Source of the DNA: Asterias amurensis
Taxonomy: Eukaryota > Echinodermata > Asteroidea > Forcipulatida > Asteriidae
Assembly (NCBI RefSeq): GCF_032118995.1
Contig: NC_092667.1
Coordinates: 1,604,931-1,668,930 of the forward strand
Direction: 5' to 3'
Length of the DNA: 64,000 nucleotides
Made by a program: the position numbers and the translations under genes. The stretch's first letter is position 1, and each line of letters opens with the position of its first letter. Shown here one piece after another: positions 1 to 64,000 of this stretch. The notes beneath the pieces are model-generated. The model saw nothing but the letters and a program-made list of their open reading frames with translations. It was not told where the DNA came from and searched no databases.

Positions 1-549
1 TTTTATTCCTCACACGTGCTTGTGACTACATAGGGTTCTGCATTATTTCAGAATTATTTTTTATGAAGTAGCTACTAAAAATGGAAACATCCTACTTTAT
101 TGCTAAAGGCCCTTCTCCTTACCTTGACTTTCATACTGGCTCTAGCTTTTAGCCTCCCCTCTCAAATTGAAGCAATTTGTATCAAAACACACATAGGGAC
201 GGATATCCATGTGTCTGTCATTTGTGCGTAATGCGTAGTGCACAATTCGTAAAAATTTAAGGACAGGCCATGCAGCGCACATAATTCCATGTGTTTGTAT
301 TTCAGACTGTGTTATCCATGAAAATTATGTGCATTGCTTGGCATGTATCTTCATGTTTTAGATTGAAATTCAAGAATTAGGTCAGAATGCAACATCCTTT
401 TCCTTTAGCAACTCACACCTGTTATCTCCATGTAACTCCTTTTCAAAAAGGCGACTTAAATTGATCATACACAAACCAGTAGGGCTGTTGCTGACCTGCC
501 CCAGGCAGATTAACTGCTCATCCATAAAGTAGAATGACCCAAGTAGTAC
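1..549. other. No gene seen
   Basis: AT-rich sequence with no recognisable exon, RNA gene or repeat. If the ferlin gene extends leftward, this is intron of that gene. Confidence 0.5.
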
Positions 550-690
550 AGGACTTGAGGGACGCTTGGTGGCAGCAGACTTACCAGGTAAAATCCATTG
601 TTCTCGGTATTGTGCACATGTTCAGAACTACGAAAACAATGGAAATTTACCTGGTAAGTCTGCTGCCACCTAGCGTTCCAAAGTCTCCTA
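550..690. mobile_element. Short palindromic MITE, copy 1
   Basis: The two halves are near-perfect inverted copies; each carries GGTGGCAGCAGACTTACC or its complement, and the tip reads like AGTCTCC. A second copy lies at 50652-50794. No coding capacity, so it is a non-autonomous hairpin element. Confidence 0.85.
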
Positions 691-1112
691 TTCAATGAAC
701 ACACACCCACTTATTGAAAATGGTGTAGACTTTCTGAGTTTTTGCAGCTCAACTCGGAAACTCTAAGGGAGCTTTCCCATAATGTTACGCACAAGGCATG
801 ATGTACACATGGATTTCAGGCTTAACGATGTCATTAAACATGGCTGACAGACATGAAGTCAAAGCTACAGCCAGAGTCAAAGTCAAGTTGTGGAAAAGGC
901 CCAGAGCCAGGTTTTGTATGCCTCTATAGAGAGCATGGAAATTGTCTTCAGCGTTTCTACTGGGTGTACATCATATTCTACACCAGCCCTGAGGTTGCAA
1001 CACCTTTTCAGATTTGTGCTTACTGTCATCATGGCACACCTTCACTGAGAAACATCTTGCTTGTACTTTTGTTGCAGTGTGATTATAAACTGTTAGGGCT
1101 TTGCATGTTTAA

Positions 1113-1284
1113 AGGCCGAGTCACACTGTAGCGCTAACGAAAACGATGACGATGCAAAGAGAACGCATTCTATTGGTTGCATTGCTCCATGCAGAATACG
1201 CCTAAGCTTAGTCAACCAATCGAGGGCATGCATTTGTAATGTTCTCGTTTTCAGTCTCGTTACCAAGGCCTGTGTGTTGGGGCC
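1113..1284. mobile_element. Imperfect palindromic element flanked by TTAA
   Basis: The ends are imperfect inverted repeats (left AAGGCCGAGTCACAC, right GTGTGTTGGGGCCTT) and both are bordered by TTAA at 1109-1112 and 1285-1288. This looks like a degraded MITE using a TTAA target. Confidence 0.5.
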
Positions 1285-1288
1285 TTAA

Positions 1289-2280
1289 AGCCATATACCA
1301 CCAGAGAGTAAAGTATTATGGTTGGACACTTCACAAGTATAGTTATCGAGGTAGATTTAATACTATTTTTGTTTAGTTGTGGTTGTATATTTTATTGTTT
1401 TGAAAGAATCTGAAGATTGCTCAATTTGGTTTTTTCTTTTTTCTTTTCTTTTCTCTAAAATTCATTGTCATTTACATGAACCTTCAAAAAAACTATTCCG
1501 TACATTTCACTTCACTTCGTCTCAACATTAAAATTTTCTCAAAAAAAAAAAAAAAAATCACTTGAAAACAATTTATTAAATTTTTTATAAAACGTAACGA
1601 TTTTGATGCATTTCTGTTGATATGATTACTGTGTTCCCTGCTGTGTGATTTTTACAATATTAACAATAAACTCATATTCTGCCCTAACTAATATTTTTCA
1701 CAAACCTCAATAATTAAAATGTTCTATTTGCAATATTAATATCTGGTTTGGAATGAATATTGCATCAATCGGACCTAACGATCTTCTTTTGGCGTTTGAT
1801 TAATAACCATCCCTTCCTGCGCCCATTTTGCACCAATGAACACCATGCATCTTTTTTTCATTGACCCTTTGACACCGCAATTCCTCCACGGTTGGACTCA
1901 ATCTCAATGATTTTGAAACTTCTTGAACACAAACCTAAATTTCACACTTTATGTCATTGTTTGCCAATCTGACCTCCACTCACAACCCTCGACAAACTCC
2001 TTCACACTTCTCATTACCAAACATGTGTATCTGTTTTCCCAATATTTACCAACCTATAATTTCTCTCAATTTATGTATCCCTGATTTCCACCTGTGATAA
2101 CTTCTTCCTCTTATCACCGTTACCAACTATCGTACCTTTCATTCTCTGACCCTACCTCTACCAATTCCCCAATAAATCCACTATTTACTTCCACTTTTTA
2201 ATAACCTTGCACCAATAACTGTTTAACTGCACACATCACTAACAATTCCCTTCATTCATGTTTGTCAACCCTCACCAATG
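1289..2280. other. No gene seen; AT-rich intron-like sequence
   Basis: Contains an A-tract near 1541 and pyrimidine-rich sequence rising toward 2280. No exon was recognised. Confidence 0.5.
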
Positions 2281-2780
2281 TCTAAAATGGGCGTCACTTT
2301 TTAACTTTCTCCACCCTACCTCAACCCATTACCCAATTGTACCCACTTTCACCCATCCATCAATACCCACATTGGGTTTCCTGATCTAACGACCTCGAAC
2401 CCCAAACATCCAACCTCCATTCTTTCCGTTTGTCTTCGCTCATTAATGCTTGAACTGGGCATCACTTCCTTCAACACCCTACCTCAACCCATTACCCAAT
2501 TGTACCCACTTTCACCCATCCATCAATACCCACATTGGGTTTCCTGATCTAACGACCTCGAACCCCAAACATCCAACCTCCATTCTTTCCGTTTGTCTTC
2601 GCTCATTAATGCTTGAACTGGGCATCACTTCCTTCAACACCCTACCTCAACCCATTACCCAATTGTACCCACTTTCACCCATCCAACAATACCCACATTG
2701 GGTTTCCTGATAAAATACCCTCAAACCCTCAAATCATCCAACCTCCAACCATTGCTTAAACCATTTATCCCAATGTCACC
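2281..2780. repeat. Tandem repeat, unit about 163 bp, roughly three copies
   Basis: The landmark ATTGGGTTTCCTGAT recurs at 2371, 2534 and 2697, a period of 163 bp. The first two full units are almost identical. Pyrimidine-rich on the + strand. Confidence 0.9.
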
Positions 2781-3010
2781 CATACCTACACTGGGTTTCA
2801 ATCGCCTCCACAACGCCCATACTGGGTTTCAATCACCTCCACAACGCCCATACTGGGTTTCCCTCGCCTCCATAAACGCCCATACTGGGTTTCAATCACC
2901 TCCACAACGCCCATTCTGGGTTTCCCTCGCCTCCATAAACGCCCATACTGGGTTTCCCTCGCCTCCATAAACGCCCATACTGGGTTTCCCTCGCCTCCAT
3001 AACACCCATA
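2781..3010. repeat. Minisatellite, unit 31-32 bp, abutting a splice acceptor
   Basis: About seven copies of a unit with core CCCATACTGGGTTTC, alternating between an AATCACCTCCACA-like and a CCTCGCCTCCATA-like second half. It ends within about 10 bp of the ferlin exon acceptor at 3018-3019, so the minisatellite supplies the pyrimidine-rich 3' end of that intron. The core resembles the upstream 163-bp repeat. Confidence 0.9.
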
Positions 3011-3019
3011 TATAACTAG

Positions 3020-3200
3020 GCGTCCAGATTCATCCTTCCTGTGGATGATGCACCCCTTAAAGACCCTAAAGTACGCCCTGTGGTTCAACTATCGGACATT
3101 GATCCTCAAGGTGATCATCCTAGCCTGCTTCGTGATCCTCTTGGTTCTTTTCTTCTATGCCATGCCGGGGTACTTGGTCAAGAAAATGCTGGGTGCATGA
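3020..3200 (+). CDS. OTOF: Otoferlin-type ferlin, alternative terminal exon A (membrane anchor)
   Basis: Ferlins are tail-anchored multi-C2 proteins; type-2 ferlins such as otoferlin act in Ca2+-triggered vesicle fusion, and this exon would give the C-terminal anchor. The AG acceptor is at 3018-3019; base 3020 completes a split codon, then 59 codons run from 3021 to TGA at 3198-3200. Residues 1-8 read RPDSSFLW, then MMHPLKTLKYALWFNYR, a hydrophobic helix at about 27-48, and the tail YAMPGYLVKKMLGA. As recalled, both vertebrate otoferlin last exons also have 59 codons and the same RPDT...KK.LGA pattern. There is no local ATG start, as expected of a 3' exon. The catalytic-like features of the C2 domains lie outside the window. 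Assignment to otoferlin rather than another type-2 ferlin is inference. Confidence 0.9.
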
Positions 3201-3346
3201 TTTGAATGGTGTATGTTAACTTTGCATGCAAGGTGGGTGTTGGGTAGGATTACATTGGCGTATGCATGGAAGAAGGGTGTAAGGCTTTGCGCCTTCTCCT
3301 AGCCACACAAAGTACTTTTTTTTTCCAGTAACAAAAGGCCGTGAGC

Positions 3347-3352
3347 AATAAA
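3347..3352 (+). promoter_or_regulatory. Candidate polyadenylation signal for terminal exon A
   Basis: AATAAA lies 147 bp after the exon A stop, a normal distance for a short 3' UTR, supporting use of this exon as a genuine last exon. Confidence 0.55.
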
Positions 3353-3502
3353 ATGGCTCCTGACAACAACAAAAATATAGCATTAATGTTACACTTTTGT
3401 TGCTATAGAATTATCCAAAAGAGATGTTTTCCCATTCCCGTGCAGAATTTAACCTGTCATATGATAAACCACTAAGGAAACTGACTGGGTAAATTTTTAA
3501 AC

Positions 3503-3757
3503 TAAGGGTGCATTCGCCTTCCCCGTGTCGACCCTGGTGTTCTCATTCGGGCGAGCCCTTGACGAGAGCTAATCGAACGATCAAACTCGCCCTCTCGTGG
3601 TGAAGTCATGCACCTCGAGCCAACCCCAAGTGACCCACTCCACAAGCAGGGCACTTGGGGCTGACCCGGGTGAGCCCCTGGAATGACGCCAAAGCTATTA
3701 GAATGTACCGGGGGCAGACTGGGGTCGACCCAGGGAAGCTAATCGAACACACCCTAA
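3503..3757. mobile_element. Probable MITE with ~35-bp imperfect inverted ends
   Basis: Left end CTAAGGGTGCATTCG is mirrored by CACACCCTAAG at the right, with AGCTAATCGAAC and GTCGACCC elements repeated inside. More GC-rich than its surroundings. No coding capacity. Confidence 0.6.
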
Positions 3758-3771
3758 GATATTGACAAATG

Positions 3772-3860
3772 GGGAGACTGCCAACATAGGGCTAGATAGC
3801 ACAATTGGTAGGTTCAAATCCCGCTCCAGTAAATTTGTCTTTGTTCAATCCCAAAACTCT
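3772..3860 (+). mobile_element. tRNA-derived SINE fragment, internally deleted
   Basis: A pol III box A-like GCTAGATAGCACAATTGGTA is followed almost directly by box B-like GGTTCAAATCC, so the anticodon region is missing. The downstream tail AGTAAATTTGTCTTTGTTCAA recurs near 18690, and a related tRNA-like head sits in all four lectin introns. Confidence 0.6.
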
Positions 3861-4029
3861 CATAATAAAACCTTTCTATGATGACTAAAGATTGGCAGAA
3901 AAAAACTGTCAAACTTTCACACTTGTTTGTCTTGAATGACACTTGTGCATATTTATTGCTTACGCTCCATCTCTGGTAGCTTTTTGCTATGCCCTTCTTC
4001 CACGCACATGACGACATAATGCTTTGGTA

Positions 4030-4136
4030 GTGTCTGAATCAATAACGGCCACAGCTACGGCTAAATGGATGTAACATCAGTGTTGCACTCATTATTCATA
4101 GCCAAAGCCAAAGTCAGTTGATTCAGGCACTGCAGG
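4030..4136. mobile_element. Small inverted-repeat element
   Basis: Ends GTGTCTGAATCAA and TTGATTCAGGCAC are inverted copies around an imperfect palindrome of about 105 bp. A similar small palindrome is at 19524-19650. Confidence 0.45.
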
Positions 4137-4145
4137 CTTGTTTAA

Positions 4146-4298
4146 AGACACGGATGGATTTCACAAAGAGTTAGGACTAGTCTTATCTCGAGTTAGGACC
4201 AGTTGCTCGTCCTAACTTAGGACTATCCATGCAATTTGTATGTCTCCTAGGACCAGTTCTAAGTTAGGTCTAGTCCTAACTCTTTGTGAAATCGACCA
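4146..4298. mobile_element. Palindromic MITE
   Basis: Left arm GATTTCACAAAGAGTTAGGA and right arm TCCTAACTCTTTGTGAAATC are inverted copies, with internal repeats of the CTAACTTAGGAC type. Non-coding hairpin element. Confidence 0.8.
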
Positions 4299-4673
4299 CT
4301 GGACACTATTGGTGCTTGTCAAAGACCAGTCTTCTCACTTGGTGTATCTCATTACATGCATGAAATAACAAACCTGTGAAACTTTGAGCTCAATTGGTCG
4401 TCGAAGTTGCAAGATAACTATGAAAGAAAAAACACCCTTTTCGCACGATTTTGTGTGCTTTCAGATGCTTGATTTCGAGACCTCAAATTCTAAACTTGAG
4501 GTCTCAAAATCAAATTCGTGGAAAATTACTTCTTTCTCGAAAACTACGTTACTTCAGAGGGAGCTGTTACTCACAATGTTTTATACTACCAACAGCTCCC
4601 CATTACTCGTTACCAAGTAAGGTTTTATGCTAATAATTATTTTGAGTATTATTACCAATAGTGTCCACTGCCT
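4299..4673. mobile_element. GGACACTATTGG-family palindromic MITE, copy 1
   Basis: About 375 bp ending in the inverted pair TGGACACTATTGG / CCAATAGTGTCCA, with a central hairpin GAGACCTCA...TGAGGTCTC. TTAA follows the right end at 4674-4677. The family recurs at 21155, 23513 (divergent), 44112, 49296, 49622, 59308 and 62367, with fragments near 32650, 37905, 40262 and 47286. Confidence 0.9.
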
Positions 4674-4677
4674 TTAA

Positions 4678-6002
4678 TACAAAATGTTTCACTTATTGCT
4701 CTTGATTCTGCAAGAAAGTGGCAATATCCTAATACTGTATAGTGATGTTGATATGGACAATGTCATAGCACATCGTAAAACTTTGCACATTTGAACGATG
4801 AACTGTTTTCTGCAATTAAACCTTGTTAAGAAAGTAGTCTTGCTGCTTGGAGCACAAACTTTTTGGGTTATTCGACATGTTCGATGAGTATGGTTAACTT
4901 TTATAGAAGGATTCATGCCTCACAAAAAAAAGTTCTCAAATGATCAATCTAAACAACAGACTGAAAGCTTTGCATATCTTTGGTTTATAGATGGAAACAT
5001 TCATTTCAATCCATCAATTTTTAAAAACATGTTGCATGAAATCAACTGGTCAAAATTTGCAGGCGTACTTTTTCAGAGCAGTTTAGATGAACCCAAACAC
5101 CAGGATGATTGGTACCTCACAAGTTTTGGAATAAGTCTGTTTGTATATTGTACTATTATCCAGTGGGCCATCTTTAATACATTCCCCCCTCCCCCAGAGG
5201 ATTAATACTCTGGTAACGAGAAATTACCTTTTCCTTGTTATTCTAAATTGCTGGGATTATTACCAATGGTTTTTACTAATATTAATAACTGGTATTGTTT
5301 TTTGTGGTTATTGGTATTTTTTACTGGTTTGTTGTGATAACAATTTGCTTTCACCTGTTTTATTATCAAAAGCTGTGGTACAATTTTATCATCGCCCAAA
5401 GTTCTAATCTTTTCGGAATATTGTTTTAGAAAGTTTGTTGGATAATCTGAAAGACTTTTTGAAGAAGAAAAATTGTTCTACACAATTTTGTTTTTACGAT
5501 CAGAACGTAACTGTCATTTGGCGGAACTTTGGAATTTAGTTTCTCAATTTTCCTCTTCAATTGATGCTACTAAACACTAGTAACTTGAAGTTAATAGCAA
5601 AACCACTGAATAATATCAGGCTTCTTGCTAATTGTTATCACCACTCAGCAGTTTCATGGAATTGTGATGGCATTGTTGACATGGATAAGGCCAGTTTATA
5701 TTGTACACAAATAAAAAATCAGTTTCTACAAATCATAAAGTTGCAATGTTTTCCAAATTGTTGAACTTTGAAATTCTCAAATCAACAAGCGTTTGTCAGA
5801 GGCTATTAGGGTGTATTTTACCTCAAGACACCCTGATTTTCATTTGGACAAACTCCTGTATTTATTTTACTTGCAAAAGCATTGGAATTGAGCAACTTGG
5901 AAGCATTGTTCTTAAAATTGAGAGCAACTCTGTAATCACTGTGTCCAGATTCTGACCACTATTTTGTAGCAACAGCTTATGATAAAAACTGGCTTTAAGC
6001 TT
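4678..6002. other. No gene seen
   Basis: Intron-like AT-rich sequence. A 96-codon frame at 4915-5205 has no recognisable domain, and no splice-bounded exon stands out. Confidence 0.45.
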
Positions 6003-6168
6003 GGTTCATACTTCTTGCAAATGTAAAGCGCTTTTTTGGCGACACATGGCTATTTTCACAGAGAATGTTTCGTAGGAGTTGAGCACAGTTCAACTGTTGC
6101 GAATTATTGGCTGCGAATTTGTGATGTCAAAATTCGCTTCGCATTCGCAGGAAGTATGAATGGGCCCT
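6003..6168. mobile_element. Short TIR element
   Basis: Left GGTTCATACTTCTTGCAAATG pairs with the right-hand CATTCGCAGGAAGTATGAA. A related single arm occurs near 57912-57945. Non-coding. Confidence 0.55.
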
Positions 6169-6264
6169 CACTCTGATCCCATAACATCCCATGGTAACAC
6201 TAACACTCGCTAACACCAAGCTTCCCTGTTACTCTTTCTCTTCTGTTGTGTTTCTACTAACCAG

Positions 6265-6445
6265 CCGTCCCGATACCTCCTATGTCTGGTTCCTGAACCC
6301 ACTAAAGGCTCTCCGTTATGTTATATGGACTCGCTTCAAGTGGACCATTATCACCTTCCTGCTGTTACTCCTACTCGTTGTCTTCCTGGCTTTGTTTTTC
6401 TATAATGTGCCACCATATACTGTGAAGAAACTTATGGGTGCCTAG
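6265..6445 (+). CDS. OTOF: Otoferlin-type ferlin, alternative terminal exon B (membrane anchor)
   Basis: Acceptor AG at 6263-6264 follows a pyrimidine-rich stretch; base 6265 completes the split codon and 59 codons end at TAG 6443-6445. The lead-in is RPDTSYVWFLNPLKALRYVI, then WTRFKW, a leucine/valine-rich helix at about residues 27-47, and the tail YNVPPYTVKKLMGA. It keeps all family landmarks, but PGY is PPY. Same phase and length as the other five intact terminal exons, so it could be joined to the same upstream donor. Its last codons and the DNA after the stop are repeated downstream (6408-6895). The nearest clear AATAAA is at 7735, 1.3 kb after the stop. Confidence 0.9.
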
Positions 6446-6895
6446 GGGAATGGAATGGGTGCCACTGGGCTCAATGGCATTACCTTGTAGGTTAAGTCAG
6501 TCTTGGTTAAGGTACTTAAATGGGAGCAACTGGGTTCAAATGGGATGATCTTACAGATAAAGAAATCAACTTACCACCGTATATTGTGAAGGAATTAATG
6601 GGTGCCTAGGGGAATGGAATGGAATGGGTGCAAATGGGTTCTAATAGCATTACCCTGTAGGTTAAGTCAGTCTTGGTTAAGGTACTTAAATGGGAGCAAC
6701 TGGGTTCACATGGGATGATCTTACAGATAAAGAAATCAACGTACCACCTTATACTGTTAAGAAGGTGCCTAGAGGAATGGAATGGGTACAAATGGGTTCT
6801 AATAGCATTACCCTGTAGGTTAAGTCAGTCTTGGTTTAGGGACTTAATGGGAGCAACTGGGTTTAGCTGGGATGACCTTAAATATAAAGAAATCC
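6408..6895 (+). repeat. Tandem repeat of the exon B tail plus 3' flank, three units of 164-170 bp
   Basis: The block from the codons for PPYTVKK through the stop and about 130 bp of 3' flank is repeated with CCACC landmarks at 6410, 6574 and about 6744. Unit 2 still reads LPPYIVKELMGA then a stop in one frame. Unit 3 has lost bases and the frame runs on. Each later unit has lost the membrane helix, so these are exon-tail duplicates, not full exons. Confidence 0.85.
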
Positions 6896-6997
6896 ATAAA
6901 TGCAGAGGCTGTTGGAAAGTATTTGATAGGTGCCACTACAGTTGATTCTTGGATGTTTTAGGCCCAACTAGGCTTTTGCAGATGTTAGAGAGACACC

Positions 6998-7190
6998 GGA
7001 CCCAATTTCACAAAGCATGTAAGCACATAATTATGCTAATAACAGATAAATCTTGCTTATCAGAAACAGGTAACCAGCCAAAGTTCCATAAAGTTTTACA
7101 TCATTGCGACTGGTGCCCTACTGAGCGAAGAAATTTGCTAAGTATTTTTTTTCTGCTTAACAGCTTTATGAAATTGGTCCTGGTGCATTT
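6998..7190. mobile_element. Palindromic MITE (CCAATTTCACAAAGC type)
   Basis: Left CCCAATTTCACAAAGCATG and right GCTTTATGAAATTGG are inverted arms; internal TTGCTTA and GCTTAA motifs mirror one another. A widely dispersed hairpin family in marine deuterostome genomes, by recall. Confidence 0.7.
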
Positions 7191-8085
7191 GGAGAAACAG
7201 ATTGGATTCTTTTAATATTCCACAAGGTTAAACAGTTTGGATAGGTGGGTAGATTGGGAGAGTCAAATGTGGGAAGTAGGAATTATGAAAGGTGGTTCAA
7301 CATAGCTTTTATATTTAATGGTTGCAAGGGTGGGAGGTTACAGGTTAAGTCATGAAGAAAAGATTGAGATGGTGCTGGATACGAGATGAAAATGTGTGTG
7401 ATGTGTGTGATTGGGTCAATCAAACCTGTGCTACAAGGCTAGAGGAAGGAATTGAGTTTTGCAAGTTCAAAGAAATGTGGCTGAAAATTAGAAATTAATA
7501 GATGTCAAGATGAAGAATAGGAAATTCTCAGAGCATAGGAAGTTCTTTTGATTTGGGTTGGGGATTAGTATTGTTGCTTTGGTGGGTCCTACCAAGGAAG
7601 TAGTAATTTCTACCTCCATGGTCCCACATTATGAGTACATGGGAAGGAAAGGGGATGAGTACCGGGATATTTTACAGGAAAACATGAAAATCAAAATACT
7701 TAAAAACTCAAAAAACTCAGAAATGTTTGAGTTTAATAAAGTAAAAGAGAATTAATATTTAAATGATATAATAATTGGGTAAAATCTATGGGTTTATAAA
7801 GATAGAGATTGTAGTAAGATGTAGGAATGTGCCTATAGTAGGCATGTGATTTCTCAGGATTTGTACAAATTTCTCAAAATTTCCTAGAGCCTTCAAATTT
7901 CTAGAACAAGTAGAATCCATGTCTGCAAGCCATTTTTTTTTTTTTTTTTAATTTGGCAAATCCATACAGTGCAATTGTAGGTAAATAAATTGCCCATTTT
8001 AAAGTAATGAATTATTATAAATAATGTATAGACCTTGATTTATTTCACACAGATCTTCCAGGGGAAGTTACTCCGAATATGTAAT
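7191..8085. other. No gene seen
   Basis: AT-rich. Contains AATAAA at 7735-7740, a possible distal polyadenylation signal for exon B, and a T tract near 7930. Confidence 0.45.
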
Positions 8086-8217
8086 GGGAGACGATTTTGG
8101 ACACTAGAGGGCAGCACACTTATAACCAAGTGAATCACTTGGGGACTTATATGCTAAATTTAGGAAACCTTGGAATGTTACCGGCTGTATGTCTGCTGCC
8201 CTCTACCATTCCGAAAT
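8086..8217. mobile_element. Degraded palindromic element
   Basis: CTAGAGGGCAGCACAC on the left mirrors GTCTGCTGCCCTCTACC on the right. The plan resembles the element at 550-690, but the sequence is distinct. Confidence 0.55.
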
Positions 8218-9729
8218 TCACTAATACATTTCTCTTTCTTCATGTTGCTTGTCTGTAAACTAACTGATAAAATTAACATCTAGTTGCTAACCTCATTGTA
8301 AATAACCCTATTTTAAATATCTTGTCAATGTCTAACAAGCGTGTAACACAGTCAATTATATCAATTATTAGAGTCATTTAACAGAGCCGCAACATATGAA
8401 ATCCAAGTTCTTCCCAAGATTACCTTTCATCTTTTTGTATCGATATTGTACATACCACATCTGTAAAAAGTATATATAAATTGAACTATGGTTGCTTGAT
8501 TCCCCTAAAGAAAATTTCACCGGGATTCCAGGCAGGATTCCATTAGAATCCCTTTGGGATCCCGCCGGAATCCCGGCTTAATTTTCTATGGGGTCTGTTA
8601 AATAGTGTTATTCACATCTATAGTTTTTAAACAAGAGCCTAGATATAGTTTATTTATTTATTTTTAATAAGAAACAGTCAGTTTACTTACTCCAGCAAAT
8701 CACGATCTTCCTCCGTTTATATTTTGGCTATCAGTCCAAAATTTAGGTTTTTACAATGAGTTATCAGGTTTCTCTTTAAAATAAACATGCAAACTGAAGA
8801 TTTTAAAATGAATTGATATTAGGCTGAAGTAGAGTACACTTGAGGTTTGAATTTTTCAAATACCTTTGGTTAAGACTTCAGAATGTTATCATACATTTGT
8901 TACAAGTATATTTGTGAGTACTTTATCATTTTGAAATGGTTGGTCATTGTATTAAAGATTGTATTACACACATAGTGCAGTAAATGCATAATGTGGATTC
9001 CCATGCATTTGTGCACCAGAGTGGGCAATTTTGGAACACTGGGTGTCAACATATGAAACAGGTTTTGAACTCAATCAGTGCCCAGTATTAATCATTTTAA
9101 TGCCATGCATTTAAAGCTGTAAATTATTAAAAGTATGTTTTTGAAACTGCATAATTAGAAATATTTTAATAACAAGGTTTACCGTCAAGGCATGCACAAG
9201 TTCAAAGCTATAGCTTAAAAGATATTTTGATCACAACTTGAATTTTTAACCGTTATGGTAACTGATAGGACCTTATTTTTTGTATTTAAATTACCCCTGC
9301 CAAAACACGTCATGCAAATATGGCAAATTTGCCAGGACACTCCTAGGACATGTAGGATTAAGGTGACAATTACTCTGCCAAATGTTATCAATTATTTCGT
9401 CGATAAGGAATGCTGGCAGAGAGATGGGTTGGTAAAAGTTATTGTACTAAGCTTATAGTAATAAAGGTGACTAACAACCAAACTAACAAACTACAATGGT
9501 CAAAAAGTAGTCGTTTGTTTAAAAAAAAAAAAAAAAAATACTGTTATTGAATGAACATATATTTGAGGGGAGTCATGGAGAAAGTAAGTATGATTTTGTT
9601 TATTTATTTTCATATCTTTACACTTTGAAGATTCATCCTTATAGACTATTTTCATAATGTGCATGTTCATCTTTAGATAGTTTCTTTTGTTGCTATAAAC
9701 CTATTAGTTGTTTGAATAGATGAGTGAAC
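8218..9729. other. No gene seen
   Basis: AT-rich sequence with a cluster of GGGATTCC/GGAATCCC motifs at 8519-8582 and an A tract near 9522. No recognisable exon. Confidence 0.45.
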
Positions 9730-9733
9730 TTAA

Positions 9734-10125
9734 AGGAACACGTTGCCTTGGATCGGTCGAGTTGGTCTTTGAAAAGCGTTTGTAACCGTTTTTATAAAAT
9801 ACATATGGGTAGAAAGATGTTGTAAAAGTAAAATACAATGATCCACACAAACATGCCTCGAAATTGCGTGGTTTTCCAAAATTCTTCCTTTTACCTCGTC
9901 GACTAACACGTCGGCCATTTATGGGGGTCAAAATTTTGACCCCCATAAATGGCCGACCATGTTAGTTCGCACAGTAGAAGGAAAACCACGCAATTTCGAG
10001 GCAAACTTGTGTGGATCATTGTATTCTACTTTTAAAACATCTTTCCAACCGTATGCATTTTATAAAAAACGGTTACAAACGCTTTTGTTTTGACCAACTC
10101 GTCCGATCCAAGGCAACGTGTTCCT
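9734..10125. mobile_element. AGGAACACGTTGCC-family long palindromic MITE, copy 1
   Basis: A nearly perfect 392-bp hairpin: AGGAACACGTTGCCTTGGAT at the left mirrors ATCCAAGGCAACGTGTTCCT at the right. TTAA borders both ends. Further copies at 27097-27467 and 51293-51674. TTAA target plus AGG termini suggests the Kolobok or piggyBac superfamilies (inference). Confidence 0.9.
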
Positions 10126-10302
10126 TTAAGATATCTTATCAATGTATCCCTTTGTATAGACCAAAGCTATTGCTGGGATGCTGGCGGCGCAAGGTTTTGT
10201 ACACAAAGACATCAAACAACCACTTTTGAACTTGTTATATAACCTACTTATATTAAATAATAAAGTAATAATAATAAATAAACGAATAAACACAAACTAA
10301 GC

Positions 10303-10560
10303 TTAGCAAAGAAGTAAATCAGTCTTTAACATGGCTTTGAAGGATTCAAGAGATGAAGCCTGACGGATGTTTAAGAGGGAGGTTGTTCCATAATGTAGGT
10401 GCGCCGACTGTGAAGGCTCGTTGGCCATACCGGGTGTGGGTGCGGGATGCAGGGGACAAACACAAATGGGAAGGTAAAGAGGAACGAAGATTGCGAGAAC
10501 TGGCCTTTGGTAGAAACAAGGTTCTGAAGAAAAGTATCCAAGACCATTTCTGACTTCGAA
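10303..10560 (-). mobile_element. Non-LTR retrotransposon (CR1/L2-like) 3' end fragment
   Basis: On the - strand the conceptual protein contains RAFTVGAPTLWNNLPLKH then FKAMLKTDL, the typical C-terminal end of CR1/L2-type LINE reverse transcriptase proteins ([AG]P.LWN.LP...FK..LKT.L). Only this 3' end is recognisable. Confidence 0.7.
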
Positions 10561-11020
10561 AACAAGTAGGAGAACTTTGAATATCAACAACTATAAAACA
10601 AAGGGGGCTCTGAAATTCTGACAAAAAACCTCGCCGATGTATCACGTTTTTAGAAACCTGGTCGTGCAGTTTCTGTGCAGTTTCACATTTAAACTAACCT
10701 ATTCAAAGTTCAATTTCTGTTGAGTTGCATAAATCTATGGGCAGTTTTCTACATACATCGTTATGTCCTGATGGGAAGTTTTGTAAATCGTTGAGGAAGA
10801 CACTTAATTCGCATAAAAACTAAACAAGGCAACGGTTTTCCCATGTCTTCGTATACAAAATCATGCGCTACCAGCTCCACCAACAGCAGCGATCACTTGT
10901 GCACATGTATTGATCTGATAGACTACAAATTCCTCTATTGGCGCAATTTACCTGGCGTCATCACACAATAAATCTTGGTTGCGGCATTTTGGGGAACACA
11001 TGCAGTTAAAAGCACACTAT
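10561..11020. other. No gene seen
   Basis: No exon or repeat recognised. Confidence 0.4.
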
Positions 11021-11026
11021 ATCCTT

Positions 11027-11185
11027 TGGGTTATCTGGTTGGCATGTCTTGCCTTGCCTTGCCTTCCGCATCTGAAGCCCTGGTTCAAATCCCACTGGCG
11101 GCACTAACGTGGATTGGGTGTTCAGTCCTTGCCGGATTGCGTGGATTTCCCCCGGAATAACTACCAGGGGTTTTCCTCCCACATC
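11027..11185 (+). mobile_element. tRNA-derived SINE
   Basis: Box B-like GGTTCAAATCCCACTGG is followed by a tail GTGGATTGGGTGTTCAGTCC and GGGGTTTTCCTCCCACATCT. The GTGGATTGGGTTTTCAGTCC-type tail recurs after box B elements near 56400 and 57000, marking one SINE family. Confidence 0.65.
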
Positions 11186-11190
11186 TAAGA

Positions 11191-11275
11191 AGACACCATG
11201 GTCAAGTGGTTAGACTGCAGGACTTGCAATCACAAGGTTGTGGGTTCGAATCCCCAGCTAACCACTGACTTCACA
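11191..11275 (+). mobile_element. Second tRNA-like SINE head
   Basis: Box A-like GGTCAAGTGGTTAGACTGC and box B GGTTCGAATCCCC lie 36 bp apart, as in a tRNA. No matching acceptor stem is seen, so a pol III SINE head is more likely than a working tRNA gene. Confidence 0.5.
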
Positions 11276-11434
11276 ATGACTGGAATAAATATCTTTGTCT
11301 AGTTACTGAATAACAATTTCTGGATTTATACAATTCATAATCAATGTTTTTATGAGAGAGATTGGTTGTTGCCAGCTTGGTGTTTATATCCCCTTGTGGG
11401 AGTTTGCCGAGTTCCCTTGATGGGAAGATCATCT

Positions 11435-11473
11435 AAACAAACAAACAAACAAACAAACAAACAAACAAACAAG
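11435..11473. repeat. (AAAC)n microsatellite
   Basis: About ten perfect AAAC units. Confidence 0.95.
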
Positions 11474-13063
11474 ACAACTGAAGCTTCCTTCATTGTCTTC
11501 TCTCCATTGGGTTCTTGACTAGTATAGTGATTATGTTCATTTTTCTGAGATTCATTGGCTTCAGAACCAGAATTAATCAATGAAATAAATGAACTGAAAT
11601 CCTTTTAAGGGGCTCGACTCCCAAACATGTCAGACCATGGACAGAGAGTTGTAGCCTGGTGTGACGTCAGTGCAAGCCTCAATACCTATTTATTAAGCGT
11701 ATTCACTTTCTAAACTACATGTATGTTTTTTTTCCCTGTTGCACAAAGCTGAAAGACGTCATTGTCACACTTTCTACATCAATATTTTTTTTTCAATTGT
11801 TATGTTACTTTATTATCCTTGTAGAATATATGTGCCTTTATGTTTCTGAATGTTTTGTTACTGTCATATTTTTGTCATAACGTTTATATCTGATATGTGT
11901 CATTTCAAGTGTATATTCCACATTATTTGCATAAAGCTCTTAATTTTCTGAGGTTTGTACCAATTTATTGTGCCGTGTTTTTGAATCCATCCATATGAGT
12001 TTAACATTGATCATACTTTGCAAATTTTACCCATGTATGCTGTTTCACCCGTTTTTCTTCAAACAGTTGTGAATTCCCAGTTTGTTTGAACTGACCGAAC
12101 ACAGAAATCATCAACCAAAGTTAGACAATTTCACAAAATGGCAATCAGAAGTTTCACAAACTGGCCATCAGAGATATTTCAAAAGTTATAAAGACAAAAA
12201 ATGTGATATTTTATCCATTGTTGTTTTCACTTTACACTCCAAAGTCCTTAAAAAAAAGTTTGATTCCAGAGATTTGTTACAACACTATACTTTCCCCAAA
12301 TCTCAAAGCTTAGGCTCAGCCTACTTGTTTGAACCTCCACACCAAAAGCTCACGTTTTCTTAATTACTGACAGCGCCTTAGGCTGGCCCAGTCCACAATG
12401 CAAAGCAAATTTGTTTGGCAATGATCGGTACGCCATGTTTTTCCGATTGTGTCACAAGAAAATTTGCTTCACTTTCACTTGTGTATGAAGTATTAACCAG
12501 GCTTAAGTCCAAGCCTAAGCTAGAGCCATAACCCTAGCCTTGGTTTGAGGAAAGGCCTATGTTGGATTACTGTGGGCGCAAGGCCTAAATTTATGACTCT
12601 GCCTTTTTGCAGGACTTTTTGCAGTTACAGCCCCTTATAAAACTGCCTAATTATTGGTGTTTGCACATAATTCTGTGCTATGATAATGTCATATTTAAGA
12701 ACGCATTAGATTGATTTTTAATCTTTATTAAAACGATGCAATATTAATCTGGGAATTTGGTAAATGTTGGAGGTTGGAGCTAGCTGTACCTGTAGCCGCA
12801 GAGGTTGCGCTTATGACGCCTATATACCACACACAAAGATCCATGTCAGTTGATTGGTGGGATACACGTCATGTGTCATTCTGTAGTTTCTGTGTTTATG
12901 CCATGACTCTCCAAAATTTACTATAGGAGTCCAATGTTGATAATTATCGGATTAATTATACCACGTCCATTTGTCCACCAGCCAGATCAGACCTCCAACT
13001 TTTACCAATTTTCAAACTTTTTAGTGAACAAACAAAAGTTCATTTGATACTTTTGTTGTGTGA
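11474..13063. other. No gene seen
   Basis: Intron-like sequence. A 93-codon frame at 12082-12363 has no recognisable features. Confidence 0.4.
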
Positions 13064-13313
13064 GTAGTCTTGCCCCAAGACGATATAACTCACTGTTGGA
13101 TAGTGTACTGCGCTCAGTTGTAACTCGCTAAAGCGCGCCCTCCTTTGACTGGTTTGCGTGGCAAGACTAGTCTCTGTCGATATTTGCTCGCCAGACTACG
13201 ACAGAGACTAGTCTTGCCCCACAAATCAGTCAAAGGAGGGCACGCTTTAGCGAGTTACAACTGAGCTCAGTACACTATCCAATATCCAGCAATATCGTCT
13301 TGGGGCTAGACTA
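13064..13313. mobile_element. Palindromic MITE
   Basis: The left arm, with CCCCAAGACGATAT and GTAACTCGCTAAAGCG, is mirrored at the right by CGCTTTAGCGAGTTAC and ATATCGTCTTGGGG; a second inner hairpin centres on the ACAGAGACTAGTCTTGCC motif. Ends about 210 bp before exon C. Confidence 0.85.
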
Positions 13314-13522
13314 TTGTGTGAGTAACTTGCGAATAACGTGCCTAACCTTCTGTAACTTTTCTCAGCTAATAATGAAATCCTTTTTCGTCTTTCAACTCCC
13401 TCTTCCAATAACCCGTGCCATTAATCCACATCCTAAACCCTTGTTTATTAACAGTGTTAACTATGGCTGTTTGTTGATTGCTTTTTTTGTCTAACCCCCA
13501 CCCATCTCATCTAACCTAACAG

Positions 13523-13703
13523 TCGTCCAGATACATCCTTCATCTGGTTCCTGAGTCCATGGAAGTCCATTCGTTATGTCATCTGTACTCGTCTCAAATG
13601 GCTACTAATCAAGCTGCTCATTCTTTCACTACTTACTGCACTCATCGTGCTCTTCATCTACGCCGCGCCTGGATACACAGTCAAGAAGATCATGGGAGCC
13701 TAA
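13523..13703 (+). CDS. OTOF: Otoferlin-type ferlin, alternative terminal exon C (membrane anchor)
   Basis: Acceptor CTAACAG ends at 13522; base 13523 completes the split codon; 59 codons run to TAA 13701-13703. The peptide starts [20 protein letters not shown], continues [10 protein letters not shown], has a helix at about residues 27-47 and ends [14 protein letters not shown]. The ICTR.KW juxtamembrane sequence is close to the vertebrate otoferlin end that reads ICTRYKW (from memory), so C and D may be the orthologous subtype. Same phase and length as the other exons. An AATAAA lies at 14198, after a MITE. Confidence 0.9.
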
Positions 13704-13753
13704 AGAGACAACTAACATAACCATGTAATTGCTTATTAACATAGCTTCAATTA

Positions 13754-14179
13754 TACCCTGTGTCTTTAAAAAAAAAATTATACACTATTGAAAAGGCTGC
13801 CGAGTAAAAACTGTATGATTGAGGGGGAACATGTTTAAGTGTATGGATAGCTTATTGGACTCGACTTTCATATGGCACCAAACAGTCTGAAAATAATTGA
13901 TGCTTGGGTGAGCACTGCTCACCGAAGAATAAGTGACCGTCATCTTGGAGCGAAGAATAAGTAACCTTGGAGTGAATTTTGTGAAGCTTAAAGGGGCTTA
14001 CGTGTACCTCTCACGAATCGGAAGGCTAATTACATGCGCAACCTAATGTTCATACAGTTTACATAAGTGAGCAGTGCTCATCCAATAATGAATTTGTTTC
14101 AGACTTTTTGGTGTCATATGAAAGTTGAGTCCATACAGCCACTTCAAAAGTGTATAGTTGTTTTTTAGACACCCTGTAA
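13754..14179. mobile_element. Palindromic MITE just downstream of exon C stop
   Basis: Left ACCCTGTGTCTTTAAA and right TTTTTTAGACACCCTGT are inverted arms of about 42 bp, and the interior also mirrors itself (GTGAGCACTGCTCACC / GTGAGCAGTGCTCATCC). It starts about 50 bp after the stop, so it would lie in the exon C 3' UTR. Confidence 0.8.
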
Positions 14180-14197
14180 ATTAATCAAATAAGTAAT

Positions 14198-14203
14198 AAT
14201 AAA
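14198..14203 (+). promoter_or_regulatory. Candidate polyadenylation signal for terminal exon C
   Basis: AATAAA 495 bp after the exon C stop and just beyond the MITE, which would place the whole hairpin in the transcript. Confidence 0.4.
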
Positions 14204-14219
14204 AATAGTGGCTTCTTTT

Positions 14220-14545
14220 ATATAGTGCGCATATGCATCCCCATACGCTATGCCCTCACTCAGTGACATTTAGACGCGGTAATATACAGTGTTTTCCTGC
14301 AAGGTATGTGGGGCTGTGTTTGTACTAAGAGACCTACTCCTTTTACATAGCACCATGTAAATGTTAACATGGTGCTGTGGCGCAATATTTAGCCAGTCAA
14401 ACCAGGAACACCGGGGCGGACCCCTTTCTCTTTTTGATAACTGCACTGGGTTCTTTAACATGTATTACACACAACACACAGGACCAACGGCTTTACGTCC
14501 CATCCAAAGGACGAAGCATCATGGTCAAGTGTTTTGCTTAAGGAC
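14220..14545 (+). repeat. Dispersed repeat fragment (CCAGGAACACCGGGGCG type)
   Basis: Contains CCAGGAACACCGGGGCG and CCAACGGCTTTACGTCCCAT, sequence I recognise as a dispersed repeat in marine invertebrates. The first motif recurs in a fragment near 49110. The class was not determined. Confidence 0.5.
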
Positions 14546-14682
14546 ACATGGTCACTGGTCACGGTTAGCCCGCACGAGCTTCATGGATTTATATAAATAT
14601 ACAAGAGTTGCCAGAAATGTATTAAAATTAGTGCAAGACTTGAAGCAATCCATGTAAGATGTCTTGTGAAATCAAGCAATTT

Positions 14683-16715
14683 AGGTGCCGTATCAAAATA
14701 GGCCAACGCGTTGTGAGGCGTTGCAACGCGTTGTAGGCATTTCCAAGCGTTGTTGGCGTTGTGGGGCGTTGTTGTGCGTTGGTAATTCTTACCCCGATTC
14801 GTAGGTGCTTTGGCAGGCGTTGTAAGAACTGACATTGTTATGTAGCAAACGTCGCGCTTCGGTAACTCCTCATGCATATTCATCTTTACTTCTTAGTACT
14901 CATCTTTATTCATGCTTGTCCGAGTGCACACGCATGCTCTGATCGCGTAAATGGTATGTGCAAAATTTATTTGAGGCACATTTTTATTTATTGTCCGATG
15001 TTTCGGAGTCAACTATTACTCACGGGCGGGGGTGCAAATTACTCGTGCAGGCAATAATCATCGTTATAATTTTCATTCGACCATTATCAAGTACAACAAA
15101 TACAACTTAACTTACATCAAACTTCAATGCACAGAAGAGAGGCCTCTTGGCTGATAAGCAATTTGCAACAGCTTATTATTTTTTCGATTGTTAAAAAAAA
15201 AAAAAAACATTCTGGGGATGGAGCTGGAGATGACAGGGGTTGATTCTAACGACCGTATGATATTGGAAATGTCAGGCATACATCTACAACTACCAAAGTT
15301 TTGTTCAACGTCATCGGACATTTATTACAAATTACGTTCCTTTTTAATTTCCTCCCATTTGTCGACCAAAATTATTGGCCAAAGATTGCCGTTGTGTACG
15401 AGCAGTACCGGTACAAAGCATCATCCGCCCTTGAGCGACGCCGTCCATCGGGCACGCATGACCGGCTAGTGCTGTGGAGCTCACGCTGAACTTTGATGTT
15501 GCATGCACTTTGACTAATTAGTTTGATACAAATTTCCTCATATTTTGGGTTTGCTTTCACCTTGGATGTTGAAAATTCCAGAAGTAAACTCTGTAGCTAT
15601 CCACTGATTTTATGGCTAAATTTTTGTAGAGTTTGAAAACGCAAAACTGATTTTAGCTTTTTGCTTTCTGATTTTTTGGGGATCAAACATTGTCAAACTT
15701 GTGAGCTGGAGATGACGGGGGTTGATTCTTAACTATTTAGCCACTGGAACCCAGCCGCCTAGCGATACACTGTATGCGGTAGGAGGAAACCTCGCTAGCT
15801 TGTGTTTGTAGAACAAAAGGAACATCAACAGAAAACTTGATAGTCAATAGTTGGTCTACGCATTTCTAATCCATCCAGTTGTTTATAAATCATTATGAAT
15901 TCTCCTTTCACAGTTGATTTGTCGAAGCTAATGACGATGAAATAATTTAGCTCATACCTTTTAGTAAACACAAAGGAAACTGTATTTATTCATCATTAAT
16001 GATGATATTGTCGAAAACTAACGCCTTCGCATTTAATTAGTATGAGCATTGAGCCAGATAAAAGCCTTGAAAAGCTATTGTGTCCATTTTATCCTTACAA
16101 AAGAATATTCGAGAGCCGATTATTGTTCCCAATGGGAGCTTGTACTTTTATACAAACATTACCGAAAGGTTGAAAAATTGTGCATAAATATTAAGCTGTT
16201 TTTTAAAAATTGAACTACGATTCCAGTTGTTTACTGCAAGAATCTTGAAAAATTGGTTTTCAGAAACTCGGGCGGTGCAGGGACTAGAGGGTTAACAACA
16301 GTACCGGTATTTTATAAAATATCACCATGATATTGGAAATGTCAGTGGTGCCGGAACCAAAAGTTTGGAAGGTATTTGTTCGGTCCTTAAATTGCAGGTA
16401 CAACTTATGAATCATTATTTCCCTATCACTGGTCCGTTGTCTACGCAACGGTAATGTTAATGAGTGGCATGTTATTCTTTTGTTGTCAGCCTACACCTCA
16501 CGGCAGCGTGTGTAGAGTGTGATTCCTTTCAAATTCAGTCACCCGTACGATGTACCGCACCAACGCACGGGCCTACTTTAAATATCAACACATCTCTTCC
16601 TTTTGGAACTAAGAAACAGGCAGAGTTAATGAGCTCAGTATACAACGCGTTATCCAACTTATTTTTTACAACGCCTGCCAACGCCTCTGCCGTTGCCTAT
16701 TTTGATACGGCGCCT
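14683..16715. mobile_element. DNA transposon-like element of about 2 kb with TIRs
   Basis: The left end AGGTGCCGTATCAAAATAGG and right end CTATTTTGATACGGCGCCT are inverted copies; both subterminal regions carry GTTG/CAAC-rich sequence (CAACGCGTTG). TTT borders each end. No transposase was recognised inside, so it is probably non-autonomous. It contains the nested element at 15733-16291 and two copies of GGAGATGAC.GGGGTTGATTC near 15220 and 15706. Confidence 0.75.
15733..16291. mobile_element. piggyBac-like non-autonomous element, copy 1 (nested)
   Basis: A 559-bp block with TTAA on both sides (15729-15732 and 16292-16295). Its inverted ends read CTATTTAGCCAC and, complementing the right end, CCTCTAGTCCCTGCACCGCC. 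A second copy in opposite orientation at 59887-60473 is also bordered by TTAA. No transposase. Confidence 0.75.
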
Positions 16716-16884
16716 TTTCCCAAATTCTAACAAAATGTAATCAAAATGAAGCTAGACTCTGAATTAAAATAGTCTGGTCTCTTGTTATAACATGAAGTTA
16801 ATGCTGTTAAAGCAATGCAGCAAACTAGGCGATGATTGTTGCTGCCAAACAAAGGCCTATTATTCTATTTTTAACTTTCCTTCA

Positions 16885-17159
16885 CACTACCATGTTAGTA
16901 TCACAATAATATTTCATACTACCACTACTACTACTACACCTAATAAATTAGTTAATAATCTCTAAGTGCTATACAACTACCTTGTTTTACTAATGCTATG
17001 AGACCAATAGCCTCGAGTTAGATCACTACCGTGTTACTATCACAATAATATTTCATACTACCACTACTACTACTAATAATAATAAATTAGTTAATCTCCA
17101 AGTGCTACAACTACCTTGTTTTACTAATGATATGAGACCATTAGCCTCGAGTTAGATCA
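16885..17159. repeat. Two-copy tandem duplication, unit about 137 bp
   Basis: The segment from ACTACCATGTTAGTATCAC to CCTCGAGTTAGATC is repeated once with about 90% identity. Each copy holds a small (ACT)n tract. It ends about 120 bp before the exon D acceptor. Confidence 0.85.
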
Positions 17160-17282
17160 TGTGTTTTTCTGTTTTTGCATTGCGTGTACTTTTAACTACA
17201 TCATTATTTTATTCCTGCATTTTTTGTTTGTGTTTCTCCATTGATCACCTTTCCCTTCATCTCATTTTTCCCCCATCTCTAG

Positions 17283-17463
17283 TCGGCCAGATACCTCCTT
17301 CATCTGGTTCTTTAACCCACTCAATGCCCTCAAGTACATGATCTGCAATCGTCTTAAATGGATCCTGATCAAACTCTTTATCGTGACTCTCATCGTTGCG
17401 TTCATTGGTCTCTTCATCTACGCCTCACCAGGATATGTAGTCAAGAAGATCATCGGTGCCTAG
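17283..17463 (+). CDS. OTOF: Otoferlin-type ferlin, alternative terminal exon D (membrane anchor)
   Basis: Acceptor TCTCTAG, after a strong pyrimidine tract, ends at 17282; base 17283 completes the split codon; 59 codons run to TAG 17461-17463. The lead-in is [20 protein letters not shown], then CNRLKWILIK, a helix at about residues 27-47 and the tail YASPGYVVKKIIGA. It is closest to exon C: ICNRLKW against ICTRLKW, and both have LIK before the helix, suggesting C and D arose by a local exon duplication. All family landmarks are kept, so it looks functional. No close AATAAA was found; a variant signal may be used. Confidence 0.9.
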
Positions 17464-17584
17464 GAGAGTGGCTGCAGCGTTCGGAGGATGTTTTTTCTGT
17501 CTTTTTTTTATTTGAGTTATCCCCGATCTATCCATATCAATCAAGTATGGGATTTGGATGGATTTAGTACTTCTTAAGTTTAAA

Positions 17585-17690
17585 CTTTGCTCTAGAATTG
17601 TACAAGTCGTGGGTTCGAATCCCACCCGAGTAATATGCCAGTGGGTTTTTTTCACAGAGCTCGGGAAAGTACCCCCAAAAAACTAAGTAA
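17585..17690 (+). mobile_element. tRNA-derived SINE fragment (GCTCTAGAATTG type)
   Basis: Contains GCTCTAGAATTG, box B GGGTTCGAATCCCACCCGAG and the CTCGGGAAAGTA tail start. It matches the fuller copy at 55571-55755. The 5' head is missing. Confidence 0.75.
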
Positions 17691-19523
17691 TTGAATTAGA
17701 TTAACATCAGTGTACTCAAATTTCTGTATGGATTTCATTACTCGCGACTTTTTGTTGATGAACTTTCACAGAAAATTTAAGTCATAGAATTAGTATAAAA
17801 ATAACTCAGTAAGCGTAGGTAAATAATTGAATTGGATAATTATGATGTAAATTAACTTATTAGTATGTAAAATTACTAATCCTCATGTAAAGGTTTCAAG
17901 TTGAAATGCACGTATAAATGTTTACTATTAATGGTGTTCTTTATGAAGTATTTATAATAACAAATATCAATAACTGTTTGAAATTCCTTAATTTGATAAT
18001 ATTTTTTTGGGACTCTTTAAACAAAACTGTCTTTCATGTAAAATGTGCAAAATGGATAGTGTGTATTTTTCTACAGTGTTTTTTTTTTAAGTTAATATCA
18101 ACTCTGCTCTGTATAGTGGGGACAATGTTTTTGGTGGTGGTGCAATAACCTTGAAATATTTTGGTCTTTCTCTTTTGAAGCAAGAAAGAAATTAAGTTAT
18201 TCTGTTAAAAAAACTGTACTGTATTCCAAGAGATAGATGCAAATATGATCTAACTCTCAAAAATTTATCATAAATACCAAAGTAATAATGTTTTCACAAT
18301 TAAAAGAATTACATATTTGCCATTGAATCATGTTTGAATGATTCAATGGTAAATATGTAATTTAATGTAAATTAAAATGTTAAAAAAATTTAATTTAAAA
18401 AAAATCTGTGAATGTTGTCAAACAGGGAACAGTTTCTAAAATTACAGAGAAACAAAATGTAATCAGATAAGTAATATAGCCAAGGTTTCTTTGCTTTAAC
18501 TTGTGAATGAAACCTAGGAATGAATTGTTTTTAAAGTGAAACAATTTCCACCCTCTATTCCTCCTTAAACGTACTTCTAATAAGTAGTTATTTGGTGTGA
18601 TCCACGCTACACAGCAGTTAAAGGTTGTATAGTTTCTGACAATACCCACAATCACAAGAAAGTGGAAACAATGACTGCCAACGTAGTAAATTTGTCTTTG
18701 TTCAACTCCAAATTGTATATAAACCAACAGTATTATACTTGATAAATTTCTTTTGCAGATTGCATTATAACAATGCTGGAATGTATTGGTATATGGCAAT
18801 TAACTTGTTTTGTTGCAGGGTTTATTTTGGCAATTTTAACAATTGCTTGAAATGGGTTTATTAACCCTAACATAACCCTTCTTTGCAGGAACTCGCTGGA
18901 TGAAATTAACCATTTTTTATTTCAGCATGAAAAATGTTCTGTTAACAATGTACTTCTTTGTTAATTCTCATGTAATAACATTATTGTAACTGAAATGGGA
19001 CAGTATTGCCTTTCAGCTGAATACAAACTGACAGTGCAAGTCTTGCGTGTATTCAAATTGTTAGACCTGCGTAAATAGCTTGATTTTGTTTAAATTAAAG
19101 TGAGAATCAAATTTTCCCTAAATATTCAATGTATGTATACACATGAGGCTTGCATGGTCTATTGCATGAAAAGCATATACCATGGCTTAAATAATGATAA
19201 GCAAACAGTGTGGCGCAATTAACAACAGTTTGATGGTGTAAGCATGAGCATAAAATCCTAATGGTGTCACCCAGGGTTGCCATATTCTCATTTGCATCTC
19301 ATGGAATGAAACTTTGGGAGTGCATGGGTAACCAGGGCCCAATTTTATTGCTCTCCTTACTGTCAAATTATGCGGTAAATATCACCATTCCACACTTACT
19401 ATGCAAGTGCTTAATTTCTGCGCAAGCGATGTGTAAGCGAAGAATGCCTAGTAACCAAGAGAACACATGCGCACAAGCAAAAATTTCTCGTTGAGCCGTG
19501 AACTTTGACACTGGTTTCTAAGG
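17691..19523. other. No gene seen; one short hairpin
   Basis: AT-rich. A perfect-looking hairpin lies at 18310-18361 (arms TTACATATTTGCCATTGAAT). A SINE-tail fragment (AGTAAATTTGTCTTTGTTCAA) is at about 18686-18706. A 134-codon - strand frame at 18395-18799 is the longest frame of the window but shows no domain and overlaps that repeat fragment. Confidence 0.45.
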
Positions 19524-19650
19524 CTGCGTCCAAACCAAGCAGCAATGGCTTTGGCTATGGACGTTAGCTGAAACAGCAGTGTTGAATGATAGGCCTTTCA
19601 GCAATCCAGGCATAGCCACTGCTAAAGCCATACGCTCTGACCCGGCCTTA
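19524..19650. mobile_element. Small imperfect palindromic element
   Basis: AAGGCTGCGTCCAAACC at the left mirrors GCTCTGACCCGGCCTT at the right, with GGCTTTGGCTATGG mirrored by the ATAGCCACTGCTAAAGCC motif. Resembles the element at 4030-4136. Confidence 0.45.
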
Positions 19651-19765
19651 TAACTTTTTGTTTCCCATCTTGGTTGTGGTATTCTTGTATACAATCATAT
19701 TATAGCATACAGGTGATTGGGTTTCTAATATCTGCTTATTACACTTCCTTTACACGCTGCCTCAG

Positions 19766-19946
19766 TCGTCCGGAAGGATCGATATCATGGTTTATGAATC
19801 CCTTAAAGGGGATGTATCTAACCATCTTAAGGAACTACAAATGGTGTTTAATTAAAGGTCTCATCGTTGGCCTGCTCATCTTCTTCATTGCTCTGCTCCT
19901 TTACGCCATGCCGGGATACACCGTCAAAGCTATCTTTGGCGTGTAG
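19766..19946 (+). CDS. OTOF: Otoferlin-type ferlin, alternative terminal exon E (divergent membrane anchor)
   Basis: Acceptor CCTCAG ends at 19765; base 19766 completes the split codon; 59 codons end at TAG 19944-19946. The start is RPEGSISWFMNPLKGMYLTI, so the usual RPDTSF is altered to RPEGSIS, followed by LRNYKWCLIK, a helix at about residues 29-48 and the tail YAMPGYTVKAIFGV. The tail replaces KK with KA and the final GA with GV. Length, phase, W, NPLK, YKW and PGYTVK are kept and the frame is open, so it is a diverged exon rather than a pseudoexon. It may anchor or sort differently (inference). Confidence 0.85.
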
Positions 19947-20718
19947 ACACCAGAGTCACGTTAGTTTGTGATATATCTTTGTATGCTGTGCTTGTTTGAG
20001 TTTGCACAGATTCAACAAATTATTCGCAGATTCATTTGTCATGTTTTGCAAGAATTTAGTTGCTGTGCGTGATGTGAACAATGTTTGACGCACTTTAGAA
20101 ACTGTGTGAACGATAATTGAAATTATTCTGAGTTTTACCAACACATGATTTCAAGTTATAACTTATGAAAATGAACCTTTTGCAAAAAGGCTGAAGTAGT
20201 GACCTTCTTTTGACTCAAATTGCTTAACTTGTGCAATTTGAAGTCTCTTTTGTTCTCCTCATTATGTTGTAATACCAGATGCAACAGACTAGTTACGAAC
20301 GATTTTGTTAATAAGGGCTGATATTTTCCAACCCTCTACAGAAGTTTTTCGCCAGCCTGTTTCAGATATCACAATTTGACGGCCTAGAAAATGCACTGGG
20401 CAAAACTATTCTTGATTTCACACTTTCGAAACAACATCGCTTTCCAACCTTCCTGGGGTTTTAACAAGAATTGAAAATATGTCCTTACAACTACAAGTGT
20501 GTTGGCCGTCTAAAAGGGAGTTAATTGTCATCAATTAATGTTACAATTAACCAGGTTTTGCACTTGTTTTGATTTTCATGCAGTCACTTTTGAGTTTGCC
20601 ATTTTAATTGTAACAACTTCATGTGAATGAAAAGAAAACCATCCGCCAAAACATGTTAGACAGATGAAGCTCTAGAATATCAACAATTGTACAAACTAAT
20701 GACAAACCAGCGATGGTG
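19947..20718. other. Exon E 3' flank; no gene seen
   Basis: Presumed 3' UTR and intron-like sequence. No clear AATAAA was noticed. Confidence 0.4.
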
Positions 20719-20722
20719 TTAA

Positions 20723-21080
20723 AGGATTTGGGTACTTTTTCAAAATGTCCATAGATTTACATTAAACTCACAGGGTTTGAAGATAATGATAGTGGAAAGC
20801 TTCCCTTCAAATATTACTAACTGAGGTGCTGTAGTTTTTGAGAAATGAGTAAAACAATGTCATGAAAATATGTTTGTAAATGCTTAAAACAATTTTGGTC
20901 TCAATCTCATGAGACAAAAATTATTTTCATGACATTGTTTTACTCATTTCCCCATAACTACAGCACCTCAGCACGTAGTATTTTTTAGGGAAGCTTTCTA
21001 CTATCATTATCTTCAAACTGTGTAAGTTTAGTGTTAGTTTGTGGACATATTTTTTGTCCTACAAAAAGTACACACACCCT
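20723..21080. mobile_element. Palindromic MITE (TTTGAAGATAATGATAG family), copy 1
   Basis: TTAA at both borders (20719-20722, 21081-21084). Arms with GAGTAAAACAATGTCATGAAA and its mirror TTTTCATGACATTGTTTTACTC form a long hairpin. Family members directly follow exon F and its duplicate. Confidence 0.85.
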
Positions 21081-21154
21081 TTAAAACGGTCATGTGCTGC
21101 CACTATGTATGTTCATGCAAATGCCAAATCATGTTCCAAAAATGACAACAATGT

Positions 21155-21534
21155 AAAGGCAGTGGACACTATTGGGAATTACTCAAAATAATTATTGGCA
21201 TAAAACCTTACTTGGTAACGAGTAATGGGGAGAGATTGATGGTGGTATAAAACATTGTGAGAAACAGCTCCCTCTGAATTGCCATAGTTTAAGAGAAAGA
21301 AGTAATTTTCCACGAATTTGATTTCGAGACCTCAGGTTTAGAACTTGAGGTCTCGAAATCAACCATGTAAAAGCACACAACTTAGTGTGACAAGGGTGTG
21401 TTTTGTTTTTCATTATTATCTCGCAACCTCAATGACCGATTGAGCTCAAATTTTCACATTATGTTATTTTATGCATATGTGGAGATACACCAACTGTGAA
21501 GGCCAGTCTTATTACCGAAAGTGTCCACTGCCTC
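21155..21534. mobile_element. GGACACTATTGG-family MITE within duplicated segment
   Basis: Inverted ends AAAGGCAGTGGACACTATTG and GTGTCCACTGCC with the central GAGACCTCA hairpin; same family as 4299-4673. Confidence 0.85.
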
Positions 21535-21967
21535 TAATGTATAGATGGCTTGCAATACGACTATTTGCCATCTGTACGTGCAATTTGGAACAGAAAGTCA
21601 TGCGTTATTGTGAGAATGGCGTGCGTGCAGCATGCACACATTTCACACAACGCATTGCTTGATTGGTTGTGAACAACATGGCTGCTTTAACCATTTGAGC
21701 GCTTGACACGCATGCTTGCCAAAAATGTGCTGTGCCCACAAAGATGGCGTCTATTATATTGGGAACATCTATACCCTTGATATTGAAGTATAAAGACTAA
21801 CCAAAGTGACATTCAAAAGACTCAATTTTATCCCTGCCCTATTAAAAAAAAAAAACCTGTTTATCCTATCATGCAAACAGCAACAGCTAAATGAGCTAAT
21901 ATGCAAATAATCAACATGCAGCATGCTTATTAACCTTTGAACCTTAACCCTTGCTCTCCTTCCCCAG

Positions 21968-22148
21968 CCGTGCCGATACATCCTTCCTGTGGATCATCAA
22001 CCCGATTGTAGCAGCTCGTTATGTTCTATGGCGTAGTTTCCGCACAGCGATACTAAAGGGCCTGGTTGTTGCTGTATTTGTCTTATTCTTAGCCCTCATG
22101 ATTTATGCTGTGCCTGGCTACACAGTCAAAAAGATCTTAAATGTTTAA
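21968..22148 (+). CDS. OTOF: Otoferlin-type ferlin, alternative terminal exon F (membrane anchor)
   Basis: Acceptor TTCCCCAG ends at 21967; base 21968 completes the split codon; 59 codons end at TAA 22146-22148. The start is RADTSFLWIINPIVAARYVL (RPD is RAD, NPLK is NPIV), followed by WRSFRTAILK, a valine/leucine-rich helix at about residues 30-48 and the tail [14 protein letters not shown], with GA replaced by NV. The W.....TLILK/TAILK pattern resembles exon A more than C or D. It is the last intact exon of the array; a broken twin lies at 60821-61002. A palindromic MITE starts within about 50 bp of the stop. Confidence 0.9.
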
Positions 22149-22169
22149 CAAATATTTTTTATTTAGTCA

Positions 22170-22551
22170 AATTTTAACTTACCCAGTTTGAAGATAATGA
22201 TAGGCAGTTTCTTATAAAAATATTACTTGCTGAAGTGCTGTAGTAATTCAAAAATGAGTAAAACAAGTCACGAAAATAACTTTTGTCTCTGTGAGACGAA
22301 AATTATTTTAGCTTGTAAAACTTTATTAACTAGATGGTAATTATACCATACACCCAAAATGGTAATTATTTTTACAAGCTGAAACTGAGACAAAATGTCT
22401 TTCTTTGTGTCATTGTTTTACTCATTTCTCAAAAACTATAGCACCTCGGCATATGTAACATCTTAAGGGAAGCTTTCTACTATTATTTTCGTCAAACTGT
22501 GTAAATTTAATGTAAATCTGTGGACATTGTGCAAAAAGTACCTAAACCTCC
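22170..22551. mobile_element. Palindromic MITE (TTTGAAGATAATGATAG family) after exon F
   Basis: Arms with GTTTGAAGATAATGATAG and its diverged mirror, CTATTATTTTCGTCAAAC, enclose GAGTAAAACAAGTCACGAAA and an inner AATTATACCAT hairpin. It would lie in the exon F 3' UTR. Confidence 0.8.
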
Positions 22552-22555
22552 TTAA

Positions 22556-22742
22556 AGGGGCTGTCTTGTTATGATCGAAGCAGGTTTATGGCTGTATATG
22601 GAGTTATGAGGTCTCGCCCAGTTCCTGTTTGCTCTCCATAGATGTGATACAGAGGGAGGGCGCCCGTGTGCAGTAACTGGGAGAGAGTTCATAACTCAAT
22701 GTACAGCTATAGGTCTGCTTTGACTGTAATGACACATCCCCT
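22556..22742. mobile_element. AGGGGCTGTC palindromic MITE flanked by TTAA
   Basis: TTAA at 22552-22555 and 22743-22746. Arms AGGGGCTGTCTTGTTATGAT and the diverged mirror ACTGTAATGACACATCCCCT. Internal ATGGAGTTATGA / TCATAACTCAAT also mirror. About 187 bp. Confidence 0.8.
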
Positions 22743-22746
22743 TTAA

Positions 22747-23512
22747 ACTTGGAAATCTTTTATTGAGTCGCTTCGTTTCCCCCAAAAAGCCATGTGAAGG
22801 TATTTCATTAATATCCAAAACCAATATCCTAATTGGAGACTAAAACAACACAATAATAGAGTCACAAGTGCATTCAAGCTCACTAAAGGAAACTGTTATG
22901 TTAAACAAAGTTCCTTGGCCCTGTTTATTAGCATGGTGCCAGCAAAACACAACTGCAAGAATTTTTGTTTGCTGCATATCTTAAAAAGTCTTATACATTT
23001 TAGAGTAAAGCAGGTTCGATTCTTAACCATCTACATGTAGAAACATCTTTAGTTTTAACACCATTTACTGCTCCTCATTAATAAATGCCTTTGTTTCCAC
23101 AGCAGTTTGCTCTACAGCAGTTTGCTTCTAATCATTGTGTGACTAATGATTTATTTTCTTTGTCTAACAGTTTATCATACATAACCTCTTACACTGATGT
23201 GTTCTCATTGATCTATAAGTGCTTGATGGTTAAGCATTTGACTCCCAACATTTAGGATCTTAAGAAATGTTTGAAAAGAGTCGCACATTAGTTGTTTTGT
23301 TCTGTTGTAATCTTGAGTGAAAGCAGTAATTCTCACATAATGTCAACCGTCACTTATTTTAGTGTACGGCTCTCTTTGTTTTCATACATCTCATGACACT
23401 GACAGTTGACAAGTCAACAACTAATTGCAATAGGGTAGGACCTTAAAAGAAAAGGTGGACAACTTTATACCAGATGCAAATTTAACATCGAACAAATTTT
23501 ACCATGACTTAA
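22747..23512. other. No gene seen
   Basis: Non-coding by inspection and duplicated at about 61601-62366. Contains AATAAA near 23079, a possible distal signal for exon F. Confidence 0.45.
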
Positions 23513-23774
23513 AGGCACTGGACACTTTTAGTAAATACTTAGTTGTTATCGTCACTTGGTAACGAGAACCGGAGAGCTGTTGATACTAAGAAGCGTTGTG
23601 AAAATCTTATAAAGTCTTCAGGCCTGAAGCCTTTTGAGTTATTTGAAAGCACAGAAATTTGATTTGAGCAACAAGGGTGTTTTGCTTTAAAAAAAAATGA
23701 TTTTATGCAACTATGTTTGACAACTACCAAACATGACAAATTATTTTTTAATTCATGTTCAGTGCCTTCAAACA
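23513..23774. mobile_element. Divergent GGCACTGGACAC MITE
   Basis: TTAA precedes the left end AGGCACTGGACAC; the right end reads GTTCAGTGCCTT. The interior shares CTTGGTAACGAG with the main family but is otherwise diverged. Confidence 0.65.
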
Positions 23775-26726
23775 TGATTCACACTACAGAAGCTGTTTAA
23801 ATCCTCTATTTTTCAGCTACCGGGCATTCTGTTTCGGAATGGAACAGGTCAGGGATCCGAACACTATCCAAGTGATATTATGATTACTATTTTATTTGCC
23901 ATAGCAGTGCAAAACATAATACATTGACAATATACCCCGAGATGGGCAAGAGACAACAAAAGCAAATACATACTACGATCCGTAGATCTGTTGCCCCACA
24001 TCTTGGGTACACAATAAAGTTAATATAGATTAACCTAATATACATGTAGTACACAAAGCATTAAAAAAAAACAGATAATTATATGCTTCACAGGTCTCGA
24101 AGGGAGGGGCTAATACTGAGTATACAGTGCGTAGCAAACCATAGTGTCGGTAATACCAAATAATTTTGACATGGTTTTTCTTTCTCTTCTGGCATTATGA
24201 TCCAAAGTGTATACCTCTTATATTCAGGGATGAACTTTTAGTCTTTTGTCTGACTTCAGACTTGTTAAAAGTCTACCTGGTAATAACAAATGCATTACTT
24301 TTCTCCAAATTAAATAAGACATGTTCTTTGATCTACTTCTCTAGCACTAAGGATACTGTTCCAAAAAGCTCCTTGGAATCTATAACTTCAAAGGGTGATC
24401 AACAGGTTGAAATGCCATCATTTCAATGTATCCCCTAAGAGTTGAATCCCAGTTTCAGACTTTTTTTTTGTCGACAATGACACTCATCCCTGTATATTTT
24501 ATCACCATTTTATGCATGAATCCTTGCATGTTAATCAGTCTTTCATATCCTTAGCATGATGCATGTTTCTTTTATTTCCCTTTATCCTGCAGCCTGCCTT
24601 ATTTGGATATTAAAGTTACATTTTCAGTGGAATTAGAGTTGTTGTTTTTTGAGGCCATATCCTAGGTAGTCTGTATAAATCTCCTTTTTTTTTTTTTTTT
24701 TTTTTTTTTTTTCTCTTCTTATTTCAGTTCTGTTGTGACAGAGCGTAGATGGATTTCAGTTTGATATTGATTTTACTTAAAGGATTAATAATGGAAACGA
24801 GTAAATGAAGCTCATGGTTAATGTGAATGATCAGTATAAACAATGCAATAATGACCTAGGATGTTAAGGCCATGCAACACAATGCAATTTACAGGCAACT
24901 ATTTCCAGGCAATCTCGAAAAAGGACATTCATTCACACTTCAGTTTTCTTGTTATAAACTTGGGGACAATAAGTTAGAGCTACAGAAGAATGTCTCTTGT
25001 GATGCCGAAGTGTTCCTTGTGCATAAGTACAGTCGGTAAAATGCCTCTTCAAGTTGCCTGTACAAGTTGCCCTGTGTGACATTGCCTTTAGTCTCTCGTG
25101 ACTAGAATTCCTTGGTTTGATCACTTGTAGAATGTCGCCATATAGACAACACCCAATTCCAGTCACTCACCAAATCATTAAATCATGAACTCAGAAAGGT
25201 ACAATGAGAACAATATAAAAGTAAATATGTAACATTTGGAAAGTTTGGAATTCTTGAGTCCTGAAAAAGTGTGCTTTCTAAATTATATCATTGTAGATAT
25301 GGACATGCTTTAAGCAACATCAATGTGACTCGATAAGGTCATCCAAGATTGTTCACTTACATATTAAAGCCATAATGGCACGACTGTAAATCCAGCAATT
25401 TAATATCGTACCAATGTTAATATTATTTGCACCATTTCGGGAAAGTCAATATGATCAGGCCTAGAGTAGTATCTCGCAATATGCAAACAAGTTTTGAGGG
25501 TGTTTTATAATTATGCAGATATCAGAAACTACAAAAAGGCACCTAGTGTTATTTTAGCTCTGTAATATTTTGTGTTTATATAAGGGAGGAATTCTTGTAA
25601 AAAGTTGCACAATATTTAATGACAAATTTGTACATGTGTCGGCTATGTATATATTAACAGGTGGTATGGGTCCACTACTATGAAGAAGAGTGTAATTACT
25701 AATTTGCTATATATATGTTTTGTACTCTGAGCTGCCAGCTTTTCCCTGATTCTGCAGGAGGTTTCTTGAAAACCAATCTTTCCATGTTCTGGAAACATTT
25801 TCCCTATTATGTTGAATGGAATTCTAAACATCTCCCTGATTTTCTTACAAAATTTCCCTGATTGCAAGATGGAAATGTTGGCAGCTTTGGATGCTTTATG
25901 TAAAATCAGTTAAAATGTTACCTTTTGGTTTAATATTTGGGAAATCTTAAATAGCTTTATGCTCATCAGGGAGTAAAGACAATTTAGGCCTACAGGAGAA
26001 AAACAAGTAGGCCTAAGGAGTTAATGTATTTAAGTTTGGGTACTAAACACTAACCAACTGAAGAAACTTTGTTTAGGAGGAAATTTATGCAACAAGGACT
26101 ATGTAAATAGTATTGTAATATTTATATTTAATATTAATACTCATTTTTTACTCTGATGGGGTATTGGATAAGTGGTTTACAAGGGAACAATAGCAAAGCA
26201 ACCTGAATTGTATTAAAGTTTTAGAAATGATAGATGATAACAAAATTGTTTTTTATAACATTAAAAACATCAGTTTTGGACAGTGGTGTTTGCAATGTAA
26301 AATAAAAAAATTCAAATATGCCTAGTTATATTTTAGGTAATAACATTTTGGTATAACACAATTTGTGGTCTTGGTATTAAGAAATAAGATAAAAATCTTC
26401 TGGTGATAAGAAAATTCATCGTATAGAGTCCTAACAAGCTATTGGGAAATTTATGGTCAGCTTAAACATGTAGTAGTGGAATTGTTTAACAATCACATTT
26501 CTGACGATGAAATGTTTTGCTGTTAATGTAACAGTAAAGTTTATACTGAAAATAAACTAATTAAAACAAATACTGTTATTAAATGAATATTTTCTGTTTT
26601 GAGTGGTTTGAGTTCATTCTTTGATCCTAAACATGTTTACACTTTCTTCTTTCTTTCAGTTTTTGTCTGAAAGATGTTCTAGTTTTCAAGAGACTTTTGC
26701 AGGTTTTTTTTAAGGTAGAATGCGAC
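23775..26726. other. No gene seen
   Basis: AT-rich, including a pure T tract of more than 20 bp near 24688 and a SINE-tail fragment near 24110. A CAG-bounded 31-bp stretch near 23818 looked exon-like but is too short to support. Up to 25144 it belongs to the duplicated segment. Confidence 0.4.
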
Positions 26727-26977
26727 GGTTTGATTTGACAACCTCGTGCCCACCTCCAACCTTCTATGGAACGTAAATGTCGTCCCCCTGAGCCTACATT
26801 TCCGTTAACAAGAAATGGACACGTCTGATACGCAAGGTGCGCAACATCGGGCCACATTGGGTCCGATTAAACACTTGTAACCTGTTCACTCGGCCTGCGT
26901 AGATGAGGGTTGCGTTCTCCAACGAAATCTGAACGGAATCACAACGAATTTTTATCCCGTCACAAAATTGTTGATCA
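26727..26977 (-). repeat. Conserved 250-bp module of the lectin array, copy 1
   Basis: Nearly identical copies at 35019-35268 and 41231-41482. On the - strand a frame reads DGIKIRCDSVQITLENATLI then YAGRVNRLQVFYRTQCGP and ends soon after. The open frame and strong conservation suggest a former or real exon, but I recognise no family. Confidence 0.6.
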
Positions 26978-27096
26978 TGTTGAAAATTGCCGACGGACGC
27001 GACTGATTTTTGCTGCCGTCTGCGGTCGCTAGCAGATTTTTCAGCGACAATGTACGATGATTGGCGGCAAATTCAAAATTGCAATTCGCAGCTTAA

Positions 27097-27467
27097 AGGA
27101 ACACGTTGCCTTGGATCGGACGAGTTGGTCTATAAAAAGCGTTTTGTAACCATTTCTTATAAAATGCATATGGTTGGAAAGATGTTTTAAAAGTAGAATA
27201 CAATGATCCACACACAATTGCCTCGAAATTGCGTGGTTTTCCTTTAACTTTGCGAACTAACACGGTCGGCCATTTATGGGAGTCAAAAATTTGACTCCCA
27301 TAAACGGCCGACCGTGTTTGACGACGAGGTAAGAGGAAAACCACGCAATTTCGAGTGATACTTGTGTGGATCATTATATTCTACTTTTAAAATATCTTTC
27401 CAACCATAGCAAACGGTTACAAACGCTGTTAAAGACCAACTCGACCGATCCAAGGTAACGTGCTTCT
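27097..27467. mobile_element. AGGAACACGTTGCC-family palindromic MITE, copy 2
   Basis: Hairpin with TTAA at both borders (27093-27096, 27468-27471). Same family as 9734-10125. Confidence 0.9.
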
Positions 27468-27819
27468 TTAACGTAGCTTGCCGTACCCCACTGTTTATAC
27501 ACTGTGAGGTGACGTATGTCGGCACGACGGACGGCTGTGAAAATCCCTGCACTTCCATGCGCTGATGACCGAAGAGTATCACAAAGCGAGTGACTTTCAG
27601 GCACGGATGCTTTAGTCTTGGACGCCTTGGGATAATATTAGGCATTGTTTTGGAATGAATAATATGGTTGGACAGATATTCAAGATGTGTTATTTCATGT
27701 CAAAACACAGAAGAATTTTTGAATCCACAAACCATTTTTTTCTGCTAATTGTATTTCCAGAGGTAAAATAATGTTGTTCAATCGCTATTACATACATACA
27801 TTATCATCATTTATATAAA

Positions 27820-28177
27820 TAAGGCGCCTTTTTCCCAAGGTTACAAAGCGCTTACAGAAGATGCAACAAAGAAGTCCAAACTCAAGATGTTCCAAAGTGA
27901 AATAAAACAGTCAGCTGTTTCTGTATAAGTGAGTCTTCAGTAGTTTCTTGAATTATTTATGTGAAGTTGCATGGCGAAGATGTGATGGTAATGAGTTCCA
28001 TAGATTTGGAGCAGCAGCAGAAAAAAAAGCACTTGAACCAGCTCAGAGACGGTGCGATGTTCGGCCAAGAGAATCTAGCATGTCAGATATGTATGATGGT
28101 AACTGATGAGCAAGAGATTTGAAGACATGTAAACAAAGTTTAAAGTCAATTCTGTTTGCGATGGGCAGCCAGTGCAA
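27820..28177 (-). mobile_element. CR1/L2-like LINE 3' end fragment, lectin unit 1
   Basis: The - strand reads LHWLPIANRIDFKL near 28175, then AAAPNLWNSLPSHLRHAT and FKKLLKTHLY before a stop at 27911-27913, the standard C-terminal end of CR1/L2-type ORF2. This copy has one in-frame TAA where the other units have CAA. It lies immediately downstream of lectin gene 1 and is repeated after each lectin gene. Confidence 0.85.
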
Positions 28178-28183
28178 TTTATT
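28178..28183 (-). promoter_or_regulatory. Candidate polyadenylation signal, lectin gene 1
   Basis: AATAAA on the - strand, about 155 bp after the lectin stop and exactly at the start of the LINE-derived sequence. The same hexamer is kept in the other three units. Confidence 0.5.
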
Positions 28184-28338
28184 CATTATATTAAAACACA
28201 CTACTGGTGTTTTCGTGCACGAGAAACTCTTTTAACAGGGCAAAGAGCAACAAAATGTTAAGAGATTTGAAGGCAATGAGTATTTTTCATTTTCATGAAA
28301 AGTACTTGCCCGGAATATTGAGCAACCTTTCACAGGAG

Positions 28339-30057
28339 CTACAGTGCTCGTACTGGACGCTGACAGATTAACTTGTGTGTGTATCCACAATCCTCATCAT
28401 CCCAGCCTGCATAGTCAGCCCTGCCTACAGCGCAGTCTTGGTTGCCTCCAGAACTATCTGGCTGTCTATCAGCCCATCTCTTGTCCTGCACGCCAATAGT
28501 ACCTTCCTCATCCAAACACACCCAGGTACCTGGACAAAGTCAATCAGAAAAAAGTATCATTACATCAATCTTCATTGTCCTTATCATTTGGCCCATATTC
28601 AGCCCATCTCTCGTCCTGCTGCACGTCAATAGTAGCTTCACCATCCAAACACACCCAGGTACCTGAAGCAAGTCAATCAGGACAAAGTCTCATTACATCG
28701 ATGTTGGGTAAGAGATTGTACTTAACATAATTTTGTATAAATAAAATTTGAAAATAGGAAGAATATTCATATCAGGGTTTTTTTTCTTTTCTTTTTCTTC
28801 TCATTTTCGATACGCAATTGCCTGAGCGGGTTTCCGCATTTGAACACCATTCCCGGTTTTGAACACAGATTTACGACTCTTGTTAATAATAACGTATGCC
28901 ACACCGGGGATTAGATTAAGCCATGAACCGGTGTGGCGGTTTCAACTTTCCGCCGTGTTCAGTTTTCCGAATGACCAAATACGGTAAAATTACGTCATGC
29001 GATGCCTGCGCACAGCAAGCGAAAGTAGTCCACTTTTAGTGCCGTATTGAGTCATCCGTGTTACACTCTCCGGTAGCTGTCGAGGCGGCGTCCACGATTA
29101 CAACGAGCGGCGAACGCGTGGATCGTATGAGAGAATTTGGTATGAAGGCCAAGCAAATTATCCTGTATTTATTTTAACCAGTGGCACAAGCAGTGTTGTA
29201 CACATGAGATGGGGCAAGAGAATAATAATGTGACTATAACAGAAAAGAATCGTAATAGAAACAATTGGGGGTCACTGATAGAACTACACTACAGTACTCG
29301 TCAGGGTACTCGCGGCGGTATTTTTGTCTGACTACGTCACCTGGAAAACTGAACACGCCGGAAAGCTAAAACCGTTCGAACAACGTGCTGAAATATCCGG
29401 CTACGTCACCCAGAAAACTGAACACGGTGGAAGACTGAAACCGCCACACTGGGCGAGGCATTTTGGCACCGTGTTGTCAATATTATTGTCAACAAATAAA
29501 AGTAAGGTTCGAACCAACGACCTCCGGATTAACGTGCCGGCGCTCTACCAACTGAGCTATCTAGCCCTATGTTGGCGGTGTCCCTATTTTGGCAATATCC
29601 TTGTTCGGTCGAGTCCCACTCTAGTCAATTCTTTGTTCAACCCCAAAAATCATTTCACAATTTACCCAGTCAGTTTCCCTTGTGGTGTATATATTGACAA
29701 ATTAGAGTAAAGGACATATTTTATGAACGTCATTTCTAGAATTGTAGTATTGTACAAACCTTCAGTTTGAATGTCGTTGCAACCAATCCAGACGTGGCCG
29801 CATCTGAACATGTTGAGGATGTGTTGTAAATCTTCTTTGGATTGAGGGACAACCATCGTCCCACCCAACTCAACACAAATCTGCTTGCCCGCTTTCCATG
29901 TAACGTCGGCGTCATGCATCTTGTAGCATTTGTCTCGCCACTGGCACCAAGTAGGAGGGCATGGCTTCCAACACCGCCCGTTAACAGCAGCGTGGTCTGC
30001 CATTATAAGTACACCAACGACACCCAGCAGTTTGCTCGCCAACATTTTGCAGACCAT
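28339..30057 (-). CDS. C-type lectin gene 1 (two exons; QPD type)
   Basis: Predicts a secreted single-domain C-type lectin of 162 residues that binds sugar outside the cell, plausibly in immunity or body fluids. Exon 1 is 30057-29760 (donor GTTTGT at 29759) and exon 2 is 28529-28339 (acceptor TTTGTCCAG); phases match, giving Gly100. Residues 1-27 form a signal peptide with core LLGVVGVLI. Then come RCWKPCPPTW, Cys44, Cys61, the WIGCND motif (90-95), W118, QPD at 122-124, NQDC at 129-132, WDD at 142-144 and Cys147/155. QPD usually marks galactose preference. NQDC replaces the canonical EDC, losing one Ca2+ ligand. An extra Cys38 is unique to this copy. The first ATG (MVCKM) is chosen since it opens the signal peptide. 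Confidence 0.88.
28565..28662 (-). pseudogene. Truncated second copy of lectin exon 2, unit 1
   Basis: Between exons 1 and 2 lies a second acceptor (CTTGCTTCAG) followed by a close copy of the exon 2 start: TWVCLDGEATIDVQQDERWA then EYGPNDKDNED and a stop at 28565-28567. It lacks the WND and last two cysteines, so inclusion would truncate the domain. Present in all four units; either a decayed tandem exon or a rarely used alternative. Confidence 0.7.
28928..29452. mobile_element. TIR element in lectin intron, unit 1
   Basis: Left CCGGTGTGGCGGTTTCAACT and right TGAAACCGCCACACTGG are inverted ends of about 50 bp, with subterminal GTGTTCAGTTTTCC repeats. Related elements lie in each lectin intron and, in the other orientation, in the spacers of units 1-3. 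No transposase. Confidence 0.8.
29503..29567 (-). mobile_element. tRNA-like SINE head in lectin intron, unit 1
   Basis: - strand: GGGCTAGATAGCTCAGTTGG (box A) and GGTTCGAACC (box B) with a GTTAA anticodon-like loop, resembling tRNA-Asn. The acceptor stem does not close, so it is a SINE head or tRNA pseudogene. Repeated in units 2-4. Confidence 0.7.
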
Positions 30058-31310
30058 CTCTTAACAAATTGAACTTAAATGAGTGCCACTAAGAAGACGC
30101 AACTTTTACGGAACGGAACTGCGCCGAGGTAGGCCTATCCAAGACTAAATATTGACGTACAATGTTCGCCCGTTTTATTGATATTGTCGTTGAGTTAAAT
30201 ATTAGTTTGTAAAGACGTTCGAATGTGACAAGTCCCAAAGGGAAAAATGTGTGCCGCCCATAACGGCTATACCGGAATACAAACGAGCGTGGGTTTGGTA
30301 ATTAGAGCTAAACAACGCCACCATCGTTTAGAGTACAGTGCAGTGTCGTGGTCGTATGATAAAGGCCCTCGCCTTCGGCTCGGGCCTTTATCACATGACC
30401 ACGACCCTGCAAGTTTTTAAACGCCCGGTTAAGAACGAGTCACTACACTTTTATTCCCATTCATAAATGCCTTTAAGTAAAACAAAAATACAAAAACACC
30501 GACATTTTGAACAAAATATGACTTCTACTTCTACCTTCAATGCTTCTAGTTTCGCTATCTAGTCTGGATTGTTGCTGTCCATGTTCAGGGGCCCAGCAGT
30601 CTTCTGCAAATGAAGTTGTCCTGTTCCGGCCTCTCAACAGTGTTTTTCTACGACATAATTTACGAAACCAAACTAATGGGTCATCCTATTTCCTTTGACA
30701 ATCCACAGGGGAATTGTTGATGCATGAACACAAAATTTCACAGTTCAAACAATGTTTTAACACCTGAGCAAATGTATTTGTCATTAATATTTAAATGCTA
30801 CAAGAAAACTACATGATTTTTATATGCCACATAAATAAACCTGTAACAACATTTCAAATAAATATCGGCCAGTTCAGTGTTTTCTTTGCGCCCTGGAAAT
30901 TAAACAGCTCATTCATCGGTGTGGTGTTTTTACTTTGTACACACGTGCGTCAATTCGATTCATATGTCATGTATGTACGACGCAAACGCAAGGCGAGGAA
31001 ATACGGCCGTTTTGCTGGAAAACTGAGACAGAATTGTCACAAATTACTCTGGAATTTTATGACAATGTTTTATTCTGATGGCAAAGATGAAGCGACATCA
31101 TGTTGATAACAACATTGCCTTGGAACGCAGCCTGTGAAGATGGATTGTGACTGGTTTGTAGATGTGATCTTGACGGTCATGGCGGACTTGTCGGAGAGTA
31201 CAGTGCATGCAAGCACCGGCATCGACACGGTCGAGTTGGCTGCGGGGACAGCTCAGCAACGGTAAGCGAGGGCCTGTGCTGACTGCTTGTGTAGCTAGTA
31301 GCGATGCTGT
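30058..31310. other. Upstream region of lectin gene 1 with coding-like fragments
   Basis: Presumed promoter side of lectin gene 1. Near 30440 a - strand AATAAA could end a separate transcript. On the + strand a frame near 30966-31105 reads MYVRRKRKARKYGRFAGKL and is kept in units 2 and 3. At 31179-31261 a frame begins MADLSESTVHASTGIDTVEL and runs into a GTAAGC donor; units 2 and 3 lack it intact. No family recognised. Confidence 0.4.
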
Positions 31311-31899
31311 CCGGTGTGGCGGTTTCAGTCTTCCGTCGTGTTCAGTTTTCCGGGTGACGTAGCCGGACATTTCAGCACGTTGTTCGAACGGTTTTAGCTT
31401 TCCGGCGTGTTCAGTTTTCCGGGTGATTATAAATACACACATAATAACACATCTGTAATTACACAGTATTGATTTTTTTTGTCACAGCTATAAACTGCTC
31501 CTATAAACTGCTTTTATTTCCTTTTATTTCTATCAAGAAAGTTTGACTAAGTCACTCGTGGAGGAATAAATTTATTCCTCCATGAGTCACTGGACCGTTC
31601 TCTGTATTTCAACGTGTAAAGCACCATCTATATTACCCTTGAAATGGGGGCATATTTTTCTTCCATGACCAACTCCTAAACACACCAAATTCTCTCATAC
31701 GATCCACGCGTTCGCCGCTCGTTGTACTCTCGTGGACGCCGCCATGACAGCTACCGGAGAGAGTAACACGGATGACTCAATACGGCACTAAAAATGGACT
31801 ACTTTCGCATGCTGTGCGCCGGCGTCGCATGACGTAATGTTACCGTATTTGGTCATTCGGAAAACTGAACACGGCGGAAAGTTGAAACCGCCACACCTG
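31311..31899. mobile_element. TIR element in lectin spacer, unit 1
   Basis: Same family as 28928-29452 but inverted: left CCGGTGTGGCGGTTTCAGTC, right TGAAACCGCCACACCTG. The two elements together bracket lectin exon 1 as large inverted repeats. Confidence 0.8.
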
Positions 31900-34800
31900 T
31901 GCGGGTCGATATTGTGCAGAGCTGCCGACATATCTTTCTTTTGCTTCTCAGAAGAATCACGACAGTAATGTTTGATGGATGATTCGTTTTCTGTGAGTAC
32001 GACTATCACAACGAGCCTCGTTGAGTACAGTTAGTTGTAGCTCGCACACAATGTTGTGCAGATTACTTTTTCGTTCTTTTCTTCTTATAATGTTGAAAGT
32101 TCTGCTTCAGTTAGATGGTCAAACCTGTCTCCCCAGGAGCACATTTTTCTTCATTGCTTTCTCATTTATTTATCTGCTTTCCGGCTCTCTGTCTCTGCTC
32201 TCAATATTCTGTATCAGCAAAATTTCTTCATCTGTGATTTCAAAATTTAGATTAAAGTTTTGATTGGAAATAATGTAGTCAGACATGTTGTTTTCGGTCA
32301 AAATATTAGTGAGTTGTGATATTGTGTGTAAAGTATGGCAAAATAGCAGACGACATTTACTTAGTAAATTTGCACAACTTATCAACCTCTGTCAATAAGA
32401 GTAATTTTGTTACTCCATTTATAAATGGTTTTAAATTACAATCTATTTAAAAATGATTTTAAACATCAATATTATCATACCCCAAATTTCCCTAATCTTC
32501 AAAACCCATCCACTTTTGAGGGAAAACTAAGCTTCTTTTGTAGAAAATAAAGTGCATAGACGAATGTTATGACGTCACTGTTGAAGTGAGAAAACACAAG
32601 CAGAAATGCATCCATGTTCGGGGCTTTTTTTACCGCTGACTCGTTATAAACAGAGCTCCAGTGCTTTATACTATCAACCTCTCCCCATTACTCGTTACCA
32701 AGTAAGGTTTTATGCGAACAAATATTTTGAATAATTACGAATAGTGTCCACCGCCTAATTTCATTTTAACAAGTACTTTTTTAAATTAATTTAAAATGCT
32801 TAGGCCTAACTTATCAAGCACAAACATGGTAAGTGAGTAAACTCCCTCAAAATTAAGTTTTCAAAGATACTTCTTTCAATATCATTATAAAATAACAGGA
32901 ATTTAACTGAAATTGTTGATCATTAACTTAGCTTAAATTTGTTAATCAAAGTTATGTCAGAAATATCTTAAACTAGGCCTACATGCTTGTACGGTCACTT
33001 CTTTTATCTTTTGGGTTTTTCTGTAGACCGAGCAAGTCGGCTACGACATCATCCGTGTCAAATTTTGCAAACTTAATCATCTGTGTCATATCGCTTGACT
33101 AAATATTAATTTACTTTGAGTCAGGGGAAAAATCGATCCATGGTGCCACTGTCGAAGAAACGAGCGTATAGGCATGTACCATGTTCACGCATCACTGGAG
33201 TGGAAAAGCTTAAGTAATACATACAAACAATTGACTTAAAAATTAAACAATATCGTGCCATTCGTGCAAAATAATGGAGCGATTTTAACAATAGCATGAC
33301 GTCACATGTGTGGCTTTAAGTCGCTTAACCCACACCTGTAACGTCATGCTATTGTTATACGCTCCATTATTTTGCACGAATGGCGCGATGGGTACATCTA
33401 TTCACCCATTGTGCATAAAAGAGTTGGGGAATAAAGTAAATGAAGTCAATGACACCATGGACCACATATTATTTTGTTTTTAATGGTTTTTAACACAGGT
33501 TATTAGAGCTACACATGTATTGCAAAATGATCGTTAACACTTTCCACAAGTGAACAGCTACATTATTAAATTATTATTTAGCTGAGATGTTAAAAAATAA
33601 TTATAGAACTACAACCGTAATTTAAGCAGGTCTTAAGTCAGATAAATCAATTTCATTTTAACCAGTATTTTTGTTTTATGTTTTTATTAATTCAAAATGC
33701 TTAATTTATCATACACAAACATGGTAAGTGAGTAAAGTCCCTAAAATTTAAGATTGCAAAGATACTTTTTTCAATATCATCATAAAATAACAGGAATTCA
33801 ACTGAAATTGTTGATCATAAAGGTAGTTTAAATTTGTTTATTAAAAACAAATCTGAAACTACAGGCTTGTACGCGGGTAGGTCACTTCTTTTATCTTCAC
33901 CTTTTGGGTTTTTTGTAGACCGAGAAAGTCGGCTACAACATCATCTGATAGTCTGTTTCTATCACTAACTTGTAAATTTACTTAAAGTCAAGAAACAAAA
34001 TCACTTATCTACTGCCACTTTCGCTCCCGATCTATGATGCCACTATCGAAGGAACGAGCATATTTCCTAAAATAATGTTGGTCTTCGTCCATTGTTCACA
34101 CACCACCAGTGGTGTTCACTGGAGTGAACAAGCTTACGTAATACATACAAACAATTGACTTAAAAATTAAACAATATCGCGCCATTCGTGCGAAATAATT
34201 GAGCGATTTTAACAATAGCATGACGTCACAGGTGTGGGTTAAGTTGCATAATGCCCTCGGTGAACGCGCCATTAGTGGGTACGAATGGCGCGCACCTCGG
34301 GCATTATCCTATACATAATGCCCTCGGTGAACGCGCCATTCGTGGGTACCAACATGACCAATGGCGCACACCTCGGCCATTATCCTTTGCATAAACCATG
34401 ATCGAATACGACAGAATTAGTACAAACGCTGATAAAAAGTACAATCAATCAGAAACAGCAAAACCTTTATAACTTAATTACAAAAACAGTCATTTTGGAA
34501 TGGCCAAAAAAAGACCCTAAACAAACAAAAAGAAAAACTTAATACTAGAGTTAAAGCAAAATGTTTATATGTATACAGAGTGCAGGGCAACCTTCCATCA
34601 GCGAAGGTTTGAAGTATTGAACCATGAGGCGCGACGTGCTGCAGAGGGAATGGGGATAGTCGGCCGACTGTACACTCTAAAAACTCCCGGGTCAGAATTG
34701 ACCCGGATTTGGGTCCCAGAAGCCAGACCCACTTCTGGGTCTGTTTGACCCGAAAAACCGTGTCAATGTGACCAGAAATTTGTTTACAAGCGGAGATTTT

Positions 34801-35018
34801 TACTCGGACTCCTGGTCACAATGACACGGATTCCGGGTCACAATGACACGGATTCCGGGTCACAATGACACGGCTTCCGGGTCAAACAGACCCAGAAATG
34901 GGTCTGGCCCCTGGGACCCAAACCCGGGTCAATTCTGACCCGGGAGTTATAGAGTGTAACAACAATACGCCGACCGAACTTTTTGCCACATACAACGGGA
35001 AAACGTCTTAATTGGAGA
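31900..35018. other. Lectin spacer, unit 1: repeats and decayed coding-like islands
   Basis: On the - strand near 32065-32287 is a frame starting MSDYIISNQNFNLNFEITDE, then further on RFDHLTEAELSTL; its style recalls the N-terminal part of Crypton/QRICH1-like proteins, but it is interrupted. Near 33000-33089 (- strand) is MIKFAKFDTDDVVADLLGLQ. A segment of about 900 bp (32759-33240) is repeated at 33650-34220, unlike units 2 and 3. Palindromes lie at 33255-33390 and 34190-34385 (two hairpins with ATAATGCCCTCGGTGAACGC). Confidence 0.4.
34671..34958. mobile_element. TACACTCTAAAAACTCCCGG palindromic MITE, copy 1
   Basis: Ends TACACTCTAAAA and AGAGTGTA are inverted; the arms are built of GGGTC/GACCC repeats. 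The middle holds three copies of a ~23-bp unit with GACACGG.TTCCGGGTCA. A copy with fewer units lies at 40905-41170. Confidence 0.85.
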
Positions 35019-35268
35019 GGTTTGATTAGACAACCTCGTGCCCACCTCCAACCTTCTATGGAACGTAAATGTCGTCCCCCTGAGCCTACATTTCCGTTAA
35101 CAAGAAATGGACACGTCTGATACGCAAGGTGCGCAACATCGGGCCACATTGGGTCCGATAAAACACTTGTAACCTGTTCACTCGGCCTGCGTAGATGAGG
35201 GTTGCGTTCTCCAACGTAATCTGAACGGAATCACAACGAATTTTTATCCCGTCACAATTGTTGATCAT
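35019..35268 (-). repeat. Conserved 250-bp module of the lectin array, copy 2
   Basis: Same module as 26727-26977, nearly identical, here joined directly to the LINE fragment of unit 2; the join marks a tandem-duplication junction. Confidence 0.6.
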
Positions 35269-35271
35269 AAA

Positions 35272-35580
35272 GAAGTCCAAACTCAAGATGTTCCAAAGTG
35301 AAATAGAACAGTCAGCTATTTCTGTATAAGTGAGTCTTCAGTAGTTTCTTGAATTGTTTATGTGAAGTTGCATGGCGAAGATGTGATGGTAATGAGTTCC
35401 ATAGATTTGGAGCAGCAGCAGAAAAAAAGCACTTGAACCAGCTCAGAGACGGTGCGATGTTCGGCCAAGAGAATCTAGCATGTCAGATATGTATGATGGT
35501 AACTGATGAGCAAGAGATTTGAAGACATGTAAACAAAGTTTGAAGTCGATTCTGTTTGCGATGGGCAGCCAGTGCAATTT
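35272..35580 (-). mobile_element. CR1/L2-like LINE 3' end fragment, lectin unit 2
   Basis: As in unit 1, reading AAAPNLWNSLPSHLR and HKQFKKLLKTHLY on the - strand. Starts abruptly at the junction with the 250-bp module. Confidence 0.85.
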
Positions 35581-35738
35581 ATTCATTATATTAAAACACA
35601 CTACTGGTGTTTTCGTGCACGAGAAACTCTTTTACCAGGGCAAGGAGCAACAAAATGTTAAGAGATTTGAAGGCAATGAGTATTTTTCATTTTCATGAAA
35701 AGTACTTGCCCAGAATATTGAGCAACCTTTCACAGGAG

Positions 35739-37476
35739 CTACAGTGCTTGTACTGGACGCTGACAGATTAACTTGTGTGTGTTTCCACAATTCCCATCGT
35801 CCCAGCCTGCATAGTCAGCCCTGCCTACAGCGCAGTCTTGGTTGCCTCGAGAACTATCTGGCTGTCTATCAGCCCATCTCTTGTCCTGCACGCCAATAGT
35901 ACCTTCCTCATCCAAACACACCCAGGTACCTGGACAAAGTCAATCAGAAAAAAGTATCATTACATCAATCTTCATTGTCCTTATCATTTGGCCCATATTC
36001 AGCCCATCTCTCGTCCTGCTGCACGTCAATAGTAGCTTCACCATCCAAACACACCCAGGTACCTGAAGCAAGTCAATCAGGACAAAGTCTCATTACATCG
36101 ATGTTGGGTAAGAGATTGTACTTAACAGAATTTTGTATAAATAAAATTTGAAAAAAAGGTAGAATATTCATATCAGGTTTTTTTTTCTTTTCTTTTTCTT
36201 CTCATTATTTTTCGATACGCATATTGCCTGTAGCGGGTTTCCGCATTTGAACACCATTCCCGGTTTTGAACACATATTTACGACTCTTGTTAATAATAAC
36301 GTATGCCACACCGGGGATTAGATTAAGCCATGAACCGGTGTGGCGGTTTCAACTTTCCGCCGTGTTCAGTTTTCCGAATGACCAAATACGGTAAAATTAC
36401 GTCATGCGATGCCTGCGCACAGCAAGCGAAAGTAGTCCACTTTTAGTGCCGGATTGAGTCATCCGTGTTACACTCTCCGGTAGCTGTCATGGCGGCGTCC
36501 ACGAGTACATACAACGAGCGGCGAACGCGTGGATCGTATGAGAGAATTTGGTGTGAAGACCAAGCAAATTATCCTGTTTTTATTTTAACCAGTGGCACAA
36601 GCAGTGTTGTACACATGAATACGTGTTAAGATGGGGCAAGAGAATAATAATGTGACTAAACAGAAAAGAATCGTAATAGAAACAATTTGGGGTCACTGAT
36701 AGAACTACACTACAGTACTCGCCAGGGTACTCGCGGCGGTATTTTTGTCTGACTACGTCACCCGGAAAACTGAACACGCCGGAAAGCTAAAACCGTTCGA
36801 AGAACGTGCTGGAATGTCCGGCTACGTCACCCAGAAAACTGAACACGGTGGAAGACTGAAACCGCCACACTGGGCGAGGCATTTTGGCATCGTGTTGTCA
36901 ATATTATTGTCAACAAATAAAAGTAAGGTTCGAACCAACGACCTCCGGATTAACGTGCCGGCGCTCTACCAACTGAGCTATCTAGCCCTATGTTGGCGGT
37001 GTCCCTATTTTGGCAATATCCTTGTTCGGTTGAGTCCCACTCTAGTCAATTCTTTGTTCAACCCCAAAAATCATTTCACAATTTACCCAGTCAGTTTCCC
37101 TTGTGGTTTATATTGACAAATAAGAGTAAAGGACATATTTTATGAACGTCATTTCTAGAATTGTAGTATTGTACAAACCTTCAGTTTGAATGTCGTTGCA
37201 ACCAATCCAGAATTTGTCGCATCTGAACATGTTGAGGATGTGTTGTAAATCTTCTTTGGATTGAGGGACAACCATCGTCCCACCCAACTCAACACAAATC
37301 TGCTTGCCCGCTTTCCATGTAACGTCGGCGTCATGCATCTTGTAGCATTTGTCTCGCCACTGGCTCCAAGTAGGAGGGCATGGCTTCCAACACCGCCCGT
37401 TAACAGCAGCGTAGTCTGCCATTATAAGTACACCAACGACACCCAGCAGTTTGCTCGCCAACATTTTGCAGACCAT
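35739..37476 (-). CDS. C-type lectin gene 2 (two exons; QPD type)
   Basis: Exon 1 is 37476-37179 (donor at 37178) and exon 2 is 35929-35739, giving 162 residues. It is almost identical to gene 1: same signal peptide and cysteine pattern, QPD at 122-124 followed by SSRGNQDC, and WDD at 142-144. It differs at the variable spot before WIG (RCDKFW against RCGHVW), at residue 38 (Ser, the usual state) and at GNCGNTHKLIC. The closeness indicates a recent duplication of the whole unit. Expected to be secreted, with galactose-type motif but altered Ca2+ site (NQDC). The AATAAA at the LINE edge (about 35578) is kept. Confidence 0.88.
35965..36062 (-). pseudogene. Truncated second copy of lectin exon 2, unit 2
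   Basis: Same as in unit 1: acceptor CTTGCTTCAG, then TWVCLDGEATIDVQQDERWA, ending NDKDNED and a stop at 35965-35967. Confidence 0.7.
36335..36873. mobile_element. TIR element in lectin intron, unit 2
   Basis: Ends CCGGTGTGGCGGTTTCAACT and TGAAACCGCCACACTGG, as in unit 1. Confidence 0.8.
36923..36988 (-). mobile_element. tRNA-like SINE head in lectin intron, unit 2
   Basis: Same tRNA-Asn-like head as unit 1 with intact A and B boxes. Confidence 0.7.
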
Positions 37477-38893
37477 CTCTTAACAAATTGAACTTAAATA
37501 AGTGCCACTAAGAAGGTACAACTTTTACGGAACGGAACTGCGCCGAGGTAGGCCTATCCAAGACTAAATATTGACGTACAATGTTCGTCCGTTTCATTGA
37601 TATTGTCGTTGAGTTAAATATTAGTTTGTAAAGACGTTCGAATGTGACAAGTCCCAAAGGGAAAAATGTGCGCCGCCCATAACGGCTATACCGGGTGATT
37701 TATGGTGATTATTGTTCACAAAGTTAAAATGAACACAATAGTTTCTGAAGGCTTTTAATTAAAACTCGGCATTACGTGCTCATACTGATAATTGCAATGC
37801 ATTAGTTTTGGACAGTATCGTCATGATGGAAGAAAAGTAGCGGTTACAAACGAGCGTGGGGTTGGTAATTAGAGCTAAACAATGCCACCATCATTTAACG
37901 GCAGTGGACACTATTGGTAATTACTCAAAATAATTATTAGCATAAAACCTTATTTGGTAATGAGAAATGGGGAGAGGTTGGTAGTATGAAACATTGTGAG
38001 AAACGGCTCCGTCTGAAGTGAAGTACTTTTCGAGTCGGGCCTTTATCACACGACCACGACCCTACACTTTTATTCCCATTTAATAAATGCCGTTAAGTAA
38101 AACAAAAATACTTCTACCTCTACCTTCATGCTTCTAGTTTCGCTGTCTAGTCTGGATTTTTGCTGTCCATGTTCAGGGGCCCAGCAGTCTTCTGCAAATG
38201 AAGTTGTCTTGTTCCGGCCTCTCAACAGTGTTACTCTACGACATAATTTACGAAACCAAATTAATGGGTCATCTTATTTCCTTTGACAATCCACAGGGGA
38301 ATTGTTGATGCATGAACACAAAATTTCACAGTTCAAACAGTGTTTTAATACCTGAGCAAATTTATTTGTCATTTTATTTAGATACAACAAGAAAACTACA
38401 TAAATTTTATGCCACATATATAAACTTCTAACAACCTTCCAAATAAATATCGGCCAGTTCAGTGGATTTTTTTGCGCCCTGGAAATTAAACAGCTCATTC
38501 ATCAAGGTGGTATTTTTACTTTGTACACACGTGCGTCCATTCGATATTATATCATGTATGTACGACGCAAACGCAAGGCGAGGAAATACGGCCGTTTTGC
38601 TGGAAAACTGAGACAGAATTGTCACAAATTACTCTGGAATTTTATGACAATGTTTTATTCTGATGGCAAAGATGAAGCTGACATCATGTTGATAATAACA
38701 TTGCCTCGGAACGCAGCCTGTGAAGATAGATGGTGACTGGTTTGTAGATGTGATCTTGACGGTCATGGCGGCTTGTCGGAGAGTACGGTGCATGCAAGCA
38801 CCGGCATCGACACGGTCGAGTTGGCTGCGGGGACAGCTCAGCAACGGTAAGCGAGGGCCTGTGCTGTCTGCTTGTAGCTAGTAGCGATGCTGT
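37477..38893. other. Upstream region and spacer of lectin gene 2
   Basis: Includes a partial GGACACTATTGG MITE at about 37905-38030 and the + strand frame MYVRRKRKARKYGRFAGKL (38554-38736), which here runs on to WRNAACEDRW-like sequence. The MADLSES-type start of unit 1 has lost one base. No gene supported. Confidence 0.4.
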
Positions 38894-39503
38894 CCGGTGT
38901 GGCGGTTTCAGTCTTCCGCCGTGTTCAGTTTTCCGGGTGACGTAGCCGGACATTTCAGCACGTTGTTCGAACGGTTTTAGCTTTCCGGCGTGTTCAGTTT
39001 TCCGGGTGATTATAAATACACACATAATAACACATCTGTAATTACACAGTATTGATTTTTTTGTCACAGCTATAAACTGCTTTTATAAACTGCTTTTATT
39101 TCCTTTTATTTCCATTTTGAGTAAGGCCTAACTAATTTCCCAAGAAAGTTTGACTAAGTCACTCGTGGAGGAATAAAATTATTCCTCCATGAGTCACTGG
39201 ACCGTTCTCTGTATTTCAACGTGTAAAGCACCATCTATATTACCCTTGAAATGGGGGCATATTTTTCTTCCATGACCAACTCCTAAACACACCAAATTCT
39301 CTCATACGATCCACGCGTTCGCCGCTCGTTGTACTCTCGTGGACGCCGCCATGACAGCTACCGGAGAGTAACACGGATGACTAAATACGGCACTAAAAAT
39401 GGACTACTTTCGCATGCTGTGCGCCGGCGTCGCATGACGTAATGTTACCGTATTTGGTCATTCGGAAAACTGAACACGGCGGAAAGTTGAAACCGCCACA
39501 CCT
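38894..39503. mobile_element. TIR element in lectin spacer, unit 2
   Basis: Inverted relative to the intron element; ends CCGGTGTGGCGGTTTCAGTC and TGAAACCGCCACACCTG. Confidence 0.8.
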
Positions 39504-39671
39504 GTGCGGGTCGATATTGTGCAGAGCTGCCGACATATCTTTCTTTTGCTTCTCAGAAGAATCACGACAGTAATGTTTGATGGATGATTCGTTTTCTGTG
39601 AGTACGACTATCACAACGAGCCTCGTTGAGTACAGTTAGTTGTAGCTCGCACACAATGTTGTGCAGATTAC

Positions 39672-39893
39672 CTTTTCGTTCTCTTCTCCTTCCAATGTTG
39701 AAAGTTCTGCTTCAGTTAGATGGTCAAACCTGTCTCCCCCAGGAGCACATTATTCTTCATTGCTTTCATTTATTTATCTGCTTTCCGGCTCACTGTCTCT
39801 GCTCTCAATATTCTGTATCAGCAAAATTTCTTCATCTGTGATTTCAAAATTTAGATTAAAGTTTTGATTGGAAATAATAATGTCGTCAGACAT
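39672..39893 (-). pseudogene. Decayed coding island (Crypton/QRICH1-like style), unit 2
   Basis: From an ATG at 39893 the - strand reads MSDDIIISNQNFNLNFEITD then EEILLIQNIESRDSEPESR, an in-frame stop, a second stop soon after, then RFDHLTEAELSTLEGEENEK and a GTAATC donor. Acidic lead plus FDHLTEAELS recalls the N-terminal segment of Crypton-type or QRICH1-like proteins (family guess only). Copies in units 1 (about 32065-32287) and 3 (about 46698-46919). Confidence 0.35.
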
Positions 39894-40904
39894 GTTGTTT
39901 TCGGTCAAAATATTAGTGAGTTGTGATATTGTGTGTAAAGTATGGCAAAATAGCAGACGACATTTACTTAGTAAATTTGCACAACTTATCAACCTCTGTC
40001 AATAAGAGTAATTTTGTTACTCCATTTATAAATGGTTTTAAATTACAATCTATTTAAAAATGATTTTAAACATCAATATTATCGTACCCCAAATTTCCCT
40101 AATCTTCAGAACCCATCCACTTTTGGGGGAAAATTAAACTTCTTTTGTAGAAAATAAAGTGCATAGACGAATGTTATGACGTCACTGTTAAAGTGAGAAA
40201 ACACAAGCAGAAATGTATCCATGTTCAGGGGCCTTTTTTACCGCTGACTCGTTATAAACAGAGCTCCAGTGTTTTTTACTATCAACCTCTCCCCATTGCT
40301 CGTTACCAAGTAAGGTTTTATGCTAATAAATATTTTGAGTAATTAACTTATTTCATTTTAACAAGAATTTTTTTAAATTAATTTAAAATGCTTAATTTAT
40401 CAAGCACAAACATGGTAAGTGAGTAAACTCCCTCAAAATTAAGTTTTCAAAGATACTTCTTTCAATATCATTATAAAGTAACAGGAATTTAACTGAAATT
40501 GTTGATCATTAACTTAATAGCTTAAATTTGTGTTTTTCTGTAGACCGAGCAAGTCGGCTACGACATCATCCGTGTCAAATTTTGCAAACTTAATCATCTG
40601 TGTCATATCACTTGACTAAATATTAATTTACTTTGAGTCAGGGGGAAAAAAATCATTTTTCTGCTGCCATTCACTCCCGATCCATGATGCCACTGTCGAA
40701 GGAACGAGCGTATAACTTAATTACAAAATCAGTCATTTTGGAATGGCCAAAAAAGACCCTAAACAAACAAAAAGAAAAACACTAAAGTTAAAGCAAAATG
40801 TTTATATGTATACAGAGTGCAGGGCAACCTTCCATCAGCGAAGGTTTGAAGTATTGAACCATGAGGCGCGACGTGCAGAGGGAATGGGGATAGTCGGCCG
40901 ACTG
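39894..40904. other. Lectin spacer, unit 2
   Basis: AT-rich spacer with a fragment of the GGACACTATTGG MITE near 40262-40345 and the - strand island MIKFAKFDTDDVVADLLGLQ near 40549-40614. No gene supported. Confidence 0.4.
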
Positions 40905-41170
40905 TACACTCTAAAAACTCCCGGGTCAGAATTGACCCGGATTTGGGTCCCAGAAGCCAGACCCACTTCTGGGTCTGTTTGACCCGGAAACCGTGTCAAT
41001 GTGACCAGACATTTGGTTACAAGCGGAGATTTTTACTCAGACTCATGGTCACAATGACACGGATTCCGGGTCACAATGACACGGCTTCCGGGTCAAACAG
41101 ACCCAGAAATGGGTCTGGCCCCTGGGACCCAAACCCGGGTCAATTCTGACCCGGGAGTTTTTAGAGTGTA
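40905..41170. mobile_element. TACACTCTAAAAACTCCCGG palindromic MITE, copy 2
   Basis: Same element as 34671-34958 with one fewer internal ~23-bp unit. Confidence 0.85.
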
Positions 41171-41230
41171 ACAACAATACGCCGACCGAACTTTTTGCCA
41201 CATACAACGGGAAAACGTCTTAATTGGAGA

Positions 41231-41482
41231 GGTTTGATTCGACAACCCCGTGCCCACCTCCAACCTTCTATGGAACGTAAATGTCGTCCCCCTGAGCCTA
41301 CATTTCCGTTAACAAGAAATGGACACGTCTGATACGCAAGGTGCGCAACATCGGGCCACATTGGGTCCGATAAAACACTTGTAACCTGTTCACTCGGCCT
41401 GCGTAGATGAGGGTTGCGTTCTCCAACGTAATCTGAACGGAATCACAACGAATTTTTATCCCGTCACAAAATTGTTGATCAT
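41231..41482 (-). repeat. Conserved 250-bp module of the lectin array, copy 3
   Basis: Third copy; also joined directly to a LINE fragment, the same junction as at 35268. Confidence 0.6.
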
Positions 41483-41484
41483 AA

Positions 41485-41795
41485 AGAAGTCCAAACTCAA
41501 GATGTTCCAAAGTGAAACAAAACAGTCAGCTGTTTCTGTATAAGTGAGTCTTCAGTAGTTTCTTGAATTGTTTATGTGAAGTTGCATGGCGAAGATGTGA
41601 TGGTAATGAGTTCCATAGATTTGGAGCAGCAGCAGAAAAAAGCACTTGAACCAGCTCAGAGACGGTGCGATGTTCGGCCAAGAGAATCTAGCATGTCAGA
41701 TATGTATGATGGTGACTGGTGAGCAAGAGATTTGAAGACATGTAAACAAAGTTTGAAGTCAATTCTGTTTGCGATGGGCAGCCAGTGCAATTTAT
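41485..41795 (-). mobile_element. CR1/L2-like LINE 3' end fragment, lectin unit 3
   Basis: Same fragment as in units 1 and 2, with the HKQFKKLLKTHLY end open. Confidence 0.85.
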
Positions 41796-41951
41796 TCATT
41801 ATATTAAAACACACTACTGGTGTTTTCGTGCACGAGAAACTCTTTTAACAGGGCAAGGAGCAACAAAATGTTAAGAGATTTGAAGGCAATGAGTATTTTT
41901 CATTTTCATGAAAAGTACTTGCCCGGAATATTGAGCAACCTTTCACAGGAG

Positions 41952-43686
41952 CTACAGTGCTCGTACTGGACGCTGACAGATTAACTTGCGTGGTTTTCCA
42001 CATTCCCCATCGTCCCAGCCTGCATAGTCAGCCCTGCCTACAGCGCAGTCTTGGTTGCCTCCATAATTATTTGGCTGACTATCAGCCCATCTCTTGTCCT
42101 GCACGCCAATAGTACCTTCCTCATCCAAACACACCCAGGTACCTGGACAAAGTCAATCAGAAAAAAGTATCATTTCATCAATCTTCACTGTCCTTATCAT
42201 TTGGCCCATAACAAAATGTATTCAGCCCATCTCTCGTCCTGCTGCACGTCAATAGTAGCTTCACCATCCAAACACACCCAGGTACCTGAAGCAAGTCAAT
42301 CAGGACAAAGTCTCATTACATCGATGTTGGGTAAGAGATTGTACTTAACAGAATTTTGTATGAATACAATTTGAAAATAGGAAGATCGAAAATTCATATC
42401 AGGGTTTTTTTCTTTTTCTGTATCTTCTCATTTTCGATACGCAATTGCCTGAGCGGGTTTCCGCATTTGAACACCATTCCCGGTTTTGAACACAGATTTA
42501 CGACTCTTGTTAATAATAACGTATGCCACACCGGGGATTAGATTAAGCCATGAACCGGTGTGGCGGTTTCAACTTTCCGCCGTGTTCAGTTTTCCGAATG
42601 ACCAAATACGGTAAAATTACGTCATGCGATGCCTGCGCACAGCAAGCGAAAGTAGTCCACTTTTAGTGCCGTATTGAGTCATCCGTGTTACACTCTCCGG
42701 TAGCTGTCGAGGCGGCGTCCACGAGTACAACGAGCGGCGAACGCGTGGATCGTATGAGAGAATTTGGTGTGAAGACCAAGCAAATTATCCTGTATTTATT
42801 TTAACCAGTGGCACAAGCAGTGTTGTACACATGAATACGTGTTAAGATGGGGCAAGAGAATAGTAATGTGACTAAACAGAAAAGAATCGTAATAGAAACA
42901 ATTGGGGGTCACTGATAGAACTACACTACAGTACTCGCCAGTGTACTCGCGGCGGTATTTTTGTCTGACTGCGTCACCCGGAAAACTGAACACGCCGGAA
43001 AGCTAAAACCGTTCGAACAACGTGCTGGAATGTCCGGCTACGTCACCCAGAAAACTGAACACGGTGGAAGACTGAAACCGCCACACTGGGCGAGGCATTT
43101 TGGCACCGTGTTGTCAATATTATTGTCAACAAATAAAAGTAAGGTTCGAACCAACGACCTCCGGATTAACGTGCCGGCGCTCTACCAACTGAGCTATCTA
43201 GCCCTATGTTGGCGGTGTCCCTATTTTGGCAATTTGTTCGGTCGAGTTCCACTCTAGTCAATTCTTTGTTCAACCCCAAAAATCATTTCACAATTTACCC
43301 AGTCAGTTTCCCTTGTGGTGTATATTGACAAATTAGAGTAAAGGACATACTTTATGAACGTCATATCTAGAATTGTACAAACCTTCAGTTTGAATGTCGT
43401 TGCAACCAATCCAGAACCATGGCCATTGGCAGCTGTACATGTTGAGGATGTGTTGTACCTCTTCTTCGGATTGAGGGACAACCATCACCCCACCCAACTC
43501 AACACAAATCTGCTTGCCCGCTTCCCATGTAACGTCGGCATCATGCATCTTGTAGCATTTGTCTCGCCACTGGCTCCAAGTAGGGGGGCATGGCTTCCAA
43601 CACCGCCCGTTTACAGCAGCGTAGTCTGCCATCATAAGTACACCAACGACACCCAGCAGTTTGCTCGCCAACATTTTGCAGACCAT
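41952..43686 (-). CDS. C-type lectin gene 3 (two exons; QPN type)
   Basis: Exon 1 is 43686-43383 and exon 2 is 42142-41952; total 164 residues, two more than genes 1 and 2, the extra being in the pre-WIG loop (SCQWPWFWIGC). The signal peptide, W40, Cys44, Cys61 and WIGCND landmarks match. The sugar motif is QPN (DSQPNNYGGNQDC) rather than QPD, and the WND position reads WDD (GWDDGECG). A mixed QPN motif is unusual: EPN marks mannose and QPD galactose, so specificity is uncertain. VVPQSEEEVQ differs from VVPQSKEDLQ in genes 1 and 2. Frame fully open and splice sites intact. Confidence 0.88.
42197..42285 (-). pseudogene. Truncated second copy of lectin exon 2, unit 3
   Basis: Acceptor CTTGCTTCAG and the TWVCLDGEATIDVQQDERWA start are kept, but an insertion gives EYILLWAK and a stop at 42197-42199. 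Confidence 0.7.
42555..43089. mobile_element. TIR element in lectin intron, unit 3
   Basis: Same position and ends as in units 1 and 2. Confidence 0.8.
43141..43203 (-). mobile_element. tRNA-like SINE head in lectin intron, unit 3
   Basis: Same tRNA-Asn-like head with intact A and B boxes. Confidence 0.7.
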
Positions 43687-44111
43687 CTCTTAACAAATTG
43701 AACTTAAATGAGTGCCACTAAGAAGACGCAACTTTTACGGAACGGAACTGCGCCGAGGTAGGCCTATCCAAGACTAAATATTGACGTACAATGTTCGCCC
43801 GTTTTATTGATATTGTCGTTGAGTTAAATATTAGTTTGTAAAGACGTTCGAATGTGACAAGTCCCAAAGGGAAAATTGTGTGCCGCCCATAACGGCTATA
43901 CCGGGTGATTTATGGTGATTATTGTTCACAAGGTTAAAATGAACACAATAGTTTCTGAAGGCTTTTAATAAAAACTCGGCATCAAATGTTCATATACTGA
44001 TTAATTGCAGTGCATTAGCATTGGACAGTGTCGTCATGATGAAAGAAAGTATATAGCGATTACAAAAGAGCGTGGTGTTGGTAAGAACTAAACAATGCCA
44101 CCATCATTTAA
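43687..44111. other. Upstream region of lectin gene 3
   Basis: Presumed promoter; closely matches the upstream regions of genes 1 and 2 for about 220 bp (GTAGGCCTATCCAAGACTAA). Confidence 0.4.
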
Positions 44112-44491
44112 AGGCAGTAGACACTATTTGTAATTACTCAAAATAATTATTAGAATAAAACCTTACTTGGTAACGAGTAATGGGGAGAGGTTGGTAGTAT
44201 GAAACATTGTGAGAGGCGGCTCCCTCTGAAGTGAAGTACTTTTCGAGAAAGAAGTAATTTTTCACGAATTTGATTTCGAGACCTCAGATTTAGAACTTGA
44301 GGTCTCGAAATCAAGCATCTGAAAGCACACACCTGCGTGTGACAATGGTGTTTTTTTTCTTTCATTATTATCTCACAACTTCGGCGATCGATTGAGCTCA
44401 AATTTTCACAGGTTTGTTATTTTATGCATATGTTGAGATACACCAAGTGAGAAGGCTGGTCTTTGGAAATTACCAATAGTGTCCATTGTCT
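44112..44491. mobile_element. GGACACTATTGG-family MITE
   Basis: TTAA at both borders (44108-44111, 44492-44495). Full-length member with the GAGACCTCA hairpin. Confidence 0.9.
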
Positions 44492-45918
44492 TTAACACGG
44501 TTAACATAATGGACAACTGTCATTGACTTGAGTTGAAATGGTGTAAGTGATAAAAGCGTCATCGCAGCCAGAAACAGAATTTAGATTCTTTTGTACAGAT
44601 ATTTAACAATTTTATACATCGCATGTTTATAAATAAAAAAAAGAAAAAAAGAAATACAAATGCATACGAAATAAGACATAATTCAAATATAGATAGGTAA
44701 TAAATGGCAATGGAGTGATATAACAAATTAACCCACGTCATGCTATTGTTAAATCGCTCCATTCTGCACAAATGGCGCGATGGGTAAAACTACTCACCCA
44801 TTGTGCAAACGGGTGAAGCTGTCATAATAGAGTCAAGGAATAAAGTAAATGACGTCAATGACGCCATAAACCATATTTTGTTTTGAACACAGGTTAGAAC
44901 TACGCATGTACTACAGAATGACCGTAAAGACTTTCCACAAGTGAACAGCTACATTGTTAAATAAGGGAATCAAAATGTAGTGACTCGTTCTTAACCGGGC
45001 GTTTAAAACAGCGCAGGGTCGTGGTCGTGTGATAAAGGCCCGAGCCGAACGAGTCACTACACTTTTATTCCCATTCATAAATGCATTTAAGTAAAACAAA
45101 AATACAAAAACACCGACATTTTGAACAAAATATGACTTCTACTTCTACCGTCTTGCTTCTAGTTTCGCTTTCTAGTCTGGATTTTTGCTGTCCATGTTCA
45201 GGGGCCCAGCAGTCTTCTGCAAATGAAGTTGTCCTGTTCCGGCCTGTCAACAGTGTTACTCTACGACATAATTTACGAAACCAAACTAATGGGTCATCCT
45301 ATTTCCTTTGACAATCCACAGGGGAATTGTTGATGCATGAACACAAAATTTCACAGTTCAAAACACCTGAGCAAATGTATTTGTCATTAATATTTAAATG
45401 CTACAAGAAAACTACATGAATTTTATATGCCACATAAATAAACCTGTAACAACATTTCAAATAAATATCGGCCAGTTCAGTGGGTTTTTTTGCGCCCTGG
45501 AAATTAAACAGCTCATTCATCAGGGTGGTATTTTTACTTTGTACACACGTGCGTCCATTCGATTCATATGTCATGTATGTACGACGCAAACGCAAGGCGA
45601 GGAAATACGGCCGTTTTGCTGGAAAACTGAGACAGAATTGTCACAAATTACTCTGGAATTTTATGACAATGTTTTATTCTGATGGCAAAGATGAAGCTGA
45701 CATCATGTTGATAACAACATTGCCTTGGAACGCAGCCTGTGAAGATGGATGGTGACTAGTTTGTAGATGTGATCTTGACGGTCATATCTTCGGACTTGTC
45801 GGAGAGTACAGTGCATGCAAGCACCGGCATCGACACGGTCGAGTTGGCTGCGGGGACAGCTCAGCAACGGTAAGCGAGGGCCTGTGCTGACTGCTTGTGT
45901 AGCTAGTAGCGATGCTGT
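44492..45918. other. Lectin spacer, unit 3, first part
   Basis: Carries the + strand frame MYVRRKRKARKYGRFAGKL (about 45571-45755) and a - strand AATAAA near 45065. The short MADLSES-type frame of unit 1 has lost its ATG. No gene supported. Confidence 0.4.
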
Positions 45919-46530
45919 CCGGTGTGGCGGTTTCAGTCTTCCGCCGTGTTCAGTTTTCCGGGTGACGTAGCCGGACATTTCAGCACGTTGTTCGAACGGT
46001 TTTTAGCTTTCCGGCGTGTTCAGTTTTCCGGGTGATTATAAATACACACATAATAACACATCTGTAATTACACAGTATTGATTTTTTTGTCACAGCTTTA
46101 AACTGCTTTTATAAACTGCTTTTATTTCCTTTTATTTCCATTTTGAGTTAGGCCTAACTAATTTCCCAAGAAAGTTTGACTAAGTCACTCGTGGAGGAAT
46201 AAAATTATTCCTCCATGAGTCACTGGACCGTTCTCTGTATTTCAACGTGTAAAGCACCATCTATATTACCCTTGAAATGGGGGCATATTTTTCTTCCATG
46301 ACCAACTCCTAAACACATCAAATTCTCTCATACGATCCACGCGTTCGCCGCTCGTTGTACTCTCGTGGACGCCGCCATGACAGCTACCGGAGAGTAACAC
46401 GGATGACTCAATACGGCACTAAAAATGGACTACTTTCGCATGCTGTGCGCCGGCGTCGCATGACGTAATGTTACCGTATTTGGTCATTCGGAAAACTGAA
46501 CACGGCGGAAAGTTGAAACCGCCACACCTG
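45919..46530. mobile_element. TIR element in lectin spacer, unit 3
   Basis: Same family and orientation as 31311-31899 and 38894-39503. Confidence 0.8.
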
Positions 46531-48120
46531 TGCGGGTCGATATTGTGCAGAGCTGCCGACATATCTTTCTTTTGCTTCTCAGAAGAATCACGACAGTAAT
46601 GTTTGATGGATGATTCGTTTTCTGTGAGTACGACTATCACAACGAGCCTCGTTGAGTACAGTTAGTTGTAGCTCGCACACAATGTTGTGCAGATTACCTT
46701 TTCGTTCTCTTCTCCTTCCAATGTTGAAAGTTCTGCTTCAGTTAGATGGTCAAACCTGTCTCCCCCAGGAGCACATTATTCTTCATTGCTTTCATTTATT
46801 TATCTGCTTTCCGGCTCACTGTCTCTGCTCTCAATATTCTGTATCAGCAAAATTTCTTCATCTGTGATTTCAAAATTTAGATTAAAGTTTTGATTGGAAA
46901 TAATAATGTCGTCAGACATGTTGTTTTCGGTCAAAATATTAGTGAGTTGTGATATTGTGTGTAAAGTATGGCAAAATAGCAGACGACATTTACTTAGTAA
47001 ATTTGCACAACTTATCAACCTCTGTCAATAAGAGTAATTTTGTTACTCCATTTATAAATGGTTTTAAATTACAATCTATTTAAAAATGATTTTAAACATC
47101 AATATTATTGTACCCCAAATTTCCCTAATCTTCAGAACCCATCCACTTTTGGGGGAAAATTAAACTTCTTTTGTAGAAAATAAAGTGCATAGACGAATGT
47201 TATGACGTCACTGTTGAAGTGAGAAAACACAAGCAGAAATGTATCCATGTTCAGGGGCCTTTTTTTACCGCTGACTCGTTATAAACAGAGCTCCAGTGTT
47301 TTTTTACTATCAACCTCTCCCCATTGCTCGTTACCAAGTAAGGTTTTATGCTAATAAATATTTTGAGTAATTAACTTATTTCATTTTAACAAGAATTTTT
47401 TTAAATTAATTTAAAATGCTTAATTTATCAAGCACAAACATGGTAAGTGAGTAAACTCCCTCAAAATTAAGTTTTCAAAGATACTTCTTTCAATATCATT
47501 ATAAAGTAACAGGAATTTAACTGAAATTGTTGATCATTAACTTAATAGCTTAAATTTGTGTTTTTCTGTAGACCGAGCAAGTCGGCTACGACATCATCCG
47601 TGTCAAATTTTGCAAACTTAATCATCTGTGTCATATCACTTGACTAAATATTAATTTACTTTGAGTCAGGGGGGGGGGGGGGATAAATTCTGCTGCCATT
47701 CACTCCCGATCCATGGTGCCACTGTCGAAGGAACGAGCGTATATGCCTATTTCCTAAATGTTGGTCTTCGTCCATGCACCATGTTCACGCATCACTGGAG
47801 TGGAAAAACTTAAGTAATACATACAAACAATTGACTTAAAAATTAAACAATATCGTGCCATTCGTGCAAAATATGGAGCGATTTTTTTTTTTTTTTTGCA
47901 AGTCGCCTGACACACAAGGCCTGAAGACCACTTCAAAGTCTGGGCTACAATTATTTTTTCCAGAATCCATTGCCACCTACTCCTAGGGCTGAAACAGGGT
48001 TATCCCTTTTACAGTCCATACGAATGTAGGTTCGGGTATCATCAATTCAAAGTCTATAACATTTGCCATATTTTCTTGTAATAACCTCTTCAGAATATTC
48101 ATTATTTTGATTTTACCCAT
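46531..48120. other. Lectin spacer, unit 3, second part
   Basis: Includes the decayed MSDD island (about 46698-46919, - strand), a MITE fragment near 47286-47372, a G13 tract near 47669, and the MIKFAKF island near 47575-47640. Similarity to units 1 and 2 ends near a T tract at about 47885. Confidence 0.4.
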
Positions 48121-48300
48121 ATACACCGATGTGTGTTGGCACTGTATACTCAGTACTTTCCCGAGTCCTGTGAACAAAATATCACAGGCATATTACTAGG
48201 GTGGGATTCGAACCCAAGACCTTTGCAATTCTAGAGCAGTGTCTTACCAACTAGACCACCGAGATTGCCCGGTGGCTTAGAGGCAGTTTCGAATTCTATG
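48121..48300 (-). mobile_element. tRNA-derived SINE, copy on - strand (1)
   Basis: Complement shows box A TAGTTGGTAAGACACTGCTC, GAATTGCAAAGG, box B GGTTCGAATCCCACCC and the tail with ACTGAGTATACAGTGCC. Same family as 55571-55755. Confidence 0.85.
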
Positions 48301-48375
48301 TTAGCAGCGGGTACTGCAAACGATTTAAAAGGTGTTAAATTTGCATCAGGGATAAAGAATATTCATTGTGTTGTT

Positions 48376-48546
48376 GACCCATATACACCGATGTGTGCTA
48401 GCACTGTATACTCGGTACTTACCCGAGTTCTGTAAAAAAATCACAGGCATATTATTCGGGTGGGACACGAACCCACGACCTTTGCAATTCTAGAGCAGTG
48501 TCATACCATTAATTAGACCACCGAGATTGCCCGGTGGCTAGAGGCA
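48376..48546 (-). mobile_element. tRNA-derived SINE, copy on - strand (2)
   Basis: Second copy about 75 bp further on, same orientation and closely similar, including the flanking GGCAGTTTCGAAT/GGCAGTTCGAAT; probably a local duplication of the element with its flank. Confidence 0.85.
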
Positions 48547-49295
48547 GTTCGAATCATTATGTTCGAACCCTTCATAATTACCAACTTTTTCTCTTCCTTT
48601 TTGTCTGTCTCCACAAAGTTAAGAACAAAGGGGACTCCCTTATAATATTGGGCACTTTTGGGTTCCAATTTGACACATCGATGTTGACGTTGTTGTTTAC
48701 AAAGATTAACATTCATTTGCAAAATGATCCTGCATAAGATGATTTATTTAATTCCTCGCGGTAATTACAAGCTAAAAAAAACCAGGAGACTGTTTGGGAC
48801 ATGTTGTTTGCTTGTTTGTGAGGGTTGTGGGGATACTTGTCTACAACTGCATCGTTTAATTGGTATGATCTGATGGATTAAATGGTAGCATGTGCCTGAT
48901 CCTACCTAATAAAATAGGTTATTTGTTGACTCATGTCGTTATGTAGTATAGGGCCTGTTTACATAATAATATCGAAGTCTTTATATAGCGCACGTATCTA
49001 CCAAACGAGGTACTCAAGGCGCTGAGTATATACACATTTTCAGAAAGAGAGGTTATTGCAATGATGAATTCTGAGACCCATTACAAGGTGCTACGGCGCA
49101 TACAGCAGCCACAGCCAGGAACACCGGGGCGACATTTTATTAAAAAGTATGCTTGTTTGTTTATTTGCTTTCCATGAGTTCTTGATGGGATGGGTGGGGA
49201 TGAAGACTTTGAACTGATGGACTCTGCTTGCTAGGCTCGGTGTACTGCAACAGACAATGACTTCAGAGTTGGCATTTTGCCCAAATAAAAAGCTT
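48547..49295. other. No gene seen; one repeat fragment
   Basis: Around 49000-49135 is a fragment sharing CCAGGAACACCGGGGCG with the repeat at 14220. Otherwise nothing recognised. Confidence 0.4.
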
Positions 49296-49617
49296 TTGGA
49301 CACTATTGATAATACTCAAAATAATTATTAGCACAAAACCTTACTTGGTAATGGCGAGATGTTGACCGTATAAACATTGTGAGAAACATTGTTGATTTCG
49401 AGACCTCAGATTTATAGTTTGAGGTCTCGAAATAAGCATCTGAAAGCACACAACTTCGTGTGACAAGGGTGTTTTTTCTTTCATAAATTATTATCTCGGA
49501 ACTCCGACGACCAATTGGGCTCAAATTTTCACAGGTTTGTTATTTTATGCATATTGATATACAACAAGTGAAAAGACTGGTCTTTGACAATAACATTACC
49601 AACAGTGTCCAGTGTCT
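49296..49617. mobile_element. GGACACTATTGG-family MITE
   Basis: Shortened member with the GAGACCTCA hairpin. Shares the TTAA at 49618-49621 with the next element. Confidence 0.8.
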
Positions 49618-49621
49618 TTAA

Positions 49622-49912
49622 AGGCACTGGACACATGTGGTAATTACCAACAATAATTCTTAGCATAAAAACTTAATTGGTAACGAGCAACAACGAGCTG
49701 TTGATATAGTATAAAACATTGTGAGAAACGAATCTCTCTAAAAAGTTTAGTTTTTGAGAAAGAAGTAATTTCTCATTAAAATTTGAATCTGAGAAAGAAT
49801 TAATGACCAATATTGAACTCAATTTTACAGATTTGTTATTTTGGCATATCAATGAGATATACACCAAGTGAGAACACTGGTCTTCGACCATCACCAAACG
49901 TGTCCGGTGCCA
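49622..49912. mobile_element. GGACAC-family MITE, divergent, adjoining copy
   Basis: Ends AGGCACTGGACAC and GTGTCCGGTGCC; TTAA on both sides. It abuts the previous element head-to-tail. Confidence 0.75.
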
Positions 49913-50519
49913 TTAAGGGGGACCCTATAACCCAAAACATGTTTATGCAATGTGTTTCTTTTTTAAAATAGTGTTGTGCGACAATTTTTCACCCAGTAAA
50001 AAATGAGACAAGTTCAGATGCTAGGCTGCAATGCAATGAGCTTTAATAGAACATTTCAAAAAATACTGCTTACAAACAAGCAGAGACAAACCCTGCGATC
50101 TGAGTAAAACAACCAGCAATTATTACATCAAGAGCTATCACAGAAATAATTGGTAAACAGTATTAGGCCCCTGTATAATGTTCTTTTATTATTTAATTAA
50201 AATATCTTTTTTTTTCTATGTACGAAACCAGACACTTTTAGAATGGACTTAGATGACCTTACAGTTTACATTATAAATCAATGGACAGGAACAGCAAACA
50301 ATTCAGTAGGCCCTTACACAGAACCTACTCGTCCCAAAAGTCCCCCATATCCCGCGCAGTTCCACAGACCCAAGACAAAGCCTTTTTATACCAAAGTTTC
50401 CCATAAGCGTTACTTCCATTGGTTTTCACAAATCATTTACATCATATAAAATCTGCATGCATTTTGTATTTTAATCCATTGCCTTGTTATAAAATGGACA
50501 CAAACATAAATAAACGGCA
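49913..50519. other. No gene seen
   Basis: AT-rich, nothing recognised. Confidence 0.4.
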
Positions 50520-50651
50520 TAATATTAGGCATTGTTTTGGAATGAATAATATGGTTGGACAGATATTAAAGATGTGTCATTTCATTTCAAAACACAGTCC
50601 TCTATTTTGTAGAACCAATTTTTTAATCCACAAACCCTTTGTTCTGCTAAT

Positions 50652-50794
50652 GGGAGACTTTGGAATGCTAGGTGGCAGCAGACTTACCAGGTAAATTTCC
50701 ATTGTTTACGGTAGTTCTGAGCACGCGCACATTACCGAGAACAAAGGATTTTACCTGGTAAGTCTGCTGCCACCAAGCGTCCCAAAAGTCTCCC
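50652..50794. mobile_element. Short palindromic MITE, copy 2
   Basis: Same family as 550-690. The flanks match the uninterrupted sequence near 27742 (CTGCTAATTGTATTTCC), so that locus is the empty site and this insertion is specific to unit 4. Confidence 0.85.
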
Positions 50795-50861
50795 ATTGTA
50801 TTTCCATCGGTAAAATAATGTTGTTCAATCGCTATTATACATAGGCCTACATACATATTTT

Positions 50862-51211
50862 TCCCAAGGTTACAAAGCGCCTATAGAAGATGCAACAAAG
50901 AAGTCCAAACTCAAGATGTTCCAATGAAAAGTGAAACAAAACAGTCAGCTGTTTCTGTATAAGTGAGTCTTTAGTAGTTTTTGAATTGTTTATGTGAAGT
51001 TGCATGGCGGAGATGTGATGGTAATGAGTTCCATAGATTTGGAGCAGCAGCAGAAAAAAACACTTGAACCAGCTCAGAGACGGTGCGATGTTCGGCCAAG
51101 AGAATCTAGCATGTCAGATATGTATGATGGTGACTGGTGAGCAAGGGATTTGAAGACATGTAAACAAAGTTTGAAGTCGATTCTGTTTGCGATGGGCAGC
51201 CAGTGCAATTT
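50862..51211 (-). mobile_element. CR1/L2-like LINE 3' end fragment, lectin unit 4
   Basis: Same fragment and position relative to the lectin as in units 1-3. Its left flank matches that of unit 1 (27634-27866) but not units 2 and 3. Confidence 0.85.
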
Positions 51212-51292
51212 ATTCATTATATTAAAACACACTACTGGTGTTTTCGTGCACGAGAAACTCTTTTAACAGGGCAAGGAGCAACAAAATGTTAA

Positions 51293-51674
51293 AGGAACAC
51301 GTTGCCTTGGATCGGACGAGTTGGTCAAAACAAAAGCGTTTGTAACCGTTTTTTACAAAATGCATATGGTTGGAAAGATGTTTTAAAAGTAGAATACAAT
51401 GATCCACACAAGTTTGCCTCGAAATTGCGTGGTTTTCCTTCTACTGTGCGAACTAACATGGTCGGCCATTTATGGGAGTCAAAATTTTGACCCCCATAAA
51501 TGGCCGACGTGTTAGTCGACGAGGTAAAAGGAAAACCACGCAATTTCGAGGCATGTTTGTGTGGATCATTGTATTCTACTTTTACAACATCTTTCTACCC
51601 ATATGCATTTTATAAACAACGGTTACAAACGCTTTTCAAAGACCAACTCGACCGATCCAAGGCAACGTGTTCCT
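51293..51674. mobile_element. AGGAACACGTTGCC-family palindromic MITE, copy 3
   Basis: TTAA at 51289-51292 and 51675-51678. The same spot in units 1-3 reads ATGTTAAGAGATTTG without insertion, proving the TTAA target duplication. It lies in the 3' flank or 3' UTR of lectin gene 4. Confidence 0.95.
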
Positions 51675-51755
51675 TTAAGAGATTTGAAGGCAATGAGCAT
51701 TTTTCATTTTCATGAAAAGTACTTGCCCAGAATATTGAGCAACCTTTCCCAGGAG

Positions 51756-53482
51756 CTACAGTGCTCGTACTGGACGCTGACAGATTAACTTGCGTGGGTT
51801 TCCACAATTCCCATCGTTCCAGCCTGCATAGTCAGCCCTGCCTGCAGCGCAGTCTTGGTTGCCTTCATAACTATTTGGCTGACTATCAGCCCATCTCTTG
51901 TCCTGCACGTCAATAGCACCTTCCTCATCCAGACACACCCAGGTACCTGAACAAAGTCAATCAAAAAAAAGTATCATTTCATCAATCTTCATTGTCCTTA
52001 TCATTTGGCCCATAACAAAATGTATTCAGCCCATCTCTCGTCCTGCTGCACGTCAATAGTAGCTTCACCATCCAAACACACCCAGGTACCTGAAGCAAGT
52101 CAATCAGGACAAAGTCTCATTACATCGATGTTGGGAAAGAGATTGTACTTAACAGAATTTTGTATAAATAAAATTTGAAAAAAAGGTAGAATATTCATAT
52201 CAGGTTTTTTTTTTCTTTTCTTTTTCTTCTCATTATTTTTCGATACGCATATTGGCTGTAGCGGGTTTCCGCATTTGAACACCATTCCCGGTTTTGAACA
52301 CAGATTTACGACTCTTGTTAATAATAACGTATGCCACACCGGGGATTAGATTAAGCCATGAACCAGGTGTGGCGGTTTCAACTTTCCGCCGTGTTCAGTT
52401 TTCCGAATGACCAAATACGGTAAAATTACGTCATGCGATGCCTGCGCACAGCAAGCGAAAGTAGTCCACTTTTAGTGCCGTATTGAGTCATCCGTGTTAC
52501 ACTCTCCGGTAGCTGTCATGGCGGCGTCCACGAGTACAACGAGCGGCGAACGCGTGGATCGTATGAGAGAATTTGGTGTGAAGACCAAGCAAATTATCCT
52601 GTATTTATTTTAACCAGTGGCACAAGCAGTGTTGTACACATGAGATGGGGCAAGAGAATAATAATGTGACTATAACAGAAAAGAATCGTAATAGAAACAA
52701 TTGGGGGTCACTGATAGAACTACACTACAGTACTCGCCAGGGTACTCGCGGCGGTATTTTTGTCCGACTACGTCACCCGGAAAACTGAACACGCCGGAAA
52801 GCTAAAACCGTTCGAACAACGTGCTGAAATGTCCGGCTACGTCACCCGGAAAACTGAACACGGTGGAAGACTGAAACCGCCACACTGGGCGAAGCATTTT
52901 GGCACCGTGTTGTCAATATTATTGTCAACAAATAAAAGTAAGGTTCGAACCAACGACCTCCGGATTAACGTGCCGGCGCTCTACCAACTGAGCTATCTAG
53001 CCCATGTTTGTGGTGTCCCTATTTTGCCAATATCTTTGTTCGGTCGAGTCCCACTCTAGTCAGTTCTTTGTTCGACCCCAAAAATCATTTCACAATTTAC
53101 CCAGTCAGTTTCCCTTGTGGTTTATATTGACAAATAAGAGTAAAGGACATATTTTATAAACGTCATTTCTAGAATTGTACAAACCTTCAGTTTGAATGTC
53201 GTTGCAACCAATCCAGAACCTTTGGCCACTGAACATCTTGTGGAGTTGTTGTAACTCTTCTCCGGATTGAGGGACAACCATCACCCCACCCAACTCAACA
53301 CAAATCTGCTTGCCCTCTTCCCATGTAACGTCGGCATCATGCATCTTGTAGCATTTGTCTCGCCACTGGCTCCAAAAAGGATGGCATGGCTTCCAACACC
53401 GCCTGTTTGCGGCAGCGTAGTTTGCCATCATAAGTACACCAACGACACCCAGCAGTTTGCTCGCCAACATTTTGCAGACCAT
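51756..53482 (-). CDS. C-type lectin gene 4 (two exons; QPN/WND type, most diverged)
   Basis: Exon 1 is 53482-53185 and exon 2 is 51946-51756; 162 residues. It is the most diverged copy: the signal peptide ends YAAANRRCWKPCHPFW, the pre-WIG loop is MFSGQRFWIGC (losing the Cys present there in genes 1-3), the motif is QPN (DSQPNSYEGNQDC) and the WND position is the canonical WND (GWNDGNCG). NQDC still replaces EDC. Splice sites and frame are intact. A 382-bp MITE lies about 80 bp after the stop and separates it from the AATAAA near 51209, so a different poly(A) site may be used. Its upstream region differs from genes 1-3. Confidence 0.88.
52001..52089 (-). pseudogene. Truncated second copy of lectin exon 2, unit 4
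   Basis: As in unit 3, with the EYILLWAK ending and a stop at 52001-52003; the shared insertion groups units 3 and 4. Confidence 0.7.
52362..52888. mobile_element. TIR element in lectin intron, unit 4
   Basis: Same position and ends as in units 1-3, with one extra A in the left end. Confidence 0.8.
52940..53003 (-). mobile_element. tRNA-like SINE head in lectin intron, unit 4
   Basis: Same tRNA-Asn-like head with intact A and B boxes. Confidence 0.7.
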
Positions 53483-54738
53483 CTCTTGACAAACTGAAAC
53501 TGCCAGGTATTAACCAAGAAGGTGTGGTCACAGAACGGAACCGTGCCAAGATCCAATAAAACACGGCTCATTGAGTCACAAAGAAACAGCGAAACAGGGA
53601 GTTTCTCAAAAACGACGACGATTCAACCCAAATATAGTATATAAAATTTGTAGGGAAAAAACTCGTCTTATTATATTTTGAGTTGTGCATAATAAGCTGT
53701 GCCGTATAAGAAATTTAGATGAAACCAAAAATCAAGTTGTCATGGAAATTTTCTTGCAAAATGTTTTCTTGAGGACTTAAAATTTATTTCACTGACTGAA
53801 GATATTGGCGCGAGTCCGAGTGCCCACTTAGTATATGCCAATTTAAAATCCTTTACTATAGGTTTTCCCGGCCAATTTCAGCAAAAAAAAATCATTCAAT
53901 TGCATTAACAGGCATTCCAATTCACGCAGTTTCCCCTAATCCCCTCAAACTAGGGTTTCTTTTCAGCTCTTAAAGCTTTCAATTTCATTTTCGTGCACAC
54001 ATGATTGCATTTTTGATCGTTCAGATTCGCTTCAGTCATTCTATTTCATTTATAGGTACTCAAGACTACACTTTGACACTTCTTCTTAAGTTGAATTTCT
54101 ACAACCTATTTGCAATTGATGTATTCAAATTAAGAGCCACCGAAGCGAACATGATTTTGCTGCTAGTTCGAGTTTTCTTTTTCATTTATGTGCAACGAAT
54201 TTCAACTTCTTTGCATTCAAATTAGAGATGACTTATAATGGCTTTATGACCCGAATAAACTGCCTTGTCCTTAAAGTTAAAACCTGTATCCGATTAAACA
54301 TTGAAATGAATTTTTTTTTTTTTTGCTTTATATAGCCTTATTGTCTTTGTTTTTGCTATGCCCAGAACTTGTCAAACAAGAAATTAACGAGTCTTTTTTT
54401 TACGGAAACACTTTGCTTAAAATCATAAGGGTTTGTTCTCAAATTTACAAATAAGTTAAACTAAAAATAACTCAATGTTATCCTGGTTTTTTTTTTACAC
54501 AGGTTCTTTTCTTTGTTAAAAAGTTTTTTTAAGGAAACACGAAGCTGAAAAATACAAGGGTTCGTTCTCAAATTTACAAATAAGTTGAAGTCGCCTGGAA
54601 ATAGAATTGTTTTTCTTTCAAACATAATAGTATATGCTTACGAACAATAAAACAATTTTTTTAGTAATTGTTAGTCACGATTTATGTGTTTAAAAAATAT
54701 ATAAAGTTGTTTGGGGGCTGACTCCGCCTACCCCTTTT
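53483..54738. other. Upstream of lectin gene 4; no gene seen
   Basis: 53519-53800 is homologous to 56540-56850 in the same orientation (shared ACAGAACGGAACC, AAGATCC, ACACGGCTCATTGAGTCAC, GCATAATAAGCTGTG). The rest is AT-rich with T tracts. Confidence 0.5.
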
Positions 54739-54890
54739 GTGACGTCATTCAAGGCAGACTTTGCCTGCAATGCGTATTGTAAACACACGTGCAAAGTACA
54801 TGTTCGTCCAAGTCGTGAGTTGGTACTGTACTTTGCAATTGTGTTTACGATACGCATTACAGGCAAAGTCTGCCTCGATTGACGTCACGA
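54739..54890. mobile_element. Palindromic MITE
   Basis: GACGTCATTCAAGGCAGACT at the left mirrors the AGTCTGCCTCGATTGACGTC end at the right, with GTTTAC and TACTTTGC arms inside. Confidence 0.8.
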
Positions 54891-55570
54891 ACAGCGCCCT
54901 CTCGGGTCGGGGTCTACTCTTAAATTTGTAAATAACATAAGAACTGATTTGTTTTAAACCTTAGTTAACTGTTTATTCACATTCAACTCATCAAAACACA
55001 TATATAAGTGACAAAAGTTTTATTTTGAAAAAAAATACCACTTCCAGGTGACTTTAAACTCAATGTAACCTGTTTTTTGTTTTACAGGTTCTTTGTTTGT
55101 TTGTTATACATTTGTTCTATTTGTGTTATTGTTCTGGGTTATGTTTTGTCTCCATCTTCTTCTTTAACCTTCAATGATCTGACGTGCAAGACATCTTGGC
55201 ATGTAGGTCTGGCTAGGGTTATACCATCTGACGCATTTTGCATGAGTTATCTGTCCAACATAGGCAGCAACGAATGCACATAGGCATTACGAAGAATTTT
55301 AGGAAAATATTTGCCCATTAATAAAAATGAATGGTTGACCAGCTCTAGCTGCCTGGATTTAACGAAATTGAATGAGTCTTGCGGCCTGATGAAATTTAAT
55401 GATTTAATTTGACCAGTGAATGCTTAACTGTTGAAATTGAATAACTCCTCTTGAATGCTGATTCAGAGTGCATTCTTTTTCAAAACGAAATTGATTGAGC
55501 CAGGAGTTAAAATGAATGGATTTTTGCTGAAATTGGCCGAGGCAGTTCGAATCCTAGCTATAGCTATCGA
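54891..55570. other. No gene seen
   Basis: AT-rich, nothing recognised. Confidence 0.4.
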
Positions 55571-55755
55571 GCAACCTCGGTAGTCTAGTTGGTAAGACAC
55601 TGCTCTAGAATTGCAAGGGTCGTGGGTTCGAATCCCACCCGAGTAACATGCCTACTGATACTTTTTCACAGGACTCGGGATAGTACTGAGTATACAGTGC
55701 TAACACACATCGGTGTATGGGTAAAAACCAAATTTAATATTCTGCATCCCCAATG
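55571..55755 (+). mobile_element. tRNA-derived SINE, best copy of its family
   Basis: CCTCGGTAGTCTAGTTGGTA (box A region), ACTGCTCTAGAATTG, box B GGGTTCGAATCCCACCCGAG, then the tail with ACTGAGTATACAGTGC and ACACATCGGTGTATGGG. The CTCGG/CCGAG ends could pair like an acceptor stem. Other copies at 17585, 48121 and 48376. Confidence 0.9.
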
Positions 55756-55960
55756 CAAATTTAACATAATAATAATAATCTTAGCATTTATACAACGTTC
55801 TTACACAAAAAAGGGTACCACAACGCTTTACAACAAAATAACAAGCAATCAAAAATTTACAACGCACTTGAATTGTTAAACTTGGTTTGGCATTAAAATG
55901 CGCCTGATGGACGAAATTACAGTAAGTCATTTCTTTTTTTCCCTACCTTCGCTAGGACCC

Positions 55961-56386
55961 TAGCCTTTAATCAAGGCGCACGCGGCGGCGGCACCCCAAG
56001 ATATCACGCCCGAAAAAAAGACAAACGCGCGCGGCAAAGCCGCGAAGCCGCGAAGCGACTTTAGCAACTCGTTTATCTAGTTAGTTATTCATAATATATG
56101 CGCCTTCTGTATGTTGCCCTCAGCACATGACTTTTTAGTGCACCATTATGTGTGTGTGGGTCATGGGGCGTGCATGCGGCGTGTCATCTATGGCATTGCG
56201 TCTTCTTATTGGCCAACAACTCATCACGCTCATGCATTATGCATTACATTTCTTCAACCAAAGAACTGTGGCAAAGAGTAACCCAATAAAAAAAAATAAG
56301 GCCCCAATACGAGTTGCTAAAGGTGCTTCGCGGCTAGGGTCGTTCTTGACATCTGGGGGTGCCGCGTGCGCCTTGACTAAAGGCTA
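55961..56386. mobile_element. 426-bp TIR element with 9-bp target duplication (Mutator-like)
   Basis: Ends TAGCCTTTAATCAAGGCGCA and the inverted TGCGCCTTGACTAAAGGCTA are flanked by CTAGGACCC at 55952-55960 and 56387-56395. TIRs run about 26 bp or more and are GC-rich. A 9-bp duplication fits Mutator-like elements. No transposase, so non-autonomous. It interrupts SINE-like sequence whose box B (GGTTCGAATCCTGCTGG) follows at once. Confidence 0.85.
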
Positions 56387-56395
56387 CTAGGACCC

Positions 56396-56461
56396 CGGTT
56401 CGAATCCTGCTGGGGGCACTTTGTGTATTAGGTTTCAGTCCATACTGGTAAAAATTTCAAT
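56396..56461 (+). mobile_element. SINE 3' part (GGTTCGAATCCTGCTGGGGG type)
   Basis: Box B GGTTCGAATCC, then GGGGGCACTTTGTGTATTAG and TTTCAGTCCATACTGG. A fuller copy is at 56905-57045 and a related one at 11027-11185. Confidence 0.75.
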
Positions 56462-56471
56462 TTGTCAAGAG

Positions 56472-56545
56472 ATGGTTTGCAAAATGGCGGCCAGCAATTT
56501 ATTAACTGTCGTTGTATATTTATTAGGCACAACCTTCACAGAACG
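56472..56545 (+). pseudogene. Fragment resembling lectin exon 1 start, copy 1
   Basis: ATGGTTTGCAAAATGGCGGC starts MVCKMAASNLLTVVVYLLGT, aligning with MVCKMLASKLLGVVGVL of the four lectins, including the upstream CAAGAG. No CTLD follows; the frame runs into the segment shared with 53519-53800. Opposite strand to the lectin cluster. Confidence 0.55.
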
Positions 56546-56904
56546 GAACCCTGCCAAGATCCATAAATTGGCAATAAAAACACGGCTCATTGAGTCACAC
56601 ACAAAGAAACAGCGCAGCGTGGAGTACTCCAGTAGTGGTAACAAATCAATCAATAAAAACTATAGGACATTTAAGAAAAAATAATAAAATATATAGAATT
56701 TGAAGAAAAAAAATGTACATGTAGACTTGTTACGATGTTGAGTTTGCATAATAAGCTGTGGCGTAGTACGTAATTGAGATGAGATTGGAATTAGGAATTG
56801 CAGGGAAATTACTTAATATTTGTTTTCTCAAAGACTTGAAATTAATTTGAGCGACATACACAGAAAAAAATTTGTTTTTAAGCAATGATTTTACAACCAA
56901 TTAA
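56546..56904. repeat. Segment homologous to the lectin gene 4 upstream region
   Basis: Direct, diverged copy of 53519-53800, collinear over about 300 bp. Confidence 0.65.
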
Positions 56905-57045
56905 CAATTGGGTGGCCTGGTTGGGGTAGTGGTATCTCTTCTCGCCTTCCTTCTGTAGGACCCTATCCTGTTCGAATCATGTTCGAATCCTGCTGGGGGA
57001 ACTATGTGGATTGGGTTTTTAGTCCATACTGGTACAATTTTCAAT
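56905..57045 (+). mobile_element. tRNA-derived SINE (GGTTGGGGTAGTGG type)
   Basis: GGGTGGCCTGGTTGGGGTAG box A region, GTTCGAATCCTGCTGGGGG box B and the GTGGATTGGGTTTTTAGTCC tail. A short internal repeat of GTTCGAATC is seen. Confidence 0.75.
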
Positions 57046-57055
57046 TTGTCAAGAA

Positions 57056-57100
57056 ATGGTCTGCAAAATGGCGGCCAGCAAGCTATTGACTGTTGTTTGA
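57056..57100 (+). pseudogene. Fragment resembling lectin exon 1 start, copy 2
   Basis: Reads MVCKMAASKLLTVV then a stop (TGA 57098-57100), followed by a second copy of CACAGAACGGAACCGTGCCA. Same arrangement as the fragment at 56472, again just after a SINE. Confidence 0.5.
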
Positions 57101-57990
57101 GGCACAATCGTCACAGAACGGAACCGTGCCAAGATCCATAAATATTGGTAACAATGAGTCAAATGGTCGTTGATTCAAACCCTGCTGTAAATTTCTTTAC
57201 CCCAAATCGTCAGAATTTATTAGCATTTATAAAGCACATTGGTTTCAATATGATAAAAACAATGATTGATATCTTATAATTTAAGAACATACCCCATTAA
57301 CCTGGGGAAGAACTACATATAGCTGTGTATGATCATGACTATTTTGGTGTGAGTTTATTGGTTAAAAACAACTTATTTTCGGTGTTTGTCGCTTAAATAT
57401 TTTTTTCTGAAATGTCTTACAGTTTTTATTGATTGATTTATCACCACTTCTTTTTTTTGTGACTCAATGAGCCGTGTTTTTATTGCCAATTGAGGTTTTA
57501 TCATATTTTAAGAGGCTGTGTCTCGGAAACAATATGGGGTATGGATTTAATTTTTGGTGTGTGTTCATTTTAGCCATAGTGGAACAGTTTCATGTAAATC
57601 TGAGCTGATTTGACTGCCGGTTAATTTCGGTAAATATTTGGGGGAGGGGGTGTCTGGCAGGCCTAATGCAGCAGACAATTTGTCTGGCGGTTGATATTTT
57701 TTACTAAGTATCATGTTAATGACCATTTCCACTTGGTTTCATGTGGTACCTAGAATGTTTGAGACCTGCCCCCTTCGATAAAATGGAATAACCCCATTGA
57801 GGATATCAATGAATATGACTCCCGAACCCCAGGTCATTTAAAGCCCGGCATCAACCCCTGCGAAACTTTCGCAGCGAAAACAGGGCTGTGACGTCATTAT
57901 TCGTATCGCATTTGCATTCGCAGGAAGTATAAACTTGGCTTCACACTAAACGGAGAAATGGCTGAATTAGTCATAACAGGATTAATAGGG
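57101..57990. other. No gene seen
   Basis: AT-rich. The sequence near 57455-57495 holds an inverted piece of the ACACGGCTCATTGAGTCAC segment, and 57912-57945 holds one arm of the 6003-6168 element family. Confidence 0.4.
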
Positions 57991-58206
57991 AGGTTTAGCT
58001 GCACATTACTCGAGCAAAAACGTGAACGTACAAGTCAAACAAATTGCTGTAAAAATCTCATGTTTTAAACATACGTAAAAGTATCATTCCTCAACTCAGG
58101 TATGTACTTGCAGACGTCATACATGAGCATGAAATAAGCCCAAAGTGGTGACGTCACCTAGATACGACACAACTTTCTGACGCTCACGTAACGTGCAGCT
58201 AAACCT
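57991..58206. mobile_element. 216-bp TIR MITE
   Basis: Ends AGGTTTAGCTGCACATTACT and ACGTAACGTGCAGCTAAACCT are inverted copies of about 20 bp. Non-coding. Confidence 0.8.
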
Positions 58207-58732
58207 ATAGTGGTCTACTGTATACATGGGTCTAAGCGCACACAAAAAAAACAGTTGACTTGGTAGTTCCTGCACTATAAATAGCACAGTGCATACAGAA
58301 CGTTTACACTTATTTATTCGCTAGTTCACAGAGCCGGTGTGGCAGGAGATTCGGTGCCCCCCCCCCCCCATCCCATACGGCAAACTGTGTACAAACTTCG
58401 TCTGAAAGCGCCCTCTTTTGAGTCCTCCTCCTCTAGCCAATGTTAATTTTCCATAATTATATGGGGTACAGAATCTCCAGTGGATAGATTTCCCCAGGGA
58501 CACATGTCCTTAGATGCCATGTCTTTATCCGCAAGGTTAAAGGGAGGTACTTGCTTTTCGGAACCAGTGATTTTATTGGACGATCACTTCATTGGATAAA
58601 CGTGCAGTGACGTAACCTTTCTATATCTGTGTTTTTATTGGTCCGAGGTGACGTAGGCAGCCGCACTTCGTCTGCATTATGAATCTAGGTGAAAAGGTGC
58701 AAATGGACGGGGATTGACCGAGGCTATAGAGG

Positions 58733-58770
58733 ACTAACCCTAACCTTAACCCTTACCCTAACCCTAACCC
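58733..58770 (-). repeat. Short interstitial telomere-like repeat
   Basis: Six CCCTAA-like units (TTAGGG on the - strand), some with CCTTAA variants, inside the long-TIR element. Confidence 0.75.
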
Positions 58771-59162
58771 ACTCTCTGGCGTTATTCACGAGCTTCGAAG
58801 TCTGACGTCGTGTTCAGTCAAACCTTTCCCTAGCCTGAACGTCTGACGTCATTCTTCGAGGCACGTTGCGGATAAAGACAGGGGCCCAGTCTAACCTTTC
58901 CTTAAAGATTAAGGAGGGTGAATCAAAAGAGGGCGCTTTCCCAGATGACTACACAGTTTGAAATGGGGGGAGAAGGAACATAATCTGTGAGGGGGAGACA
59001 ATCATGTCCTTAGGCAGAAACAGTGTGAGAAGCCGTTGCCCAGAAAATTCTGCCCGCCGAAGATTCTGTCCCATATATGAGAAATTAACATGGGATGATG
59101 ATTCAAAAGAGGGCGCTATCAGAAGAGGTTTGCACACACAGCTCGCCATATGGTGTGGGGAT

Positions 59163-59183
59163 GGGGGGGGGGGGGGGGGGGGG
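59163..59183 (+). repeat. G21 homopolymer
   Basis: A run of about 21 G, opposite a C13-type tract at 58357-58369 in the mirror arm. Length may be unreliable in the assembly. Confidence 0.8.
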
Positions 59184-59307
59184 TGACACCGAATCTCCAG
59201 GGGACAGAATCTCCAGCCATACCGGTCTTCACTGTGTGGTAATGACCGCTCGGTTGTGTGGCCAATGATGCAAATGCCAAATCATGTTCCAAAAATGACA
59301 ACAATGT

Positions 59308-59730
59308 AAAGGCAGTGGACACTATTGGGAATTACTCAAAATAATTATTGGCATAAAACCTTACTTGGTAACGAGTAATGGGGAGAGATTGATGGTGGTA
59401 TAAAACATTGTGAAAAACCACTCCCTCTGAATTGCCATAGTTTAAGAAAAAGAAGTAACTTTCCACGAATTTGATTTCGAGACCTCAAGTTTAGAACTTG
59501 AGACCTCAAGTTTAGAACTTGAGACCTCAAGTTTAGAACTTGAGGTCTCGAAATCAACCATGTAAACGCACACAACTTAGTGTGACAAGGGTGTGTTTTG
59601 TTTTTCATTATTATCTCGCAACCTCAATGACCGATTGAGCTCAAATTTTCACATTATGTTATTTTATGCATATGTGGAGATACACCAACTGTGAAGGACA
59701 GTCTTATTACCGAAAGTGTCCACTGCCTCT
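59308..59730. mobile_element. GGACACTATTGG-family MITE within duplicated segment, expanded hairpin
   Basis: Copy of 21155-21534 whose central stem unit TCAAGTTTAGAACTTGAG is present three times. Confidence 0.85.
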
Positions 59731-59886
59731 AATGTATAGATGGCTTGCAATACGACTATTTGCCATCCGTACGTGCAGTTTTGAACAGAAAGTCATGCGT
59801 TATGCGTGAAAATGGCGTGCGTGCAGCATGCACACATTTCACACAACGCATTGCTTGATTGGTTGTGAACAACATGGCTGCTTTAA

Positions 59887-60473
59887 CCCTTTAGTCCCTG
59901 CACCGCCCGAGTTTGCTTCAAAACCAATTTCTCAAGATTCTTGCAGTAAATTACTGGAATCATAGTTCGCATTTTAAAAGATAGCCATGGCTTAATATGT
60001 ATGCACAATTTTTTACCCTTTCGGTAATATTTGCAAAAAGTACAAGTTCTCATGGGAACAATAAATGCCTCTCGTTAAACGGCTACGATAATTTTTATGG
60101 CGAATATTTTTGTGCACGGATGAAATGGACACAATAGCTTTTCCAGGCTTTTATCTGGCTCAATGCTCATACTGATTAAATGCGAAGGCGTACTTTCGAC
60201 AATATCATCATAAATGATGAACAATTTCCTGTCAAGTAATGAGCGGTTTTTTTTTCGTAAGAGCTAAATTATTTCATCATCATTAGCTTCGACAAGTCAA
60301 CTGTGAAGGGAGAATTAATAACGATCTATAACAACTAAATATATTAAAAAATGCGTAGACCTACTAATGACTATCGAGTTTTATTTTGATGTTCCGTTTT
60401 TTTCTACAAACACAAGCTAGCGAGGTTTCCTCCTACCGCATAGAGGCGGCTGGGCGGTACATTGGCTAAATGG
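59887..60473. mobile_element. piggyBac-like non-autonomous element, copy 2
   Basis: 587 bp flanked by TTAA (59883-59886, 60474-60477). Ends CCTTTAGTCCCTGCACCGCC and, mirrored, CCATTTAGCCAATGTACCGC. Opposite orientation to 15733-16291. The matching spot in copy 1 of the duplication (about 21690) has a single uninterrupted TTAACC. Confidence 0.85.
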
Positions 60474-60544
60474 TTAACCATTTGAGCGCTTGACACGCAT
60501 GGTTGCCAAAAATGTGCTGTGCCCACAAAGATGGCGTCTTTTGG

Positions 60545-60690
60545 GAACATCTTTACCCTTGATATTGAAGTATAAAGGCTAACCAAAGTGACATTAAAAA
60601 AACTCAGTTTTATCCCTCCCCTATTAAACATCTTTACCCTTGATATTGAAGTATAAAGGCTAACCAAAGTGACATTCAAAAAACTCAGTT
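60545..60690. repeat. Two-unit tandem duplication, about 73 bp
   Basis: The stretch with ACATCTTTACCCTTGATATT through AAACTCAGTTTTAT occurs twice here and once in copy 1 (about 21766-21835). Confidence 0.85.
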
Positions 60691-60820
60691 TTATTAATAA
60701 ACAAAAAACCTGTTTATCCCATCATGCAAACAGCAATGGCTTAATGAGCTAATATGCAAATAATCAACATGCAGCATGCTTATTAACCTTTGAACCTTAA
60801 CCCTTGCTCTCCTTCCCCAG

Positions 60821-61002
60821 CCGTGCCGATACATCCTTCCTGTGGATCACTCAACCCGATTGTAGCAGCTCGTTATGTTCTATGGCGTAGTTTTTGCACA
60901 GCGATACTAAAGGGCCTGGTTGTTGCTGTATTTGTCTTATTCTTAGCCCTCATGATTTATGCTGTGCCTGGCTACACAGTCAAAAAGATCTTAAATGTTT
61001 AA
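60821..61002 (+). pseudogene. OTOF: Broken duplicate of ferlin terminal exon F
   Basis: Same acceptor (TTCCCCAG ending at 60820) and start RADTSFLWI as exon F, but an extra C near 60850 shifts the frame; in the splice frame it reads TQPDCSSSLCSMA and stops at 60888-60890, before the membrane helix. Downstream the helix and [14 protein letters not shown] tail remain open in another frame to TAA 61000-61002, with one Arg-to-Cys change. Either a duplicated exon that has been lost, an allele, or a base-call error in one haplotype. Confidence 0.85.
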
Positions 61003-61024
61003 CAAATATTTTTTATTTAGTCAA

Positions 61025-61405
61025 ATTTTAACTTACCCAGTTTGAAGATAATGATAGGCAGTTTCTTATAAAAATATTACTTGCTGAAGTGCTGTAGTAA
61101 TTCAAAAATGAGTAAAACAAGTCACGAAAATAACTTTTGTCTCTGTGAGACGAAAATTATTTTAGCTTGTAAAACTTTATTAACTAGATGGTAATTATAC
61201 CATACACCCAAAATGGTAATTATTTTTACAAGCTGAAACTGAGACAAAATGTCTTTCTTTGTGTCATTGTTTTACTCATTTCTCAAAAACTATAGCACCT
61301 CGGCATATGTAACATCTTAAGGGAAGCTTTCTACTATTATTTTCGTCAAACTGTGTAAATTTAATGTAAATCTGTGGACATTGTGCAAAAAGTACCTAAA
61401 CCTCC
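61025..61405. mobile_element. Palindromic MITE after exon F duplicate
   Basis: Copy of 22170-22551. Confidence 0.8.
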
Positions 61406-61409
61406 TTAA

Positions 61410-61596
61410 AGGGGCTGTCTTGTTATGATCGAAGCAGGTTTATGGCTGTATATGGAGTTATGAGGTCTCGCCCAGTTCCTGTTTGCTCTCCATAGATGTG
61501 ATACAGAGGGAGGGCGCCCGTGTGCAGTAACTGGGAGAGAGTTCATAACTCAATGTACAGCTATAGGTCTGCTTTGACTGTAATGACACATCACCT
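61410..61596. mobile_element. AGGGGCTGTC palindromic MITE, second copy
   Basis: Copy of 22556-22742; TTAA at 61406-61409 and 61597-61600. The right tip reads CACCTTT instead of CCCCTTT. Confidence 0.8.
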
Positions 61597-62366
61597 TTAA
61601 ACTTGGAAATCTTTTATTAAGTCGCTTCGTTTCCCCCAAAAAGCCATGTGAAGGTATTTCATTAATATCCAAAACCAATATCCTAATTGGAGACTAAAAC
61701 AACACAATAATAGAGTCACAAGTGCATTCAAGCTCACTAAAGGAAACTGTTATGTTAAACAAAGTTCCTTGGCCCTGTTTATTAGCATGGTGCCAGCAAA
61801 ACACAACTGCAAGAATTTTTGTTTGCTGCATATCTTAAAAAGTCTTATACATTTTAGAGTAAAGCAGGTTCGATTCTCAACCATCTACATGTAGAAACAT
61901 CTTTAGTTTTAACACCATTTACTGCTCCTCATTAATAAATGCCTTTGTTTCCACAGCAGTTTGCTCTACAGCAGTTTGCTTCTAATCATTGTGTGACTAA
62001 TGATTTATTTTCTTTGTCTAACAGTTTATCATACATAACCTCTTACACTGATGTGTTCTCATTGATCTATAAGTGCTTGATGGTTAAGCATTTGACTCCC
62101 AACATTTAGGATCTTAAGAAATGTTTGAAAAGAGTCGCACATTTGTTGTTTTGTTCTGTTGTAATCTTGAGTGAATGCAGTAATTCTCACATAATGTCAA
62201 CCATCACTTATTTTAGTGTACGGCTCTCTTTGTTTTCATACATCTCATGACACTGACAGTTGACACGTCAACAACTAATTGCAATAGGGTAGGACCTTAA
62301 AAGAAAAGGTGGACAACTTTATACCAGATGCAAATTTAACATCGAACAAATTTTACCATGACTTAA

Positions 62367-62626
62367 AGGCACTGGACACTTTTAGTAAATACTTAGTTGT
62401 TATCGTCACTTGGTAACGAGAACCGGAGAGCTGTTGATACTAAGAAGCGTTGTGAAAATCTTATAAAGTCTTCAGGCCTGAAGCCTTTTGAGTTATTTGA
62501 AAGCACAGAAATTTTATTTGAGCAACAAGGGTGTTTTGCTTTAAAAAAAAATGATTTTATGCAACTATGTTTGACAACTACCAAACATGACAAATTATTT
62601 TTTTAATTCATGTTCAGTGCCTTCAA
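62367..62626. mobile_element. Divergent GGCACTGGACAC MITE, second copy
   Basis: Copy of 23513-23774, preceded by TTAA. Confidence 0.65.
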
Positions 62627-64000
62627 ACATGATTCACACTACAGAAGCTGTTTAAATCCTCTATTTTTCAGCTACCGGGCATTCTGTTTCGGAATGGAAC
62701 AGGTCAGGGATCCGAACACTATCCAAGTGATATTATGATTACTATTTTATTTGCCATAGCAGTGCAAAACATAATACATTGACAATATACCCCGAGATGG
62801 GCAAGAGACAACAAAAGCAAATACATACTATGATCCGTAGATCTGTTGCCACACGGCTGGGGTACACAATACAATTAATATAGATTAACATAATATACAT
62901 GTAGTACACAAAGCATTAAAAAAAACCAGATAATTATATGCTTCACAGGTCTCGAAGGGAGGGGCTAATACTGAGTATACAGTGCGTAGCAAACCATAGT
63001 GTCGGTAATACCAAATAATTTTGACATGGTTTTTCTTTCTCTTCTGGCATTATGATCCAAAGTGTATACCTCTTATATTCAGGGATGAGATTTTATAGTC
63101 TTTTGTCTGACTTCAGACTTGTTAAAAGTCTACCTGGTAATAACAAATGCATTACTTTTCTCCAAATTAAATAAGACATGTTTTGTGATCTACTTCTCTA
63201 GCACTAAGGATACTGTTCCAAAAAGCTCCTTGGAATCTATAACTTCAAAGGGTGATCAACAGGTTGAAATGCCATCATTTCAATGTATCCCCTAAGAGTT
63301 GAATCCCAGTTTCAGACTTTTTTTTTGTCGACAATGACACTCATCCCTGTATATTTTATCACCATTTTATGCATGAATCCTTGCATGTTAATAAGTCTTT
63401 CATATCCTTAGCATGATGCATGTTCCTTTTATTTCCCTCTATCCTGCAGCCTGCCTTATTTGGATATTAAAATTACATTTTCAGTGGAATTAGAGTTGTT
63501 GTTTTTTGAGGCCATATCCTAGGTAGTCTGTATAAATCTCCTTTTTTTTTTTTTTTTTTTTTTTTTTTTCTCTTCTTATTTTAGTTCTGTTGTGACAGAG
63601 CGTAGATGGATTTCAGTTTGATATTGATTTTACTTATAGGATTAATAATGGAAACGAGTAAATGAAGCTCATGGTTAATGTGAATGATCAGTATAAACAA
63701 TGCAATAATGACCTAGGATGTTAAGGCCATGCAACACAATGCAATTTACAGGCAACTATTTCCAGGCAATCTCGAAAAAGGACATTCATTCACACTTCAG
63801 TTTTCTTGTTATATACTTGGGGACAATAAGTTAGAGCTACATCAGAATGTCTCTTGTGAGGCCGAAGTGTTCCTTGTGCATAAGTACAGTCGGTATAATG
63901 CCTCTTCAAGTTGCCTGAAAAGTTGCCCTGTGTGACATTGCCTTTAGTCTCTCGTGACTAGAATTCCTTGGTTTGATCACTTGTAGAATGTCGCCATATA
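62627..64000. other. No gene seen
   Basis: Duplicated non-coding sequence, including a T27-type tract near 63542. Confidence 0.4.

What the first reader, a model, noticed from the sequence alone, without database searches (positions are those of the whole stretch)
3020..22148. Array of six interchangeable C-terminal membrane-anchor exons in an otoferlin-type gene
Six intact terminal exons on the + strand within 19 kb all encode the ferlin tail (RPDTSF.WF.NPLK, one helix, PGY.VKK..GA). All six have an AG acceptor, the same split-codon phase, 59 whole codons and a stop. Any one could follow the same upstream donor, giving six proteins that differ only in the juxtamembrane region and anchor. Vertebrate otoferlin is known for two alternative last exons; a six-member set would be a marked expansion and could tune vesicle targeting or fusion. 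Seen: exons, phase, lengths. Inferred: alternative use and function.
Basis: partly seen in the sequence, partly recalled or inferred. Interest (0 to 1): 0.95.

Follow-up and report, generated by a model that had tools for sequence, protein, structure and literature searches.

The report
Six swappable ferlin membrane-anchor exons
Six intact alternative final exons for the membrane anchor of a ferlin vesicle-fusion protein lie in a row, and the first follows a 1.6-kilobase stretch with no AG dinucleotide, which suggests that its splice site is chosen from very far away.

Summary
Six terminal exons at the stated coordinates each have an AG acceptor, the same phase, 59 codons and a stop, and pass Pfam's Ferlin_C cut-off. 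They are diverged (22-39 of 59 residues identical pairwise), with dN below dS in all 9 of 15 pairs where dS could be computed. No other ferlin domain was found on the + strand of 1-22.5 kb, so alternative last exons of one gene, its body upstream of the window, is the best reading. A seventh copy at 60.8 kb is a frameshifted 98% duplicate. Local composition predicts 40; the next-longest AG-free spacing on either strand is 155. The zone starts at a 27-nt pyrimidine run. This is the signature of a distant branch point, longer than any zone in the papers I read (1126 nt, unproven). Acceptor strength rises along the array (12 of 720 permutations). Transcripts, shared donor and organism were untestable. 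The kind is known; the number of tails and the zone are unusual.

The parts
1416..3017 (+). AG-free zone (1602 nt) ending at the acceptor of tail exon T1; candidate AG exclusion zone with a distant branch point
   Evidence: 0 AG against 40.0 (sd 5.1) in 2000 order-0 shuffles; non-repeat part 1416-2285: 0 against 21.4; next-longest AG-free spacing on either strand 155
1430..1456 (+). 27-nt uninterrupted pyrimidine run at the upstream edge of the AG-free zone; candidate polypyrimidine tract of a distant branch point
   Evidence: longest of 4 pyrimidine runs of 14 nt or more in the first 23 kb
2312..2747 (+). 163-bp tandem repeat (2.7 copies), AG-free, inside the zone
2790..3010 (+). 32-bp tandem repeat (7 copies), AG-free, ending 10 nt before T1
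3020..3200 (+). T1: terminal exon, Ferlin_C tail, stop TGA; weak local acceptor
   Evidence: Pfam 37.4 bits; acceptor score rank 3642 of 6759 AGs
6265..6445 (+). T2: terminal exon, Ferlin_C tail, stop TAG
   Evidence: 45.9 bits; acceptor rank 352 of 6759
13523..13703 (+). T3: terminal exon, Ferlin_C tail, stop TAA
   Evidence: 36.7 bits; acceptor rank 608 of 6759
17283..17463 (+). T4: terminal exon, Ferlin_C tail, stop TAG; preceded by a 127-nt AG spacing
   Evidence: 36.6 bits; acceptor rank 49 of 6759; spacing of 127 or more in 13 of 6757
19766..19946 (+). T5: terminal exon, Ferlin_C tail, stop TAG
   Evidence: 44.6 bits; acceptor rank 166 of 6759
21968..22148 (+). T6: terminal exon, Ferlin_C tail, stop TAA; strongest acceptor of the six
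   Evidence: 35.9 bits; acceptor rank 2 of 6759, tied with its duplicate T7
60821..61002 (+). T7: frameshifted copy of T6 inside a 98% duplicate (21764-25144 to 60627-64000)
   Evidence: read in one frame 25.8 bits, below the cut-off of 29.4

Best explanation
The six exons are mutually exclusive alternative last exons of one ferlin gene, probably of the otoferlin (non-DysF) type, whose C2-domain exons lie upstream of the window. One shared donor, ending two bases into a codon, is spliced to one of six acceptors; each exon supplies 59 residues (juxtamembrane segment, one transmembrane helix, short tail) and a stop, so only one anchor is used per mRNA and the exons behind it cannot be translated. 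SHOWN by sequence: exons, phase, length, stops, family, constraint, acceptor-like AG spacing at all six, and the AG-free zone. INFERRED: the common donor, mutual exclusion, and that the choice sets the membrane to which the C2 body is anchored. The first exon would normally win because it is transcribed first; I infer that it is held back by a poor local acceptor whose branch point and pyrimidine tract lie about 1.6 kb upstream (near 1415-1456), with AGs purged from the stretch in between because the first AG after a branch point is taken as the 3' splice site. Acceptor strength then broadly rises down the array, which would balance first-come-first-served competition. Part estimates: alternative last exons of one gene 0.85; most of the six expressed 0.7; distant branch point for T1 0.6.
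For: Ferlin_C above threshold in 6 of 6. Pairwise identity 22-39 of 59 aa; the third codon position differs most in 14 of 15 pairs of the six, with a tie between first and third for T3/T6. NG86 dN below dS in the 9 of 15 pairs with a usable dS; no dS value in the other 6. Ten invariant columns and no indel. Neutral simulation without indels at about the observed identity keeps a tail stop-free in about 23% of runs, so six in six is about 1e-4 if independent. Pfam scan of all three + frames of 1-22.5 kb with stops read as X gives only Ferlin_C, six stretches in all, the best ones shown starting at profile position 94 or 97. Exon starts are 2.2-7.3 kb apart, against 48 exons over 90 kb for human OTOF (PMC7768390, passage). 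The acceptor-to-previous-AG distance is 44 or more in 6 of 6, against 631 of 6757 spacings in the window. AG-free zone. Low structure and pyrimidine run. Acceptor gradient: rho 0.886, 12 of 720 permutations; by pyrimidine count rho 0.928, 6 of 720. One hydrophobic 19-mer in each tail, mean Kyte-Doolittle 2.81-3.27; AlphaFold2 model of T4 has a long helix 12-47, mean pLDDT 76, pTM 0.42.
Against: No RNA evidence. 657 of the 1602 AG-free bases are tandem repeat, so part of the length is expansion of AG-free units. Two of the seven 200-nt windows inside the zone fold about as well as average (-34.1 and -36.6). No yTnAy branch-point motif lies upstream of the pyrimidine run; good CTAAC-like motifs lie further inside (for example 1684, 2239, 2386, 2549), so the branch point may be nearer. 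The acceptor gradient is post hoc, n = 6, with an approximate weight matrix recalled from memory, and is not monotonic (T3 below T2, T5 below T4). No motif or flank shared by the six exons' surroundings was found that would suggest a common selector.
Confidence: 0.75

Rival explanations
1. Only one or two of the six tails are used; the others are old duplicates that are rarely or never spliced in.
For: No transcripts were seen; T1 has a weak local acceptor (rank 3642 of 6759) and lies next to minisatellites; T5 and T6 depart from the family motif at several positions.
Against: All six keep reading frame, length, phase, stop and acceptor after large or saturated synonymous divergence, and all six acceptors have long AG-free runs. 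The one clear relic, T7, is frameshifted despite being 98% identical to T6.
Confidence: 0.15
2. Each tail belongs to its own ferlin gene in a tandem gene cluster.
For: Tandem duplication is active elsewhere in this window.
Against: Successive tails start only 2.2-7.3 kb apart, and no C2, FerI, FerB or front part of Ferlin_C was found in three + frames of 1-22.5 kb.
Confidence: 0.03
3. On the zone alone, not the array: the 1.6-kb AG-free stretch is an accident of composition and repeat expansion and has nothing to do with splicing.
For: The zone is G-poor (146 of 1602) and 657 bases of it are tandem repeat. PMC1431707 describes a human 369-nt AGEZ that seems due only to a repetitive element.
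Against: Non-repeat 1416-2285 is also AG-free (0 against 21.4 expected; log10 P -11.0), while GA, GG, CT and every AG-less trinucleotide occur in the zone. AG spacing just upstream is ordinary (9, 30, 22, 4), unlike the repeat case in PMC1431707. The zone ends on one of six separately predicted acceptors among 3239 + strand AGs and starts at the longest pyrimidine run of the first 23 kb.
Confidence: 0.3
4. The array is an assembly artefact made of misplaced haplotypes or paralogues.
For: The T6/T7 blocks are 98% identical over 3.4 kb, a level that haplotype duplicates could show.
Against: T1-T6 differ at 29-50% of nucleotide sites within the exon and share almost no flanking similarity (T5/T6 downstream, 110 bp at 77% and 39 bp at 79%), so they are not alleles of each other.
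Confidence: 0.03

Closest known systems
Vertebrate otoferlin alternative last exons 47 (TMD2, brain) and 48 (TMD1, cochlea)
   Same: Alternative terminal exons of a ferlin that specify the last 60 residues and differ mainly in the membrane anchor; the stop in the first excludes translation of the second (PMC10394277, section 'Otoferlin structure and isoforms' read; PMC7768390, passages).
   Different: Two members there, six here. Exon-level orthology not resolved (tree: no starred branch, only T3+T4 at 82/84). No comparable AG-free zone is mentioned in what I read.
Drosophila pip, tandemly duplicated mutually exclusive terminal exons (PMC9013439, passages)
   Same: A run of eight homologous clusters of alternative terminal exons from tandem duplication.
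   Different: The paper lists pip under UTR examples and ties its choice to competing RNA structures; here the exons encode a membrane anchor and no shared flanking elements were found.
Distant-branch-point exons with long AG exclusion zones (alpha-tropomyosin exon 3, PTB exon 11, nPTB, HTR4, OGDH 4b)
   Same: [quoted passage not shown] PMC2991248 and PMC7969005, passages).
   Different: Mapped distant branch points lie up to 400 nt away; AGEZ 438 for nPTB; one human candidate of 1126 without branch-point proof. Here 1602 nt, with tandem repeats inside, and no branch point mapped.

Membership tests
Ferlin family | Ferlin-type C-terminal tail with one transmembrane helix (Pfam Ferlin_C) | tested here: met
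   6 of 6 above the gathering score; one hydrophobic segment each
Ferlin family | Tandem C2 domains with C2E/C2F next to the anchor (PMC2923515, passages) | tested here: inconclusive
   None found in the three + frames of 1-22.5 kb (E up to 1) nor of 22.4-63.1 kb (E up to 0.01); the gene body would lie upstream of the window
Otoferlin-type (non-DysF) ferlin | No DysF domain; clusters with Fer1L2/4/6 (PMC2923515, passages) | not testable with these tools
   Only the tail is in hand; identity is higher to the recalled otoferlin tails than to dysferlin for T1-T5, mixed for T6
Mutually exclusive terminal exons from tandem duplication | Homologous exons of the same length and phase, each with its own acceptor and stop | tested here: met
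Mutually exclusive terminal exons from tandem duplication | Transcripts joining one common donor to different tails | not testable with these tools
   No RNA data; no donor found in the window
Distant-branch-point (long AGEZ) exon, for T1 | AG exclusion zone of at least 100 nt, with normal AG spacing above it | tested here: met
   Spacing 1604, then 9, 30, 22, 4
Distant-branch-point (long AGEZ) exon, for T1 | Pyrimidine tract and branch-point consensus near the 5' end of the zone | tested here: inconclusive
   27-nt pyrimidine run at 1430-1456 present; the only yTnAy motifs in 1396-1500 are TTCAT at 1461 and TTTAC at 1471, behind the run
Distant-branch-point (long AGEZ) exon, for T1 | Zone not explained by an AG-less repeat alone | tested here: met
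   Non-repeat 870 nt: 0 AG against 21.4 expected, no copy elsewhere in the window
Distant-branch-point (long AGEZ) exon, for T1 | Branch point mapped by lariat sequencing or mutagenesis | not testable with these tools
   Needs an experiment

The most novel reading that the evidence does not exclude
A six-way membrane-anchor switch in a ferlin, whose first exon is spliced by scanning about 1.6 kb from a remote branch point to the first AG, through a stretch purged of AG, mostly poor in structure and lengthened by AG-free minisatellites; the remaining acceptors are graded in strength so that all six anchors can be produced from one transcript.
Probability: 0.4. Interest if true: 0.85.

Novelty: new variant of a known kind. 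Interest (0 to 1): 0.68.

Why it matters
If true, one ferlin gene makes six proteins with the same calcium-sensing body on different anchors, a natural experiment on what the anchor does. In mammalian otoferlin the two anchors differ in tissue and, in HEK293 cells, in location (PMC10394277, passages). The AG-free zone would be a natural limit case for how far the spliceosome can search for a 3' splice site, about four times the largest mapped branch-point distances in the papers I read (PMC1431707, PMC2991248).

Tried and rejected
Own genome: none held, so upstream exons, copy number and organism could not be checked. Other ferlin exons in the window: Pfam on three + frames of 1-22.5 kb, on the + strand at 22.4-63.1 kb (one Ferlin_C match, E 0.00069) and on part of the - strand (only Lectin_C). 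The - strand at about 35-48, 51-54 and 60-64 kb and the + strand beyond 63.1 kb were not scanned with Pfam, apart from single - strand ORFs. A remembered otoferlin bait found nothing convincing. Orthology of the six tails to human exons 47/48: T3 and T4 share an I-C-[TN]-R-x-K-W stretch with the tail I recall as exon 48, but the tree does not resolve it, so I make no claim. A shared selector or docking element: no shared k-mers beyond chance in 1-kb flanks, no flank shared between exons except T5/T6 downstream. Poly(A) hexamers follow every tail, but at 1.9 per kb they mean little.
Full report
WHAT WAS CLAIMED.

THE OBSERVATION. All six are there, at the stated positions. Each follows an AG, has one base that completes a split codon, 59 codons without a stop, and a stop codon. 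Pfam Ferlin_C matches all six above its gathering score, at profile positions 99 to 152 or 154 of 154, which is the anchor end of that model. Among solved structures, the only convincing match to T3 and to T4 (the two tails given) is dysferlin (9b8k), aligned over residues 2020-2076, E 9e-11 and 9e-10; the other rows, E 0.19 and above, look like chance. Each tail has one strongly hydrophobic stretch, and a model of T4 built on the six-row alignment has a helix from residue 12 to 47, mean pLDDT 76, pTM 0.42. A profile of the six finds one further copy, T7, at 60.8 kb.

THE SEVENTH COPY. Bases 21764-25144 recur at 60627-64000 with 98% identity, and the copy runs to the end of the window. In T7 the reading frame is broken by a one-base insertion, and two neighbouring bases differ further on. 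Read in one frame it scores 25.8 bits, below the cut-off. Mismatches per 250 bases are 11 in the first bin, 0-2 through 22014-23263 and 1-6 after that. It is either a recent duplicate or a haplotype placed twice; I cannot tell.

CONSTRAINT. Pairs of the six share 22-39 of 59 residues. The third codon position differs most in 14 of 15 pairs; in T3/T6 first and third tie at 30. NG86 dN runs from 0.22 to 0.59 over the 15 pairs; dS is usable in 9 pairs (0.89-3.03) and exceeds dN in each of them; in the other 6 the program returned no value. A neutral simulation without indels, run to a mean pair identity of 0.557 (observed 0.562), leaves about 23% of tails stop-free, so six intact tails are not expected without selection. 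These look like coding exons, not debris.

NOT SIX GENES. Translating all three + frames of 1-22.5 kb with stops read as X and scanning Pfam at E up to 1 gave Ferlin_C only: six stretches in all, the best ones shown starting at profile position 94 or 97. No C2, FerI or FerB domain was reported there, or in 22.4-63.1 kb of the + strand at E up to 0.01. Short, diverged exons can escape such a scan. Still, tail starts 2.2-7.3 kb apart leave far too little room for a ferlin body; human OTOF has 48 exons over 90 kb (PMC7768390, passage). A donor that joins several tails is therefore the simplest reading, but I found no such donor exon in the window.

ACCEPTORS. At all six acceptors the distance to the previous AG is long: 1604, 44, 68, 127, 53 and 46. 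Only 631 of 6757 AG spacings on both strands reach 44, so six of six by chance is below one in a million if independent. This evidence does not depend on the coding sequence. By an approximate weight matrix (recalled), local acceptor strength is -2.3, 6.0, 4.5, 9.5, 7.5 and 14.1 from T1 to T6. It rises along the array: rho 0.886, 12 of 720 permutations; by pyrimidine count rho 0.928, 6 of 720. The test was thought of after seeing the numbers, and the rise is not monotonic.

THE AG-FREE ZONE. Between the AG at 1414 and the acceptor AG at 3018 of T1 there are 1602 bases without AG on the + strand. The next-longest AG-free spacings are 152 on the + strand and 155 on the - strand. The zone is 9% G (146); order-0 shuffles give 40.0 AG (sd 5.1, minimum 25 of 2000). 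The first 870 bases, which match nothing else in the window, give 0 against 21.4 (minimum 10 of 2000; log10 probability -11.0). GA (33), GG (33) and CT (131) are present, and so is every trinucleotide that does not contain AG. 657 bases of the rest are two AG-free tandem arrays, 163 bp x 2.7 and 32 bp x 7. Upstream of 1414 AG spacing is ordinary at once: 9, 30, 22, 4. At the upstream edge lies a 27-nt pyrimidine run, 1430-1456, the longest in the first 23 kb. Six of the 9 least structured 200-nt windows, of 319 tiled over the 64 kb, lie in the zone (one of them starts 15 nt before it). The seven windows wholly inside average -21.2 kcal/mol against -42.3 (sd 14.7) for 310 windows elsewhere, but two of the seven, at 1601 and 2801, are near average with -34.1 and -36.6.

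WHAT THE ZONE MEANS. PMC1431707 (one section and passages read) explains such zones: after the first splicing step the spliceosome takes the first AG downstream of the branch point, so AGs between a distant branch point and its acceptor are selected against. Mapped cases lie 100-400 nt away; PTB exon 11 has a zone of 381, nPTB 438. Of 67,334 human exons 838 have a zone of 100 or more and 165 of 150 or more; one candidate, tyrosine phosphatase sigma, reaches 1126, of uncertain meaning, and its mouse counterpart only 229. The same paper warns that an AG-less repeat can give a long zone with no link to splicing; there, AGs further up are also sparse, which is not so here. PMC2991248 (passages) reports that exons with more distant branch points are skipped more often, and PMC7969005 (passages) that distant branch points enforce exclusive use of duplicated OGDH exons and prevent transposon insertions in the intron. 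In this window dispersed repeats are common, but none of the repeat pairs of 150 bases or more printed falls in 1416-2290. Against the reading: no yTnAy motif lies upstream of the pyrimidine run, and good ones lie deeper in the zone. I judge a distant branch point for T1 likely (0.6), not shown.

HOW IT MOST LIKELY WORKS. One transcript carries six last exons. T1 comes first and would pre-empt the others; a poor local acceptor served by a remote branch point makes it slow or regulated. If it is skipped, T2 to T6 compete with broadly rising acceptor strength. Whichever tail is joined brings its own stop. In mammalian otoferlin the two tails differ in tissue (brain and cochlea), and in HEK293 cells one is dispersed and the other mainly at the plasma membrane (PMC10394277, passages, reporting Redpath 2016). 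By analogy the six tails would set which membrane the C2 body sits on. That last step is inference.

KNOWN KINDS. Swapping the last 60 residues by alternative last exons is known in otoferlin. Runs of tandem-duplicated terminal exons are known too: eight in Drosophila pip (PMC9013439, passages). Long AG exclusion zones are known. Unusual here are the number of ferlin tails, the length of the zone, and their occurrence together. My literature searches list no such case, but cover open-licence papers only and were read as listings.

LIMITS. 

Noticed in passing
window 26727-53509: Blocks repeated at offsets of 6.2-7.4 kb (mostly 94-97% identical), with a further partial copy at 50.8-53.5 kb, carry similar C-type-lectin ORFs on the - strand at 29662-30060, 37108-37479, 43333-43689 and 53105-53509; Lectin_C was matched in the two of these given to Pfam singly.
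   Followed up: partly
window 29494, 36915, 43131, 52930, 48193, 48453 (-) and 55574 (+): Seven tRNA matches in Rfam, several inside the repeats; only 55574 (tRNA-Ser AGA) is also called by ARAGORN.
   Followed up: no
window 6410-6894: A 170-bp tandem repeat (3 copies) starts inside the last codons of tail exon T2, so the end of that exon recurs behind it.
   Followed up: no
window 16854-17285: The longest GG-free stretch of the window (431) ends at the start of tail exon T4, whose acceptor also has a 127-nt AG spacing.
   Followed up: no
window 20762-20870 and 22173-22278: The downstream flanks of T5 and T6 share about 110 bp at 77% identity; a 65-bp stretch downstream of T6 also recurs upstream of T6 at 86%. 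Perhaps dispersed repeats.
   Followed up: no
window 560-680: By eye, an inverted repeat around 570-600 and 640-670 that looks like a short palindromic element; it holds the only GTAAGT or GTGAGT in the first 3 kb.
   Followed up: no
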